Of a stretch of 64,000 nt of DNA, positions 1 through 64,000 are shown in pieces. Every line of letters starts with the position of its first letter. The stretch's first letter is position 1. This DNA comes from Trebouxia sp. TZW2008 (lineage: Eukaryota > Chlorophyta > Trebouxiophyceae > Trebouxiales > Trebouxiaceae), in contig BDIU01000083.1 in NCBI GenBank assembly GCA_002118135.1, positions 62,001-126,000 on the forward strand, given 5' to 3'. The translations under genes and the position numbers were made by a program. Under the pieces are notes generated by a model. The model did no database searches. It saw only the letters and a list, made by a program, of their open reading frames with translations, and was not told where the DNA came from.

Positions 1-544
1 AGCACAGCACCCTAGTGTCATTTTATCGCAGCAGAAATCCTCCTGAGAACCCTTGCATGCTGTTGCAGGGTGTGCTGTGAGGCAGCCATGGCCTGGCCTC
101 AGCATCATCACTTCAATGCAGCAGCACAGCACCCTAGTGTCATTTCAACGCAGCAGAAACCCTCCTCAGACCCCTTGAATGCTGTTGAAGGATACGGTGT
201 GAGGCAACCATGGCCCTAGCCTCAACAGCATCCCAAGACACTGCGTGTGCAGGCTATCAAGCCCTGCTCAAGCTGTCCCGCAGCTAACTCCACGACAACA
301 TTCCAATGCTGTACCTGTCCTACAGATATATACCAGTCATTCTGACACTCCTTGCATGCCTTTGCAGGGTACCGTGTGAGGCAGCCATGGCTCTAGCTTC
401 GACAGCCTCTCAAGAGACCAAGTACGCTGGCTATCAAGCCCTGCTCAAGCTGTCCTGCAGCTAATCCCACGACAACATTCCAATGCTGTACCTGTCCTAC
501 AGATCTACACCAGTCATTCTGACCCCCCTTGCATGCCTTTGCAG
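1..544 (+). repeat. Ghost-exon array upstream of the first TAF2 exon
   Basis: Three decayed copies of the intron end plus the 5' part of the exon that starts at 545. The copies begin near 68, 188 and 367. Each has a polypyrimidine stretch, a TTGCAG-like acceptor (TTGAAG in the second) and then a version of the codons for CEAAMALA. The last two are about 180 bp apart. The copy at 367 stays open for about 30 codons but ends in a stop near 463. The functional copy is taken to be the fourth, because only it runs on into the rest of the exon. Confidence 0.8.
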
Positions 545-3500
545 GATACGGTGTGAGGCAGCCATGGCTCTAGCTGCAACAGCCTCTCAAGAGACCGAGT
601 ATGCTGGCTATCAAGCCCTGCTCAAGCTATTCCGTAGCAGATTCCACAACAGCAGCACTTCCCAGTTGCTATCTCAAAGCGGTCAGAGCCTAGCAGGCTG
701 CAATGTGGGCGAGTACCTGGTCAACCAGGCCCTGCCCTTAGCCCTAGCCTCAGTCAGAGATGAAAAAGGCCATTCCATGCTGGAAGCAGCTGAGATGCTG
801 GTAAGGCTGTTGAGTTCCGCTAGTGCCCTCATGCTATTGGTGGTCCTGCACTCTATGGTGTGTAATGCCATGATGTGGGTCATGCTGCAAGGTCAGGGTT
901 TGCCTGGTCGCCCAGGCCCTGCATTTGGTCTTGGTGTTGATCAGAGATGAGAAGGGCTTATGCATGCCAGATGCAGCTGAGATGCTGCTAAGACTGCATG
1001 CTTCTGCTGTGACACCCATATGCATTTGGTGGCCATGCTGCAATGTGGATTATGCTCTGCAATGTGAAGGAGTACCTGGTCAACCAGGCCTTGCCCAAGG
1101 CGCTAGCATCAGCCACAGATGACCAGGGCTTTTCCATGCCAGAAGCAGCTGAAGTGCTGACGACACTTCAGCCTCCTGTCATTATGCTCATGCTGTTGGT
1201 GATCATTCTACAATACGGGCAAGTACATGATGAGCCAGACCCTGCCCTTGGACCTGGCATCAGTCAGAGATGACAGGGGCTTGTTCAAGTAGCCGAAAAT
1301 CATGCTGATGGTGCTCCATCCTGTTGTTTTTGATCCTCATGCAGTTGGTGGCTGCACAGGTGGACACGCTGCATGCGACTGACATTCCCCACAACAAACA
1401 GACAGCTGCTGTGTATACACATGTGGCCTGCGCTGGACTCTTTTCTGTGGCTGCGCAGGTGGACATGCTGCACAATTCAGATAAAAGTACAGAAAAGGCT
1501 AAGTTCATGCATTTCTACAGGCAAACTGTGGTCAACTTCATGTGTTGTGAATGCACAGGTGGACATGCTGCATCACACTGACAACAGAGGCAGCTTCTAT
1601 AATGATGACAGCATGCTGGCAGCAGCTTTAGAAGCCCTGGGCCGTCTCAGACTCCCAGACTCAAAGAGCCTCAAGCCAATTGTGGAGCAGCTGGACAGGT
1701 TTCTGGCAAGGGGAAGAGTTCTGCCGTCATACCATGGCATAGTTGCCCAAGCAGGGCTGAGGGCATTTGTGGAGCTGGCCTTGACCATGAGGGCTAATTC
1801 AGGATTCAAGACAAAGTTCAAGTCAGCATTTGTGTCAAAGTGAGTATTGCTGTGCACGCTAAGTCATGCTGTATGTGGCTGCATTGCCTTGAGCTGAGCT
1901 ATGCTGCACCTCATGACACTGGGGCGACATATCGTTGCATCGTTGTCTGCTCTGCCCTGCTCTGCTCTGCTTTGATTGCACTGTCCTGTGCTGTGCTGGC
2001 TAGGCTGCCTGTGCTGTGCTGTGCCGTGCCGTGCTGTGCTGTGCTGTGCTGTGCTGTGCTGTGCTGTGCTGTGCTGTGCTGTGCTGTGCTGTGCTGTGCT
2101 GTGCTGGGGCATGCAAGGCTGCAATGAGCTGGAGCGCCCTGCGTTGTTCACTTTTTTCTGACTTTGTGCTGAACTTGTGCTGAACTGCACTGCGCTGTGC
2201 AGGGCACCATTGGTGCTGCGCCTCACGTTGCTGTATGTCAATCCTGTTTGTATGTGCAGGGTGGCTGGCATATGCAGTGAGCACAGCCAGGAGCAGTGGC
2301 ACCCAGAGCTGCGCCGCACAGCCTATGACTGCCTGGTGCGCATGGCTGCAGCCCTGTCAGGCCTGGATGCTGCCATCAGCCTGTGCCTGGACGTTGTAGC
2401 CCATGAGTCTGCACCCCTTGTCAGGTGCTGGTGCTTGATCAGATCTCTATCAGCATGCTGCTGTCACATTGTTGCCATTAAGCCTGTGATTCTTGCCAGG
2501 TATTAGCAGCCCATGAGTCTGTTCCCCTTGTCAGGTGCTTGTGCTTCATCATCTCCCGGTTTGCGTGCTGCTGTCATACTGTTGCCGTCGAGCCTGTACA
2601 GTGACTTCTCTTTGTAATGATTGTTGTGTTTCTCAAGAAATTTGTCTTTATGTCGAATTGTCCTTACTCAGGGGTGCCACTGCAGTCAGAATGCAGTGAT
2701 AGGTTACTTCTTGCATTGTGTTTACAGTGAGCGTGTCCTCACATTGAGTTTCCTTAGAAAAAGGGGTTACTGTAATCCTTGTGAGGTCCTGGTGTCAAGG
2801 CAAATTTTTGTACCATATGCTGCTGATCTGTTTAGTTGTCCGCATCAAATGTTCTGTTGTTGAGTTAACAGAGGTTGATGGCCAGCAGTTTGTTGGAATG
2901 CTTCTGGCGATCTGTGCTTTGCATCTTGTCCTCCAGGCTTGAACCTCTGACAGATGCTGCAGCGTTGTGACTTCACCACCAACATCATCATCAACAAGTA
3001 CATGCTTGCTAAAGGTTCCGTATCCTGTGAGAGCATACTTCAACAGTGAACTGCCTCTGCACTCACGTAAAGGCTTTCGATGTCTGCTGTGTTGCCGTAC
3101 GGCTCGCTTCACAAATCTGCTATGATCATATGTCACAAGCTCATAATCCCATGCCATATGGTGAGCCTTGCCTCTGATTTGAGCTGAGAGCATTCTGCTT
3201 TCTGCTTGCATGCAATGGTCATTGCATACACATGTCCTATGACTTAATTGCGGACTGCTTGAGCAATTATGATTTTTGGCGTATGCTTGCAGGCTAGGCG
3301 TGATGGAAGATATTCAGCCCATTGTGCTTGAGGCCGTCAGTCACAGTTCTCAAACTCCACTCTCAGACCCCTTGCACCCCCCAGCCAACCCCCAGCAGAA
3401 CCCCCTTGACCCACCAACTATGGCCATAGCAACAGTTGAAGCCCAACAGCCCGCCCCTTCACCGCCCTTTGACTCATCCACTGCCCAAGTCTCCCAGGAA

Positions 3501-6500
3501 GTGTTGATCCGGATCCATGATCTATTCAACCAGCAGCATGATGTGAAGCTGCGCCACCTGGCGTTCATGCTTCTATCACGCCTTGGGAGTCTGCCACCCA
3601 CGCTGTATAGACCTGCTGAGGAGCCAGAAACTGCTGGGCCTCAGGGTATGCACTGTCAGCTCTAGCCAACACTTCTGGGCAATAGCACACCTCCCTGAGC
3701 TGACTGTTCTAGACAAGTGCCTGGAAAGGACTCAGAAGCTGCCACACACCCAAGTCAGTACTGCTCCTTTGATTTCTGGGATCTTGGGCATCAAGTCAGA
3801 GGACAAACAAGCAAAATGCTAGCTTGCAGAGGAGCCACAGACAGCTGGGCCTCAGGGTCTGCAACGTTGGCTTGAGTCAAAGACAACAGCGCATCGCGCC
3901 AGTACTTCAGCTGCCTCATTCAGATTGACAACATCTGCACAGAAGCAACATATCAATCTCATACATTTGTAGCAGTCCACATGGCGGGGACTGGCGCAGA
4001 GCTCACCAGTAGCCTACAGCCCACAAAACACTGCCAGGAGCAGTGGGCTTGCCTCAATGTGGGGCTCAAGCAAAACTGCTGGCTTAGCAGGAGATTTCAA
4101 CAACTTGCAACGACTATGAGCACATGCACTTGAGCAAGTCACACAATGCTGTGTGTTGCAGAACCCACGACCAGCATGCAGACCCACAACATAGTGCCGG
4201 CAGCAGTGGGCCCCGCCAAGTCGGGGGGCTGGCAGGGGGTCCCATCTGGAGCCCTGCCGTCTGCAGAGCCTTCCATGCAGGACCTTGAGGGTGAGCTCTC
4301 AATTGCAACACAAAAACAGGGCAACAAGGGCTTGCTTGCCGCAGGGCCATCACAGGCACTCACCTGCAACTTCCTGCATGGATGGCTTCACTGGTCTGCT
4401 TGCTGCTAAGTATTATACGCAGGATCTTGGATGTTTTTGCAAGCGCTTGCTTGCTGCTGAGCATTATATGCAGGTTCTTGGATGTTTTGTTGAAGTCTTG
4501 CTTGCTGCTGAGCCATTGAAAAAAGCCACCCGATCTGCCTTGCACTGTTGGCTTGCTCTACTTGCTGACAAAGCATATGCTGTGTGTTGCACCACTCATG
4601 CAAGACCTCGCAAGTGACCTCCAAGACTCCCTGCTGAGCCATCAGAGAAGTCACCTGTAGTGTGCTGCATTGCTGCGTGATGACAGCTGGATTGTCCATG
4701 AAAGATCCTGAGAAGTAAATCCTACCCTTGCCTGAGAAGGACCTTGCTTGCTGCTGCGGTCCCAATGCAAGACATTGCAGGTGACTTCATTGCTTGCTAA
4801 CAAGCTCATGCTGTCTGCTGAGCCCTCCATGCAGGCGCCTGAATGTCAGCTTGAGCACTTGTCTGCTGAGCCATCAGAGGCTTACCTAGATTGTCTTGCA
4901 TCATTGGTTTCAACAGCTGCTTTTCTGCTGCGGTCTCAATGCAAGACGCTGCAGGCAGATGCATTGCTTGCTAACAAGCTCATGCAGTCTGCTGAGCCCT
5001 CATGCAGGCGCTTGAGTGTTAGCTTGAGCACTTGTCTGCTGAGCCATCAGAGGTTTACCTACACTGTCTTGCATCATTGGTTTCACCAGCTTCTTTGCTG
5101 CTGAGCCATCTGTGCCAGACACTGCAGGTGACCTCATCAGGCTTGTCAACACAGCACATGCTATCTGCAGAGCCCTGCATTCAGGACTTGGAAATTGAAC
5201 TGAAGGATCACACCTAGCACTGCTGTCATCTCTTCCACTATCATCATAAACATTGCCGCTCTGGTTTTCATCGTCGGTATCAGCATTATCATCAGTGTTA
5301 CTGACGTCGGCAAGTTTGTACTTGTTACATCTCACTGCTGTGCTATGCATTTCGAGCCAACAAAGGCAGGCTAGACACTCTACGGCCAACACAATCCCTC
5401 TGGAGCGGAAGCAGTTCCCCAGGGCTTATGTTTTGACATACACAAACGAACCCATAAACACGATCGCCTGATCAATTTCTGAGGTAGAGAGTTACAGCAT
5501 ATCTCTTCCTTAACTGCTGATGCGTTTTCAATCAAAGTGCTGTCTGTCCAGAGGTGACTGGCAAGGAGGCTCCGAGGACAGATGCACCATCCAAACAGTC
5601 CCACCCCTGGCCTGAGCTCCCTCACCTCCAGCATACCTCCCAAACCGCGGCTCAGGGTCAACCCCAGCAGCAAATGCCTGCCTTGGGCATACCTGCTCCT
5701 CAGCCTGCTGTGCCTTCCAGGAAACGACCCAAGTCTGCGTCACCAGCCCCACTCAGTTTGCAGGTAATCCTGGTCTTAGGCCCACATTTCTTGTGGCACA
5801 AGACATCTGTGTAAGAACATGTTGAAGTGACAGGCATGCCCGTGCTAATGTCACTGTCTTGCGCTCCCTTTGTCGGTTGTTGAGCAGCACAGCAATCTGT
5901 CCTTCCATTGCAGCTGACATTGGTGTGACTGTGAAATGCACTCCGCGTACAAAGGCACTCTTCACCTTCGCAAATGGCTGTGTGGGGCTGGCCAACATAT
6001 CAGGCCCTTTTACAAATTTCGTGAGGCCAAACTCTGACGTGCATGGTGTACAGAAGTCAGGGGCTGTTGGCGGTCCATCCCCAGTGACAGTTGAGCAGCT
6101 GGAAGCTGTCATGAAGGGGGGCAGCCAGCAGCCCAAACAACGCATGGTCATTATCATCATCACTATCACTAACATCTTGTTACTGGTATTGTTGTCATCA
6201 TGGTCATCATTGTCATCCTGATCATCATCAATGTCACTGTCACAAGAGTCAGGGGCAGTTGGCAGTCCAGCCCCAGTGAAGGTCAAGCAGCTGGAAGCTA
6301 TCATTAAGGGAGGCAGGCAGCAGCCCAAGCAGCCCACTGTCAATATCATCATAACCACTACCATGACTTCATCGAATCATCATAACCATTGTCACCATCA
6401 GAATTGTCATCATTACCGTAGGAGTTGGGTGTTGGTGGGTGGTCCAGCCCCAATGACGGCAGAGGAGCTCGAGCTAGAGACCGTCGTGAAGGGAGACAGC

Positions 6501-7704
6501 CAGCAGCCCAAGCAGCGCATATCCAGTGTGATCATCTTTATCATTAACAATACTATTAGTACTGTCCTCATGATTGTCATTGTTGGTACCTTTATTATAG
6601 GAGTCAGGGGCAGTTGTTGGTCCAGCCCCAGTGACGGCGGAGGAGCTAGAGGCCATCATGAAGGGAGGCAGCCAGCAGCCCAAGCAGCGCAGGAAGAAGC
6701 AGAAGACTGACCCCTCAGCACCAGACTCTGGCCGCACACTGTCTCCTGCTCCAAGATTTACCCCAGAGCCAGATGCAGTGGCTGTTGAAGGCATGCATCA
6801 ACAGCAGCAGCAGCAACAGCATGGAGTTGCTGATGCCCATGCACCAGGTATACTTTGCCGTAAGTATCAAAAGTGCAGTGTGATTTGCTTAGCATGACTG
6901 TCAGCATGGGTTGGGTTGTGTCCTTGTCGCTTGCGCCCCATTAGGTAGCATTCGGTGCGCTTTGACAATCATTATAGAGACTTGGCAGCTTTGATTTGCA
7001 GAGTTTCACAGTAACAAGACTTAGAAAGTCCAACACCTGGACCTTGTCCTTTTGTTCTACAGGAGCAGGGCAGTTTGCAGTGCCCCTCTCTCAAGGCCCT
7101 GGCCCAGCCCAAACCTCAACTGCAGCAGCATTGCAGCCTCATGCCAATCCCACTGTTCAGCAGCAGCAGCAGCAGCAACAGCCTTTTACTTTTCACGCAG
7201 GGCAGGGCATTGAGCAACAGCCCCAGTCGTCACTGCAACAAAGCAAACCCCCAGCGCAAGCTGCTGCTGGTGCAGTGCCAGTTGAACAGCAGCAAGCACA
7301 GCCTGCTGACTCAACGGCAGGAGGCTCTGTGCTTAGCGGGTCGGCTTATGGCACTGAAGAAGAGCGGCTTGAGCGAAAGAGGCAGAGGCAACTTGAGAAG
7401 CAACGCATAAAGTAAGGCCTACGAAGCAGTGCATAGCATTGATTGTAGCACTCACACCATGATTGACATGGAATAGTCATACATGTCACACAGGCATCAT
7501 AGATGCCTTCTTGAGCAAAGTTTGACACGACATGGTCAGTTGTAATTGCTGGTACACAGGGATACAGAGACGCTAGAGGAAAAAGCAGCACGAAGGCAGG
7601 CCAAAAGAGATAAGAAGGCTCGCAAGAGCACACGAGCTGACACCTTCTCCATGGCTGACAGTGCAGGCAATCGAACAGTAGACATGTCTGACATAACATC
7701 ATGA
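545..7704 (+). CDS. TAF2: TFIID subunit TAF2, 3' part (gene continues off the left edge)
   Basis: TAF2 is the M1-aminopeptidase-like subunit of the general transcription factor TFIID and contacts core-promoter DNA. This is its C-terminal HEAT-like part. Phase-consistent exons: 545-800, 1559-1839, 2260-2424, 3293-3645, 4162-4290, 5552-5763, 6601-6847, 7063-7411 and 7560-7704, giving about 711 residues; the stop is TGA at 7702. Diagnostic blocks recalled from plant TAF2 are CEAAMALAATASQETEYAG, NQALPLALASVRDEKG, HHTDNRGSFYNDD and RVLPSYHGIVAQAGLRAF. The tail has a short KQRRKKQK basic patch, two poly-Gln tracts (near 6800 and 7155) and a charged Arg/Lys/Glu segment (EERLERKRQRQLEKQR) before the end. 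Exons 4162-4290 and 5552-5763 encode low-complexity linker and rest mainly on phase and splice sites. Family call is firm; linker exons less so. Confidence 0.85.
860..1290 (+). repeat. Ghost copies of the 3' part of TAF2 exon 545-800
   Basis: Three degenerate copies of the segment encoding NQALPLALASVRDEKG lie downstream of the true donor at 800, centred near 930, 1110 and 1250. The middle copy still reads EYLVNQALPKALASATDDQG without a stop; the others carry stops or frameshifts. All sit inside the intron 801-1558. Confidence 0.85.
1350..1558 (+). repeat. Ghost copies of the 5' edge of TAF2 exon 1559
   Basis: Two copies of the acceptor plus the first codons (CAGGTGGACAYGCTGCA) occur near 1358 and 1458, about 100 bp apart, just before the true acceptor at 1558. 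The intron 801-1558 therefore holds donor-side copies of one exon followed by acceptor-side copies of the next. Confidence 0.8.
2010..2105. repeat. (TGTGC)n pentanucleotide satellite
   Basis: A nearly pure run of the pentamer TGTGC with a few TGCCG variants, inside the TAF2 intron 1840-2259. It keeps long open frames on both strands (Cys/Ala/Val-rich or Gln/His/Ser-rich), which are artefacts of a 5-bp unit without stops. Confidence 0.95.
2500..2545 (+). repeat. Ghost copy of the TAF2 donor edge at 2424
   Basis: Repeats the end of exon 2260-2424 (codons for AHESAPLV) with its following CAGGTGCT donor, about 110 bp downstream. One copy only. Confidence 0.75.
2655..2775 (+). repeat. Dispersed repeat family 2, copy in TAF2 intron
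   Basis: A segment with TTGTCCTTACTCAGGGG, CACTGCAGTCAGAATGCAGTG and a degenerate TTGCATTGTGTTTACA. The same order of blocks recurs near 21030-21155 and 39165-39275, and partly at 14040-14110. It lies in the TAF2 intron 2425-3292. No coding content is seen. Confidence 0.6.
3825..3875 (+). repeat. Ghost copy of the TAF2 donor edge at 3645
   Basis: Repeats GAGGAGCCA..GCTGGGCCTCAGGGT from the end of exon 3293-3645 about 205 bp downstream, with its GT donor kept. Confidence 0.75.
4380..5215 (+). repeat. Ghost array of the TAF2 donor edge at 4290
   Basis: Many degenerate copies of the end of exon 4162-4290 (GCTGAGCCYTCCATGCAGG followed by the donor region), near 4400, 4455, 4505, 4820, 4990 and 5170. 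A second motif, CAATGCAAGACATTGCAGGTGA-like, alternates with them around 4755 and 4940. This fills most of the intron 4291-5551 and is the largest array in TAF2. Confidence 0.7.
6040..6530 (+). repeat. Ghost array upstream of TAF2 exon 6601 with TCA-rich spacers
   Basis: Three copies of the 5' part of exon 6601 (coding for GP(A/S)PVT...EQLEA and GGSQQPKQR) start near 6055, 6243 and 6425. The true copy starts at 6601, so the spacing is about 180 bp. Each copy is followed by a (TCA/ATC)n-rich spacer of 60-90 bp that belongs to the duplicated unit. All three peptides remain readable; stops occur only in the spacers. Splicing phase fits the fourth copy. Confidence 0.9.
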
Positions 7705-8167
7705 CCAATTAATTTGGTTCACAACAGCTAGCGCGGCCAAACATATAACTTTAAAAGGTTGTCTTTTCAGCAGCCCTCTTTTCCCGGCCCATTTGTGTTC
7801 AGTTGCCCCAGGTTCGTCGTATGCATCTGTCTCTGCCTTTTTGGCCGGCGAATCCTGGCAGTGCCAGTTGATTGTTGAGCTGTGACAGCAACCCGCTTGT
7901 ATGCATGGCTCTGTGCATGGCTCATGAAATTTAAGAAGCTATATGAGAAGCTGCGACGCATGCAACGCACCGACTGTCGTCTGCTTTAGCCTGGCGCTCG
8001 CGTTGTCGTGTCTGCTGATGCGCGCGCGGCGCGTGTTCGTGAAATGACGCGCTGTTGCAGCTGACACATGGAAACGATGAGAAACGATACTGCACGTTTC
8101 AAATTTCGAAGCAACTCTGCAAGTAGACAAGCAGTTGCGCTCGTGTGCGCGGCTGCCGCAACGATCA
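7705..8167. other. Intergenic, TAF2 to secreted-protein gene
   Basis: Between two genes on the same strand. It must hold the TAF2 3' end and the next promoter. No TATA box, repeat or RNA gene could be recognised. Confidence 0.5.
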
Positions 8168-9336
8168 ATGATGACACTAGTGCGCATCGGCATGGACGTG
8201 ACCACGATTTCAGTTGTCCTGCTGTGCCTGTTCAAGGGTGCGCAGGGTTTCGCTGATCAGAAGCTTGCAGATCGAAGAGATCACAGCCCTGCTGTAGGTG
8301 ACTCCTATGACTTCATCGGCCATGCCTATAAGACTTCCCAAGACAAGTGCGGCATGGAGCTGCTGTGTTTGCATCTGTAGCTTTTGCTCATTTGACATGA
8401 CAAAGCTTGTCAACCGGCTACTAAACAAGGCTGGCCTTGACGTGCTAACCTTACTGAGGTCTTGTGCCGATTTGCAGTTGCACGGCATTGGTGAACATCT
8501 ACAATGTTGCAACTGGCAACAACACAGATGTTGAGATCTTCTTTGACGGCTATCAAGATCCCTACCAAACAACAGGCATCTTGAGTTTGCAACTTGAGCT
8601 TGAAGACTTACAAGATGAAAGCCTTGATGTGCTCTCTCTCAGCTACAGCTTGAGCATATACAACCCCTTTTACAACTACCTGATGTGGACCTCTGACTAT
8701 GCTCCTGCTGCCCTTGTAAGTAACTACCGATGGCAATGTCATAAGCAATTGTGACGTATGTGTACATTCACAAATGCAAGGCCAAAATCACAGCAGCATT
8801 TTCACCTGAAGTATGTGCTTGACAGCACAGGCAAGAAGTGAGTTTGCTCCATCATCACATAAAGGCTTTCATTTGCCTTGCTAGCATGACACCTTCTTTG
8901 CTGCAGCTGCAAACTGTGCGTCAGCTCCCGTTTGCATCCAAGCATGATCTTCCACATTTGCAGGCTTGGGCTGACAGCTGTCTTCACATGTTGATGTCAG
9001 ACTCACCAGTTTGAGCATTTCTGTTATCTGCATGAAAGGCTGTCAAAGCAAACTTGTCAATGTGCGCAGGGTACAATTGAGCAGTCGTCTCCACATGCAC
9101 CCAACGTGACATTCATCAGTGTACCACCATTCTTGAATGATAACAACCCTGCTGAGACTGGAACTCCTGGTTTCTTCAATATGGGCTTCTACTCAGATGC
9201 ACCAAAGACTTTACATACATTTGATACAGACGCACTGAGCATGGCCTTGACACCACAGTGGGTGAAGTTCAATCAGGTTGAGTGTGAAGTTGTGCCGGCT
9301 TGCCAGGACAGTTATGGCAACTTGTTTCCTTGTTGA
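8168..9336 (+). CDS. Small secreted protein of unknown function
   Basis: Three exons fit by phase: 8168-8346, 8478-8715 and 9070-9336, giving about 227 residues and a TGA stop at 9334. The protein starts MMTLVRIGMDVTTISVVLLC, a hydrophobic run ending around Gly-Phe-Ala, so a signal peptide is likely. The body is acidic and rich in Asn, Tyr, Leu and Ser, with possible N-glycosylation sites (GNNTD, PNVTF) and cysteines near the end (ECEVVPACQD). It resembles no family I can name. The first donor (AA|GTGCGG) is weak, so the exon 1 to 2 junction may be wrong; the second junction has good GTAAGT and CAG sites. It may be an extracellular or cell-wall protein; that is inference from the signal peptide alone. 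Confidence 0.45.
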
Positions 9337-10273
9337 ACACAGGAATGCTGTTTGACTTAAACGACTTTAAGTTGTGCAGCGTTTGGCATGTCCCTTAGAT
9401 CACCGCTCTGCCAGACGCAGGCTGTGTTATCCTGTGTGCAAGTGAAAGTCTTTCTGCTATTCTGCTGCACAGCCAAATCTCGGGCCTCGTCTGCACACAA
9501 GTGCCTGTTGCTTGTGTCTCTGATCAATCTTTCAAATGCTATTGGCAGCAATGTATGCTTTGAGTGGGAAGGAAAGCTTGAAATTCTTTCATTCACAAAA
9601 TTTGTTGCCTGACTCAATTTGCTTCTTTCACGGCATCCAGCTTGTCGTCAATCACAAGTATCGACTACAAAATTGTCAAGTTCTGCTGCTCATAATCTCT
9701 GCAGCAGCTGCTACATGAACGAACATAACGCAAACAGCTTCATCACAGTGCATTAAACAACAAGCTTGACATCTGATCAGCAAGTACCATATCTCCCTCT
9801 CAGTTCATCTTAATGCTGCAGCAGTCATACAACACACGCCTTGCTGGCGAGCATACGCATTCTAGTACAGCTGACACTGAGCAATCGCACAGCAGCACCT
9901 AAATCAATTATTTGCTGTGCTGCTCTACACATGTCCGCAAGCTAGATGCTTTTGGGTCCTATGATGTCCACCAAAACTGCGTTCCAAGCATTGCACTGCC
10001 GATGTAACACCTTGAGTGCAGGTTGTTCGTAACCCTCTGCAAGCCTTGTTAGTTGTCGTGGCAAGATGCAGAATACACAGCAGCTAAAGGAACGCCACGG
10101 TCTTTTCCGAGGCCTCTCAAACACGCCTAATGGCGTAGACTTTTTTCCCTCTTTTCTACACAGCAGCTTCGCACAGTACATTGCAGGTGCATCATCATTA
10201 CAAAAAATGCTGAGTAGTTCATGCACGCAAAGTGAGGGAGCATATTACATCTTGTGCTATACGTCACAGCTTC
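9337..10273. other. Intergenic between convergent genes
   Basis: Lies between the stop of the secreted-protein gene (+) and the distal stop of the GC1-like gene (-). Short open frames on both strands show no recognisable protein. Confidence 0.5.
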
Positions 10274-10405
10274 TCATGTGCCAACAATTTCTTTGACCGC
10301 AAGATCCACTTCATCATATTTGAAGTCGAACCCTTGTTCTTGCGCTCTAGCTGGCAACACACGCTGCCCCTCAAGCACAACCTTGGCGCCTTCACCTAGC
10401 AAAGT
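10274..10405 (-). other. Distal alternative last exon of the GC1-like gene
   Basis: Encodes TLLGEGAKVVLEGQRVLP and runs to a stop at 10274. It has a CAATGCAG acceptor and the same phase (0) as the proximal copy at 11177-11302. Compared with plant GC1 (LLGEGATVVLEGQKVLP...GFEFKY as recalled) it keeps LP and DFKY. Either copy completes the protein; which is used is unknown. Confidence 0.8.
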
Positions 10406-13400
10406 CTGCATTGCAACAGAGCAGATGGTCCAAACAGCAAGTGTTTGCAAATTGTGCAAGTATACCGCCTGCCCAAGTAGGCACATGAATGTTTGTAGAT
10501 GCTGGTACATACTCCTATGCGCAGGACACCCTTCAAAACTTCCTGCACATTTAGGAACTTGGGATCACTGGGAAAACATTAAAAAATGTACAATGACAGG
10601 AAGCGCTCACGGATTCAAGCCAAGTAAGTCTGATGTTTGGGCAGTTGTGCAGATCACCTGCAGGTGGATGCAGAATACTCTACACACCATTACATGGGAG
10701 AAAGCATACACCATTATATGGAAGAAAGCATTTAAAGCCTGGCAAAGCCTCATCCTGACTATCAAAAGCAGAATGTAAATGCAGCCCATGGCATTTGCAC
10801 ATGATGCTTACATTTGCAAAGCATATGTAGGCTCAAAACGACTTTGTTGCATACTGCCATGCTTGAGATGCATGTCCAAACAATGGATGAGATGTTTGTT
10901 GAGCACTGGAAACCTGCAAGCTGGCATGTTGGAACACAAGTGTCACAAGAAAGGTGTCAAAAAGCTGCCATAGTTCTGCTGTCAATGCTTCTAAGGCCTC
11001 ATTCATTGTGTACACTCAATGCTGAGCCCAGCCTTCACAGGAAGTTAATTGCCCAATTGTAATGCTGACTTCATCTGAGACTCAAGTCGAGATCAACTTG
11101 TCACAGCTGTAGCACCAGCAGTCTAGAGCTTGAGTAAGTCCAAAGTCTCAAGTTCTGAATTCAGCGTAAATCATTGTCATCTGACGCTGAGAAGGGCATC
11201 TTGCAAAAAGCTGTAGCGGAATTTGAAGCCAGCATCCTGCGTTCTGGATGAAATGACTTTTTGGCCCTCCAGCACTACTGAGGCGCCCTCCCCCAGCATA
11301 GACTGCAAGCAGGAGCAACACGACTGCTCAGTACTTGCAGTCTGTGTTGGGGGATGGGGTAGGGTCAGCAGTAGGCTTGGATTTTGGGGTTTGGGGCAAG
11401 CATGCCATGGGTTGTGTATGTGATGTTGAGACATAGCTGATTTTTGAAAACGAAGCACCAACAACAATATGTACATTGGGGAAAAGGAAACAAAGCATTC
11501 TGAGCCTGAATGGCAGATGCATAAGGCAGGAGAGCAGGACTCTGGCCTGCTATCACATGCGAGCAACAGGCAGAGCTGACCTACAGTTGTGCCCAAGGAA
11601 AGGAACCAAAATAAGGGGCTGCACAAGGGATCAAGAGGCAGGAACGCTCTACAGTTGTGCCTAAAGGAAGCTGCATAAAGTGACAGAGAACCGCGTCAGA
11701 ACAGAAAACACAGAGCAAACCTCTATACACAAGTGTGAGACCTTGAAGTCTGACCTGCAGAGCGAACTCAGGTACTGGCAGCCAGGAGGGCCGCCCCAGG
11801 ACCCGCCCTAGGGAGCTGCACAGCTCGGACATCCGGACAGGGTTGGGCGCCGTGGCATTGTATGTGCCGTCAAACTCTTTGTTCTGCACAGCCTCGATGT
11901 ATAGGTTCACCAGGTCATCCCTGCAAAACATCACAGGACTTCACAACACTTATTGGCTTTGCATTGTGACACTCAACACATAATGCTATGGTGCACAGCT
12001 CGGGCATCCGGACAGCATTTGGCACCCTGGCATTGCATGTGCCGTCAAAGTGTTTGTTCTGCACAGCTTCAATGTTTAGGTTCACCAGGTCATCCCTGCA
12101 CAACATGCAAAACCTCAAGATTACACATTACTGGTGGGCTTGGACGCTGACAAAAACACAGTCTAGCACATGCATTAGGTGTGTATCGCACAGGCCTTGT
12201 CTTGCCAGGCCGTCTTGCTGGCTCTGCGTTATGATAATCATGCACAGTGCTACAGTGCTTCTGGAAACATAGCTCCTCCTTGATGCATGTTGAAGTGACA
12301 TCCATGACAGATCACTCCTGCACAGCTGTTTACATAAAAAAGCCTGGCAATGCCTGCACAGGATCAAAAACATTGATGGGGTTTTGAGTAAGTGTAAAAC
12401 ATTTCTTTTCAGTGTGGAGACTTGTAAACAGTTCTGTTACTTCTCAAAAGCAGTGTAACTTGCTGGCAGCAAATGCTGCGCAGACCCTACCCTTGACCTG
12501 TCAACAAAGAACAAAGTCGTGTCCAGTGCTCAACTGAAGCTGTGACTGTCAAAAGAAAAGTTCCAGTGTGTTGCGTCTTGGCATTGCGTTGTACCGTGTA
12601 GAAATTTGACACCAAATGCTATGCTGACCTTGCCTGAAACTTGTCATTGTTCAACACAAGTGCTGTGCAGTCCCAATCAAGCTGTAGTTGAAGAAAGAAG
12701 CATGAAAGCGGTGTCCATGCATGCTGCTGTGATGGCTCAAGCAGCTGATCTGGTAGCTGGTGCCGCAGCGTAGGCGTTTACTGAGTCACTGCTGACACAC
12801 AGCTATAAACACCAGACGATGCAATGTCCTGGTGAAATGTAGCTGACTCAAATGGAGAAATGGCAGCTCTTGAGTGCATTTGCAGAACAGGCTCCACCAT
12901 GTCTTCTTTGAGTGCAGGAGATGCAACAGGAAAGCTGCATTGCCTGCTGCAACAGTATGAGTGCAGAACACATGGCATCTCTTGCCTCAGCTGCCACTGC
13001 AGCATTTGTAAGTGTTAAGCTTGCAAAGGCAAGCAGCAGCGCACTGGCTTTCTGGACACAGGCAGAGAAACTGATGTTGTCCAGAATGTCTGATGTTGGA
13101 TAGTTCCGCATTCAGCACCACCTGCACTCTGTTCAGCCGCTGCAGACCTTCATCACAGCTCAAATGCCTCCCTGCTTTCTGCAATGTGAACATTTTCAGA
13201 CTGTGTTGCCACTTGAGACCTTGAATCAAGCTGGAACATCTGCTTCCGAATTTGATCTGCCACCAGTCAAACACCCTGACGCTCTTCTCACTGCAGTACT
13301 GTGTATTGTAAACATGCACAGACCGTCAGGCTGTTTGGCCCTGTGAAGCCTTTGTCACAGCTGGAATTCTTTCTCTCAGGCCAAGGCCGGTTTGAAACAA

Positions 13401-16400
13401 AACCCTATGAACATACACCACTGCAATACTGCATATTTGCGATCATAAACAAGCTGTTTGGTCACTTCAGGCCTTGATCCAAGCTGGCATATTTTCTGCC
13501 ACAATTGGTCTGTCATCAGGCAAAAGCCTGGGCAAAATGGCTCAACATGATGCTGATGCTACATGAGCAACATGCTGAACCATTTTGCCCAGGCTTTTGC
13601 CTGTTGGCAGACCAAATGTGGCAGAAACAATGCCAGCTTGATGCAGGCCTGAAATGGTCAAACAGCCTGTACATGATCACCATGAAAAGCACAGTGATCT
13701 CTCTGACAAAAGACTGCTTTTGTGACCAAGAACGCCTTGTATCAGGTGATGCTTGCCTGGAGGTGACTATGCAGAGAGAGAGAGAATAATGTTACATGCT
13801 TTAGCCAGCCAACAAGGCTGATCACATGTGCCACACTGTGGCAATGACTATATGTGCATGAAATTCAGGCAGTCTATGACATAGTGAAACACCCCAAAAT
13901 GATCATGTTGCGCAAAAAAAGCGCGCATGTTATAACCGCAGCTCTCAAACAACCCAGGGTACTTGGCCCGCACCCCAGCCAATGCTCCACATTCAAACAC
14001 TAAGTGCCCTTCATTGCCTAAGGCCCCAGAACCACACAGTGCAGTGATTGCTTTACAGTTGCACTGTCTTTACATCAAGCACGATCTTGCATCAAGGGTC
14101 CTTACAAGGTGAACTTGCCGCATTGCAGCACCAGGGCTCGCTGCGCAAGAAATAGCTTCCTTGAGTGGCTGAAGAATTTTCCCACAGCTTTGCAATAATC
14201 TTGCATGCCACAGTCAGCTGTGTGAGTCTCTTGATGCGGTTAAAGTTGCATTTGTGATGAAAGGTATCGAACAGGTTTGCAATAGTCTTATGTGACAAGC
14301 CACAGTCAGCTGTGTGAGTTTTTGGTGGCATTGTAAAGTTGCGTTTGCTATACCTAGCAGAGCAGAACAAATGCACAGACTGGCTTTCGTGACAAGACAA
14401 TTACTGCACGGCTGCTATGTCAAAAAGCACTAGTTGTTGCAGGGGTCACATTGCGACTGTCAAGCTGCAATCTAGCAGCACAGGAAAAGAATCTTGGTAA
14501 AATTGGACTGTGTCCCCAGCATGTAAAAGCACTGCCGACTTGCAATCTATGACACCTCTCAATGACACAAAGGTTGCCCATGTCAATTGCAGGCTGCACA
14601 CCAGGTGCCATTCATTGAAAGGGCTGACATGTAGATTCTGGGTGCGTTGCAGACCTGTCAGCGGCAGACAAATGTCCAGGGGCAGGCATCATCCAAGCCT
14701 GTATTGGCTGCGGCCGTCATCTAATTCATGCATTCTAGACGCATGCTAGACAGGCTTAGCAGGCCCAGCTAGATATGTACTGGCGCAATCAACTGTCCCC
14801 AAGCAGTTCGGTCCTGTGTTACCCTAAACCCTGAAAAGTGTGCATGAAGCCAGATGAGATCCTTGTGAACCGTTGTCTGCCAAGTGTCAGCAATCGACAC
14901 AATGCTTTCAGCATGCGCTCAAGCAGAGACTGCATTGACCTTTGATGCCAAGAAGACCAGTGCTGTCCAGTGTCAAGGGACCGCCGGCAAAGATCCTGAA
15001 CACAGGCAGCATCTGAAACTTTTTGAGACGCAACATTCAGCTTCAAACAGCATCTGAGCCTAATTTGGGAGCAATCTGTAGACTCAAAGCAGGTGTGAGT
15101 GAGCCTAGACAAGGACTGCACTGACCTGTGGAACCATGAGCCCCATTGTTGTTCAGTGCCCAAGGGACTGCTGGCAAAGATGCTGAATACAAGCAGCACC
15201 TGAGATTGTTTCAGACAGGACCCTCAGCCTCAAACAGCATCTGAGCCTTTATTTGGGTGCAATCTTGAGACTCAAGGCAGGTGCAAGTGAGCTCAGACAA
15301 GGACTGCACTGACTTGTGAATGCATGAGCACAGTTGTTGTCCAGTACCCAACGGCCCTCCAGCAAAGATAGTGAAAACAGGCAGCATTTTGGCCATAGCA
15401 CCGCCCTTTTTGCCACAACACAGTTCCAAAGTGAGGTCAGACAGAGACTGCATTGACCTGTGTATCTAGGAGCACCATTGCTGCCCAGTGCCCAAAGGCC
15501 CGCCCGCAAATATGTTGAACATTGGCTGCATCTTGACCGCACGCCATCTTCCTCGGCCAAAACACATCTCCAAAGTGAGAGCAGACAGAGACTGACCTGT
15601 GAATCCATGAGCACCATTGTTGCCCAGTGCCCAAAGGACCCCCCGCAAATATGTTGAACACCGGCAGCATCTTGGCCATTGCACCGCCCTCCTTGGCTAA
15701 AACAATGCCTGTGCGGATGATGACGGTCCTTTTGGTCTTGGCTTTTTTGGCAGCTGCCTCCCAATCTCTGCAAACCTCTGCCAGGTAGTCCTGCCCGCTG
15801 GTGCTGCTTTCATTGAAAGTCTGATTTTGGCTGTTGCCATAGAATCCTGCATGATGCATGTGTGATCACATCATGGTCTGATAGCATCTGTAAACTTCAC
15901 AAACAGATTTCTCGACAGGTGACTGTTGTTATTGCTGCTGTTCCTGTGGCAGCATGCGTTCTGGTGCTTGTCAATATGACTATTGTGCTATCTTGAGCAA
16001 CATGACCTGTGAAGCTTGCATGCTGCACGCAAGTCAACGAGACGCCGTTGGTGGCGCCAAAACTTGTGCTGAACGCCAGTGTGCTGATATTGACGCAGCA
16101 ACGACGTAGTTGCAACAGCCCTAAGACTACAATTGACTCTCGCTTCATCCCCAAACTCTGACATGATCACACATGGCCCAACTCCGACATGATCATACAT
16201 GCTTGGAGTGAGGGTCTCAATAGTGACGTATGCTAGAAAGGTGCCACATCGCTCACTTAAGTGCACATCTTCTCCTTGACTGTTCACTGTGCATACTTGG
16301 TGGAAAGGCTATGCAGAGGACAAGCATATGCAACATGTTTAATAGCCTGGCAAGGAGGCGTTGAAGCAGAACAACTGGTTGTTGCTTTGAGCTCTGGCAG

Positions 16401-18097
16401 TCCAGCTGCAATCTGTGACCGTTTTCACTTAATTTACTCTAATTTACTCTATGACTTTACTTTTGTGCTGGGCTATCCTGATGCATGCTTTTGGAGGTGC
16501 GGCAGCTGTGGACGTGTTGCCTTACCTACAGCAGATGCAGAGCAGATCACCTCAGGCCTCTCAGCCTCTGGAAGAGCATTGATAGCGTCCTGCAGACCAA
16601 TTGTCATTTCTGGTGAACTCGTCAGAAGGAACCAATCTGTTGCTATGTGCGAGTCAATGTTGCTTATTGTTGAGCGAGCCTGGCCCCATTGAACACCAGG
16701 TAAATGGTATTGATGCTGCCAACATATTTGCTGCTGCAAATCAGAGTGACAGTGTGCTGCAAGTGTAATATGCAAAGCAGACAGTCTGTGATCAATCATG
16801 CTGCTTGAGGTGTGAGCCAGGAACAGCAGAGATGCTGTTTTATCACTTGTCGGTTGTGCCCAAAACACATTGCAGTGTCTGAGAAAGGCCAGGGCCGCAT
16901 CACTGCTGTTCCTTCCCCCAATTGCAAGCGGGAGAGCGGATTGGAAAGTGACTGAATGGAGATTGCTTGTCTTGCAATCCAATCTCACAATGCAGCCACA
17001 TTTATGCTGATCTCAACTAACAGGGTACCATACACAGCCACCAGATTCTTTGCATTGGCCTGGAAACTCACAAAGATGCCCACAAGCCTACTGTGCATTG
17101 CAATGGAGGCATGAGCTTTTCATGCATGCACGAATGGACAAACAGCTTCAAGTCTTGAAACATGTTGCATTGCCTTGGAGGCATCAGCTTTTCATGCATG
17201 CATGAGTGAACAAACGGCATCAAGTCTTGAAAGTCATTGTGCAGGTCAGTGCTACTCACTGCAAGATTGCTGGTAGTGGCCACCCTAGATGTCTTGATCT
17301 CACGCTTCAAGCTTGCAGACCACCTCGTGGCAATAGGCTCGCCTGTAACAGGCAATTTGTATCTCGCATGGTATCTTTGCACAGAACCAGATTGATTGGG
17401 GACAGCTGATTGCTCCAGTTACATGCCTAGCTGGGCCTAATGAGCCTGTCTAGCATGCATTTTGAACGAATGAAATGAGTGCATCTTACTGCCATTAACG
17501 AAGCATGATGTCCTGGACACTTGACTGATGAAATGCAGCATCGATCATGCTTTTGTGCTTGAGAAATACCTGCTAGATTGATGACGCCATCTGCTCCCTT
17601 CAGAGCATGAGCAAGCTGACGCTGCACATTGAAAAACTGCAATCGCGCATAGGGCAGTTTGCTGCGTGCTTTGTCTGTGTTTCTGGTCAGTATCCTGACT
17701 GTATGTCCTTGAGCTGACAACCTGGACACAAGTCTGCTTCCCACCAAGCCAGTCGCTCCTGATGCACAGCAGAAGGGACCGTCGCTGATGCTGCTGGAAG
17801 TCGAGAGTTGTCAATTTCAGCGCTGTACACACCTGTCACGGCTATCACTAGCTTTTCTGAAGCTGCCTGGCACTGAAAACGGCCAACAGGATGCTTAGGA
17901 GTTGATCGTCTAGATTCGGAACGACATCCACGCAGGGACTGGCCAGCGAAGTTGCTGCGCTGACTGGTCAATTTTGACGATCCACACGCACGCGGTCGAG
18001 CATGCCGAAAGGTCTGGAACGAGGACCGAGCCAGACAATGCTGTCTAAATGCGATGCCCCTGCCACACACATGACTTCGCAACAGACCCTGCGACAT
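10274..18097 (-). CDS. GC1: GC1/SulA-type plastid-division epimerase (SDR39U1 family)
   Basis: Member of the atypical short-chain dehydrogenase family that includes SDR39U1 and plant GIANT CHLOROPLAST 1, which acts in plastid division on the inner envelope. Exons on the minus strand: 18097-17833, 17758-17570, 17342-17260, 16589-16526, 15846-15597, 11920-11755 and a last exon at 11302-11177 or 10405-10274, giving 380 or 382 residues. Residues 1 to about 78 are Arg/Ser-rich and lack acidic residues until late, like a transit peptide. Then come VTGATGLVGSRLV (Rossmann Gly motif), GADGVINLAGEPIATRW, VICSASAVGFYG, DYLAEVCRDWE, GGPLGTGQQWCSWIH, DDLVNLYIEAV, APNPVRMSEL and RPSWLPVPEFAL, each with a close counterpart in plant GC1. 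The 3.7-kb intron 11921-15596 is stuffed with ghost exons. Enzymatic substrate is unknown for the family. Confidence 0.93.
11177..11302 (-). other. Proximal alternative last exon of the GC1-like gene
   Basis: Encodes SMLGEGASVVLEGQKVIS through GFKFRYSFLQDALLSVR and a TGA at 11177. Acceptor GCTTGCAG, phase 0. It lies about 450 bp after the donor at 11755, closer than the distal copy, so a splicing choice or a polyadenylation choice would decide the C-terminus. Confidence 0.8.
11990..12105 (-). repeat. Ghost copy of GC1 exon 11920-11755
   Basis: Repeats the acceptor and first 34 codons of the next exon (DDLVNLNIEAVQNKHFDGTC) without a stop, but with PNAVRMPEL for PNPVRMSEL and no continuation into the rest of the exon. 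It lies upstream of the true exon in gene orientation. Confidence 0.85.
13190..13670. repeat. Direct repeats ending in a 100-bp-arm inverted repeat (hairpin)
   Basis: Three direct copies of a segment like CTGTTTGGYCACTTSAGGCCTT...AGCTGG begin near 13195, 13325 and 13455. The last copy, about 13450-13548, is followed after roughly 22 bases by its inverted complement at 13571-13669. For example AGGCAAAAGCCTGGGCAAAATGG on the left pairs with CCATTTTGCCCAGGCTTTTGCCT on the right with no mismatch across most of it. Transcribed in either direction this would fold into a long hairpin. It sits in the GC1 intron 11921-15596. Confidence 0.85.
14040..14110 (+). repeat. Dispersed repeat family 2, partial copy
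   Basis: Shows GTGCAGTGATTGCTTTACAG, TTGCACTGTCTTTACATC and CATCAAGGGTCCTTAC in the order seen in the fuller copies near 21080 and 39215. Located in the large GC1 intron. Confidence 0.5.
14715..14830 (+). repeat. Dispersed repeat family 1 (SINE-like), long copy
   Basis: Contains GCATGCTAGACAGGCTTAGC, AGGCCCAGCTAGATATGTACTGG, a CAATCAACTGTCC block and ends CCTGTGTTACCCTAAA. The copy near 23085-23200 matches it along its length, and five shorter copies share the first 50 bases. Located in the large GC1 intron. Confidence 0.65.
14920..15570 (-). repeat. Ghost array of the 3' part of GC1 exon 15846-15597
   Basis: Four decayed copies of the segment encoding MLPVFNIFAGGPLGTGQQW plus the following donor lie downstream, in gene orientation, of the true donor at 15597. 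They centre near 15515, 15375, 15180 and 14975. The first reads KMQPMFNIFAGGPLGTGQQW, the second KMLPVFTIFAGGPLGTGQQL, the third LVFSIFASSPLGTEQQW and the fourth is only recognisable by DNA. Decay increases with distance from the exon. Confidence 0.9.
17424..17480 (-). repeat. Dispersed repeat family 1, short copy
   Basis: Reverse-orientation copy: GCCTAGCTGGGCCTAATGAG followed by CCTGTCTAGCATGCATTTTG. In the GC1 intron 17343-17569. It abuts a TGAATGAAATGAGTG-like end also seen at 56190-56256. Confidence 0.65.
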
Positions 18098-18159
18098 GCC
18101 TGCTTGTCATGCGAGCATAGCGCAATCGCTGGCTGGTCAACTGGACTCGAGATAAAGAA

Positions 18160-18830
18160 CTCGGCATAATTTCAATCAATATACATTTACTGTCAACTCA
18201 TAGGTTTCCCCTGATGTAGCAATGTCTGTCTACTGTCATGGGGACCCAGCAGGGGTTCATACAGACAATGTCCATCAATACTAATCTAATGCATGTGACA
18301 GTCAAGCTTGCTGTGCCCATGCCCTAAAATAATGTGTGGTGTCAATGGCTGCATTGTGCATAATGTACCTCCTATGAAAATAACATTTCCTAAGGTATCT
18401 ACCAAGAAGGCTGTGCTGGCTAGTGCTCAACAAAGTTGCTACTGAGTTCACCTCATGCTGGAATAGGGACATGTTCCTAACTCCAATGTGGCTAAATGCT
18501 GGGCAGTCAAACAAGAAATGATGCTCATCCTCTACTACAATGGCATAACAAACTTAGCACACCCTACATTCCTTGCTCAGGGTTCAACACTCTATAATTC
18601 AGCCATTGTGTGTAGATTAATCATTGCAGGAATTGCTGACAGGGCGAAGGAACAATACATGCATGACTACCACACAAGTGTATGGCTGTCCACAAAGCGA
18701 CGCACACCTGACCTCCAATTGTTTGTCAAAACCTCTATGCGTGGCACAGTGCCTCTGAAATCGAAAAGCCTGTCTAACAAAGCAAGCTTGACAAAACGGT
18801 GATTAGGCACGTGAAGAGCGATTATGAAAA
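18160..18830 (-). mobile_element. Decayed non-LTR (LINE) retrotransposon 3' end
   Basis: On the minus strand, 18545-18302 encodes VEDEHHFLFDCPAF followed by a Leu/Arg-rich stretch ending in a stop at 18302. This is the Cys/His-containing C-terminal region typical of LINE reverse transcriptases (the EDEHHFLFDCP block). A stop separates it from the expected upstream Cys, and the sequence up to about 18800 has more stops, so it is dead. The 3' tail at 18300-18160 contains a GGGACCCAGCAGGGGTTCA block and ends in ATTGATTG-type bases on the minus strand. The same tail recurs at 45135-45215. The clade cannot be named from this fragment. Confidence 0.72.
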
Positions 18831-19340
18831 CGCAAAATTTGCTGCCAAAAATGCAACCTCACAGGATAGCGTCCCATTTCTGCAAGTACAGTCAGGAGTG
18901 ACAGTCCCTGCAGTCAAAATGGAGGGTATAGGTGCAAGATGCGCTGCCAACTGCTGCAAAAGCGTGCAGGCTGCAGGCACATTGGCAGCTTTGAGCCGAC
19001 GGCGTCTGCAGCCTTTCGTGCAGCACAATGTATGGCACAAGCCAGGCACATGCATCTTTTGGCAGCTGTCCTGGCCAAGGTGCAGTGCAGCATGCGAAGA
19101 CTGGTGCAGCCTTTTCTTGCCTGCAGAGGCATCTTTGGCCAGCTGCTGAAGGTGCCCTGTCTGAAAAGCTGGCACACCGTAACTTTGAAGCATCTCAGGC
19201 TGTATCGAAGTAAGAATTGTTAAGGATGTGAGGCCATCATTGTACATCTTTTCAGCGTCCCCTTTGGTCCCCCAAGCTTCCTCCGACGATAACCGATTCA
19301 ACACCTCTTTGAGTTCTGCTGCCGAACTGATGCAAGCCAT
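18822..19340 (-). CDS. Hypothetical protein with SAM-like N-terminal helices
   Basis: An ATG at 19340 opens 172 codons. The first 70 residues (AAELKEVLNRLSSEEAW, then DGLTSLTILTSIQPEMLQSYG and GHLQQLAKDAS) have the spacing of a SAM-type helical domain (turn Gly-Leu-Thr-Ser-Leu, then Leu-Gln-Ser-Tyr-Gly). After residue 72 the composition becomes Cys/His/Arg-rich and unconvincing, so the real exon may end near 19130, perhaps at a GC donor, with later exons lost or not found. The LINE remnant lies directly downstream and could have disrupted the gene. Function unknown. Confidence 0.28.
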   Translation of the reverse strand: MACISSAAELKEVLNRLSSEEAWGTKGDAEKMYNDGLTSLTILTSIQPEMLQSYGVPAFQTGHLQQLAKDASAGKKRLHQSSHAALHLGQDSCQKMHVPGLCHTLCCTKGCRRRRLKAANVPAACTLLQQLAAHLAPIPSILTAGTVTPDCTCRNGTLSCEVAFLAANFAFS

Positions 19341-19826
19341 ACCGCTGGGCTAGTGAACAGGTTGTGCAACGATCATTGGGCAAAGTTTTGGATTGTTCCG
19401 TCTTTAGGTTTCGACCAAGCGTGTTGATCTTAAGATTATCGAGCTTCACCATCCCAGAACGCCCTTTACATCGGGCGAATGCTGTCACTTGCGACAGCAC
19501 CCACAGCACCTTTTCTTGGGCACAGGGCTTTGCGAGAAACCGCCCTGCCGCAATGTTGCAGTTGCGCATTGCGAGAACTTGCTTGGGAGTTGTATTCATG
19601 CTTTCGTAAGTTGCACTGCTTCCGACTTCTATCGTCAGATTGCGCGCAAGAGGTCTGTTGCAGCCGTTGACTGCCTTGCTCGATATCGCGAAGTGCAGCG
19701 CCTGGCGCCTGCGCCTGTGGACCGCTCACTCGGAGTGCCATCGAGCTCGAAACGCCGCAAACCTTAAGCTAGCGGACAGCTGCAGTCGATCTTTGATCAC
19801 ATTGAATCTGCTTGGCTGCATCTTAA
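19341..19826. promoter_or_regulatory. Divergent intergenic region before BCAT
   Basis: If the minus-strand gene at 19340 is real, these 486 bases hold two divergent promoters. Open frames here start from non-ATG codons or overlap one another and show no protein I recognise. No TATA box identified. Confidence 0.35.
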
Positions 19827-22800
19827 ATGCAGCTACAGTTGCAGCATCCGTCCGCGGGTTGCATAGACAGGTAAGGCCGGCCACATGCGCCTTGTGCTGT
19901 TGAACGCTATAAAAGGCTCTCTGACATTGCTGGCTGGCGTCGACTGCAGGTCCCTTTTGCAGCATCCTCTATCACATGCAGTGCTTACACGGTAAGCAGT
20001 CGGTACACAGCGCTACTCTTTGCGAGCATGTTCCTCAAACAATGTGCATCACCTGTGCTATTTTCTGTGTAGTTCACCAGCGCAGCTGCAGAGGCACAGC
20101 AGACCATGCAGATCACAGCGCATGGCAATCAGGTCCCAAGCTCAGGCACAGGCTGAAGCTCCTCTTGCTCCAGTAGAGCAGAAGCCAAGCAGGTGCCTCT
20201 TGTCAGCTGTTAAGCATAGCATGCGCAATAGTGAGCCATAGACTTGAAATGGTCAACATGTTTGACAATGTTTGACAGCAATGTTCTGGATTGTCTTGGT
20301 GCAAACTAGATCCAAGGAGTGAGCAAATGCACTGCACATATGCATCCCCTGGCTTCTCTTTTAATTCTCTTTATCTTGTCGCAGAATGCAAAAGAACATC
20401 ACATGGGATACTCTGGGCTTTGGCTTGGAGCATGTTGCACCGGTGGGACTAGAAACACTCATCTTGCTTGTCTGGCCTTAACCACTTGACAGTCATTGCT
20501 TACCAAATCTTGGCAGAACGCACAATTGCATATATGCAGCCAAGCGCATCAGCAGATGTGACTTTGTTCTCTGCAGCTGTACTGTGCTGTCTCAAGTACT
20601 GCCCTGTCCAATTGCTCAAATGCCTACAGTGCGCCATGCACACTGCAGGATGGCACCATTACTGCAATCAAATTTGTATGGACAATGCATTTTTGTTTGC
20701 ATGAGTCTTCATATGTGCAATGCAGTCTATGCATGTGGCAATGTGCACAGAGGGCAGCTGATGGCAATTGCTCAAAATGCTGCTCTGTGCAACTCCCAAC
20801 ATGCTGACAATATGTATGGCATCAGTTTCTGCAGTGATTTTCATGTGTGCAATGCAGTCTATGTATGTGGCCACATATACTGAGGGCGGCAGCTGGCAAG
20901 GTGAAATGAGACCGTATGGCCCACTACCTTTGGAGCCCAGTGCACAGGTATGCTAATATCTTGCAATATGCTGATTACTCAGCATGCAGTAATTTCTCGA
21001 TACAACGACTGCATCGGGCATCAAGAAAAGTGTCCTACATCACAGTGTCCTTACTCAGATGTACCACTTTAGTCAGCATGCAGTGCTTGGTTCCGAGTTG
21101 CATTGTCCTTACATCGAGAACTCCTTGTATTGAAAGTCCTTACATCAAGACATGACTGTACTTGTTTTGCCTGAATCCGTGTCATGAACATGCACATGCC
21201 ATTGAGCAAGCAAGAGTTTGCCAGCTATCTTCAGGCCTTGCAGATCCACAGACAGCTTGTTTTGAGGCCCTTTTTGCCTGTGGAAAGAGTTGTCTGGCTT
21301 GTTCCCTTCCAAAATTGAGATCCACTCTGCATCTGCTGATGTTGTACTGGCTGTGTGGCAGCTAATAGTACCGCGCAAATACAGATGACAGCATGCCTGA
21401 TCTGCATCCAGGTTTGGGAAACAGCACGCATCAGCTCACGCTTGATGTGAAAGCATTGTAGCAGTGATGCCCATAACCAATGTGATGTCAATGATAAGCT
21501 TCTGTGTGGCAAAAGTCTTGCCTTGCAAAGCCTGATTCCTCTTCAAAAGCACACCGTCTTTGGCAGGTGCTGAACTACAGTCAGTCCATTCTTGAAGTAT
21601 GAATTCTCAGCGCAGCAAGACCGCATCGTGCTGTGTAAACCAGAACCAAACAATGCCGCAAGAATGGCAAGATTTGACATCACATTGAAACCATCTTGTT
21701 TCTGGCAGGTTCTGAACTACGGCCAGTCCATCTTTGAAGGCATGAAAGCACAGCGCAGCGCCAAAGATCGCATCGTGCTGTTCAGACCAGAACAAAATGC
21801 TGCAAGAATGGCAGCAGGAGCAGCAAGGCTCAGCATGCCTGCCCCCCCTGCAGACCTGTTCGTTTCCGCCATTCAGCAGCTTGTACGGGACAATCAGGAT
21901 TATGTGCCTCCTCAAGGCAAGGGCTCCCTGTATGTGCGGCCCTTGCTGCTGGGCACTGGGGGCATTTTGGGACTAGGGCCAGCCCCAAGCTATACCTTCA
22001 CTATCTACTGTGCTGCTGTTGGAGCATACTTCAAGGTAAGCCTGAGATGCAGTCTCTCAACTGGCTGTAGCTTACTGGCTTACTTCAAGGCAAGTGTGAG
22101 ATGGAGGTGGTCAACTGGTCATCACAAAGAAGCATTGTGCAAGACACTGCCTTGTATGTGCCGCCATTACTGCTGGGCACTGGGGGCATTAGGGCCAGCC
22201 CCAAGCTATACCTTTGCTCTCTATTGTGCTGCTGTTGGAGCGTACTTCAAGGTAAGCACGAGATGCAGTTTGTCAATTGGCTATCACAGAAATCTTCATG
22301 CACGACAATGCCTTGCATGTGCCGTCGCTGCTGCTGGGTTCTTTGACAATCTGGGACTAGTGCCGGCCCCAAGCTATATCTTCACCATCTACTGTGCTGC
22401 TGTCAGAGCATACTTCATGGCAAGTCTGCAAATTCTTCAAACATCAGAATTGCATGAGACTACAGGCAGAATAGACATGAAAGAGTGCCAAATTTGATTT
22501 GCTACAGTTCAAAGTGATTCCCAGATTAGGTTGTCCCAATACAAACTCCAGCTTGCTTTGTGCGTGACCATTGCCAGTATCATCACGCTTTGTGAACACC
22601 CATACGTCTTCAGGATGCCTTTGGGGTGCATTGCAGTTGCATTACATTACATTACATTACATTACATTACATTACATTACATTACATTACATTACATTAC
22701 ATGCATGAGCCGCACATCTGCAGCTTTGCTCAATCCTGCACGTAGATGCATCACGCTTAGACACTGCATCCACTCTGAGCTCAACAAAGCATGTGTGAGT

Positions 22801-25800
22801 ACAGGGAGGGCAGATGACTCCCATTGATCTGGTGGTGGAGGAGCACTTCCACAGAGCAGCCCCTGGTGGCATGGGTGGCACCAAGGCAGCTGGCAACTAC
22901 TCACCAGTGAGTTGCACCCTGCAACCCAAACTCTAGCATCCTGGCTGCCGTCTGCGGTCCTCACATTGTAATCTTATGCCCAACAAAGCACTTGTCTAAA
23001 GCAAAGTTTCGCTTACTAAACCCTGCTGTGGCATGGCCTGCATTGCAACACATTGTTTGTAGTATCTCTTGCAGCCTGAATGCCCTGTGGTGCATTTCTT
23101 TTCATTCTGAACGTGTACTAGACAGGCTCAGCAGACCCATACAGGTTTGTACTGTAGCAATAACCTGTCTGCAACAGCTAGTTCCTGTGCTATCCTAAAT
23201 CATTTCTGTTTGACTTGCCACTGTCGCATATGACCGTTGGGCATCCCTTGGGCAGTGAGCATTTCAGCTTGTCCATAATTTACAGTAGTGCCACAATGCA
23301 ACACCTCCCGGCCACAGCTGCTCATTGTGAAAAGTCTTGCACAAGATCCCATGTATGTGTGCCATGCAGCATGCAGCAAAGCAAGTAGCACCTTGCACTG
23401 CTGCTGTGTCTGAGTTTTAAGCACAGGGTCAAGTCTAGGGCACAACAGGCTTTGACAGTGCTGCCTGGATTGTCAGCAGCCAGCAAAACGCTACTTGCAT
23501 GGTGTTGTCACCCATTTGCCACGCATGCCACATCATTGTGTGCAGGAGTAAATGCAGAAATGGCGTCACAACTGGTGCATATTAACATCTGTCCCATTGT
23601 TTCCGTTATTGTATGATGTGCTCCAGCAATACTTTGCTGTTTGAGTACATCTAGTGTACATGATACTGCCTCGTATACATGATACCTCCTAAGGCGATTG
23701 ATGCAATCATTGTCATTTCCTCCATGTGATTGCAGGTGTTGACCACACAGCTATCAGCCAAGCAGAATGGATATGCAGATGTAGTGTACTTGGATGCAAA
23801 GACAGATACATACCTAGAAGAAGTGTCTTCATGCAACATTTTCACTGTCAAGGGCAAGCATATCAAGACGCCTGCATTGCTGGTAGGCACTTGACTGGTA
23901 TAAGAGTTGCCATGCGTCATCACAATCACCATGCAAGCGTCGAAAAGCTGCTGTATGTGTCATCACAATCACCATGCCAGCGTTGACAAGTTGCTGCATA
24001 TGTCATCACAATCACCATGCAAGCATTGAAAAGCTGCTGTACCTGTGCACTGACTGGCATCACCTGCACACCACCATGCTGAGAAAGAGCTGCGCACTCT
24101 CTGTACAGCATTGTGGCAGGCCAGGGCAACTGCCTGTATGCCTCCTGGCACACTTTCTCCTTGGAGCGTCTTGTGCTGCAGGGCACCATTCTGCTTGGAA
24201 TCACCTGGAGGACGGTACTAGAGTTGGCAGCAGCCAAGCCCTGGGACTTTTGAGGAGGGCCAGTGAACCCAGACTTCAGCATCAAAGCAGCACTCCAAAT
24301 TTGCAGTCAACAGTAGCAATACCAGCAGTATCTTGTGGTGCAGGGCATCATTCTGCTTAGAACCACCCGTATGACAATACTAGAGTTAGCAGCAGCCAAG
24401 CCCTGGGACTTTTGAGGAGGTTTTGTGAATACAGACTTCAGCATCAACGTAGCCCTTCAAATTTGCAGTCAACAGTAGCAATGACAGCAGGTATCTTGTG
24501 CTGCAGGATACCATTCTGCATGGCATCACCCGGATGTCAACATCAGAAATGATGGCAGCAGCCGAGGACTACACAGGTGCTGTCAATATTCAATGTTTGA
24601 CTGAAAACTTAAAAATTGCTACCCAGCCTCAAAGCCAAATACATGAAGCGACAACAGCTACTTGACTTGGTATTGCAGGGCACCATTCTGCCTGGAATCA
24701 CCCGTATGTCAATACTAGAGTTGGCAGCAGCCAAGGGCTACACTGTGGAAGAAGCCCCTGTGACTCTTGAGGAGGCCCTTCAGGCAGACGAGATTTTCAC
24801 ATCTGGCACTGCTGTGGTGGTCAGCCCAGTAGGCAGCTTGACACACAAGGGCAAGAAGACTCAGTATGGGGAGCCTGGTGTGCCAGGTAAGGCAATGAAA
24901 CAACAAAGTGCGCTGCCTCCTTTGACAATGCAAGAAGCCCTTTTGCTGTGGATGTCAGCCCAGTGGGCAGCTGGATGCACAAGGTCAAAAAGACTCAGAA
25001 TCGAGAGCCTGATGTACCAATTAAAGCAATGAACCCACAAAGGCGCTTCCAGCTCTTTGACAATGCAAGAAACCGTTTTGCTGTGGTTGTCAGCCCAGTG
25101 GACGCTTTGACACACAAGATCAGGAAGTTTCCTCATACTGGTTTCCTCATACGTGTCAAGCCGTTCACCAGGTTGACAACCAAAGCAAAGGGGCCTCTTG
25201 CATTGTTCAAAACATTCATATTAGCATATGAATTGCCAGGTGAGGCAATGACAAGACATGTCTACCCCTGTGACACTTGAAGAAACTGTTTAGGCAGGTA
25301 AGGTTCTCAGTTCTGGCACTGCTGATGATGATTAGCCCATTGGGCAGGTCGACACACAAGGGGGAGAGGATTCAGTATGGGGAGCCAGCTGCGGCAGCTA
25401 AGGCAAAGAGAAGAGAAACGTTGGGGTTCATGATCATTATGATTGCTGACAGCAGCAGCTGGGACTGGAGTAGTAGTAAGTGCAACCATGTAGTGGTCAC
25501 CCCAGTAGTGAGCTTGACACAGAAGGGCAAGAAACCCAGTGTGGCAAACTTGGTGTGCCAAAAAAGACAATGATGCGCTTTTGCGAGAGGTTTGTGAGAG
25601 GTACAGACTCATTTCAAACAGGACTGCATCTGAGAAATCTGTGATTATGTATTCCGTCTGTTCATGACACTATGAATGATAGACAGTTCACAGAAGCAAC
25701 CAGGGGCCTTTTGTCAGCCTTCTCAGCAGCTTGCACAGCAGCTGCTGCAACTATTCAGAACTGAGCACATATTGGTCTGTCAAGGCTGCTCTTGACCATT

Positions 25801-26240
25801 GCCTGCACTTTGTGGCGAACGACAGCAGCAGCACAACAGACAGCTCACAGAGTTTCAGCGCAGTCTCAGCTGCATCCAGACTCAGATTCACTCAACTCGC
25901 TAGCTGAGGCATACGTTTGCTTGCAAAACTCGCCATAGGACAAACAGGCTGCTACCAAGCGTTGTTGAGATCATAGGCATGCACAGCTGCAGCAGGACAT
26001 CCTGGTTATTCAAAATGCCTGTGTTGTGAAGAAGTTGTGCTGTTCATTCAGATCGGCTGCTTGCAACATGCTGAAGCTTTTGAGAAGGCAGAGCTGTGTT
26101 GTGCATTTGAGCATGTAGCCTTGGCTGACACAGGCATGTGCTGTGCAGGACCTGTGGCAACAGAGTTATACACTGCTTTGACAGATGTACAGCAGGAAAA
26201 GGTTGCGGATCAGCATAGCTGGGTGGTGCCTGTGACCTAG
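19827..26240 (+). CDS. BCAT: Branched-chain amino acid aminotransferase, probably plastid
   Basis: PLP enzyme that transfers the amino group between Leu, Ile or Val and 2-oxoglutarate. Exons: 19827-19870, 20073-20192, 20385-20442, 20858-20947, 21709-22035, 22805-22906, 23736-23882, 24679-24886 and 26149-26240; all phases agree, 395 residues, stop TAG. The N-terminal 50 residues are Gln/Ser/Arg-rich and acid-poor, consistent with a transit peptide. Diagnostic blocks: WDTLGFGLEHVAP, VLNYGQSIFEGMKAQR, LLLGTGGILGLGPAPSYTF, GGMGGTKAAGNYSP (the Lys is the PLP Schiff-base residue), LEEVSSCNIF, GTILPGITRMSILELA, DEIFTSGTAVVVSPVGSL and QYGEPG-VPGPVATELY. The first exon is short and supported only by phase and the ATG. 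Five splice junctions of this gene have ghost copies in adjacent introns. Confidence 0.95.
20705..20770 (+). repeat. Ghost copy of BCAT exon 20858
   Basis: Repeats GTGCAATGCAG acceptor plus codons for SM(Y/H)V and GGGCAGCTG, about 140 bp upstream of the true acceptor at 20857. It has a stop where the true exon reads GSWQG. Confidence 0.75.
21030..21155 (+). repeat. Dispersed repeat family 2, long copy
   Basis: Runs CACAGTGTCCTTACTCAG, CCACTTTAGTCAGCATGCAG, GAGTTGCATTGTCCTTACAT and AGTCCTTACATCAAGAC. Best preserved with 39165-39275. In BCAT intron 20948-21708. Confidence 0.65.
21565..21700 (+). repeat. Ghost copy of BCAT exon 21709
   Basis: About 140 bp upstream of the true exon, with a GGCAG acceptor followed by GTGCTGAACTACAGTCAGTC and on to the codons for RPEQNAARMA in altered form (KPEPNNAARMA). 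A frameshift after SQSIL breaks it. Confidence 0.85.
22060..22430 (+). repeat. Ghost array of the BCAT donor edge at 22035, still open
   Basis: Copies of the exon end (LLLGTGG..GPAPSYTFTIYCAAVGAYFK plus donor) follow the true donor. A partial copy of YFK with a GCAAGT donor is near 22087, a long copy ends at 22251 (AYFK|GTAAGC) and another ends near 22420 (AYFM|GCAAGT). The frame is open through all of them, from 21592 to 22497, which is unusual for decayed intron sequence. Confidence 0.9.
22641..22700. repeat. (ATTAC)12 pentanucleotide microsatellite
   Basis: Twelve perfect copies of ATTAC in BCAT intron 22036-22804. Confidence 0.97.
23085..23200 (+). repeat. Dispersed repeat family 1, long copy
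   Basis: Reads TTCATTCTGAACGTGTACTA then GACAGGCTCAGCAGACCCA, GTACTGTAGCAATAACCTG and CCTGTGCTATCCTAAA, parallel to 14715-14830. In BCAT intron 22907-23735. Confidence 0.65.
23905..24045 (+). repeat. Minisatellite, about 49-bp unit, three copies
   Basis: Three tandem copies of GTCATCACAATCACCATGC followed by RAGCRTYGAMAAGYTGCTG. Immediately follows BCAT exon 23736-23882, in its downstream intron. Confidence 0.85.
24170..24560 (+). repeat. Ghost array upstream of BCAT exon 24679
   Basis: Three copies of the acceptor and first codons (GGCACCATTCTGC..GGAATCACC, then GAGTTGGCAGCAGCCAAG) begin near 24180, 24346 and 24508; the true exon begins at 24679. Spacing is 160-171 bp. Each copy shows substitutions, and the first two end in a shared CCCTGGGACTTTTGAGGAGG. 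Confidence 0.9.
24930..25575 (+). repeat. Ghost array of the BCAT donor edge at 24886
   Basis: Four decayed copies of the segment encoding VVVSPVGSLTHKGKKTQYGE lie downstream, near 24950, 25085, 25325 and 25495. Some keep the following AGGTAAGGCAATGA-like donor. Together with 24170-24560 this makes exon 24679-24886 flanked on both sides by its own relics. Confidence 0.9.
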
Positions 26241-27012
26241 AGCATCATCAAATTGCTGGGCTGTATGGTTCAAATTGGTAAACTACGGAGCTGCTTGCCC
26301 TGCCAGGCTCAGAGCAGCCATCTGCAATGTGTCTTGTCAAACCTTTACAAGGATGGAAAGGTTGTATCCTGCCTGCTGCTTGCAGTAAGCTCCTCTGCTG
26401 CTAGTGCAGCAATGCTGCGCTGATGCTGTTGAGCCTTCAGTTACAAACATTTCACCGACTTCGTCATACAAATGCAATAAAATGCAGTCAGATCGCCTTC
26501 TGCATCCTTGTGGTCTCTATTGCAGGTGACCAGTTGTGTACCACAATCACAGACACTGTTATGTTATTGCAACAGGCTATTGGGGCCCTGAAAGAACAGG
26601 TCGTTGCTTGTCTGGACTCCGAAACATAGCACTGGCCAGAACGTCAAAGATGGCATACACAGTTTTGCACAAACGGCATATGGTCCAACAAGCCTGTTTG
26701 CAAAGGCCAACATGTACCTTGACATGCTAGAGCGCTGCACAAGCATGTGAATGCATAGCTGTCAAAACGCTACAGAAAGTCGTTTACAACAACCAGGTGC
26801 AAGTAACTCGAGGCATGCTGTGCAGTTGAAGGCTCTGATAGGCAAATCAATCCAAATAGTGAGTGGCATGACTGGAGTAATGCATCACTTGCTTGCAAAC
26901 AGTCAGAGCAGGGTCACTCGCTGGCACTTGCATGGCTGCCATGAAGCGTTGAATTGGTGGTGATGGACTCTATGGCATGAAGACAGCATTTGTTGCAAGC
27001 AACGAGCAACAG
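26241..27012. other. Intergenic between convergent BCAT and thioredoxin genes
   Basis: Tail-to-tail spacer of 772 bases. No gene, RNA or clear repeat seen. Confidence 0.5.
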
Positions 27013-27594
27013 TTATGCCTTGGCTGCCACAGCAGCTGCAGCTTCAGCTGATAGCTTGTCAACTGTTGTGGTGAGCACTGGTGCGTTGACTCCTATCACT
27101 GTGTTCAGCAGCTTGCCATCCTGAAGAGAAGCCCATCCTTTGTACTGAGGCGTCCACTGGAAGCAGAGGGTGGGCGAAACAACAGCATACCTGATAAAAG
27201 ACAAAAGCGGGCTCACAGTGACCTTGAAACTTGTCCAGTGCTTGGATGTGCTTACAGTTAGCCTGCAGAAAAGATTTGAAAACGTGGTCTTGATGATCTC
27301 AGGGCCTTGAGAGACCACCTAGTGGACGTGGCGGACTTGCCGTGTAAAACTTGAGGGGCCTCTCACCCAGCTCGAAGAACTGCTTTTTCAATGTGTTGAT
27401 CACCGCCTTGCAAGGTCCGCACCAGTCCTGATAGACTTCAATAACTGCAAGGCAGGTTTGCAGACCTGAAGCTTCCAATAACAAGGCCTATGCAAGACTG
27501 GTCCCGGTGTCACACCTTGGATCACGCCGGTTTGGCTGCTGGCAATCTCTTTGGTCCACGCCTCCTCATTCGGCAGATTCACTTGGAAAGCCAT
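27013..27594 (-). CDS. Thioredoxin-domain protein (NME8/NME9 or dynein light-chain type)
   Basis: Single thioredoxin fold with the redox motif DWCGPCK. Exons on the minus strand: 27594 to about 27528, 27465-27341, 27262-27191 and 27156-27013, giving about 135 residues and a TAA stop. Blocks VIEVYQDWCGPCKAV, NTLKKQFFELG, CEPAFVFYQ and VIGVNAPVL match the thioredoxin domains of TXNDC3/TXNDC6 (NME8/NME9) and of axonemal outer-arm dynein thioredoxin light chains rather than classical thioredoxins. No nucleoside-diphosphate kinase domain follows. The second intron has a clear GC donor (ACG|GCAAGT). The first donor is ambiguous: only a GC donor at 27528 keeps the phase. A link to cilia is inference from family knowledge. 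Confidence 0.8.
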
Positions 27595-28527
27595 TGCTAC
27601 ACGACCTTGGCGCTGTTACTCTATGCTCTTTTTTCAGGTGACTATCCAGGCTCTTGCAGTGCCGTGCCAGCAGCTGTTGCGCTAACGCTTACACAAAAGA
27701 CCGCTCCACAAATTGGGTTGGAGGTCAAGCCCTGGCAGGGTCTTAGTAAGCGGTCTTTTAGGTCATGCAGGAGCCTCTCAGGTTTCAAGGCAACTTCCAG
27801 GACGACATTGACAAATTCTCAGTGTCAAAATGATTGTGCTGTCGGTGCTTGTGCGGATTATGAGGCTGACAGTTCGCTGTCTCTCTCTCTTTCACGCGTT
27901 TCATGCCGTGCATTTCAACTAAATTCTTCATGCCCAATCCTGCCAGTGGTACTATCAAGTGCAAGTTGCACGTAACTGAGGCACCATTGTATCTTCCTTT
28001 GTATGTGAGAGGGGATAATTCGCTTGATGTCTCTTCTGCAACGCATAGCATAGGACAGCCAGATCATGATTCTGTTTGGCCTGAGAACATGTGTGTATAA
28101 ACCCAAGCACGATGTGTTGTGCTTTGATGTCGATGTCAAAAGCTGCTGGTTTGGTTTGGGAGCTGGACCGACGATTGATCTCCTTATGTATTGTGCCGAC
28201 TGCGCAGTTGCGACATCAAAACGGGCTCAGTTCCGCGATCGACAATAAGCGAGAAGCACTTGCTTGCTGCTACGACTGTGCGCCCGACTGCAGTACGCCT
28301 TGGTCGCTTGCAATCGCGCTCGATACTCCGCGCGCGACGTCTGTAGCTTGAGAAGCAGCTGTCGGAAGCCGCAGCGATTGTCGTGTCAGTCGCATTGCTT
28401 GGGTCAATTAAGGATTGGGCTGTTCCGCACAACTTTTGACGTTTGCCGCAGCGTTTTGAGCAGCCACACGTATTCTGTGCGAAGAACACAGGCCCACCTA
28501 CTTGGCCGCTGCATTGCCTTTTCGGGA
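27595..28527. promoter_or_regulatory. Divergent intergenic region, thioredoxin and TRM1
   Basis: Head-to-head spacer of 933 bases holding both promoters. It contains two GC-richer patches near 28200 and 28330. The frame upstream of TRM1 stays open back to 28264 but starts at TTG and has no ATG before 28528. Confidence 0.45.
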
Positions 28528-31500
28528 ATGGCCGACGTGTCAGATCCCGACGCTGCAACAACCTCCGGTCGAGACATACCTGATGGCTTCAAAGTATTGA
28601 CGGAAGGCAAGGCTTCCATTTTGCAAAAAGGGAACGATGTATTTTATAACCCTGCACAGGTAGGTTCCCGCACTTGTGTATGCTGGAACTGCTCAGCAGC
28701 TCTATGATCGCGGCATTGCACTCAAGGCTCATGCTGAGGACAACTGCTGTTTCAGGTTGTCAACAGAGACATCTCCATAGCGGTCCTGAGATACTTTGCC
28801 AAGCAAAGACAATTTGAGGAACAAAATGGCACTGCGGCCAAGTCCAGAACTCGGGTGAAAGGGGCAGTTATGGCAAATGCTGTTTCTGACGAGCCCAAGG
28901 TAGCTGTCTAAGTAATTCGCCTGTGTCATGTGCCTTTTGCATAGCATGCCAGCACATTGCATGCATCTTAGGCACATTCATACTGCTATGAGAACAAAGT
29001 ATGCAACAGGAAATGTCTTTGAGTTGAAGGATAACTCAAGCACATGCTGCTTGTCTATAAGTAGGGGAGTGTTTCAGGCACATAATGCTTGTGCGTTCTT
29101 ATAGTATGTCAGCACATGTATGCATCTCAAGCTCATTCAAATTGCTCTGAACACAATGTATGCAACAGGAAGTTTTATGAGTTGGAAGGCAACTCAAGCA
29201 CTTGCTGCTTGTAGAATGATCATTGTTACCAACATTACTTTGCCGCTTGCTGCTTGCTGCTCGATGCTCAATGACCGTAACGCTCAAAACAAGCACGCTT
29301 GGCGAGACAGGCCTTGTGCCGCACCCACTCAGCAATGTATGCCAGAAAGTGTCATTCAACACTGTCACTGTTTTGTTGCAATGCTGTCTCTAGTATGGGT
29401 TATCTGATCAGCTCATGTACCGTGTGCCTTTTTTCTGGTGTCATTTGGTACTTTCAAACATTGCCTTGCATGTAGGTGGATGGCATCAAGATTTTGGAGG
29501 GCCTAGCAGCGTCAGGTTTGCGGTCCATTAGATATGCTCTGGAAGTGGAAGGAACAGGGCGAGTGGACGCCAATGATTTAGACCCTGAAGTGGTTGAAGC
29601 CATGAAAAGGAATATACACTTCAATGGAGATGCTGCTGAACAAAAGATGCGGCCTTTGCAAGGAGACGCTCGTCTGATCATGTTGCAGAACCCTTTGGTG
29701 AGCCACAGTCAGCTTGAGCAAAGATCTGGTGTTGTCAACTTTCATGCAAAAATCAACAGGGCGGGTGGATGCCAGTGATTGAGACCCTGAAGTGGTCAAA
29801 GCCATGAAGAGGAATATGCAGGTCAGTAGAGCTGCAGCTGAAAATGATGCGGCCTTTGCAAGGAAATGCTCCCCTGATCATGTTGCAGAACCCTTTGGTG
29901 AGCCACAGTCAGCCTTGGCATCGATCTGGTGTGGTCAACTTGCATGCAAAACCATCAGGACGGGTGGATGCCAGTAATTGAGACCCTGAAGTGGTCAAGG
30001 CCATGAAGAGGAATATGCAGAACCCTTTTGCGAGTCGTAGTCAGCCTGTGAAAAAACTGGGATCAAGAAGCAACAGTGTGACAGTTACTGGACAGGAAAA
30101 CTCAGTTGAGTGGTCCTGCAGCTGAACAAAGGATGTGGTCTTTGCAGTGAGATGTGCGCTTCATCATGTTGCAGATCTTCATGGTGAGTCAGCCTGTGAA
30201 ACAAGGTTGCATCAAGACACAGAAAGCAAAATGTCTTACAGTGTCATAGACTGTCAACAGTGTAACATTTTTGTTTGATGGGAAATCATCATTTCAAATC
30301 ATGATCATAAGTCATCAAGCTGCTTGTTATACTGGAGGTCTATGACGCAGTGGATGTTGACGCTTAAGGGTCGCGAACACAGCTTCTAGAAATTGCCGTG
30401 CAAACAGTGGCTGAAATGTGCTGCAATGTTGTTGATCGTCGGACTTTGTGGCATGCTGCTGTAGGTGTATGATGCAGTCAGCGCAACACGTTTTGGTGTC
30501 AGACATCACTGACAGCTTTTGAAATGCTCCTGTAGGCTCATGCCGCAGTGTATGTAACATGTCTTGATGCCGTGAGTTGCTGAGGTTTGCTGAACGCTGC
30601 TGTAGGTTTATAGGTGTAGGTTTGTAGGTTTATGTAGGTGTAGGTTTATTATGCAGTGATTGTGTCCCATATGGGTCACCTGCATAGGTTCTAGACAGTG
30701 CTGTGCACTATCATATGCTGCAACATGCTTGTTTGTTGAAGCCTTTTGGGTGCTGCTGTAGCGCATGCGGTTGATCTTGACCCTTATGGGTCACTTAACA
30801 AATTCTAGACACTGCTATGCAAGCAGTGACTGAAATCTGTTGCAATGTCATTGGTTCTTGAAATGTGCTGAACGCTGCTGTAGGTTTATGATGCAGTGGA
30901 TCTTGACCCTTATGGGTCGCCAACACAGCTTCTAGACAGTGCTGTGCAAGCGGTGGCTGAGGGCGGCTTACTGTTGGTAACAGCCACTGACATGGCCGTA
31001 CTGTGTGGTAACAATGGCGAGGCCTGCTGGGGCAAGTATGGGAGCTATCCACTGCATAGGGGCTTTTGCCATGAAATGGCCCTCAGAATACTGCTGGCAG
31101 CAATCGAGGTACGTCAAGACAAGTGTGTCCAGATCTTGTGAAATGATCACATACGGTGCATGACAAAACTTGTGAGGTCACTCATTGAAAAGTGATCTCC
31201 TCTTTCTTGCTTTTGCGTTCTGGTATTGCAAAATATGGGTCTTGACTCAAGTATGGACGCTATTTCCTCCATCGGGGCTTCTGCCATGAAAAGGCCCTCA
31301 GCAATCTCCTAGCAGCTATTGAGCTTTGTCAAGACCATTGTGTCGCCAACAGAAGTTGACAGCTCATATGCAGTCCCTGATGTTTTGCTTTTCAGAATTG
31401 CGAGGTACTGTATATTGAGGATGGAATCTTGGCACGCATTTGCGTACTTTGATACATTCAGATGTTGGAGCAAAGTCAGCTTCAGCAGCAGCTTCAGCAC

Positions 31501-34500
31501 TGCCGTGGCATGCAGTGGGTATAGCTTGTAACAGAAATCTGCTAGCAAACATATCACTTTTTCTCAATGAACCACCGTACGTAATACTCAATACGCAATA
31601 CGCAATACATAACACGCAATACGCAGTGTTTTGAGAGTGTGAATGACTGAGATGTGGTGCAAACTGTGAAATACGCAATACTTTGGGGCCAATATGTAAT
31701 ACCTAACACGTAAGTATTTTACGGTATCAATCACTGAGGTGAAGATCACGGTGATTCACTGCTTTGTATTCTTATTGCTGTAAATGTTACCAAAAGATAC
31801 GCAAGCGGTTGATGCCACCAGGCTGGTTGCACTAGCTTTTATGCTGCCCTGTTACATTCATACATTCATCTTCTTGTGTGACTCATGCTGTGCAAATGGC
31901 ATGCCTGAGGGCTGTGCCAAACAGGGCTGTGCCATGCTGTAGGGCCACGCCATCCCATACAAGCGCCACATTGTGCCCGTCATGTTTTTAGTGTGATCTT
32001 TCATGTCACATCATGCATTTCCTTACACTGATCACATCACGATTAACACAGTCTGTAAGATACGCAATTTCTGCTCAAGGGCTGTGTCAAACAGGGCTGT
32101 GCCATGCTGCAGGGCCACGCCAACCGATACAAGCGCCACATTGTGCCCGTCATGTCCCTCAGTGTGGACTTCTATGTCCGTGTGTTTGTGCGAATCTACA
32201 CTTCCCCAGCAGCAGTCAAAGATGCTGGCAGCAAGCTGATGTATGTCTACCAGAGCCAGGGATGTGAATCATTCTTCACACAACGAGTCGGCCGCAAGGT
32301 AATCTCATGACCACATTTTGCATTTGTCGCGTTCAGCCAAGACGTGTCAAAACCCAGGGCTGCGTAACAATTTTCACACAAGTCGGCCGCAAGGTGACTA
32401 CAAAAATGAGTTCTTTCGGATTATGTGCTTGTCCCCTGGCCCTTGGTGTGGATTTGCATGTCTGTGTGTTTGTGCAAACCTACCCTTCCCGCCCAGCAGT
32501 CAAGGATGCTGGCAGCAAGCCCATGTATGTCTGCCAGAACCATGGATGTGAGTCACTCTTTACTCTAGAGTAGAGCGCTAGGTGAGATTGTCACTGTGTG
32601 TATTTGTGTCGACGTTCACTGCATGTAGTGCGTCCAGAGCCAGTCATGCGAACCCCTGTAAGCACATGAAGTTGGCTCCAAGGTGGTACCAACACCACAA
32701 TGAATTCTTGAATTCTGTTTCAGTTTGCACTGTATATTCTGCGACAGTGGTCAGGGCAATAAGTCTCTCAATGACAAAGCCTCGGGCGCAAGGTGGCTTT
32801 TGTCAAGTCCCAGTCACAGCCACTGTGCTTGATGTGTACCAGAGTCAGGTGTGGAAATCCCTCTCCAATATAAATGATTTAGGTTAGCACATGATCGCAC
32901 TGGTTGGAGACAGTTGCTTCTGTACGTACCTAGATGAGCCTGCTGAGCCTGCCTAGCCCACGTATGCATGAATGGATGCAACGAGTCGGACACAAGGTGA
33001 TAACAACAATGACTTCAGTGAGATTTTGTGCTTGCAGCATGGACTGTGTGTCTGAGCAAATTTTCTTTTGGTTTGCAGCAATCAACCCCCTCTGTCAAAT
33101 GTGCTAAGTGCGCGTGCTGCCCTTGCAGATTCAGAAGGCGAGTGGAATCAAGTTTACCCCAGGCGTGGGTCCTGCAGTGCCCCAGCAGTGCCCTGAGACA
33201 GGAGCCAATTTTCTGATGGGAGGGCCCTTCTGGGCAGACCCTATCCATAATATGGATTGGGTCAACGGCATCCTGCAGTCTGTCAAGGTATTGTACAAGC
33301 GCTGCTAGACTTGTTGCGCATCGCTAACAGGTCAAGCTTTTGCAGCAAATGCAGCTGATGTGCATTGCTGTTCTGTCAATGCATCACAGAGGGGCTTCTC
33401 AACATGCTACGCTTTGCTAGTTTCAAAAGTATTGCTGCTGTTATAACATGCATTGCTGTAGATGACCGTTGACTGCAACATATAGATTGGGATTTTTTTA
33501 CAGCAGGATCATGGCGCCCTGCAGTGTGTCAAGCCACCACACAAGGGCTGTGGAGCCTGTTGTGCATTGCCAGTCTGTCAACATCGCGTGCTGCCAAGTA
33601 TGTCTCTGTGTGATTTTGAGGTCGATCTTTGCCCCTTACAGGACAACAAGGCGCAGTACCCAGCACACAACAGTGATCAGTCATCTGACAGCTGTCAGCG
33701 AGGAGCTAATGCACGTATTGTTCACTTTCAGCTTCTATCTTTATTGCAAACCAATAAGCTTATCACTGTAAATCAACTCTTTTTGTCCTTCTGCAGGACA
33801 ACAAGGCGCAGTACCCAGCACACAACAAGGTGATCAGTCATCTGACAGCTGTCAGCGAGGAGCTAGTGGATGTACCACTCTACTTCAGCTTACATGATGT
33901 GTGCAAGACTGTCAAGTGCACGCCGCCTAAGGCAGAGGTTCTCCGCTCAGCTCTAATCAACGCAGGTACGCCTTGATGGTAGTATTGATTGTGATGCGTG
34001 CCAGCTCAAGTGCTGCATGCGGGTAAGTCAGTAAGCTGTGTCCTTACAACCGCCCCAATTCATGTGTGCTGATGGGCTGCTGCAAATCATTATCTGTGGG
34101 TTTTTCATCAGAACCCAACTAGGTCTTAAGATTTTCCAGAAAGAGTGTCTCACCTAGTTCAGGAATGGAAACCAAACATAACAAAATTATTACCACAACT
34201 ACATTCAGATTTTGTGTTGCAGGGTACAGGGTGTCTTCAACCCATGCCAACCCCCTAGGGGTCAAGACAGACGCCCCCTGGAGTGCGGTCTGGGACATCA
34301 TTCGATGTTGGATTCAAGACCACCCAGTGAAAGCTCACGATCCTGACTCCTACGGTAAGAGCATTTCTGGAGCCCAAATCAGACAAGACTCAGATTTGTC
34401 ATCGCACACATTCATTTACATATCTCCCATGCACATAGATGCAAACAAGCTTAGTGTTGGATCAAGACCACTGTGTGAAAGCTCACAACCCTAAATCTTA

Positions 34501-35795
34501 TGGTAAAACCCCCTCTTGATGCGCAAGACCCTGCAGTCTTGAAAGAACATATGCATGTACCCATGCACATGCACAGGCACACGCACACGCACACGCACAC
34601 GCACACGCACACGCACACGCACACGCACACGCACACGCACACGCACATGCACATGCACACGCACACGCACATGCTCACGCTCACGCTCACGCTCATGCTC
34701 ATGCTCATGCATATACCCATGCACATGCACATCACACGCAAGATCATTCAATGTTGGGTGCTGATCATACGATTTGCTGCTGGCGCTGACATTTGACTTG
34801 CCTGCAGCCAGTCAAGTGATAGCGCTATATATAGAGCTCTGTCTCCATACATGCACGATTCATCGCGTCCCAGAGCACCCACACAGGTCATTTTCCCCCG
34901 AATCGAGACGCACACCCCACTTTTGCCCCCCCATCCCCGGCGACCCCTTGGGGATCTCCCACGACTGATTGTTGGCTTGTCTGCAGCTGGGAAGCTATTG
35001 GCCAGGGAGCCAGAATTGAAGGCCAACTTCAGTCGGGCAGCGGGAGCCACCAGTACTGCCAAGAGCAACAAGGTGGCGCGCTTTCTACCCAACCCAGAAC
35101 CCTACTGGGGGCCAAAGCCAAAGCACGGCCGCCCTGTCAAGGTAACACAAGAATTGTTGCCCCTGGGAGTTGCTTTTGTTGCCAGATCTCAAGTGCTATT
35201 GGGGCTCAAAGCCAAAGCACAGCCATTCTGTTAGCATGGGACACTCTCAGAATGGTCTGCTGTGTGCCACGTCATGCAAGTGATTAACAGTTCACGAGCA
35301 AGAGGATTCAAAACCCTCATTCATTCACAAAATACGCATGCTGAACAGGCTCAGCAGGTCCAGCTAGGTATTTTCAAAACCTTGCTGCAAGTCAACATCA
35401 TCTGTTGGCCTGTGTAGGTTGATGCAGCAGCTGGTGATGCAACACCAACAGCAGCAGCAGAAGCAGCTGTCAGTGAAGCTGGAGCAGCTGCTAATGCAGC
35501 TGGAGCAGTTGCCAATGAAGTTGGAGCAGCTGCCAATGGAGCTGGAGCGGCTGCCGTAACAGCTGTTACTCAAGCTGAAGCAGCTGGCTCAACAGCCGTC
35601 AACAAAGCTTCAGCAGCTGACTTAGCAGCTGCCACAGCTGGGTTAGCGGCTACGACAGCTAAACTGGCGGCTGCAGCTGAAGTAAATGTGGCACATCATC
35701 TGACTACTAATGGCACTCAAGTGAGCTCGTTAGTCAGCACATCTGGACCTCACAAGTTGGCACATGACAAAGAAGCAAACTTTCTGAAGAGATAG
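28528..35795 (+). CDS. TRM1: tRNA (guanine-26 N2)-dimethyltransferase TRM1
   Basis: SAM-dependent enzyme that makes N2,N2-dimethylguanosine at position 26 of tRNAs. Ten phase-consistent exons: 28528-28659, 28756-28899, 29476-29697, 30884-31108, 32113-32298, 33129-33287, 33797-33965, 34223-34354, 34987-35141 and 35418-35795; 633 residues. Diagnostic blocks: [36 protein letters not shown] (SAM-binding), [35 protein letters not shown] (catalytic DPYG), [42 protein letters not shown] and [15 protein letters not shown]. The last exon adds about 125 residues that are nearly half Ala, from imperfect 30-bp repeats, not part of the catalytic fold. The start is the first ATG of the open frame. This gene has the densest set of ghost exons in the window. 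Confidence 0.97.
29745..30200 (+). repeat. Ghost array of TRM1 exon 29476-29697, 3' part
   Basis: Three copies downstream of the true donor, starting near 29757, 29958 and 30105. They repeat GCGGGTGGATGCCAGTRATT, GACCCTGAAGTGGTCAARGC, GCGGCCTTTGCAAGGA and CATGTTGCAGAACCCTTTGG with the donor. Stops replace the NDLDPE codons in the first two. Confidence 0.9.
30325..30840 (+). repeat. Ghost array upstream of TRM1 exon 30884
   Basis: At least five decayed copies of GCTGTAG acceptor plus GTTTATGATGCAGTGGATCT (true exon), near 30338, 30465, 30600, 30640 and 30765. Those near 30338 and 30765 extend over the DPYGS codons and the CTTCTAGACAGTGCTGT block. Copies are 120-175 bp apart and all contain stops or frameshifts. 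Confidence 0.85.
31225..31330 (+). repeat. Ghost copy of the TRM1 donor edge at 31108
   Basis: Repeats CATCGGGGCTTCTGCCATGA and GCCCTCAG..CTAGCAGCTATTGAG from the end of exon 30884-31108, about 210 bp downstream. Confidence 0.8.
31580..31720. repeat. AATACGCAATAC-type short tandem repeats
   Basis: About seven copies of a 7-8-base motif AATACGC(A) around 31580-31625, and a looser second cluster at 31670-31720 (AATACGCAATACTTTGG, TAATACCTAACACG). In TRM1 intron 31109-32112. Confidence 0.8.
31925..31992 (+). repeat. Ghost copy of TRM1 exon 32113
   Basis: Repeats GGGCTGTGCCATGCTGTAGG and GCCACATTGTGCCCGTCATG, 177 bp upstream of the true acceptor. The upstream intron bases (CAAACAGGGCTGTGCCATGC) belong to the duplicated unit. 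Confidence 0.9.
32335..33005 (+). repeat. Ghost array of the TRM1 donor edge at 32298
   Basis: Copies of the exon 32113-32298 tail follow its donor: near 32350-32398 (GTCGGCCGCAAGGTGA), 32430-32575 ([14 protein letters not shown] and [10 protein letters not shown] readable), 32580-32700, 32770-32885 and 32970-33020 (CAACGAGTCGGACACAAGGT). The second is the longest and clearest. Confidence 0.8.
32930..32985 (-). repeat. Dispersed repeat family 1, short copy
   Basis: TACCTAGATGAGCCTGCTGAG then CCTGCCTAGCCCACGTATGC and ATGAATGGATG. It lies within the ghost array of TRM1 intron 32299-33128, so it either inserted there or was duplicated with it. Confidence 0.55.
33637..33716 (+). repeat. Ghost copy of TRM1 exon 33797
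   Basis: Repeats the ACAG acceptor and GACAACAAGGCGCAGTACCC through GTCAGCGAGGAGCTA, about 154 bp upstream of the true exon. It is nearly identical apart from an AACAGTGATC for AACAAGGTGATC deletion that breaks the frame; the duplication looks recent. Confidence 0.92.
34450..34510 (+). repeat. Ghost copy of the TRM1 donor edge at 34354
   Basis: Repeats TTGGATCAAGACCAC, GTGAAAGCTCACAACCC and the TATGGTAA donor about 148 bp downstream of the true donor. Confidence 0.85.
34555..34740. repeat. Hexanucleotide (GCACAC/GCTCAC)n block
   Basis: About 90 bases of pure (ACACGC)n flanked by GCACAT and then (GCTCAC)n and (GCTCAT)n variants. It is an almost unbroken alternating purine-pyrimidine tract in its first half. 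In TRM1 intron 34355-34986. The six-base unit keeps frames open on both strands (Thr-His, Val-Cys or Val-Arg repeats), which are not genes. Confidence 0.95.
35183..35235 (+). repeat. Ghost copy of the TRM1 donor edge at 35141
   Basis: TATTGGGGCTCAAAGCCAAAG then CACAGCCATTCTGTTAG, a decayed version of the codons for [12 protein letters not shown], about 80 bp downstream of the true donor. Confidence 0.75.
35318..35372 (+). repeat. Dispersed repeat family 1, short copy
   Basis: TTCATTCACAAAATACGCAT then GCTGAACAGGCTCAGCAGG and TCCAGCTAGGTA. In TRM1 intron 35142-35417. Confidence 0.6.
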
Positions 35796-36783
35796 CCACA
35801 TAAGTAATGTGGTAACTATGAGCAGAGACAGTCTTGCAGTTGACAGTTGAAGTTGTCAGGTATTGGACTCGCATGGGTGCAGTCAACTGATTAGTTGCCC
35901 ATTTGCCAAAGTTTGTGGCTCTATTGTCTGTGTGCTGATAGTTGACACTGTTGCCTGCCTGCCTGTTTCAATTAAGAGGTTGTCAGTTCACAGTTGAGCA
36001 GCTCAAGACGAAGCATGATACTGTGAAGTGATCCTGACGTTCATCAAGGCTTGGGATTAAGTTTTACAGTTATGCCAGACTAATTGATGCAACACCGCAG
36101 AAAGACAGACAGAGTTGCCTCAATGACAGGCTTCTGATGGTTTGCAAACTGACTCTAATCGATTTTTGTCACGTCTGCACCTTGTCATGAGATACTAGCT
36201 GCAACTTTGCATGCCGGCCTTTAAAGCTTGAAATATTGTTGGCAAAGTTAACATCACGTCTACATGAATATGGCAATGACACAAGCTTTCCTGTGCATTC
36301 AACGATGCCAACTGCAAACCATTCGCGTTGCACATTGTTTGGCTTTGTCTGCTGAAAGGTTCAGCGAGGCGTCAGTAGAGAACCAAGCAGGATCAGGATC
36401 ATAATTAGTTTTACAAGTTCAACGTCTTGCCCTGTGGGAATTGACTGAAACCGCAAAATGACTTCAGAATCTCAGAATCAAATCAATTTTGGAAAAGAGC
36501 TAGCAAATCGATGCCTTGAGAGCCTGTGGACGCCTCATCAAGCAAAATGAGCATGTGGATAGCTCATGTCAATTGCAGCTCAACATGAAAACAACACAGA
36601 CCATGACTGCTGCTGCAATCTGCAATACCTAACCAAAGCTTGCTCGTTAGTGCAGTTTTGGGAGACTGCTACCGCTAAATAAGCAAATACAGAATAGCGC
36701 AAGAAACCAACACCATGTACTGCTATGCTCGGAGCTATCATACTGCCTAAAGTACACGCCTGCAGAAGCCTGCTGCAAGAACA
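35796..36783. other. Intergenic between convergent TRM1 and J-like genes
   Basis: About 990 bases, relatively A/T-rich, with no long open frame, repeat or RNA gene recognised. Confidence 0.5.
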
Positions 36784-37470
36784 TCAGCTTTGGTTGCAAT
36801 CCTCTTCAAGCAGGGGGTCTGTACGAGTGTTTATGAGGGTAGAGACCTCTTCAAACACCTTAGCCAACATTGGCAGATGTGCATGGCGGTCTGGGTGGTA
36901 TCTAGCCCGTAGCTCCCGTATGGCAGCACTACAGCATTCAGTGCAAGGTTGGAAATTGTCTGAAATTCTGGCATGCAATTGTGAACTTCGCCATTGCCCT
37001 GTTCTGTATTCTCATGACATGCTGCTGTACATTGCAACAGCACAATCGCAGCATCAACAGATCATGACTTGAACCAGCAAGGAGGCCTGTCAAGATGTAG
37101 AACGCTCATTACCTGCGCGCTCTACCTGGAGCCATCTTCTGAATTTCCAAAAGTCTGTTCTTCACTGTCTTGAGCAAGTCGTCTTTTATTCTGTGCCAGA
37201 ACAAAAATACGATTGCATAAGCTTTATGGTATTGGAACTTTGCTCTTGCCACAACGCAAATGTCAGCCCCTACTTTGCAGTTTCTGCATCATCTGTTTTC
37301 GGTTGTTGAACCTCAAAAGGCTCCCAGTATGTTTGCTGCCGTTCTTGCTGTTGCTCATAGTGTCGCCACAATGTCAGAGCTCCGACAGCTAGCGCAGCAC
37401 CTGCTACAACTTTCCCGAGCACTATTGGCCACATCGCTGGGCGTTCCCTCGCCTCTCTGCTTGAGGACAT
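36784..37470 (-). CDS. Small membrane-anchored J-domain-like protein
   Basis: Exons on the minus strand 37470-37274, 37190-37113 and 36928-36784 agree in phase and give 139 residues; start ATG at 37470, stop TGA at 36784. Residues 15-35 form one hydrophobic segment (WPIVLGKVVAGAALAVGALTL) followed by a basic/Gln stretch, so a single-pass anchor is likely. The C-terminal half (DDLLKTVKNRLLEIQKMAPG, then IRELRARYHPDRH and LAKVFEEVSTLIN) has the helix II-HPD-helix III layout of a J-domain, with HPD intact. It may recruit an Hsp70 to an organelle or ER membrane; that is inference. Diverges head-to-head from the JMJD5 gene. The last junction (S|AAIREL) rests on phase and a GTAG acceptor. Confidence 0.6.
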
Positions 37471-37717
37471 ATGCTGACGCAGATCCGAACTCTACACCTC
37501 ACGCAGGCTCCACCAGCATGCCTGAAGATAGTGGTGTGTAGCAAGTCAGGGATAGAGATGCTGTTCAAGACGATGACAATGGCGACGGGTGATGCTTTGC
37601 TGAAACGCTCTCGGAAGCCTGTTCAGCAGCTGTTGAAGCTAGGACTTGCCAAGTAGTCGTGTTTCGGAGCAACGTCTCTACAAGCCTTCTCTGCTCTTAA
37701 ACTTGCAGCGCTGCGCA
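37471..37717. promoter_or_regulatory. Compact bidirectional promoter region
   Basis: Only 247 bases separate the divergent start codons of the J-like gene and JMJD5, so the two must share a regulatory region. No TATA box or known element was recognised. Confidence 0.5.
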
Positions 37718-40359
37718 ATGGCGATCGAGCACATGGACCAAACTGCTGCATTGCGCATACATTTCTACGCAACGGAACGCCTGGGCCAAGGCAGCGCCAA
37801 GGACCTGACGACGCTTGGTCAAGCAGAAGTTGCGCGTCAGCTCGAAGCAGCTCTTGACGCCTGCGCCCGGGGCGAATTTCAATCTGGCTTGGTAAGCAAA
37901 CCAAGATGTGTCTGGTACCACGCATGCCAGAGTTTGCACCTTGTGTCAGATTTGCATAGCCTCTAGCGCACCTGGCTGCTATATGAGTTAGGCAATAGTC
38001 AAACAGCATCAGCAAGTCAATGATGTTCTCAGGCGCCTGCTCAAGAGGTAGTCAAAGCAGCATGGGCGCTTCAGCAAAAGTCAGGCTGGAGCCACCCTGC
38101 TTGGCGGGAAGCGTATTCCTTGGGACAGCTGTGCTCAGCAGCAGCATACCTATCCATCAACAAACCACACACTGACACCCCCTCGGCTGATACTGCCACC
38201 ACTGCTGCCTTCCTTCAACAACACACAAGTAGCCGACCAGAGCTTGACAAAGCAGCGAGGACTGCTCAGATCTCTCAAGCTGCAGCTTGCCCGTCAATGC
38301 AAGCCATGCAGGCCTTAGACCTTGCAAGCATCATGGGTGCCCCTGCCAACTTCCTTGGTGCTGTGCTTGATGCTGTGGAGCCTAAGGCAAGGCAAGACTA
38401 CCAAGCCATCTGCAGCCAACAGACAGGCAGCCCACCATCTGAGAAACCACATCAACATTGTACAAGCTCATCAGCCAATCCTGACCAGTCGAGAGACAAC
38501 AACACACATGTCACGCAACAGCAGGCAGTTGCTGGACACAAACAGCAGTCAGCCTGTTGCGCAGCTGTCAATGAACAAAGCTCAGCGCAGTCCATGGGGC
38601 AACTTACGTCCCCACAACAGTTTCCCTCACATCAAGACTCACAGCAGCTCAATAGGGCCAGCTCTGCTCTCAATGGTGTGAACAAACAGGCGCAAGCGAC
38701 TCAGAATATTGAGCCTCCAAGGCAGTGTACTGTGCAACAGCTTGACAGACAGGGCAATGACAGCTGCAATTTGAAAGGCACAGGGGATCAAACACTGTCA
38801 TCCTATAGTACTGAACCTCCAGAGCAGCAAACAAAGCAAGATTTGTCAAGGCAAAACAAGAACGCGCAGCAGGACTGCCAGGGCAGGGCAGCTGGCTTGG
38901 GGCGCTTGCTTCGTTCACCTTCTCAGCAGCTACCCACAGTGCAGCCTGAGAAGGCTATTGCAAGAAGGAGTGTCAAGGACCTAGCAGCTGCAGAATTCAA
39001 GAGACAGTACTGGAAGACTGATACACCCGTGATCATCACAGGTATGACTAACATGCCTTGCACCAGAAGCTGAACACAGTGCATGCAACTCTTTGGCGTT
39101 GCATTGCATTGCTGCAGTGTGTGCATGGTGCAGTAACTTCTTTTAATACTGCCTGGGGTTCCAGGAGTAGTCCTTATATCAAGTTGTCCCTACTCAAAGG
39201 CACGACAGCAGTCAAAATGTAGTGGTTGGTGCCCAATTGCCTCGTTCTTACATCAAGGGAGTCCGCTTACTGAATGTTGCTATAAAGAGAAATTACTATA
39301 CATGCAAATCCCAGCTGTTATGGACAACAATGTCACTGCATCAAAATGACAGAGCTGAAATCTGCATTCTGCAGGGCAATGGACAGCTGCCAAGCTATGC
39401 AACACTGTCTTGCCTTTATCTGCAACTTTCAACGCGTGTGCACCATAAGAATACCTGCTAGCAGATGACGGGGCTGACTTGTGCATTTTGCAGGTGCAAT
39501 GGACAGCTGGAAAGCTATGCAACATTGGCCCAGCCTAGACTGGTGGATGCACCGCCATGGTCATCGTACTGTGCCAGTTGAGCTAGGCACAGACAGCACA
39601 GACAGCTGGCAAGAGACCACGATGCTCATTCACACCTTCATGGCAGACTTCATGCATCCCAGCGTTTGCCAAGAACCTGAATCAGAAGTTGCGTACATAG
39701 CACAGCATCCGCTTTTTGATCAGCTGCCGTCTTTGACAAGAGACTTTGAACAGCCAGCATTGATGGGTGGTGAAGCTTTCCAGATGAACGCATGGATTGG
39801 GACGCAAGGGACTGTTACGCCATTGCATTATGACAGCTATGATAACTTCTTAGCGCAGGTGACACGCATTGCTGCCATGCCTGCTGTGCCATGTTTGTTG
39901 GTGATGCAATGTGGATGCGCTAGCCACCCTGGTTGGCAATTGTTGCAGCCATTTATCATTGCAGTATCTGCGGGCACTTCTTTGGTATGATTCATTGGTT
40001 GTCCACAGTCTGTGCAGCATCAGCGCATCAATGTTGTGTAGTATCTGTATTTCATTATGCACTCAATGATATTTTCCGTGCAGGTGGCAGGCTTCAAGCA
40101 TCTTCGCCTGTATAGCAGACGGCAAACCCCATTCTTGTATGTTGAGAATGGTCAAGCTTCCGTACATAGGACCAGGGCTCAGAAAAACGTCAGTGCGGTG
40201 AATGTTGAGAAGCCTGACTTGACTCGACATTCCAAGTTTGCCAAAGCAGAGTACTTGGAATGCGTTCTTTGTCCAGGAGAGATGCTGTTCATTCCAGCAA
40301 AGTACTGGCATTTTGTGCGCTCCCTGTCCCCTGCTATGTCAATCAATTTTTGGTATTGA
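37718..40359 (+). CDS. JMJD5: JmjC-domain hydroxylase/demethylase of the JMJD5 (KDM8) type
   Basis: Fe(II)/2-oxoglutarate-dependent oxygenase; the family member JMJD5/JMJ30 acts as arginyl hydroxylase or histone demethylase and in clock control in plants. Exons 37718-37891, 38033-39041, 39494-39858 and 40084-40359; 607 residues, stop TGA. The N-terminus (residues 1-90, with WSHPAWREAYSLGQLCSAAA) matches the helical region of JMJD5. A Gln/Ser-rich, low-complexity stretch of about 230 residues (38200-38930) separates it from the catalytic part. There DTPVIITGAMDSWKA, TPLHYDSYDNFLAQ (iron ligands His and Asp), GFKHLRLYS (Lys for 2-oxoglutarate) and PAKYWHFVRSLSPAMSINFWY (third iron ligand His) are all intact. 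The long linker is unusual for the family. Confidence 0.92.
39165..39275 (+). repeat. Dispersed repeat family 2, long copy
   Basis: GAGTAGTCCTTATATCAAG, TTGTCCCTACTCAAAGGCAC, GCAGTCAAAATGTAGTGGTT and CAATTGCCTCGTTCTTACAT then CAAGGGAGTCC. In JMJD5 intron 39042-39493. Confidence 0.65.
39370..39415 (+). repeat. Ghost copy of JMJD5 exon 39494
   Basis: Repeats CTGCAGGGCAATGGACAGCT then GCCAAGCTATGCAACACTG about 118 bp upstream of the true acceptor. The flanking TTGTGCATTTTGCAG is also duplicated as CTGCATTCTGCAG. Confidence 0.85.
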
Positions 40360-40709
40360 ACGAATTTGATGAGCGCATGGTCTCAAACTTATCATTGACC
40401 CTTGGCAAATTGCCTCAAACAGGAGTCATGCAGGTTGCCTCGCGGCTGTGCACTTTGTATTGCCTGAATTTTGCCAGCAAAACAAAGGCTCGTTAGGGTT
40501 TCGTTACACTTGCCAAAAGTTCTTGTAGCAGCAGAATGTTTTCAGCAGCGCACACTGCCGCACAGCGAGTCCACGAACCGAGACATTGAGCACATTCGGC
40601 ACCTCCAGCGTGTGTGCAGCAGCATGTGAACTTGCGCACAGCTGTGCCTGTATCTTGTTCCGAGAGATCGCCTGGTTTCGGGTTGCTCCTCTCTCGCGCT
40701 TGAGCGGGC
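40360..40709. other. Intergenic, JMJD5 to PRL1
   Basis: Same-strand spacer of 350 bases carrying the JMJD5 3' end and the PRL1 promoter and 5' UTR. No element recognised. Confidence 0.5.
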
Positions 40710-43700
40710 ATGGCCCCGGCTCAGCCCGTGGTCGCGCAGTTGGATGAGCTGCCAGTGGACACGAGAAGTGTCAAGGCCCTGCAGTTGCAGCAGCTCAAGC
40801 GCAGCTTTGACCTGTTTGCGAGCAACTACGGATCAAAACCCGATATAGACTCTGCAAGGTCAGCGGGACAGAGCTCTGCGAACACTGGCGTTGTTGAAAT
40901 AATCTGTCACACTCATTTACATCAGCACGGTGACTTGTTTGCGTGTCTGCTGCAGTCAAGAAGCCAAGTTGCGATGCAAGGTATGGGACTACTGCAAAGC
41001 AGGTTGAAATAACTTTGCAAGAGTATCATCGACAAGCTCGACTGCAGAAAACCTTGCTTGCTGCCTTAGAGCACAACATGAAATTGCTGTTCATGTGCAG
41101 ATTCGAGATGAGTATGAGGCTGTCAAAGACATGAAGCCCCCAGAGCAGCCTGCTGCAAAACGTGCAGCAGCTACAAGTGGAGCTGCTCCATCATTGGGCG
41201 GCGCGACAGAAGTTGTGACTGCTACAGAGGACGCTGCAGGCAGCAGAAGCACCACCGCCCGCCTCCTTGATAGCATTGCAGCAGAGCGCCCAGGGTGATG
41301 ACCATGCTGATTGCTCCCAATCACTTGTTGCCCAAAGGCTTTGCTCATGTCCTTTTTGTCAGATGTTCAGCATTGCGACATTTCTTTGCCAATCTTGCTT
41401 GCTGCGCTTCTAGCATGGAGTTCCTTGTGATTTCATTTTCAGTTTAAGCTGGCAGTGGTCAGTAGGGTCAGCCCTGCATTGACAAGTTACATCAAATCTA
41501 CAGCAAACACAGAATCAATCCGCCAACTGTGCCTTCTGCTTGGTTACAGTCCAAGTGGGCAAGCGCAGCAGCAACAGCTAGTATTGCATGGTGCCATGAA
41601 TGGGGCAGCAAATGGCGTCAGCAAAGCTCTGTTGCCGACAGCAGCCGGTGGCAACAAGGAGTACACTTCTAGTGCAGCTGTGGCCAAGAGGTTACCCAGC
41701 AAATGGCCTAGGCCTGTTTGGCATCCGCCCTGGAAGCTGTTCAGAGTCATCTCTGGTCATCTTGGGTGCGCGTGCATCTTTGCTTGCGGCATCATCTTTT
41801 CCCTTTACCTGCTTGCAAAAGAGGCTTTGTGACCCTGATGGTGAATGGCCTAGGCCTGTTTGGCATCAGCCCTGGAAGCTGTTCAGAGTCTTCTCTGGCC
41901 ATCTTGGGTGCGTCTGCGCTTGCGCTTGCATAGTCATGAGTTTTGTGAAGCTGTTGCACCTGTATTGCTAGTGGTTTCTAGCTGAGGATCCTTGCTCAAA
42001 CTAACAGCAGTATTATTTTCTTGTGAATGGGAGGCTATCATTGCAGTCAACCAGGGTTTTGAAATCTTTGATCCATATTTACAGGCGCAAAACAGCATGT
42101 TTGCACATTCCTGGCCATATCATTGTGCCTGAGTCTTCTTGCACACCAGCAGTCCCAGCTCATGCACGTGATATTTCTGCTTGATAGCTTGGTTCTAATG
42201 TCATCGTCGTTTGATGGCATCACTACTGTACACTGTCATGGACATAAGTGTGTCAGCAGCCAACATTGTCAGTCACTGAGCAAGCTGCTGATGAGCAGGT
42301 GGGTGCGGTCAGTGGCCGTGGAGCCCGGCAATGAATGGTTTGCCACAGGCTCAGCTGACAGAACCATCAAGATCTGGGACCTTGCGTCAGGCCAGCTCAA
42401 GCTCACTCTAACTGGACACATAGAACAGGCAAGCGGCATTTGTGGTTTCGACACCAAATAGTGATCAATGGTGACGTTTGACATGATGGCAAACTTTTCA
42501 CATTTGCTGCCCAAGTAGCTAGGACACCGAGCTGAGCTTGCACCTCATCTGAAACAACATAATGCTTTGAGCTGACATTGGTCTTGCAGGATGTCAATAA
42601 TGTTGAAGCGTTCAAACGGTGCGAGCGATTGTGCTCTGCTGTGAATAAGTGAAATCGTGGTTCTAAGCTTGTCTTAGTCTGCCTATCTGCAGACAGCTTT
42701 GTGGGCACATTGCCGTCGAGTGCAACAAGGAGCTGTTCAGTGTAAGCCAGCGCTAGACAATGACTCACCCTGAATCCTGTCCTTGTAGCACTCAATAGCA
42801 GCGTCTAAAAAGACTGTCAGCATCCCAAGGCTCACACTTAAAAGCACCTTGTAGCACTCAATAGCGGTGACCACAAACACTGTCAGCACCCCAAGGCTCA
42901 CACCCAAAAGCACCTTGTAGCACTCAATAGCAGTGCCCACAAACACTGTCAGCATCCCAAGGCTCACACTCAAAGCACCTTGTAGCACTCAATAGCGGTG
43001 ACCAAAAAGACTGTCAGCATCCCAAGGCTCACACTCAAAAGCACCTTGTAGCACCTAATAGCAGTGACCACAAGCACTGTCAGCATCTCAAGGCTCACAC
43101 TGAACAACACCTTGTAGCCCACAGTGGCAGTGACCACAAACATATTCAGCATCCCCGACCCGAGCTGAGCTGCACTGCCAAGCACTGTTAGCATAGGCTG
43201 GTCAGGGGGCATGCCATTTAGTGTGCTGGGATTGTGATGTCCATATGCTCATCAAAAGCCACAACAAGCAGCCATAGTTTTCTGGTGTGTGCTGCATTGT
43301 TGCTCAATGAAACTGGACAAACAAAGCACAGAAAATAGTTGTTATTGCGACTGTGCTGTGAAGGACAAGGCTGGCTGAGATCTGCAACCTTTCCTTTCTT
43401 TCTCCTTGTATTTCTCCTGCTGCTGCGTGTTGCCTTCTCAGCATGATGGTGCTCAGAAGGCCCATGTGGAGCAGGTGGCAGGTCTGACTCAAAACTGTAA
43501 TTTCTTCTTTCCTAGTCCTGCTGTTTTTCTCGCTGGTCCTTGTTGTTTTGTCAACTTGATGGTGTTTGTATGGTGCAGGTGACAGGTCTGGCAGTGAGTG
43601 ATCGCCACCCCTACATGTTCTCAGCAGGGCTTGATAAAATGGTCAAGTGCTGGGACATGGAGTACAACAAGGTAGGCTGCATGGCTCACTGTTTGAACAT

Positions 43701-46700
43701 TAGGCCCTTTGTTGAGCAGTTATTTACGCGCAAAGCCATATGTACATGTTCCCATCTGGTCACAACAAAATGCTCAAGGGCTGGGATATGGAGAACAACA
43801 CGGTAGGCCGCACGCTGCATTTTGTCAGCATTGAAATTTGCTGGGCGTTTCTAGTTTGAGGAGCTTGTGTATATGCATGCTGCAATATTTGATCTAATAG
43901 ATCCTTGCAAAGCTGCAGCTTGTGCGCATAGCTTTGTAGAATTGAAAGAGAAAAGTCTAGACCATGAGGCGTCATAACAGGAGCCTCCCCTTTGCCAGTA
44001 AAAGAAGCCTGGGCTTGGTGTACAAGCGCACAAGTGACATCTCGTCTAGACACATTGTACTGCACACAGTTGCAATAATCTTGACAGAAAGCTTCCCCAT
44101 TCATCAAGCCAGGATTGCTGTTCTCGCCAGTGTGATATGAAATATATCAACATACCAGTCTGGGCAAATCAGACAGCTTTCTGATGAGATCCTTGCAACT
44201 GTGTCCAGGCGACTTGAAAGACATAAACAAGTTCTGTGATTTGAAAGAGATCAGCAAGCCCTGCCTGCAGTGTGACCTTGCCCTGCTGAGCATCCCAACT
44301 TGGTCAAAAGTGTCTGGTCATTGTGCAGGTCATTAGGCACTATCATGGGCACCTGAGTGGGGTCTATTCCTTGGCGCTACATCCCACGCTAGATCTGCTG
44401 ATGACTGGTGGGCGAGACAGTGTGTGCCGAGTGTGGGATATGCGCTCCAAAGTGCAGGCCCATGTCTTGACAGGCCATGATGACACTGTCTGCTCCATCT
44501 TGTCCCAGCCCACAGATCCACAGGTAAATTGAGCTTGCCTGACTGTTTCACAACGGCATTGCCTGTTCCATTCTCAACACTTGTGTCCTGGGTCAAACTG
44601 AGCAACGTGTGCTCTGTTGTTGTAAGCACCTGCAATTTTCTTGGAAACAAAGCAAAGGTGAGCTCAAAGGCATGCAGCTGGCTCACATCACAGAAGCAAG
44701 CTTTGCTAACTGTGATGAGTGTCAGCCTAGTGGGTACTGATGACGCTGGCTGCTTCATTCTGCCTTACCCCACAAATACTCAGATGTATGCAGCTGTGTG
44801 TTCTGCTTCCAGTCACACTGTAGCTTTCTTGTTTGACTGATTGCCCTCAAGCTGCGGGCCAATTATATGAGTGATTGATGTGTTCTGTCCATGACAGGCA
44901 TGAAATTGGGGCAGCTAATGACCACCAGCCTTGCTGACATTGCCCACGCTCTTCTACTGACCATCACTGCATTGCTTTGCATTCAAACTTGTGCGCCAAT
45001 ATGTTGAGAAGCAAAGCAGTGCAAGCATGAGCTGCAAACTGTACGTGCTTGAGCTAAAATGTGTGCAATTGTCCCTGTCAGTCATTTGAATTGCTCATGC
45101 TGGATGACTGACTTGACACAGATGCACACATTGTGAATTAAATCAATCAATCAATCAATTAAGTTTACTGTCCTTGGGACCCAACAGGGGGTTCAACAGA
45201 CAATATCAACAAATTGTGAATTCGGGCAATATGTAGTGGCACACGCATGGACACACAATCTGTGTGGTTGGCTGCGGCCCGCCTGCATGGTTTTCAGTCA
45301 AGACCTGTGTTTTCGCCTGTGCCAAGCATTGATTACCGTACTCCTCTTGAGTAAGTGCACACACTAAAGGAAACTAAAGGAAGGAGAAATTTTGTCACTT
45401 AGCAGAATGAGGGCAAGCAATTGCAGGTGCCTGGCCAGCAACAAAGCAAACTTTGTTATGTCTTAATATGTCTTATGTTGTGTCTTAAGGTCACAAATAG
45501 CTGACAAGCAAAGGGACACAAATGCATCGTCAGCACCTGAAGCAACTAGATTGTCTGCATGAAATACAGCGTCAAATTATTGGCAAGCATCAATGTTTAT
45601 TGAACTTTGCAAACTGTACACGGAAATGCACCATTTGAGGGCTTACATGAGGCCTCTGGTCTGCAATGTCAACTCAATCTGATCCAGACGCTGGCCAGAA
45701 CATCTGCTGGATCCTGACAATGCCCAGCTCTAGCTCTACAAACATATTGCTGGCCAGAGACTGCTATCAATGTCTACTGATGCACAAGTTTATGTGATGC
45801 AAGCATATTACTGTACAGGTCATCACAGGCTCCCATGACAAGACTGTGAAGCTATGGGACCTTCGCAAGGGCAAAGCCATGACCACGCTGACCTACCACA
45901 AGAAGAGTGTGCGAGGCCTAGCACTGCACCCAACTGAGTACTGCTTTGCCTCGGCGTCAGCAGAGAACATCAAGAAGTTCCGCTTACCTAGGGTGAGAAT
46001 CACGCCCTGGGCAACAGCCGTCTCTTGCTCGTTATGAAGTTCAATGCTCTGCACTGCCCACTGCCTTACCTCGGGGTCAACATAAAACATCAAGAAAATC
46101 CACTTGCCTGGGGTGAGAATCACTGGGCAATAGCCCTCACTTGCTCTTGACCATGCTTGCATTGCTCAATGCTTTGCACTGCGTACTGCTTTGCCTTAGC
46201 GTCATCAGACAATAACAAGAAGCGCCGCTTGCCCAGGACAAGCATCTGCTGCTGTTTTGCTCTTTGTCAAGCTTTCTTGAGTCAGTGCTTTGCAATGCTT
46301 ATGCTTCAGTCTTAGCAGACATCATCAAACAACTCCGCTTGCCTCCGGTGAGCATCTGCTGCTTTCTTGCATGGCTTGCTGCCTGTCTAGAGTCAGGCAC
46401 CTTTATAGAGAGTATCAAGAGTGTCTGCCTGGTTACAATTAGCTTCACGCCCACCATATCTTGCTTGCACTGCTTCTGTGCTGGGAGACACTCAGCTGTG
46501 GCAAAGACCTAGTCCATGTGTGTGGTGTCCTTGTTTTGCTGTAGCGCCTTGCTCACGAATACCAAATGACAGGCAGCAACAGTACATCGAGCATTCTAGC
46601 GTTGTGCAAGCATGCTTTTGTTGATTTTGGAAGACTAGCAGCGCCTCCTTTCATCACCAGTGCATCAACAGTGCAATGTTCACTACCAGTTCATCAAAAC

Positions 46701-47459
46701 TGGAATGGATTCAGCACAGCAGTCAAAGCAGTGTCCAAAAACAAATGCCTAGTCGTGCCGTTTCTGCAGTTGCATGGCATCCTGTCTTTCAGCATGTGTC
46801 TGTCTGTGCAGGGTGAGTTCCTGCACAATATGCTGCAGAACCAGAAGTCCATTGTGAACTCCATGGCCGTGAATGAAGACGGCGTTTTGGCTTCTGGTGC
46901 TGACAATGGCTCTCTATGGTGAGATCAATCTCCACTTGCAGGACAGCTATGTGCAACAACAAACACAATGCAGAAAATCATCGTTTGTCTTTTGTGAATC
47001 TCGCCACAGCAGATTGTGATAAATATGCATATTGCAGCTGACATGAAGAACCCTCTGCTCTGCTTCCAACCAGCATGTCATCAAGCTCAGCAGTCGTACA
47101 TGATAGCAGAATGCTAGGATTGCAAATACTTTCGTCCATCTTCTGCCATCCCAGATGCTGTCAGAATGTTGCATATAGCATCAGTTCAATTGCATCACAG
47201 GCAAAACAGTCTGTGACCGTTTTGCAGGTTCTGGGACTGGAAGAGCGGCAACTGCTTCCAACAGCATGCAACACAGGTTCAGCCAGGCTCTCTAGAGTCT
47301 GAAGCAGGCATCTTTGCTATGACATTCGATCAAACAGGATCCCGTTTGATCTGTGCTGAGGCAGACAAGACGGTTAAGCTGTACAAGGAAGATGAGCAGG
47401 CGACTCCAGAAACCCATCCTGTCAACTTCAGACCGCCCAAGGACATTAGACGGTTCTAA
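40710..47459 (+). CDS. PRL1: PRL1/PLRG1 spliceosomal WD40 protein
   Basis: WD40 component of the Prp19/NineTeen complex needed for spliceosome activation. Exons 40710-40858, 40956-40980, 41101-41294, 41550-41765, 42299-42428, 43579-43671, 44329-44523, 45819-45992, 46812-46918 and 47228-47459 agree in phase throughout; 504 residues, stop TAA. N-terminus [16 protein letters not shown] matches the PRL1 leader. [19 protein letters not shown] precedes the propeller. Repeats include [85 protein letters not shown] and [17 protein letters not shown], ending [15 protein letters not shown]. Exon 2 is only 25 bp and rests on phase and context. The intron after 42428 has a GC donor (CAG|GCAAGC). Confidence 0.98.
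41840..41912 (+). repeat. Ghost copy of the PRL1 donor edge at 41765
   Basis: Repeats AATGGCCTAGGCCTGTTTGG to CATCTTGGGTGCG almost unchanged, 143 bp downstream. The donor GTGCG is preserved and the encoded peptide reads WPRPVWH in altered phase. Looks recent. Confidence 0.92.
42780..43160. repeat. 66-bp minisatellite, about six copies
   Basis: Unit starts CCTTGTAGCACTCAATAGCRG then TGACCACAAACACTGTCAGC and AYCCCAAGGCTCACACYCAAA. The unit is 22 codons long, so the minus strand stays open and mimics a repetitive hydrophobic protein. It sits in PRL1 intron 42429-43578 and has no counterpart in a PRL1 exon. Confidence 0.93.
43735..43805 (+). repeat. Ghost copy of PRL1 exon 43579-43671
   Basis: Repeats TACATGTTCCCATCTGGTCA, AAAATGCTCAAG and GCTGGGATATGGAGAACAAC with the GTAGGC donor, about 130 bp downstream of the true exon end. 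Confidence 0.88.
45135..45215 (-). mobile_element. LINE 3'-tail fragment with (ATTG)n end
   Basis: On the plus strand (AATC)n followed by AAGTTTACTGTCCTTGGGACC then CAACAGGGGGTTCAACAGAC. It matches the tail of the element at 18160-18300 in reverse order of a minus-strand LINE, so it is a severely 5'-truncated insertion in PRL1 intron 44524-45818. Confidence 0.65.
46030..46360 (+). repeat. Ghost array of the PRL1 donor edge at 45992
   Basis: Three copies of the exon end (coding for [17 protein letters not shown]) follow at about 46050-46110, 46175-46240 and 46285-46355, spaced about 115-120 bp. They keep CATCAAGAAA..CCRCTTGCC and a GGTGAGMATC donor in the first and third. Confidence 0.9.
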
Positions 47460-48673
47460 TCGAAAGTCGAATGAGGGGTTTTACACTTTTAGGCATTGTG
47501 CTGGAGTTGATTGAGCGAAAAAAGCTGCCCAACATTGGTTATTGAGAAGCAGTGCTGAAAGCAGTCAGATGAAGACGTTGCTGCAGCTCATGCTTGTGCA
47601 GTTGATATCAGACCTGTTGTCAGTGCAGGATGTTTTTGCATCACACGTGCAGAAGTGCAGCTGCTCTGTTTGCTTATGCTCAGTCATATTGACCAGCACA
47701 AATGCCTGCATGCTGTGTTGTGCAACAGATCTGGACACAATGCACCAGACAGCAACAGCGTCGGCATGAGTTGACGTCTTTGAGACTCCTTTGCCCAAGA
47801 CATGAAAGCTCCAGACTGCACATTTAGCGTGTTGCTTGATGTCTGTCACTTGACCCAATGTGTAGCCAGGCCAGTCAGTTTGCGCTTCCTTTTTGGCAAC
47901 TGGTTTAGAGGTGTGCTTCTGGGTTAAGTCTGGATGCCCAGCGAGGTCTGCCCTTGCACGTGCATCAACCACTCGCCGAGCTGTTGCTTCAGACGTCCCT
48001 GACTTGCGCCATAATGCATTGCTGTGCTGTTGAATCAGTGGCTGCACAATCAGTGATGTGTATGATGCCAGCAAAGTGTAAGTGAAAGTTTAACATTCAA
48101 TTTGATGAGGTGAAGCATGGCTCGTGCGTGTTGTGCCGTGTCTTCAGTGCGGACTTGTTCAAGCCAAGACCTTGAGTTGTGTTGGGTTAGTTCATGAGTA
48201 TGTGACTTCTTGCGTACAGAAAGGTGTGGCACAAATCACCAAATGCGCCGGATAGGCACAACACCTCGCACCTGTAACTCAGTGATGAGTACTTGATGGC
48301 ACACCCAGCTCACAAAATATCAAACATATCAAACACACTGATGTTGTACAGCAGTAAGAAGCAAACAGCTGTCACTAATTGCAGCTGTGGCTTTCAAGCG
48401 GAGTACACATGTCTACTACACCTGCTGCATCACAACCATCCAAACTCACATGGCCTACAGCCTGTCCTGTACTGGTGCTGTCCTGATAAACTCCAAAAGT
48501 CACAACTGATCAAGAGCTCAATGACTACAGTGTCTTTGCAGGTTGCCAGGTTCCACCCTTGGCAAATACTGCAACCTCATGCCAAAACAGCTGACAAACT
48601 TTTCGACACAACAAGTTTCTAATGACGCCAGTTCAAAACCTCTGAAGTGGAGGACCCATGCAAGCTTGAAATG
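47460..48673. other. Intergenic between convergent PRL1 and BTB genes
   Basis: About 1.2 kb. The longest frame here (minus strand, 48074-47565) starts at TTG and resembles nothing I know, so no gene is called. Confidence 0.5.
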
Positions 48674-51487
48674 TCAAGGACTAGGACTCTGGGGATCATA
48701 CGATGGAGACCTCGGAATGTAAACTGGTTCATATCGCCCATCATCATACTTTGCCCCGACACCCCCCTTTGGGACTACATAAACCCCAAAACAAGCAAGC
48801 TTTTTCCTAGAGAGGCCACTGTTCCAGGCCATATTCACAGGGCCTTCCTGAGGAGAAGCATCTTCAAGCTCAGTCAGGAAACTGTGTGTTTTACTGCTGG
48901 GGCTATAGCAAATGCTGAAGTGTCGATTTTTCAGGTCCATTTCGTCCAGAATTTGCACCATTGGCATAGATCCCCCCTGAACTGTATACGAAATGAGTTG
49001 CTGAACATAGCATGTCGCTGAATGCTCAACTTCGCGCCTGCCACGAAGATCTTCGCCGACAAACTGTACACGCCACGCGTCGCTACGCCCTGCAAAAGCA
49101 TTGTGCATTGCAAGAATGACAAATCAAAGCCCCAGCGTGTGTTCTCAAGAAAGGACAACAAAGAACAGTCTACGCTGTCAGGCATCACTTCAACGGGAGC
49201 TCCTGTGAGCGGAAGCAGCCAAGACTGCACAAAAGGCACGACATTTCCCTTATGCATGCCAAAGAGCCCTATACATAACAGTTGGGGACAATCCATCACT
49301 TCTGTGTGCACCTAGCTGGGTCATGCAACCTCACGCGTCAGTGAAAGTTGCTGATGCTATGATGGCAATCGTGCCATTCTGAATGAGTGCACGTGTCATA
49401 TGTACAGAGTGGCTTAAACATGCACAGGCAGGCCTCCAAGTCAGTTCCTTGATGACTATACATACCTTCGAAGGCCTTTGAGCCTAACTAGCATGCGTGT
49501 CGAGATACAGAGAGACGTATACTGATGATGACGATGATGCCAAAGATCGACTAGCAGCTGCTTTGCACCCACCTCTCTCGATCTCAAGCATCTGGTTTGA
49601 TTTCCATCCTGTTGGGAGCTCAATCAGAGATACATCACGATCAAGCCACTGCAATGCTGCTGTTGTCTGTGACTCCTGTACAGCTGTTGTGCGCATGGTT
49701 GACCATTTCCCCTGATTGCAGATCTGTGCAAGCAAAAGCCGCGAGGCGCCTTCGCCGTTCTCTGAGGTGGGACAATTGATGACTTGATGAAATAGCTCCA
49801 TTGATACAGGGCAGAGCCTGCCTAGCTGAAGATACTCTGTCAGCAAGGGATTGCTCTGTGTAAGTCCAGCTGCACAGAGCATGTCAAAAATCTGCAGCAC
49901 AAACACAAACTATGTGTTACAATCAGATTGTCTTTTCAGGAGCACAACCACATGCAAAGTTGCAGCTCAGCTTGTCAAGTGGATGATCAGGATGAGTGTG
50001 CCTAATCTATCTATCAGTGTACAAGCAGAGGGACAAATGGTACAGTATAATCTTGTCTTGTTAAGCACTTGATATGCGGACTGCTGTGAAGTCAATGCAG
50101 TTGGAAAGCAAGCACTGCGTTGTCAAATCAAGAACTGTACTGTGGCTACATTGATATTTATCTGAGTAAGGACAATTCAATGCAAGGACAATTTTTTGGA
50201 TAATCAAAGCAGTTGTTACAAGGTCAAGTCAGTGGGACCGGTCCACAAGGCACACCTGTAGCTCACATAGGGAACCACACTTCTGCCTGTCAAGCGCCTC
50301 ATGGCAGAGCGAAACTGGCAGGTGGCACTTCTCAAACAGCAGACAGTTGAAGAGAACAGGCAAGATGGTCATTGTCTCCTTCGTCCACACTTGACGAGCA
50401 TAGCGCATCAGCAGGCGCCGAGCAGCATCTTCGAGCAGCAGTCGGTCAAATAGCAACAAGACTTGCAGCGCCTGCTGCGGAGAAAGCTTCAAGTCCAGCA
50501 GGTGGTCAATGCAGGCTGCTTCCACAATGTCAACCTGCAGCATTGAGAAATGAGCTGAAGTGATTTACTGACGGGAAGAAGGCTTCAAGTCTAGCAGGTA
50601 GTTAATGCAAGCTGCTTTCATGATATCAACTGCAGCATTCAGCACAGAGAAGTGAGCTTCATGCGCCCAGGCGATTGAGATGAGCAATGAAAGTGTGCAC
50701 AATGTGAAATTGCAGCAACCGGCAGGGTGAAAGTGAGCTGCATGCCCCCAGGCAGTTGAGCTGAGCATGCACACTTCAGCACAATCTCAGCTGCAGACAG
50801 CCTCAGATGTATTTGACACACTAGCTGAGGCGCATACTTGCTTGCATTGACTACTAGGACACATACAAGCTGAGCATGCCTTGGTTACAGTTGTGCTTTG
50901 ATGCAATCTTGCTCAAGACAATTCTGCTCAACAACCGAGTATGCTGCCTGTACCTGGATGGAGTTGGCAAGGACTAGCATGTGCTCCACGTCGTCCTCAA
51001 GCTCGATGCTGCCGCTGTAGAGCGCTTCCACGAGCTTGAAAACAACGTGCCTCGGCGTACAGACCGGCAATACGGTGTTCAAGCCGGTGGTCTGCATCCC
51101 GGTCTGCCGCAGACGCGCTGCTCCCCATTTGCTGTGTGCAGCGAGCATCTCGATGGAGATACCAACAAACTGCTCAGGCTGAGAGACGTCGCCAACGAGG
51201 CGTGCTGCGCAGATTGCGGCGTTGTCTTGCTGCAGCTGCCAAACTTGCAACATCTGAGGGAACGGCAGCCGGTGCTCGTCCAAGCGTCGCGTGCTGCTTG
51301 ACGCCGTATGGTGGTCCAACTGCAGTGTTGGCTGCAGATGCTCTTGCCGAACCTGGCATCCGACTGGCTGTTCGACGAGTGCGGACCCTCGTGAATCGGT
51401 CGTAGGTAGGTTGGGTGGGCAAGGGTGCACGTTTGCTGCGTCCTCTGCGTTCGGATTTTCTACATCTTCATGTCTTGGCCGCTTCAT
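48674..51487 (-). CDS. BTB/POZ-BACK domain protein
   Basis: Probable substrate adaptor of a cullin-3 ubiquitin ligase. Exons on the minus strand 51487-50954, 50534-50256, 49891-49573 and 49089-48674 agree in phase; 515 residues. Start chosen at ATG 51487 (MKRPRHEDVENPNAED); the frame extends to 51529 but begins with TTG. Residues 90-180 carry the BTB features: GISIEMLAAHSKWGAARL, CTPRHVVFKLVEALYSGSIE and VEHMLVLANSIQ. Exons 2 and 3 continue as a BACK-like helical region (AACIDHLLDLKLSPQQALQV, LLEDAARRLLMRYARQVW). The C-terminal exon (YVQQLISYTVQGGS..., ending PSYDPQSPSP) is less certain in fold and is joined by phase only. Its 5' end is 114 bases from the 3' end of the NEK gene, so the two are tightly packed. 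Confidence 0.72.
49462..49500 (-). repeat. Dispersed repeat family 1, fragment
   Basis: TACCTTCGAAGGCCTTTGAGCC then TAACTAGCATGCGTGTCGA, a weak match to the family core. Lies in BTB intron 49090-49572. Confidence 0.35.
50150..50205 (-). repeat. Dispersed repeat family 2, fragment
   Basis: TGAGTAAGGACAATTCAATG and CAAGGACAATTTTTTGGA match the reverse of the TTGTCCTTACTCA block. In BTB intron 49892-50255. Confidence 0.4.
50570..50780 (-). repeat. Ghost copy of BTB exon 50534 and a local direct repeat
   Basis: 50575-50640 repeats the acceptor and first codons of the next exon in gene orientation, reading VDIMKAACINYLLDLKPS without a stop. 50640-50775 then holds two imperfect copies of GTGAGCTKCATGCSCCCAGG with a shared GTTGAGMTGAGCA. 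Confidence 0.85.
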
Positions 51488-51601
51488 GACGCTGTGCTGT
51501 TCCAAGCAGAGACGGCACTTGCGTGACAAAGCTATGCAGCAAAGTCGAGTTTTGCCCGTAACGCTTTGTCTGCGAGCGTTACGTCAGGGCGCGTTCAAAA
51601 T

Positions 51602-54600
51602 TCACTGCTCAGCTTGCATGACCTCTTCCGACACAATAAGCTGATGCACAAGCTGAAGAAATGGCATTCGCTCTGGCCCAAGCAATTCTGCTAATTCTGC
51701 TGCCACCTCCTCTTCTTCCTCATCATGCGTTGTGGGTATGCTCTCCAATCTTCGATAAACTCTGCACAAGCCAGACGGCAGAATCTGCTCATGATCTTTG
51801 AGGAATACAGCATGCAAACAAATCTGTCACGATCAGCTTCAAATTTCCTGTCATGATCAGCACGCAACATGACAACAAACATTGACAGATGATCACACGA
51901 CCATGACTGACCACACCTTGCTGATTTTAACCAGAGCCCAATTGCGTATTGCAATCTGATGCATGCAATATCTACAGCAAGCTGCAGACACTGTGTACCA
52001 TGATGCTTGCGGCAGAAAACCTCACAGGGGCAGTGCACGGTCAAATCACCCAATGCATGGTCAAACCCTAAGCATTCACGCTGATGCAACAAAGCCCTGT
52101 CAGGAAACAACAAGAGTGCGCCTTACTTCATGAACACATCAAAACCCAGTCTCTGCTCCAGAAGCACCCGCAAAGCCTCCACTCTGTGAGCCATGCTGGC
52201 CTGAGGGCCCACGCCTAAATCTATCTCCTCACCATCCAGCATGAACTTGCCTGCTTGACCCTGCACATTCAGGAACCATAATGCGTGCATAGTATCTCCA
52301 TTCTGACAGTCTCTTTACAGTGTCAGAGCTTTGCATGTGCACCAGACCGCACAGCACAATCCTACTGGCCTGAGGCCCCACGCCCAAATCTATCTCCTCA
52401 CCATTCAGCATGAACTTGCCTGCTTGATCCTGCACATACTGTCTCAAGCTGAATTTCAACAGTTGTTACTCATGCATGCTGCTTGTATGCTGATGATCTT
52501 GTCACCATTCTGCATGCACTTGCTTGCTTGACCCTGCAGATGCTTTACACAGCCAACTCAACAGCCACAGCACAAGCATACTTCTTGTTCGCTGGCCTTC
52601 TTGTTGCCACCCCTTTGGACTACATACCAAAACAGACTGCAAATCATGCCTCACTTGCTGGCCCCAGCACCTGCGCACAGACTGCATCTTGAAACGCATG
52701 CACAAGGGGCTGACGGTGGTGCAGCAGCCCCTCTTGGGGCATCCACTCAAGTGTATGCAGCTATGCCATTGATACATCACAGGCATCACAGTCTGGCTTA
52801 CTATGATGGGGCCAGAAGCATGAGCAAGCAGCACTTTGCAAGCGAGAAGTGACTGTGTAAGATGACCCACCTTGTCGCCAAAATCGCTGTCCCCACTGCT
52901 TGATGATGCATCATCTCCGTCTAGGACCTGCATGAAAGCATCAGACTTGTGAAGGGCGTCATTCAAATGCGCATAAATGCAATGATACAATTTGCTCAAG
53001 GGATGTGCACAGCTTTGCCTATGTAATGTTGACCTTGGATTCATGTCATCACAACTTGACGCCTCATTATGCCAAGTCAATCTGACATGATTCTCAGAAA
53101 GCCGTTACAATCTGCCAAGAGGCATCCTGCAAACACTATATGGGGTTTTCAGCAAGAGTGACCAATGCTGATGCTAACATCAGCTTGCAGACTGGGTTGA
53201 GAGGTGGAGTTCTTTAGTGTACCTGCTGCATCTCTTGGACCATCTGCCCATACTCTGCCTCTTCTTCTGCTGCAGCCCTAGCATTCAGCTTAGGAATGGC
53301 CTGCAGCTCAGAAACGCCCTCCAGGCTGCCCCCACTGCCCTGATCCTGCCCTGCTGCACTCTGCAAAGCTGCAATCTTGGGATTCCGCTGTTCCCTAGGC
53401 ATGGTTGCAGGGATGACAAACTCTACTTGATGCAGCATTTCTGGTCCCCCAGGAGATGCTGGTTGCTGCAAGGGCTGCTGCCCTGGGGCTGCTGGCAACT
53501 GCCCTGCTCCTGCAGGGGCTGGTACAGGCAGCTCCACACGGCCAGGGGCGTTTTGCTGCAGAGCTGAGGGCGCTTCTGATGGGGCTGCTGCAATAGCCCT
53601 GCCCAGGTCTGAGATTGCCCCAGCTGGCTGCAGCGCTGCATGCTGTGCTGAGGTTTGAACCGCTGCAGGTCTTGCAGCTGCTGCACTAGCTGCTGGGGCT
53701 TGCTCATTTGGCCCTGCCCTGGCTGAGGCTGGTTGAGCCCTGGGAGGCAAGCCATGCCTTGGAACCCCAGCAGCAGGGTTGGGTCTAGGGGGGCTCTGGA
53801 TGGGGTCAAGGCTGGGCTGGGGGGGTGAGTGGGGCCTGGAAGGGGGTCTTGAAGGTGGTCTGGAAGGCGGTCTTGCATGGGGCGGTGACTGATGCCGTGA
53901 AGCTGGACGGGAAGCTGGCTGGGAGTGGGGGGGCGAGGGGGGTCTGGAAGTGGGGCGAGAGGGGGGCCGTGAGCGTGGCGGCTGCCCTGTGATCTGCTGC
54001 CTGTTGCGCTCAGCAGCAGCTCGCATCTCTTCCCAGATTTGCCTCCTGGACTCAAACTAGGACACTTACTTCACAAACCCAGATAGAAATGAAGAAGGTA
54101 ACTGGAACAGAAAATTGTTGAAAAGTGTGATGTCGTTGGGTGAGGGGCTTCATTTACACTGCAGCCCCTCAAGCAGAGGCATGTAAATAGCCATTGAGCG
54201 CCACAAGCTAGTCTTGCTTTCAATGTAGCAACAGAGCTTCCCCCTGATGTGCACGCATTGACAATGTCCCTTTTGATACATTCCAAGCAGAAGCACAACA
54301 ACTGAGCAATCCTCACTTCAAGAATCCACCTCCTGGAACCCGGGAACAGTTTCTAAAGCAGATCTCCAGGCTTGACGTGAGGTGTGCTTGCAGAGCTTGC
54401 CATTGAATGCATGCAAGCTGTCCTCACAAGTGTCACTGGAAGCAGATCACTTGCCTCTCCTCTGCTGTTGGGTCTATTGCAGCACCCCCAGGGGGTTGCC
54501 TGGGGCTTGGGGAGGGCTCCCTGGACAATGGGGGTGAAGGGGCAGCTGCGGCCAAACGCCCTTCCTCAAATGCCCTGGTAGGCATAGGACCAGGACTAGG

Positions 54601-57600
54601 GTTTGGGCCAGAGGGTTCTGCCACCCCATAGTCCCCACGTACTGCACGCCTGTTGCGGTCTGCTGCTTCTCGCATCTCATTGTAGATTTGCCTCCTGGAC
54701 ATGCCAAGGAATGACTGGTAGGTGACGCCAAGTGATACTTTATAACACAAATTAGACACAGGTCAAGGATTTAGAGACGGTCTGAGCATGTGATGCTGTT
54801 GGCGTAGCACTTCATGTTCGAAGTGATGCACGCAAATGCAGCATGATGCTGTCAGTGATGATAGTGATCACAATCGTGAAATTCATGACAACAGCAGCAA
54901 TGGTGATGATGGTGATGATGAATTCATGTTGCCCGACTATCAGTACCAACACAGCGGCATGGTGCACAATGCTGACCTTTGCTCAGCTGTAGGGCCGCCC
55001 CCCTGCTGACCCCCCTCCAGACCCATGCCGGGTCTGCCAACTGGCCGTGATTCAGCAGGTCTTGACTCAACTGGCTGACTGTACCTGCGCTCCCCGCTGG
55101 CAGGTCTGCCTGGCAGGGGCCGCGGGGCTGAGGGCCCCGGGGCAGCGGCTACCAGCCCTTGGGAAGGCCTCCTAGCTGCTGCAAAGGCAGATTTGGTGGC
55201 ATTTATATTTTCCTCCGGATGGCTATCTGTCATACATGAGCATACAGACATACTGAGCGTGGTTTGACACTACATGCTTACAAGCAGCAAATTCAAGATG
55301 ATTATGGCTGAATTGCAGGTCGACTCTTTTGCCGCTTGTCAGCACAGGCATGATGGGATTGCAGTGTCTTGTGAGACGCTGTCAAATGCATGCAAAGATC
55401 GTCGCACAGCCTGTTGCCAGCATCAGGTGCATTCCTGCAGAGTTGCCTTGGTTCTGTGACTACAAAAACAACACTCTTAAAGTGTTGCTTTGTTGCCACA
55501 CCAATTTGGTCTGAGCATCATTTTGAAGGGGCCCACAAAGAAGTAGCTTACAAACCTGGGGCGTAGATAGGGGGTGCGTCCAAGGGAGAGGGGTCAGAAG
55601 GGGGGCCTGCCCTCTCCCCCTCAACCTGTCTGCGGTTACGAAAAGCCTCCATCTGGCGCTGCTGCCACTCCTGCTTTGCCGCACGCATGACTTCCCTATC
55701 CTTGTCCCTTTCTGCTTCCTATGAGTACCACAAGAGCATAAGCCATTTAGTGTGACCATGTCCTCCAGATGTGTGTCAGAGCCAATTTGGCTCTGAGATT
55801 CAATGACGAAGAGCTTGCCCTGTTCCTGGCAAGAATGATTCAAGCTGCTTTTATCCACAGCAGAATGTTTTGTTACCAACAAAATGCATCATCAGTGATA
55901 TGGTAGACAAAGTTCTGTGCTCAGGCAGAAGCTGATGACTGCCAAGCTACATTCGATGAGCTACGCTGATGCCTATCTTCTTTGTCAATGTATGCTGCTG
56001 CATTGTCAATGAATTGACTGATTGTTGAAGCTATACTAGACTCGCAAAGCTCTGTAGTGACTGGGTCACTTGTTGATTGTGAGCTTGCAACAGACGTGGC
56101 GCTAGTCATGATCCTCATCAATATAAGTCAAATGATTCAGGTCAGCATGGAACGAAACTGGTCAAAGAAAGTCAATTTGCTGGAGGACATACCTAGCTGG
56201 GCCTGCTGAGCCTGTCTAGCATGCGTTTTGAACAAATGAAGTGATGAATGAATGACCCATGGCTCACCCGACTCTGCCTGTCAGCACGCTTTTGCTGCAT
56301 CTCAGCCTCAGCTTGTTGCCTGACTGCTTGTTCAGCTGCCTTGCGCTGCGCTGCCAGCCGTGCAGCACCTTCCATCTCTTGCCTCTTCTTCTGCTCCTTA
56401 GCCAGCTTCAGCCTGGCTTCCTCCAGCTGCTTTGCTTCCTGCCAAGCATACCAACAAAAGTCAGACAAAATGTGCATGTTTAGGAAATGCATGGGCAGGT
56501 CAAGGAGGCTTGCATCAAGATCCATTGTTCAAGCCTTTGTCTGCTTGTTGATAGAATTCAAACAAGCAGACAAAGGTTGCACAATCTCAGTGATATTGTA
56601 GTGTGGCTGCAGTTTCTGCCCAAACGTACAGGCATCAAACGAAGGTTCACAGTCCTTTACGAGACATGCCAATGAGCAAGCTCAATGACCAAGCGAGTGT
56701 GTAGCTTGCCACACACACCAGAAATACATGATTACACACTAACCATACGCAAAAAGCATGTTGTCATGTAGCAATGGACATTGCAAGTGACGTACCAAAG
56801 CCAAGCGCTTGCGCTCTTGCTCCAACTGCAACCTCTCCTGCTGACGCTGTGCCTGCTGTGCTAAAAGGGCTTTCTGCCTTTGAACTTGCGCAGCATGAGC
56901 GTCAGCTACCACCTTAGCTGCTGAGGGGTAATTCCCCTGACCCACTGGCGAAACCCTGCCGCCGATTGGCGATACCCTGCCGCCAGGGGAGATTCTGCCA
57001 TCAGCAGAGGGTCTGGGTGATAGCCTATTGGGCCCTGGCAAGGGTCTCGGGGAAACCCTGTCGCCAATTGGGGAAACCCTGCCACCAATTGGAGGAACCC
57101 TGGGGCCGTCATTGGAGGGCCGGGGTGACGCACGGACAGGTGGGCTGGGTTGGGCTGCCCCTGGGGGTCTTGGACTCCATTTGCTGGCTGGTGCCCTGCA
57201 ATCATATTCACTAACACTGATGGGCAATTTATGACACATGTGGACGTCGTTAGCAAACGGACGAATGCTTCACCATCCAAACATCGTGTGCTTGAGACAG
57301 CTACACAGCATGGGCATAAGCAGCCGTACTTCATAAGCATTGGCACCCAGGTAGCATCAGACCAGTCAGCTGAGTACTGCTGAAGAAGATGTAAAATGCA
57401 AGCAGCAAATACGGTGCTGAAGAGCAAGAGTCATTGTTACACTTGACTCACTTGGCAACTGACCTGGGAGCTGCTGAGGCAGGTGGGGATGGCACTGGGC
57501 GGGCCCGGGGGGCACCCCCTGCTGGCAGCGCAGGGGTCGGCCTTGGACCACCCACTGCGCCAGCTGGCCGAGGTCCCTGCACAACAATTGAGCATGGGTT

Positions 57601-60600
57601 CACTTGAAAGTTACTCGATGCCACAAGTTTCAATGGTCATGTCTATGGAACTCAAGTCAAGGGTTGCATTTCGCAGTCATTGAACAAATCTATGCTTGCT
57701 GAATGTGTGACTCGACATTGTCTGTACCATCCCCTCATTAGGTCCTCAAGACAGTGATCATCATTGATTGATCAATTGAATTCTTCCTGAAGTTCTGTGG
57801 CGAACAATGTGCTTGCAGACAGCCAACAAGCACATGAGAAAAAGCAAAAGGAATTGAGACTGCTGCATAACGAGCAGTCCAACTGCAGCTTGCTGGCATC
57901 TGCATTGGCATTACATACTGCAGCATTGCTTTGACATTACGGTCACATCTCATTGCAGCCATTATGACAAGACGGCAGTGACTCACCACAGGACCAGGCT
58001 TGCCAGCTGCTGCAGCTGCTGCTGCTGCGCTGGGGAGGGGGGCCTTGCTGACCCCAGCACCCGCCTTGTGGATTACTGTGTGGCTGAACTCGGCTGCCCT
58101 GCAACAAATTTTGTCATGGGTGTGAAAGCCATGACGGCTGACAATGGCTGTTGAGGTGATGATAGGCGACTATACACAGCTTTGCGCAATGCAGGCTATG
58201 TGCCTGGTGGGTGCCAGATAAGAACGCAGAAGGAGGCACATGGAACAGTCATAGCACAATTGAGCAAAAATAAGGCAGATTGGCTCAAGAACAAAGGGCT
58301 GTAGTTGTCACGCAGATTTCACAGCATCATGTATTCAGGACTGCAATTGATGTAACAGCACAGATCTCATTCAAGTGCTGTTAAGAGATGCACACAGTGC
58401 AGCAGCAGATTTCTGCAGTGTTGTTACCAAGCTTGAGCCAGAATCCGCCAACAGTCGGACTTGCATACAAATGCACTCAAAAAGCAAATACACTTATCTC
58501 AACGCACCCAAAATCACCTCATCCTCAAACATTCACACAAACATGATTTTGGCCCAAACTATACAAAAGCATAAGGGAAAAGCACTGACCTCACAGTTGC
58601 AGAAAGGAACTTGGCTATGCGCTCCTGCAAGACTGGCAGCTTCAGCACTTCATTCACAGTCGGCCGCCGCTTGGGATCTGTGCGCAGCGTCATGTCCACC
58701 AAGTCTTTCAGACCCTTGGAATATGTTGAGGGAATCGGCAAATAGCTGCCCCGCACTATCTACAGCAGAATAACTGTTATGCAATGCAGAAGAGGCAGTG
58801 TGCTTGTACCAAGCGCTGTCTGCACTCTCTGTGAATTTTATTCACCAGGTTCTGAGCTGCACAGCTGATGGTCAGTACCTACAGCAGCACAAGTCAGCGC
58901 AACGCAATACAATGCAATGCACCAGACCGATGGCAGTATGCTAGTTGCGTTTTCTAGAGTCTGAGCTCCTCACTATCTAAAGCAAAATCAAGTCATGCAG
59001 CGCAAGACCGGCAACATATTTGTGCCAAGCGCTGCTTGTTGATTGACATTGAATTCTGCTGTATTTGGAAACATCAAGACCTAGTTGATGCTAAGTGTCC
59101 TCAGCAGAGCAGCCATCATGCAAATCAAGCCATGTAGATACACATGGCGCTGCTCAGTGAAAGGCCCATCCTATGCAACACCAGCACATTGCATCCACGA
59201 GCACAAAGGGCCAAATGCTGTCAGCGCTCTATGCAACAATGATGCTTTCATGCTCCTTCATGCCTCTGGTGGCACAGCTCTACTGTTGTATCAAGCAAGA
59301 CGTCAACTACAGGTGCTGGTGTATCAAGTGCAGGTAGGTTGTGCTTGTTCAAGCACAAACATCCTGTCTAACATGCAAGTGGAGCAAGGCATCACCTTTG
59401 TCGCTAGCTGACGCATGTTAGGCGCATCAAAGGGATGTCTCAGGGTTGCCATCTCGTATAGCACACAGCCCAAGGACCACACATCACTCTGCAATGCAAG
59501 CCAGTATCAACAATGCAAGCACTTTGTGCACACAAATGTGAGCATGGATGCATTTGCAAGCTGCGCCCAAAGGAAGATGTGCTTCATGATATCGGCCTTT
59601 TGTAGCTGAGAATGGGGAGTTCTCATGCATCATGATACAAGCATGTATATAGCAGCCTGGCAAGACTAGGCGTGTGTCATATGCAGACATTGATGCTGCT
59701 CAGCATGATGGTCACTATAATTGTTCACAGACCGCCCCAGCAGGTGCATGCCTGCGGTGCGCACCTTCGCATTGTACCCTCTGTTCTGGCAGATCTCAGG
59801 ACTTAGGTAATACGGCGTCCCAACTCCTGTTTTTGCCAGCTGCATGGTGCTGCTCAGAACCTTGGACACACCAAAGTCACCCAACTTGAGCAACCCACCA
59901 GCTGACATGAACACATTCTGAGTCTTGATGTCCCTGCATACAGTCAGCACTACTCAAGCTAGCATCAGGAATCAACACTTGCCATTTGAGTCTGATACAG
60001 CAGAATGAGGAAAGGGTTTGTAGGTGATTGGACGGTGCAGCCTGCAATATCTGAATCCCAGCATGCATGCATGGATGTCAGATATTGTGTGCCAGGCAAT
60101 GTGTGCTGGTGACACGGCTGGCAAGATTCTTGGTCTACTTGGCACAGATTTGAACCACGCTCTGATCATGCCTCTCAGATGACAGGCTGAGAGGCACACC
60201 ATGTGGAGCATTTGGCATTGGCACAATAGCAAGTTCTGCCAGGCCATTTTACCTGTGTAAGATCTTGCGATCATGAACATGCTTCAAGCCCAAACATAAT
60301 TGCACAAACCAGTCCAGCAACACTGCTTCCGGCAAGGTTGCTCCATTTCTCTTCTTCAAGGCATTTGCCAGATCACCTGCAAATGGATCGTGACATCTAC
60401 TCCAAACTTGAATCCAACATGCATCCAGCTGGTTTGCTGCCTGCATATGTGTAGCTTACCCTCTGAGCAGTAGTCCATCAAAATACACAGCTTTCCAGCT
60501 GTAACAAAAGCCTCCTTGCAGCTGACCACATTCGGGTGATGAAGCGCTTGCAGCACCTGGAACGGTGTGAGCTTGAGAACAATTGCATTAGCAGGAGTCG

Positions 60601-60799
60601 TCAGCGCTCACGGCAGTTTTGGCAGGTCAGCTGATACCTTCGCCTCCTGCTCGGCAGCTTCTCGCTCTGAGCGCTGCATCCTTGATATGTCTATCTCTTT
60701 CAAAACAAACTTCAAGCCATCAGCTTTGCAAGTGACAAGGTACGCAGCTCCAAAGCTGCCCTTGCCAAGCATCTGGCCTTTGATGTATCGGTCCGCCAT
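51602..60799 (-). CDS. NEK: NIMA-related kinase, NEK1-like, with long regulatory tail
   Basis: Ser/Thr kinase of the NEK family (cell cycle, cilia, microtubules). Seventeen phase-consistent exons on the minus strand: 60799-60638, 60556-60460, 60376-60253, 59933-59765, 59488-59396, 58759-58590, 58098-57987, 57576-57464, 57195-56796, 56438-56268, 55718-55556, 55226-54977, 54694-54451, 54056-53223, 52927-52871, 52260-52127 and 51761-51602; 1150 residues. Kinase domain (residues 1-270): GKGSFG loop, KFVLKEID lysine, [32 protein letters not shown] and [14 protein letters not shown] all intact. Then an Ala/Pro-rich linker, GGRVSPI repeats (exon 9), a charged coiled coil (exon 10), a Pro/Ser-rich region with SRPP repeats (exon 14) and [11 protein letters not shown]. 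The end ([20 protein letters not shown] and [20 protein letters not shown]) matches the C-terminal helices of NEK1, so the chain is probably complete. Confidence 0.93.
52345..52560 (-). repeat. Ghost array upstream of NEK exon 52260
   Basis: Two copies of the acceptor and first codons of exon 16 (true: [20 protein letters not shown]). The copy at 52436-52350 reads [20 protein letters not shown] without a stop; the one at 52560-52500 is degenerate ([10 protein letters not shown]). Both lie upstream in gene orientation. Confidence 0.9.
56188..56256 (-). repeat. Dispersed repeat family 1, short copy
   Basis: ATACCTAGCTGGGCCTGCTGA then GCCTGTCTAGCATGCGTTTTG and AACAAATGAAGTGATGAATG. It sits in the NEK intron 55719-56267, immediately 3' of exon 10. 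Confidence 0.65.
58855..59040 (-). repeat. Ghost copies upstream of NEK exon 58759
   Basis: The segment around the true acceptor (GCACTATCTACAGCAGAAT to CTTGTACCAAGCGCTG, 58753-58815) recurs at about 58965-59035 (CTCACTATCTAAAGCAAAAT to GTGCCAAGCGCTG), with a weaker copy near 58870. These are acceptor-side copies upstream of exon 6 in gene orientation. Confidence 0.75.
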
Positions 60800-62142
60800 T
60801 GGGAGAGACGCACGACCTTCTCCGGCTGTACCGCTACACGTCAGACTCACATTGCCGTGCGTGAGCTGTTGGCAGCGACATCTGCCCCAGCCAATCCGGC
60901 AGAGATAGCATGCGACCCTCGACTTCCGCAGAGCAGGGGATATAAACGGACTCTTAGTCACAACGGGGCAATTGACACACAGTGTATAATCTCTCAGCAC
61001 AGCATCGCATTTTCACCACCCGGGACGTCAGGTTCATCGACCACGCATACGAAGCTGCCTACATGCTTTGAGCCAATGATATCCTCAACAATTTCAGCAG
61101 TTGCAAATTAAATCGAAAGACATTAAGTGATTCAAGCAATCCTTATAACTAATTCAAATCGAAAGACATTCAGTAACTGAAGCAACCCTTGTAAATACAT
61201 CGCATCTGTCTGAAACTGACTCCTATTGACTTCAATCAAGTTCAAAGAGAATGCACAGCTCAGAGCAGAATTGCCAAGCTGTCATTGACCAGCTTTTGCC
61301 TGACAGAATCAAGGTTGCTGCAAAACGACTTTGTGTTTTGTGAAATACAGCAGGAGAACCAACAGCCAAGGCGAGGTGATGGGACACAGCCTGGGCTTCA
61401 CCTCAAAGAATTTCCTGATGTGGCAATGTCTGCAACAGCCTGGGCCAAAGCCATCAGTCTGAAGCTCCATCTGCACACAGCAGACAGCGAGTGAACAACG
61501 AGGAAGCATGTTGACAGAGGTCAGCCCCAGCAATGCCCGCATTATACTACGCACTCAAATTGCTTGCAACAAGGTCATTCAGCCTTGAATATCTTCTCAC
61601 GCATATATGTATTGGACCAAAGCTTAGTCATGAGCTGCACAGTGACGACAGGCACTTTTGTCTGACGTCAGCACGGCAGTCTGAAAGCACAGAAGCCTGA
61701 GAAAGCGCAATCTAGTGTGTACACCCCACCAATCCAGCAATGCACTACATTTCAAATTCTGTACTGGTGTATTGCTGCGTAAAGTATTGCGGAACATAAT
61801 TTGTATGCAAAAGCAGTATGCTTACATAGCTAGTCGGCCATGCTTGACATGTTGGCATGTCCTTGCAGGCAACACTGAGTGCTTGTCTGGCAAGTCAGCT
61901 GTCATGCACATTACAATGAATGACATGAGGATGCTTAGGGATCGACATCATTGCTCACATGTGCAGTTAGGCTTGATGTGCTGCTGTAGCTTATCACACC
62001 ACAGCCAACCATCATTGCGGTGATCTCAGCAGACTAACCTCTGTCCTGCGCCAGGCCATTCACGCATGTCTGTCCACGACACTGATGCTGGTCGCCTGAA
62101 GCAAGCCTTCCTGTGCTTATTTGCCTGGACGCCTTGGCAAGC
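60800..62142. other. Intergenic upstream of NEK, downstream of the MIM-motif gene
   Basis: About 1.3 kb. It must contain the NEK promoter (just above 60799) and the 3' end of the next gene. A two-copy tandem repeat of about 50 bp (AATCGAAAGACATT..GTRA.TGAAGCAA) is at 61110-61195. A possible extra exon of the next gene is at 62104-62039. Nothing else is seen. Confidence 0.5.
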
Positions 62143-63420
62143 CTAGCGGCCCTTGCAACTTGGCTTCCGTCCAGGCTGGATTTGCTGTGCAGTCTCACCA
62201 GCGCCATTGACAGAGCCAAGGTCCTGTGCAGAAAGGCCAACAGCAGCAGCCCATGCAGGCACAGCATCAGTAGAGTCTCCAATGTTGGCCAGAGCTTGTA
62301 GCTGCTGCTCGCTCAAGTCATCCTGTGAGTCCAAACTCTGCAAGACTTGCTTTGGGTCTGGTCTTGCTGCTGTTGGTGTTCCAGTCTCTCCGTCATCAGA
62401 TGCACTGGCCTCATGGTAGGACTCATGCCTTGGTGGCAGGCATGCTGAGTTTGGCTGCCTCTGCTGACCACGGCGCTCTTTTTGCGGCTGGTTCTGCTGA
62501 TGCTCTTGTGCATTTTGCTGCAGCTGCTTATCAAGATCAGCCCTTAGGCTGGCTGTTGCTGTCAGAAAGTTACTGAGATTTTCTTCACTGTACAAATCAT
62601 TGCTGGCATCAGGACTGCCGCGTGCATGTGACAAGTTGGCTAGAGCTTCCAGCTGTTGCTGATTCAGCTCTACATCTGGGTCAAAGTCTGGCACAGCTTG
62701 TCCATCAAGTGTCATGTGTGACATTCCTTTACGTTTGGCCGACAGTGCTTGCAGCTTGGCAAATCTGCCTTCAAGCTCAGGCATTGATGGCAGCTGCTGG
62801 TCACGGCCCCTCAGGGTGTCAAGCCGTTTGTGTAGGTCTGCTAGGTCAGGAATGGCAGGCTTGGCGCCTTTCAAAGCATCAAATCTGTCATCAAGGGTGC
62901 TTGCAGTGTCAGCACGGCTGTTCTTCTGGGGAGCTTGATCTTTGAGCGCTGTCAGACGAGCAAACAACTCCTCTTCGGACTCAGTTGCGTGGTCTGAGTT
63001 GCTTACAGACTGGCTTGTCTTTGCAAGACTGGGCAGATCTGCTGTGCTGGGCAGTTCTATTGCAGCTGTTTCATCTTGTGCATCCCCCTGTGAGAGTTTT
63101 ATGTGTGCGCCCAGCAAAGCAGCTGTGAAATCAGCTGTGTCGTTGGAATGCTGCTTAGTAAGGGGTGAAGTTGCTGGCTGATCAGGCAAATATGTCCCTT
63201 GCCAAGCTTCATCTTCTGTAAAGTTCTCAGCGCCTGGCTGACCTAATTTGAATAGCATTGCTGTGATTTCATCATATGAATGATCATCTGCAGTTGAAAG
63301 CTTGCTGTCAGCAATGGCATATGGACTGAACAACAGCAATACAGTGCAGAACCCCCACAAACTTGGTGGGGAGCACATCCGCTCATGATTGTGTAGGAAT
63401 GCACCTGTTTCTTGCGTCAT
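62143..63420 (-). CDS. Acidic protein with four MIM-like motifs (possible ESCRT-linked regulator)
   Basis: A long open frame from ATG 63420 to a stop at 62143, about 425 residues, acidic and Gln/Ala/Asp-rich. Four regularly spaced motifs of the form LxxRLxxL occur at residues 150-260: LFARLTALKDQ, LDDRFDALKG, LHKRLDTLRG and LEGRFAKLQAL. This is the MIT-interacting motif pattern of ESCRT-III partners and ANCHR/ZFYVE19-type abscission regulators. Two QQLEALANL/QQLQALANI repeats lie in the C-terminal half. No FYVE finger is visible. Both ends are uncertain. A GTGCAT donor (63405) and CTGCAG acceptor would remove a hydrophobic stretch (LWGFCTVLLLFSPYAIA) that otherwise mimics a signal peptide. 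Near the end a strong GTGAGA donor after SVNGAG (about 62195) could lead to an exon at 62104-62039 in the right phase. Confidence 0.5.
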   Translation of the reverse strand: MTQETGAFLHNHERMCSPPSLWGFCTVLLLFSPYAIADSKLSTADDHSYDEITAMLFKLGQPGAENFTEDEAWQGTYLPDQPATSPLTKQHSNDTADFTAALLGAHIKLSQGDAQDETAAIELPSTADLPSLAKTSQSVSNSDHATESEEELFARLTALKDQAPQKNSRADTASTLDDRFDALKGAKPAIPDLADLHKRLDTLRGRDQQLPSMPELEGRFAKLQALSAKRKGMSHMTLDGQAVPDFDPDVELNQQQLEALANLSHARGSPDASNDLYSEENLSNFLTATASLRADLDKQLQQNAQEHQQNQPQKERRGQQRQPNSACLPPRHESYHEASASDDGETGTPTAARPDPKQVLQSLDSQDDLSEQQLQALANIGDSTDAVPAWAAAVGLSAQDLGSVNGAGETAQQIQPGRKPSCKGR

Positions 63421-63954
63421 TTCCAGCTTCCTCGGGTCAAAACTCACTTTGGAAGCAGTGCTTTTGCAACCTCTTGGAGACAACAGCCCCTACGAGTTCT
63501 GTCTATAAGGCGCAACGTGTGCGAAAGCGTGTACTTCGGGCGACCTCTAAGTTTTTCGTGGCAACGCAAAAACTAGACCAACAATGAATATCAAAGAAGC
63601 TATGCCATCAGGTCTCCATCACGGCCTTCATGTAAGTCTACTTCACCTGCTATCGGGGACGCATCAAACTGCCTGAAATCTGCTGCAATCGGAGACAGTA
63701 TCCAAGCATTCAGCATGAATGTGCGATCAGAGTCTTTGCAAGCTCAGCAGTGGCATCAGCACTTTGGCCAAATTTCGAACAACCTTTCCGAGACAAAAAA
63801 AGTTTAACTCAATCGCAATTGTTGACAGCCGCGGGCCGTGAACTCCACCTAGCGCTCCGTGCCGTACGCTGGCACTGCTTGAGCAATTTCGGGGTTAGCC
63901 GAAGCGCTCTGTTTGTCAGTAACGGCTGAGAGCGATTTTAGCACACACATCGAG
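63421..63954. other. Divergent 5' region at the right end
   Basis: Upstream of the minus-strand gene and the plus-strand start at 63955. A perfect minus-strand GTGAGT donor lies near 63448, following an ATG-less open frame, so a 5' UTR exon of the minus-strand gene probably lies here. G/C-richer towards 63850, as expected of a promoter. Confidence 0.45.
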
Positions 63955-64000
63955 ATGCTGGGCAATCCGAACGCAGACAACCCGTTCGCCACATCCGACC
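63955..64000 (+). CDS. N-terminus of an unidentified gene cut by the right edge
   Basis: ATG at 63955 opens MLGNPNADNPFATSD and runs off the window. NPF tripeptides near the N-terminus are typical of SCAMP-type membrane trafficking proteins and other EH-domain ligands, but 15 residues cannot decide. Placement just after a promoter-like spacer supports a real start. Confidence 0.25.
   Translation, partial: MLGNPNADNPFATSD

Follow-up and report, generated by a model that had tools for sequence, protein, structure and literature searches.

Local tandem copies of exon edges in Trebouxia introns: a genome-wide and mostly passive pattern that leaves one asymmetry unexplained

The window, the whole stretch of 64,000 nucleotides analysed here, comprises positions 62001–126000 of contig BDIU01000083.1 in an assembly of 68.5 Mb and 527 contigs. 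Its source is a lichen-type green alga; the window proteins are nearest to Trebouxia among the named matches, with BCAT at 88% to a protein of Trebouxia sp. C0009, TRM1 at 86% to one of Trebouxia sp. C0010, and PRL1 at 87% to one of Trebouxia sp. C0009. When eight partial window proteins were searched, Pfam agreed with TAF2 (PF25577), BCAT (PF01063), TRM1 (PF02005), an epimerase with DUF1731, a JmjC/Cupin_8 protein, a WD40 protein and a protein kinase; a single partial protein from the putative BTB gene matched no Pfam family. The gene labels NEK and GC1 were assigned by the first-pass annotation from sequence alone.

That annotation described, at 19 listed exon edges, repeated copies of the edge in the introns (here called ghosts). 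The main sample for examining them was 264 kb, made up of the window and 20 stretches of 10 kb on other contigs (21 sequences); four further loci (82 exon edges) were fetched later and counted separately, and the tally of repeat pairs by locus covers 24 sampled loci. Exons were predicted with a small hidden Markov gene finder, trained on the window and the 20 stretches of the same genome alone, which converged on CAG/GTAAG donors and TGCAG/G acceptors (slash, splice site). Given no edges beforehand, it placed 15 of the 19 listed edges exactly, moved three (20858 to 20861, 41765 to 41755 and 1559 to 1521) and missed 30884; edges 20858, 30884 and 41765 are supported by tblastn with Trebouxia proteins. 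The PRL1 edge is 41755 in the 64-ghost flank-class and codon-position sets and 41765 in the analysis of 98 edge pairs and after. Predicted exons that resemble ghosts (11 of 310) were excluded from the later exon set, and six homology-based exon corrections are included in the 142-unit count, the 19-edge test and the comparison of intron lengths. The edge test compared 60 exon-edge bases with the adjoining 1 kb at a local score of at least 34. The features of the window are as follows.

191–250 and 370–427, plus strand: two acceptor-edge ghosts of the exon starting at 545, TAF2-like gene (TRF period 177)
545–800, plus strand: predicted live exon with ghosts on both sides (gene finder, edge test)
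941–987 and 1100–1159, plus strand: two donor-edge ghosts of the exon ending at 800 (edge test)
4809–4835 and 4983–5016, plus strand: two donor-edge ghosts of the exon ending at 4290, with the nearer ghost lying about 550 bp downstream (period-173 array)
6055–6113, 6246–6304 and 6440–6473, plus strand: three acceptor-edge ghosts of the exon starting at 6601 (edge test)
12037–12095, minus strand: acceptor-edge ghost of exon 11755–11920, DUF1731/epimerase gene (edge test, domains)
15458–15517, 15315–15369, 15126–15185 and 14940–14994, minus strand: four donor-edge ghosts of exon 15597–15846 (edge test)
20726–20767, plus strand: BCAT, acceptor-edge ghost of the exon starting at 20858 (edge test; exon by tblastn)
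21567–21616, plus strand: BCAT, acceptor-edge ghost of the exon starting at 21709 (edge test)
21709–22035, plus strand: BCAT live exon, covered from 21835 on by the spliced protein P0024
22192–22251 and 22362–22417, plus strand: BCAT, two donor-edge ghosts of the exon ending at 22035 (absent from P0024)
24182–24238, 24344–24400 and 24510–24567, plus strand: BCAT, three acceptor-edge ghosts of the exon starting at 24679 (absent from P0024)
24679–24886, plus strand: BCAT live exon flanked on either side by ghost arrays; P0024 joins it to the neighbouring exons
24961–25019, 25343–25397 and 25503–25560, plus strand: BCAT, donor-edge ghosts of the exon ending at 24886 (absent from P0024)
25080–25127, plus strand: BCAT, additional donor-edge ghost of the exon ending at 24886 (tblastn; absent from P0024)
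29842–29897 and 30124–30175, plus strand: TRM1, two donor-edge ghosts of exon 29476–29697 (edge test)
30338–30396, 30644–30702 and 30765–30816, plus strand: TRM1, three acceptor-edge ghosts of the exon starting at 30884 (exon by tblastn)
31943–31985, plus strand: TRM1, acceptor-edge ghost of the exon starting at 32113 (edge test)
32354–32393 and 32523–32563, plus strand: TRM1, two donor-edge ghosts of the exon ending at 32298 (edge test)
33642–33717, plus strand: TRM1, acceptor-edge ghost of the exon starting at 33797 (sharp class: exon half 94% alike, intron flank without clear homology)
39376–39407, plus strand: acceptor-edge ghost of the exon starting at 39494, JmjC gene (edge test)
41848–41907, plus strand: PRL1, donor-edge ghost of the exon ending at 41765, 95–96% alike (edge test)
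42781–43155, no strand: purely noncoding tandem array of period 66, a comparison case away from exon edges
43743–43800, plus strand: PRL1, donor-edge ghost of the exon ending at 43671 (edge test)
46060–46112 and 46178–46237, plus strand: PRL1, two donor-edge ghosts of the exon ending at 45992 (edge test)
50577–50630, minus strand: acceptor-edge ghost of exon 50256–50534 (edge test)
52370–52427 and 52496–52533, minus strand: two acceptor-edge ghosts of exon 52127–52260 (downstream of kinase exons)

Repeats of other kinds also occur in the window. An interspersed repeat of about 100 bp is present in both orientations at 14717–14828, 17380–17478, 23103–23213, 32864–32963, 35331–35371 and 56184–56247, all six copies between predicted exons; a genome search with 17380–17478 returned the query itself and 39 others at 81–91% among the 40 scored of 756 candidates, and the family could be a SINE, a MITE or an introner. 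A 238-bp near-palindrome at 13441–13678 is 84% self-complementary and matches that place alone, on both strands, in a genome search. Simple repeats include a perfect CATTA pentanucleotide array of 12.6 copies in a BCAT intron (22640–22702), a CA-rich array between two TRM1 exons (34562–34740), and 21-bp and 33-bp tandem repeats at 35462–35660 in the predicted exon 35418–35720, an alanine-rich stretch after TRM1.

The copies of exon edges in introns are real. Partial copies in the adjoining intron were found for 18 of the 19 listed edges, with 1–3 copies each at 76–97% identity, and AG or GT stands at the true site in all 19; one of the three copies at edge 545 is an additional exact match of 17 bp. 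At edge 1559 no copy reached a local score of 34 when 60 exon-edge bases were compared with the adjoining 1 kb; starting from the gene-finder edge 1521, a 46-bp match (81%, offset 201) that spans 1559 was found. The minus-strand edges 11920, 15597, 50534 and 52260, picked because copies were already known there, pass the test too. Random window positions gave matches in 40 of 400 trials, because arrays occur away from exon edges as well.

Across the 21 sequences, a copy lies in the adjoining intron at 81 of 552 exon edges vs. 0 of 1,656 control pairings, a count which, like the flank-class, codon-position and indel counts below, still includes ghost-like exons; the copies are distributed over 17 of the 21 sequences, at 26 of 134 edges inside the window and 55 of 418 outside it. 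With ghost-like exons excluded, 121 ghosts fall on 76 of 562 junctions. The later four loci have a copy at 5 of 82 edges (control, 0 of 246) and 25 direct vs. 0 inverted local pairs. Self-alignment, which the first-pass annotation had proposed as a check, places the copies far above chance: local repeat pairs at offsets of 30–600 number 215 direct vs. 2 inverted in 264 kb, and shuffled sequence (210 kb) yields 0 direct pairs. Within the window, self-alignment gives 65 direct pairs less than 1.5 kb apart, 4 direct pairs at greater distance and 7 inverted pairs, of which three are short-range. The pattern is genome-wide; as set out below, it is mostly passive and includes one unexplained asymmetry. 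Local direct pairs occur in 23 of the 24 sampled loci at uneven density, with 25 pairs in one stretch (L003). Variation from locus to locus is strong, and another 10-kb stretch (L016) has zero local direct pairs at the threshold used.

Pair offsets in the 264 kb concentrate at 60–230, with a second hump at 260–380; tandem units (offsets 60–260) have a median of 155.5 bp and a 5–95% range of 82–224. The 142 distinct units comprise 72 junction units (exactly one copy overlaps an exon), 58 purely noncoding units and 12 others. This tally of junction-spanning against noncoding duplications also shows that the process, which had been described at splice junctions, is not limited to introns and junctions, since some noncoding units lie in intergenic-looking stretches; unit midpoints per 10 kb number 8.1 in introns, 3.2–4.3 in intergenic-looking stretches and 1.6 in exons. 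Random placement of units gives 10,017 one-junction vs. 24,260 noncoding placements, compared with the 72 vs. 58 observed. The excess of junction units arises partly because exon parts should remain recognisable longer, and also from the larger number of partial alignments among junction units (35 of 72 aligned over <75% of their length vs. 10 of 58 noncoding units); the longer visibility of exon parts may not account for all of it.

The 215 direct pairs divide into 94 noncoding pairs, two groups (51 and 43) in which the exon-edge copy lies on the adjoining side, and a single pair with an edge copy on the wrong side; the others involve exon interiors (10), whole exons (4), sequence within an exon (7) or exons touched at both ends (5). 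The strict polarity claimed in the first pass, with acceptor-edge copies upstream and donor-edge copies downstream of the true exon, therefore stands as a description (94 of 95 edge pairs on the adjoining side; copies at 65 of 432 edges on the adjoining side and 1 of 432 on the far side), with a weaker contrast in the later loci (5 of 82 vs. 2 of 82). It is not extra evidence for a mechanism, because tandem geometry forces it: of the edge copies, the live one is by definition whichever remains attached to the body of the exon, and after a tandem duplication this can only be the last acceptor or the first donor.

Evidence on splicing comes from one gene. P0024 is 100% identical to the BCAT draft over the 75% covered, and we take it to derive from a spliced transcript, a point on which the source label of its contig is silent, because that contig is transcript-sized (1,701 bp) and the exons that P0024 joins span 4.4 kb in the window (21835–26237). 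None of the BCAT ghosts inside the part covered by P0024 is present in this same-species product, whose extent leaves out edges 20858 and 21709.

Ghosts differ from their exons at all three codon positions. Mismatch at positions 1, 2 and 3 is 0.133, 0.112 and 0.221 in 26 ghosts with a homologous flank (flank mismatch, 0.239) and 0.142, 0.112 and 0.251 in 29 ghosts with no homologous flank; a second data cut gives 0.11–0.16, 0.09–0.12 and 0.21–0.27. Such a pattern is to be expected if changes accumulate at every position of a ghost but chiefly at third positions of the live exon. Few indels preserve the frame (4 of 17, 6 of 34 and 0 of 2 in three flank classes), some BCAT ghosts contain stops, and in arrays with at least two ghosts similarity to the live exon averages 0.81–0.82, compared with 0.70–0.75 between ghosts. 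On average, the ghosts look like neutral relics beside a constrained exon.

Young copies are scarce. Of the noncoding and junction units, 85 align over at least 75% of their length; among these, 0 are <3% diverged, 2 are at 3–6% and 4 at 6–9%, and the mode lies at 18–24%; the 8 units of the other class aligned to that extent are all >12% diverged. These ages do not support the standing process of intron growth that had been suggested in the first pass: a steady process would fill the young bins, and empty bins imply an old burst or young copies merged in the assembly, either of which fits the data better.

The explanation that we favour, at a probability of roughly 80% for the whole, is neutral tandem duplication, in which units are copied, the copy joined to the exon stays live and the other decays as a ghost. 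Nuclear stretches of about 80–225 bp (median about 155) would be copied in tandem at many sites in the genome, both in introns and between genes and more rarely in exons. For a unit that straddles a splice junction, the copy still attached to the body of the exon would remain live, and the other would become part of the intron and decay neutrally as a ghost exon edge. The spliceosome would take the outermost site and skip the ghosts, though their AG or GT is often intact; the skipped sites suggest exon definition. The tandem mechanism at the DNA level, the size limit and the splicing rule are what we infer from these patterns. That only the exon-joined copy of a junction-spanning duplication is functional, as first proposed, is supported by ghosts that are neutral on average and by the ghost-free P0024.

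Duplication followed by decay does not account for everything: its prediction of neutral decay holds on average, but exon halves outlast intron halves beyond what it predicts. Of 64 anchored ghosts, 26 have a clearly homologous intron flank, and in 29, mainly acceptors, the exon half is still 73–94% alike and the flank lacks clear homology. Of 98 edge pairs, some of which are not independent, 39 have a homologous block that extends at most 12 bp into the intron, including 11 of the 20 pairs with at least 86% identity; examples in which similarity stops at the splice site are 33797, L008 4048 and L010 3623. A held-out test, which avoids the bias of searching with exons, found ghosts with exon bases 1–40 and scored them on other bases: exon bases 41–80 are retained in 47 of 71 and intron bases 13–52 in 29 of 71 (McNemar P 0.005), made up of 19 with both, 28 with exon only, 10 with flank only and 14 with neither. 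A simulation of tandem duplication and decay (400 cases) tilts the opposite way, with 269 both, 33 exon only, 89 flank only and 9 neither. The excess lies in acceptors (exon 28 vs. flank 11 of 34), not in donors (19 vs. 18 of 37). In 63 of 91 ghosts, flank similarity is lower than the 5th percentile of the model, a figure overstated by exon identities that are biased upwards in local alignments. The excess of junction units over random placement and the far-side copies at 2 of 82 edges in the later loci also count against the simple model. Simple duplication and decay does not yield exon halves that look younger than intron halves, above all in acceptors. Sharp ghosts, whose flanks lack clear homology, and wide ghosts have a similar range of spacings, so we think that sharp ghosts began as ordinary units and then had the exon half refreshed or the flank lost.

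Refreshing bounded by the junction, with the live exon repeatedly overwriting old ghosts by gene conversion or templated patch repair, is a possible cause, though we would not expect it to prove the right one. It would fit the mismatch of sharp ghosts (0.09–0.13 at codon positions 1 and 2, about 0.24 at position 3), as young as in ghosts with intact flanks despite unclear flank homology, and the shared spacing range, by which both kinds look born as tandem units. Among 57 ghosts with no clear flank homology, a weak residual flank similarity survives when controls are matched by edge type (mean z 0.50, s.e. 0.17); a separate test, with a control that mixed acceptors and donors, likewise gave a flank residual (P 2e-5). 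In a three-copy donor array (L010 3284–3756), where ghost homology stops 5 bp beyond the donor, the far ghost (offset 338, 88%) is nearer to the live exon than the near ghost (offset 168–170, 76%), as if overwritten. Unit identity is, however, just mildly patchy (median variance ratio 1.34 in noncoding and 1.25 in junction units; P<0.05 in 10 of 57 and 7 of 70, respectively), and conversion should ignore edge type, yet donor ghosts have no exon excess.

Equally tentative is selection against competing acceptors, under which an upstream ghost acceptor would be dangerous and the survivors would have lost the branch point and pyrimidine region by deletion, leaving AG and the exon copy with no flank homology. 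The restriction of the asymmetry to acceptors favours it, as does the state of the sites: among acceptor ghosts, 22 of the 23 sharp, 15 of the 19 wide and 6 of the 7 intermediate ones keep an intact AG, and among donor ghosts GT is intact in 11 of 18 sharp, 10 of 15 wide and 8 of 10 intermediate ones. Where flank homology is lacking, the sample contains no other match to the true flank in 22 of 29 cases and none to the ghost flank in 27 of 29. Selection would nevertheless require frequent large deletions ending near the AG, with residual similarity extending about 16 bp at most, and sharp donor ghosts occur as well (18). An exon-internal duplication in which the spacer is diverged exon was rejected: spacers are barely similar to the continuing exon (P 0.048), with 0 of 21 above the 99th control percentile. 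It is conceivable, if somewhat doubtful, that live exon edges rewrite their own ghosts, or that copying into ghosts is bounded by the splice junction, while the unrelated flanks age.

The three other accounts concern the origin of the copies themselves. That ghosts are functional duplicated (alternative) exons is improbable: many keep AG or GT and score almost as well as real sites, most of all at acceptors, and some keep open frames (e.g., 21574–22497), but P0024 lacks ghosts (for BCAT only, over the part it covers), and mismatches at all codon positions together with mostly frame-breaking indels reject coding alternative exons on average. Introner-like or other mobile insertions with target duplications of exon sequence are more improbable still; in sharp cases the spacer that separates a ghost from its exon bears no relation to the ghost flank, as insertion would have it, yet spacing follows the tandem range, and the three segments searched genome-wide (33715–33796, 24582–24678 and 33500–33640) match themselves alone (3 of 3; strongly diverged relatives could escape). 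An assembly artefact is hardly credible, since the lack of units <3% diverged would suit collapsed identical copies, but aligned copies differ by about 4–35%, artefactual duplicates would be near identical, and the pairs recur in nearly every sampled locus.

On the reading of neutral tandem duplication, about one exon edge in seven (81 of 552) lies beside look-alikes that would give a shorter intron, which provides a natural test of how splice sites are chosen; BCAT, the sole gene with a same-species product, uses the outer site. Median intron length is 664 bp where a unit is present (n=80) and 374 bp where none is (n=188), a comparison in which longer introns also offer more room, and the units are a possible route to longer introns without transposons. 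Ghost, exon and flank decay at separable rates, which offers a clock. If rewriting or junction-bounded copying were true, intron sequence would be fed from neighbouring exons, and the splice junction would be a real boundary for DNA change in this genome.

In plants, repair of paired nicks or staggered breaks produces short tandem duplications. The Trebouxia copies resemble these in being direct, adjacent and tens to hundreds of bp long, and a break-repair origin might be guessed at. Introners add intron sequence in eukaryotes including green algae and are one family in many genes, whereas the Trebouxia copies each derive from the neighbouring exon (PMC9860276). In intron gain of the type described by Rogers, as summarised in a later paper, an exon piece containing AGGT is duplicated (PMC4974935; Drosophila cases in PMC2891723); tandem duplication likewise provides splice signals beside exon sequence, but the Trebouxia copies straddle existing junctions. 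In a term search of the Trebouxia A48 genome paper (PMC12712428), the word "tandem" occurs 0 times and "intron" once. The precedent is a published single case, the potato RdRp gene, in which a boundary-crossing tandem duplication runs from the 3′ part of an intron into the 5′ part of the exon that follows, and a second, of 83 bp, lies inside an intron (Ma, Lan and Niu 2016, PMC4974935). The Trebouxia copies are similarly direct, adjacent (215 vs. 2 inverted) and border-crossing (94 of 215 pairs). In potato the duplication led to a new intron and a new exon piece (PMC4974935), unlike in Trebouxia BCAT, the one gene with a known product, where the duplicated edge was absorbed into the existing intron; and against that single potato case (PMC4974935) stand 142 units in 264 kb of Trebouxia, genome-wide.
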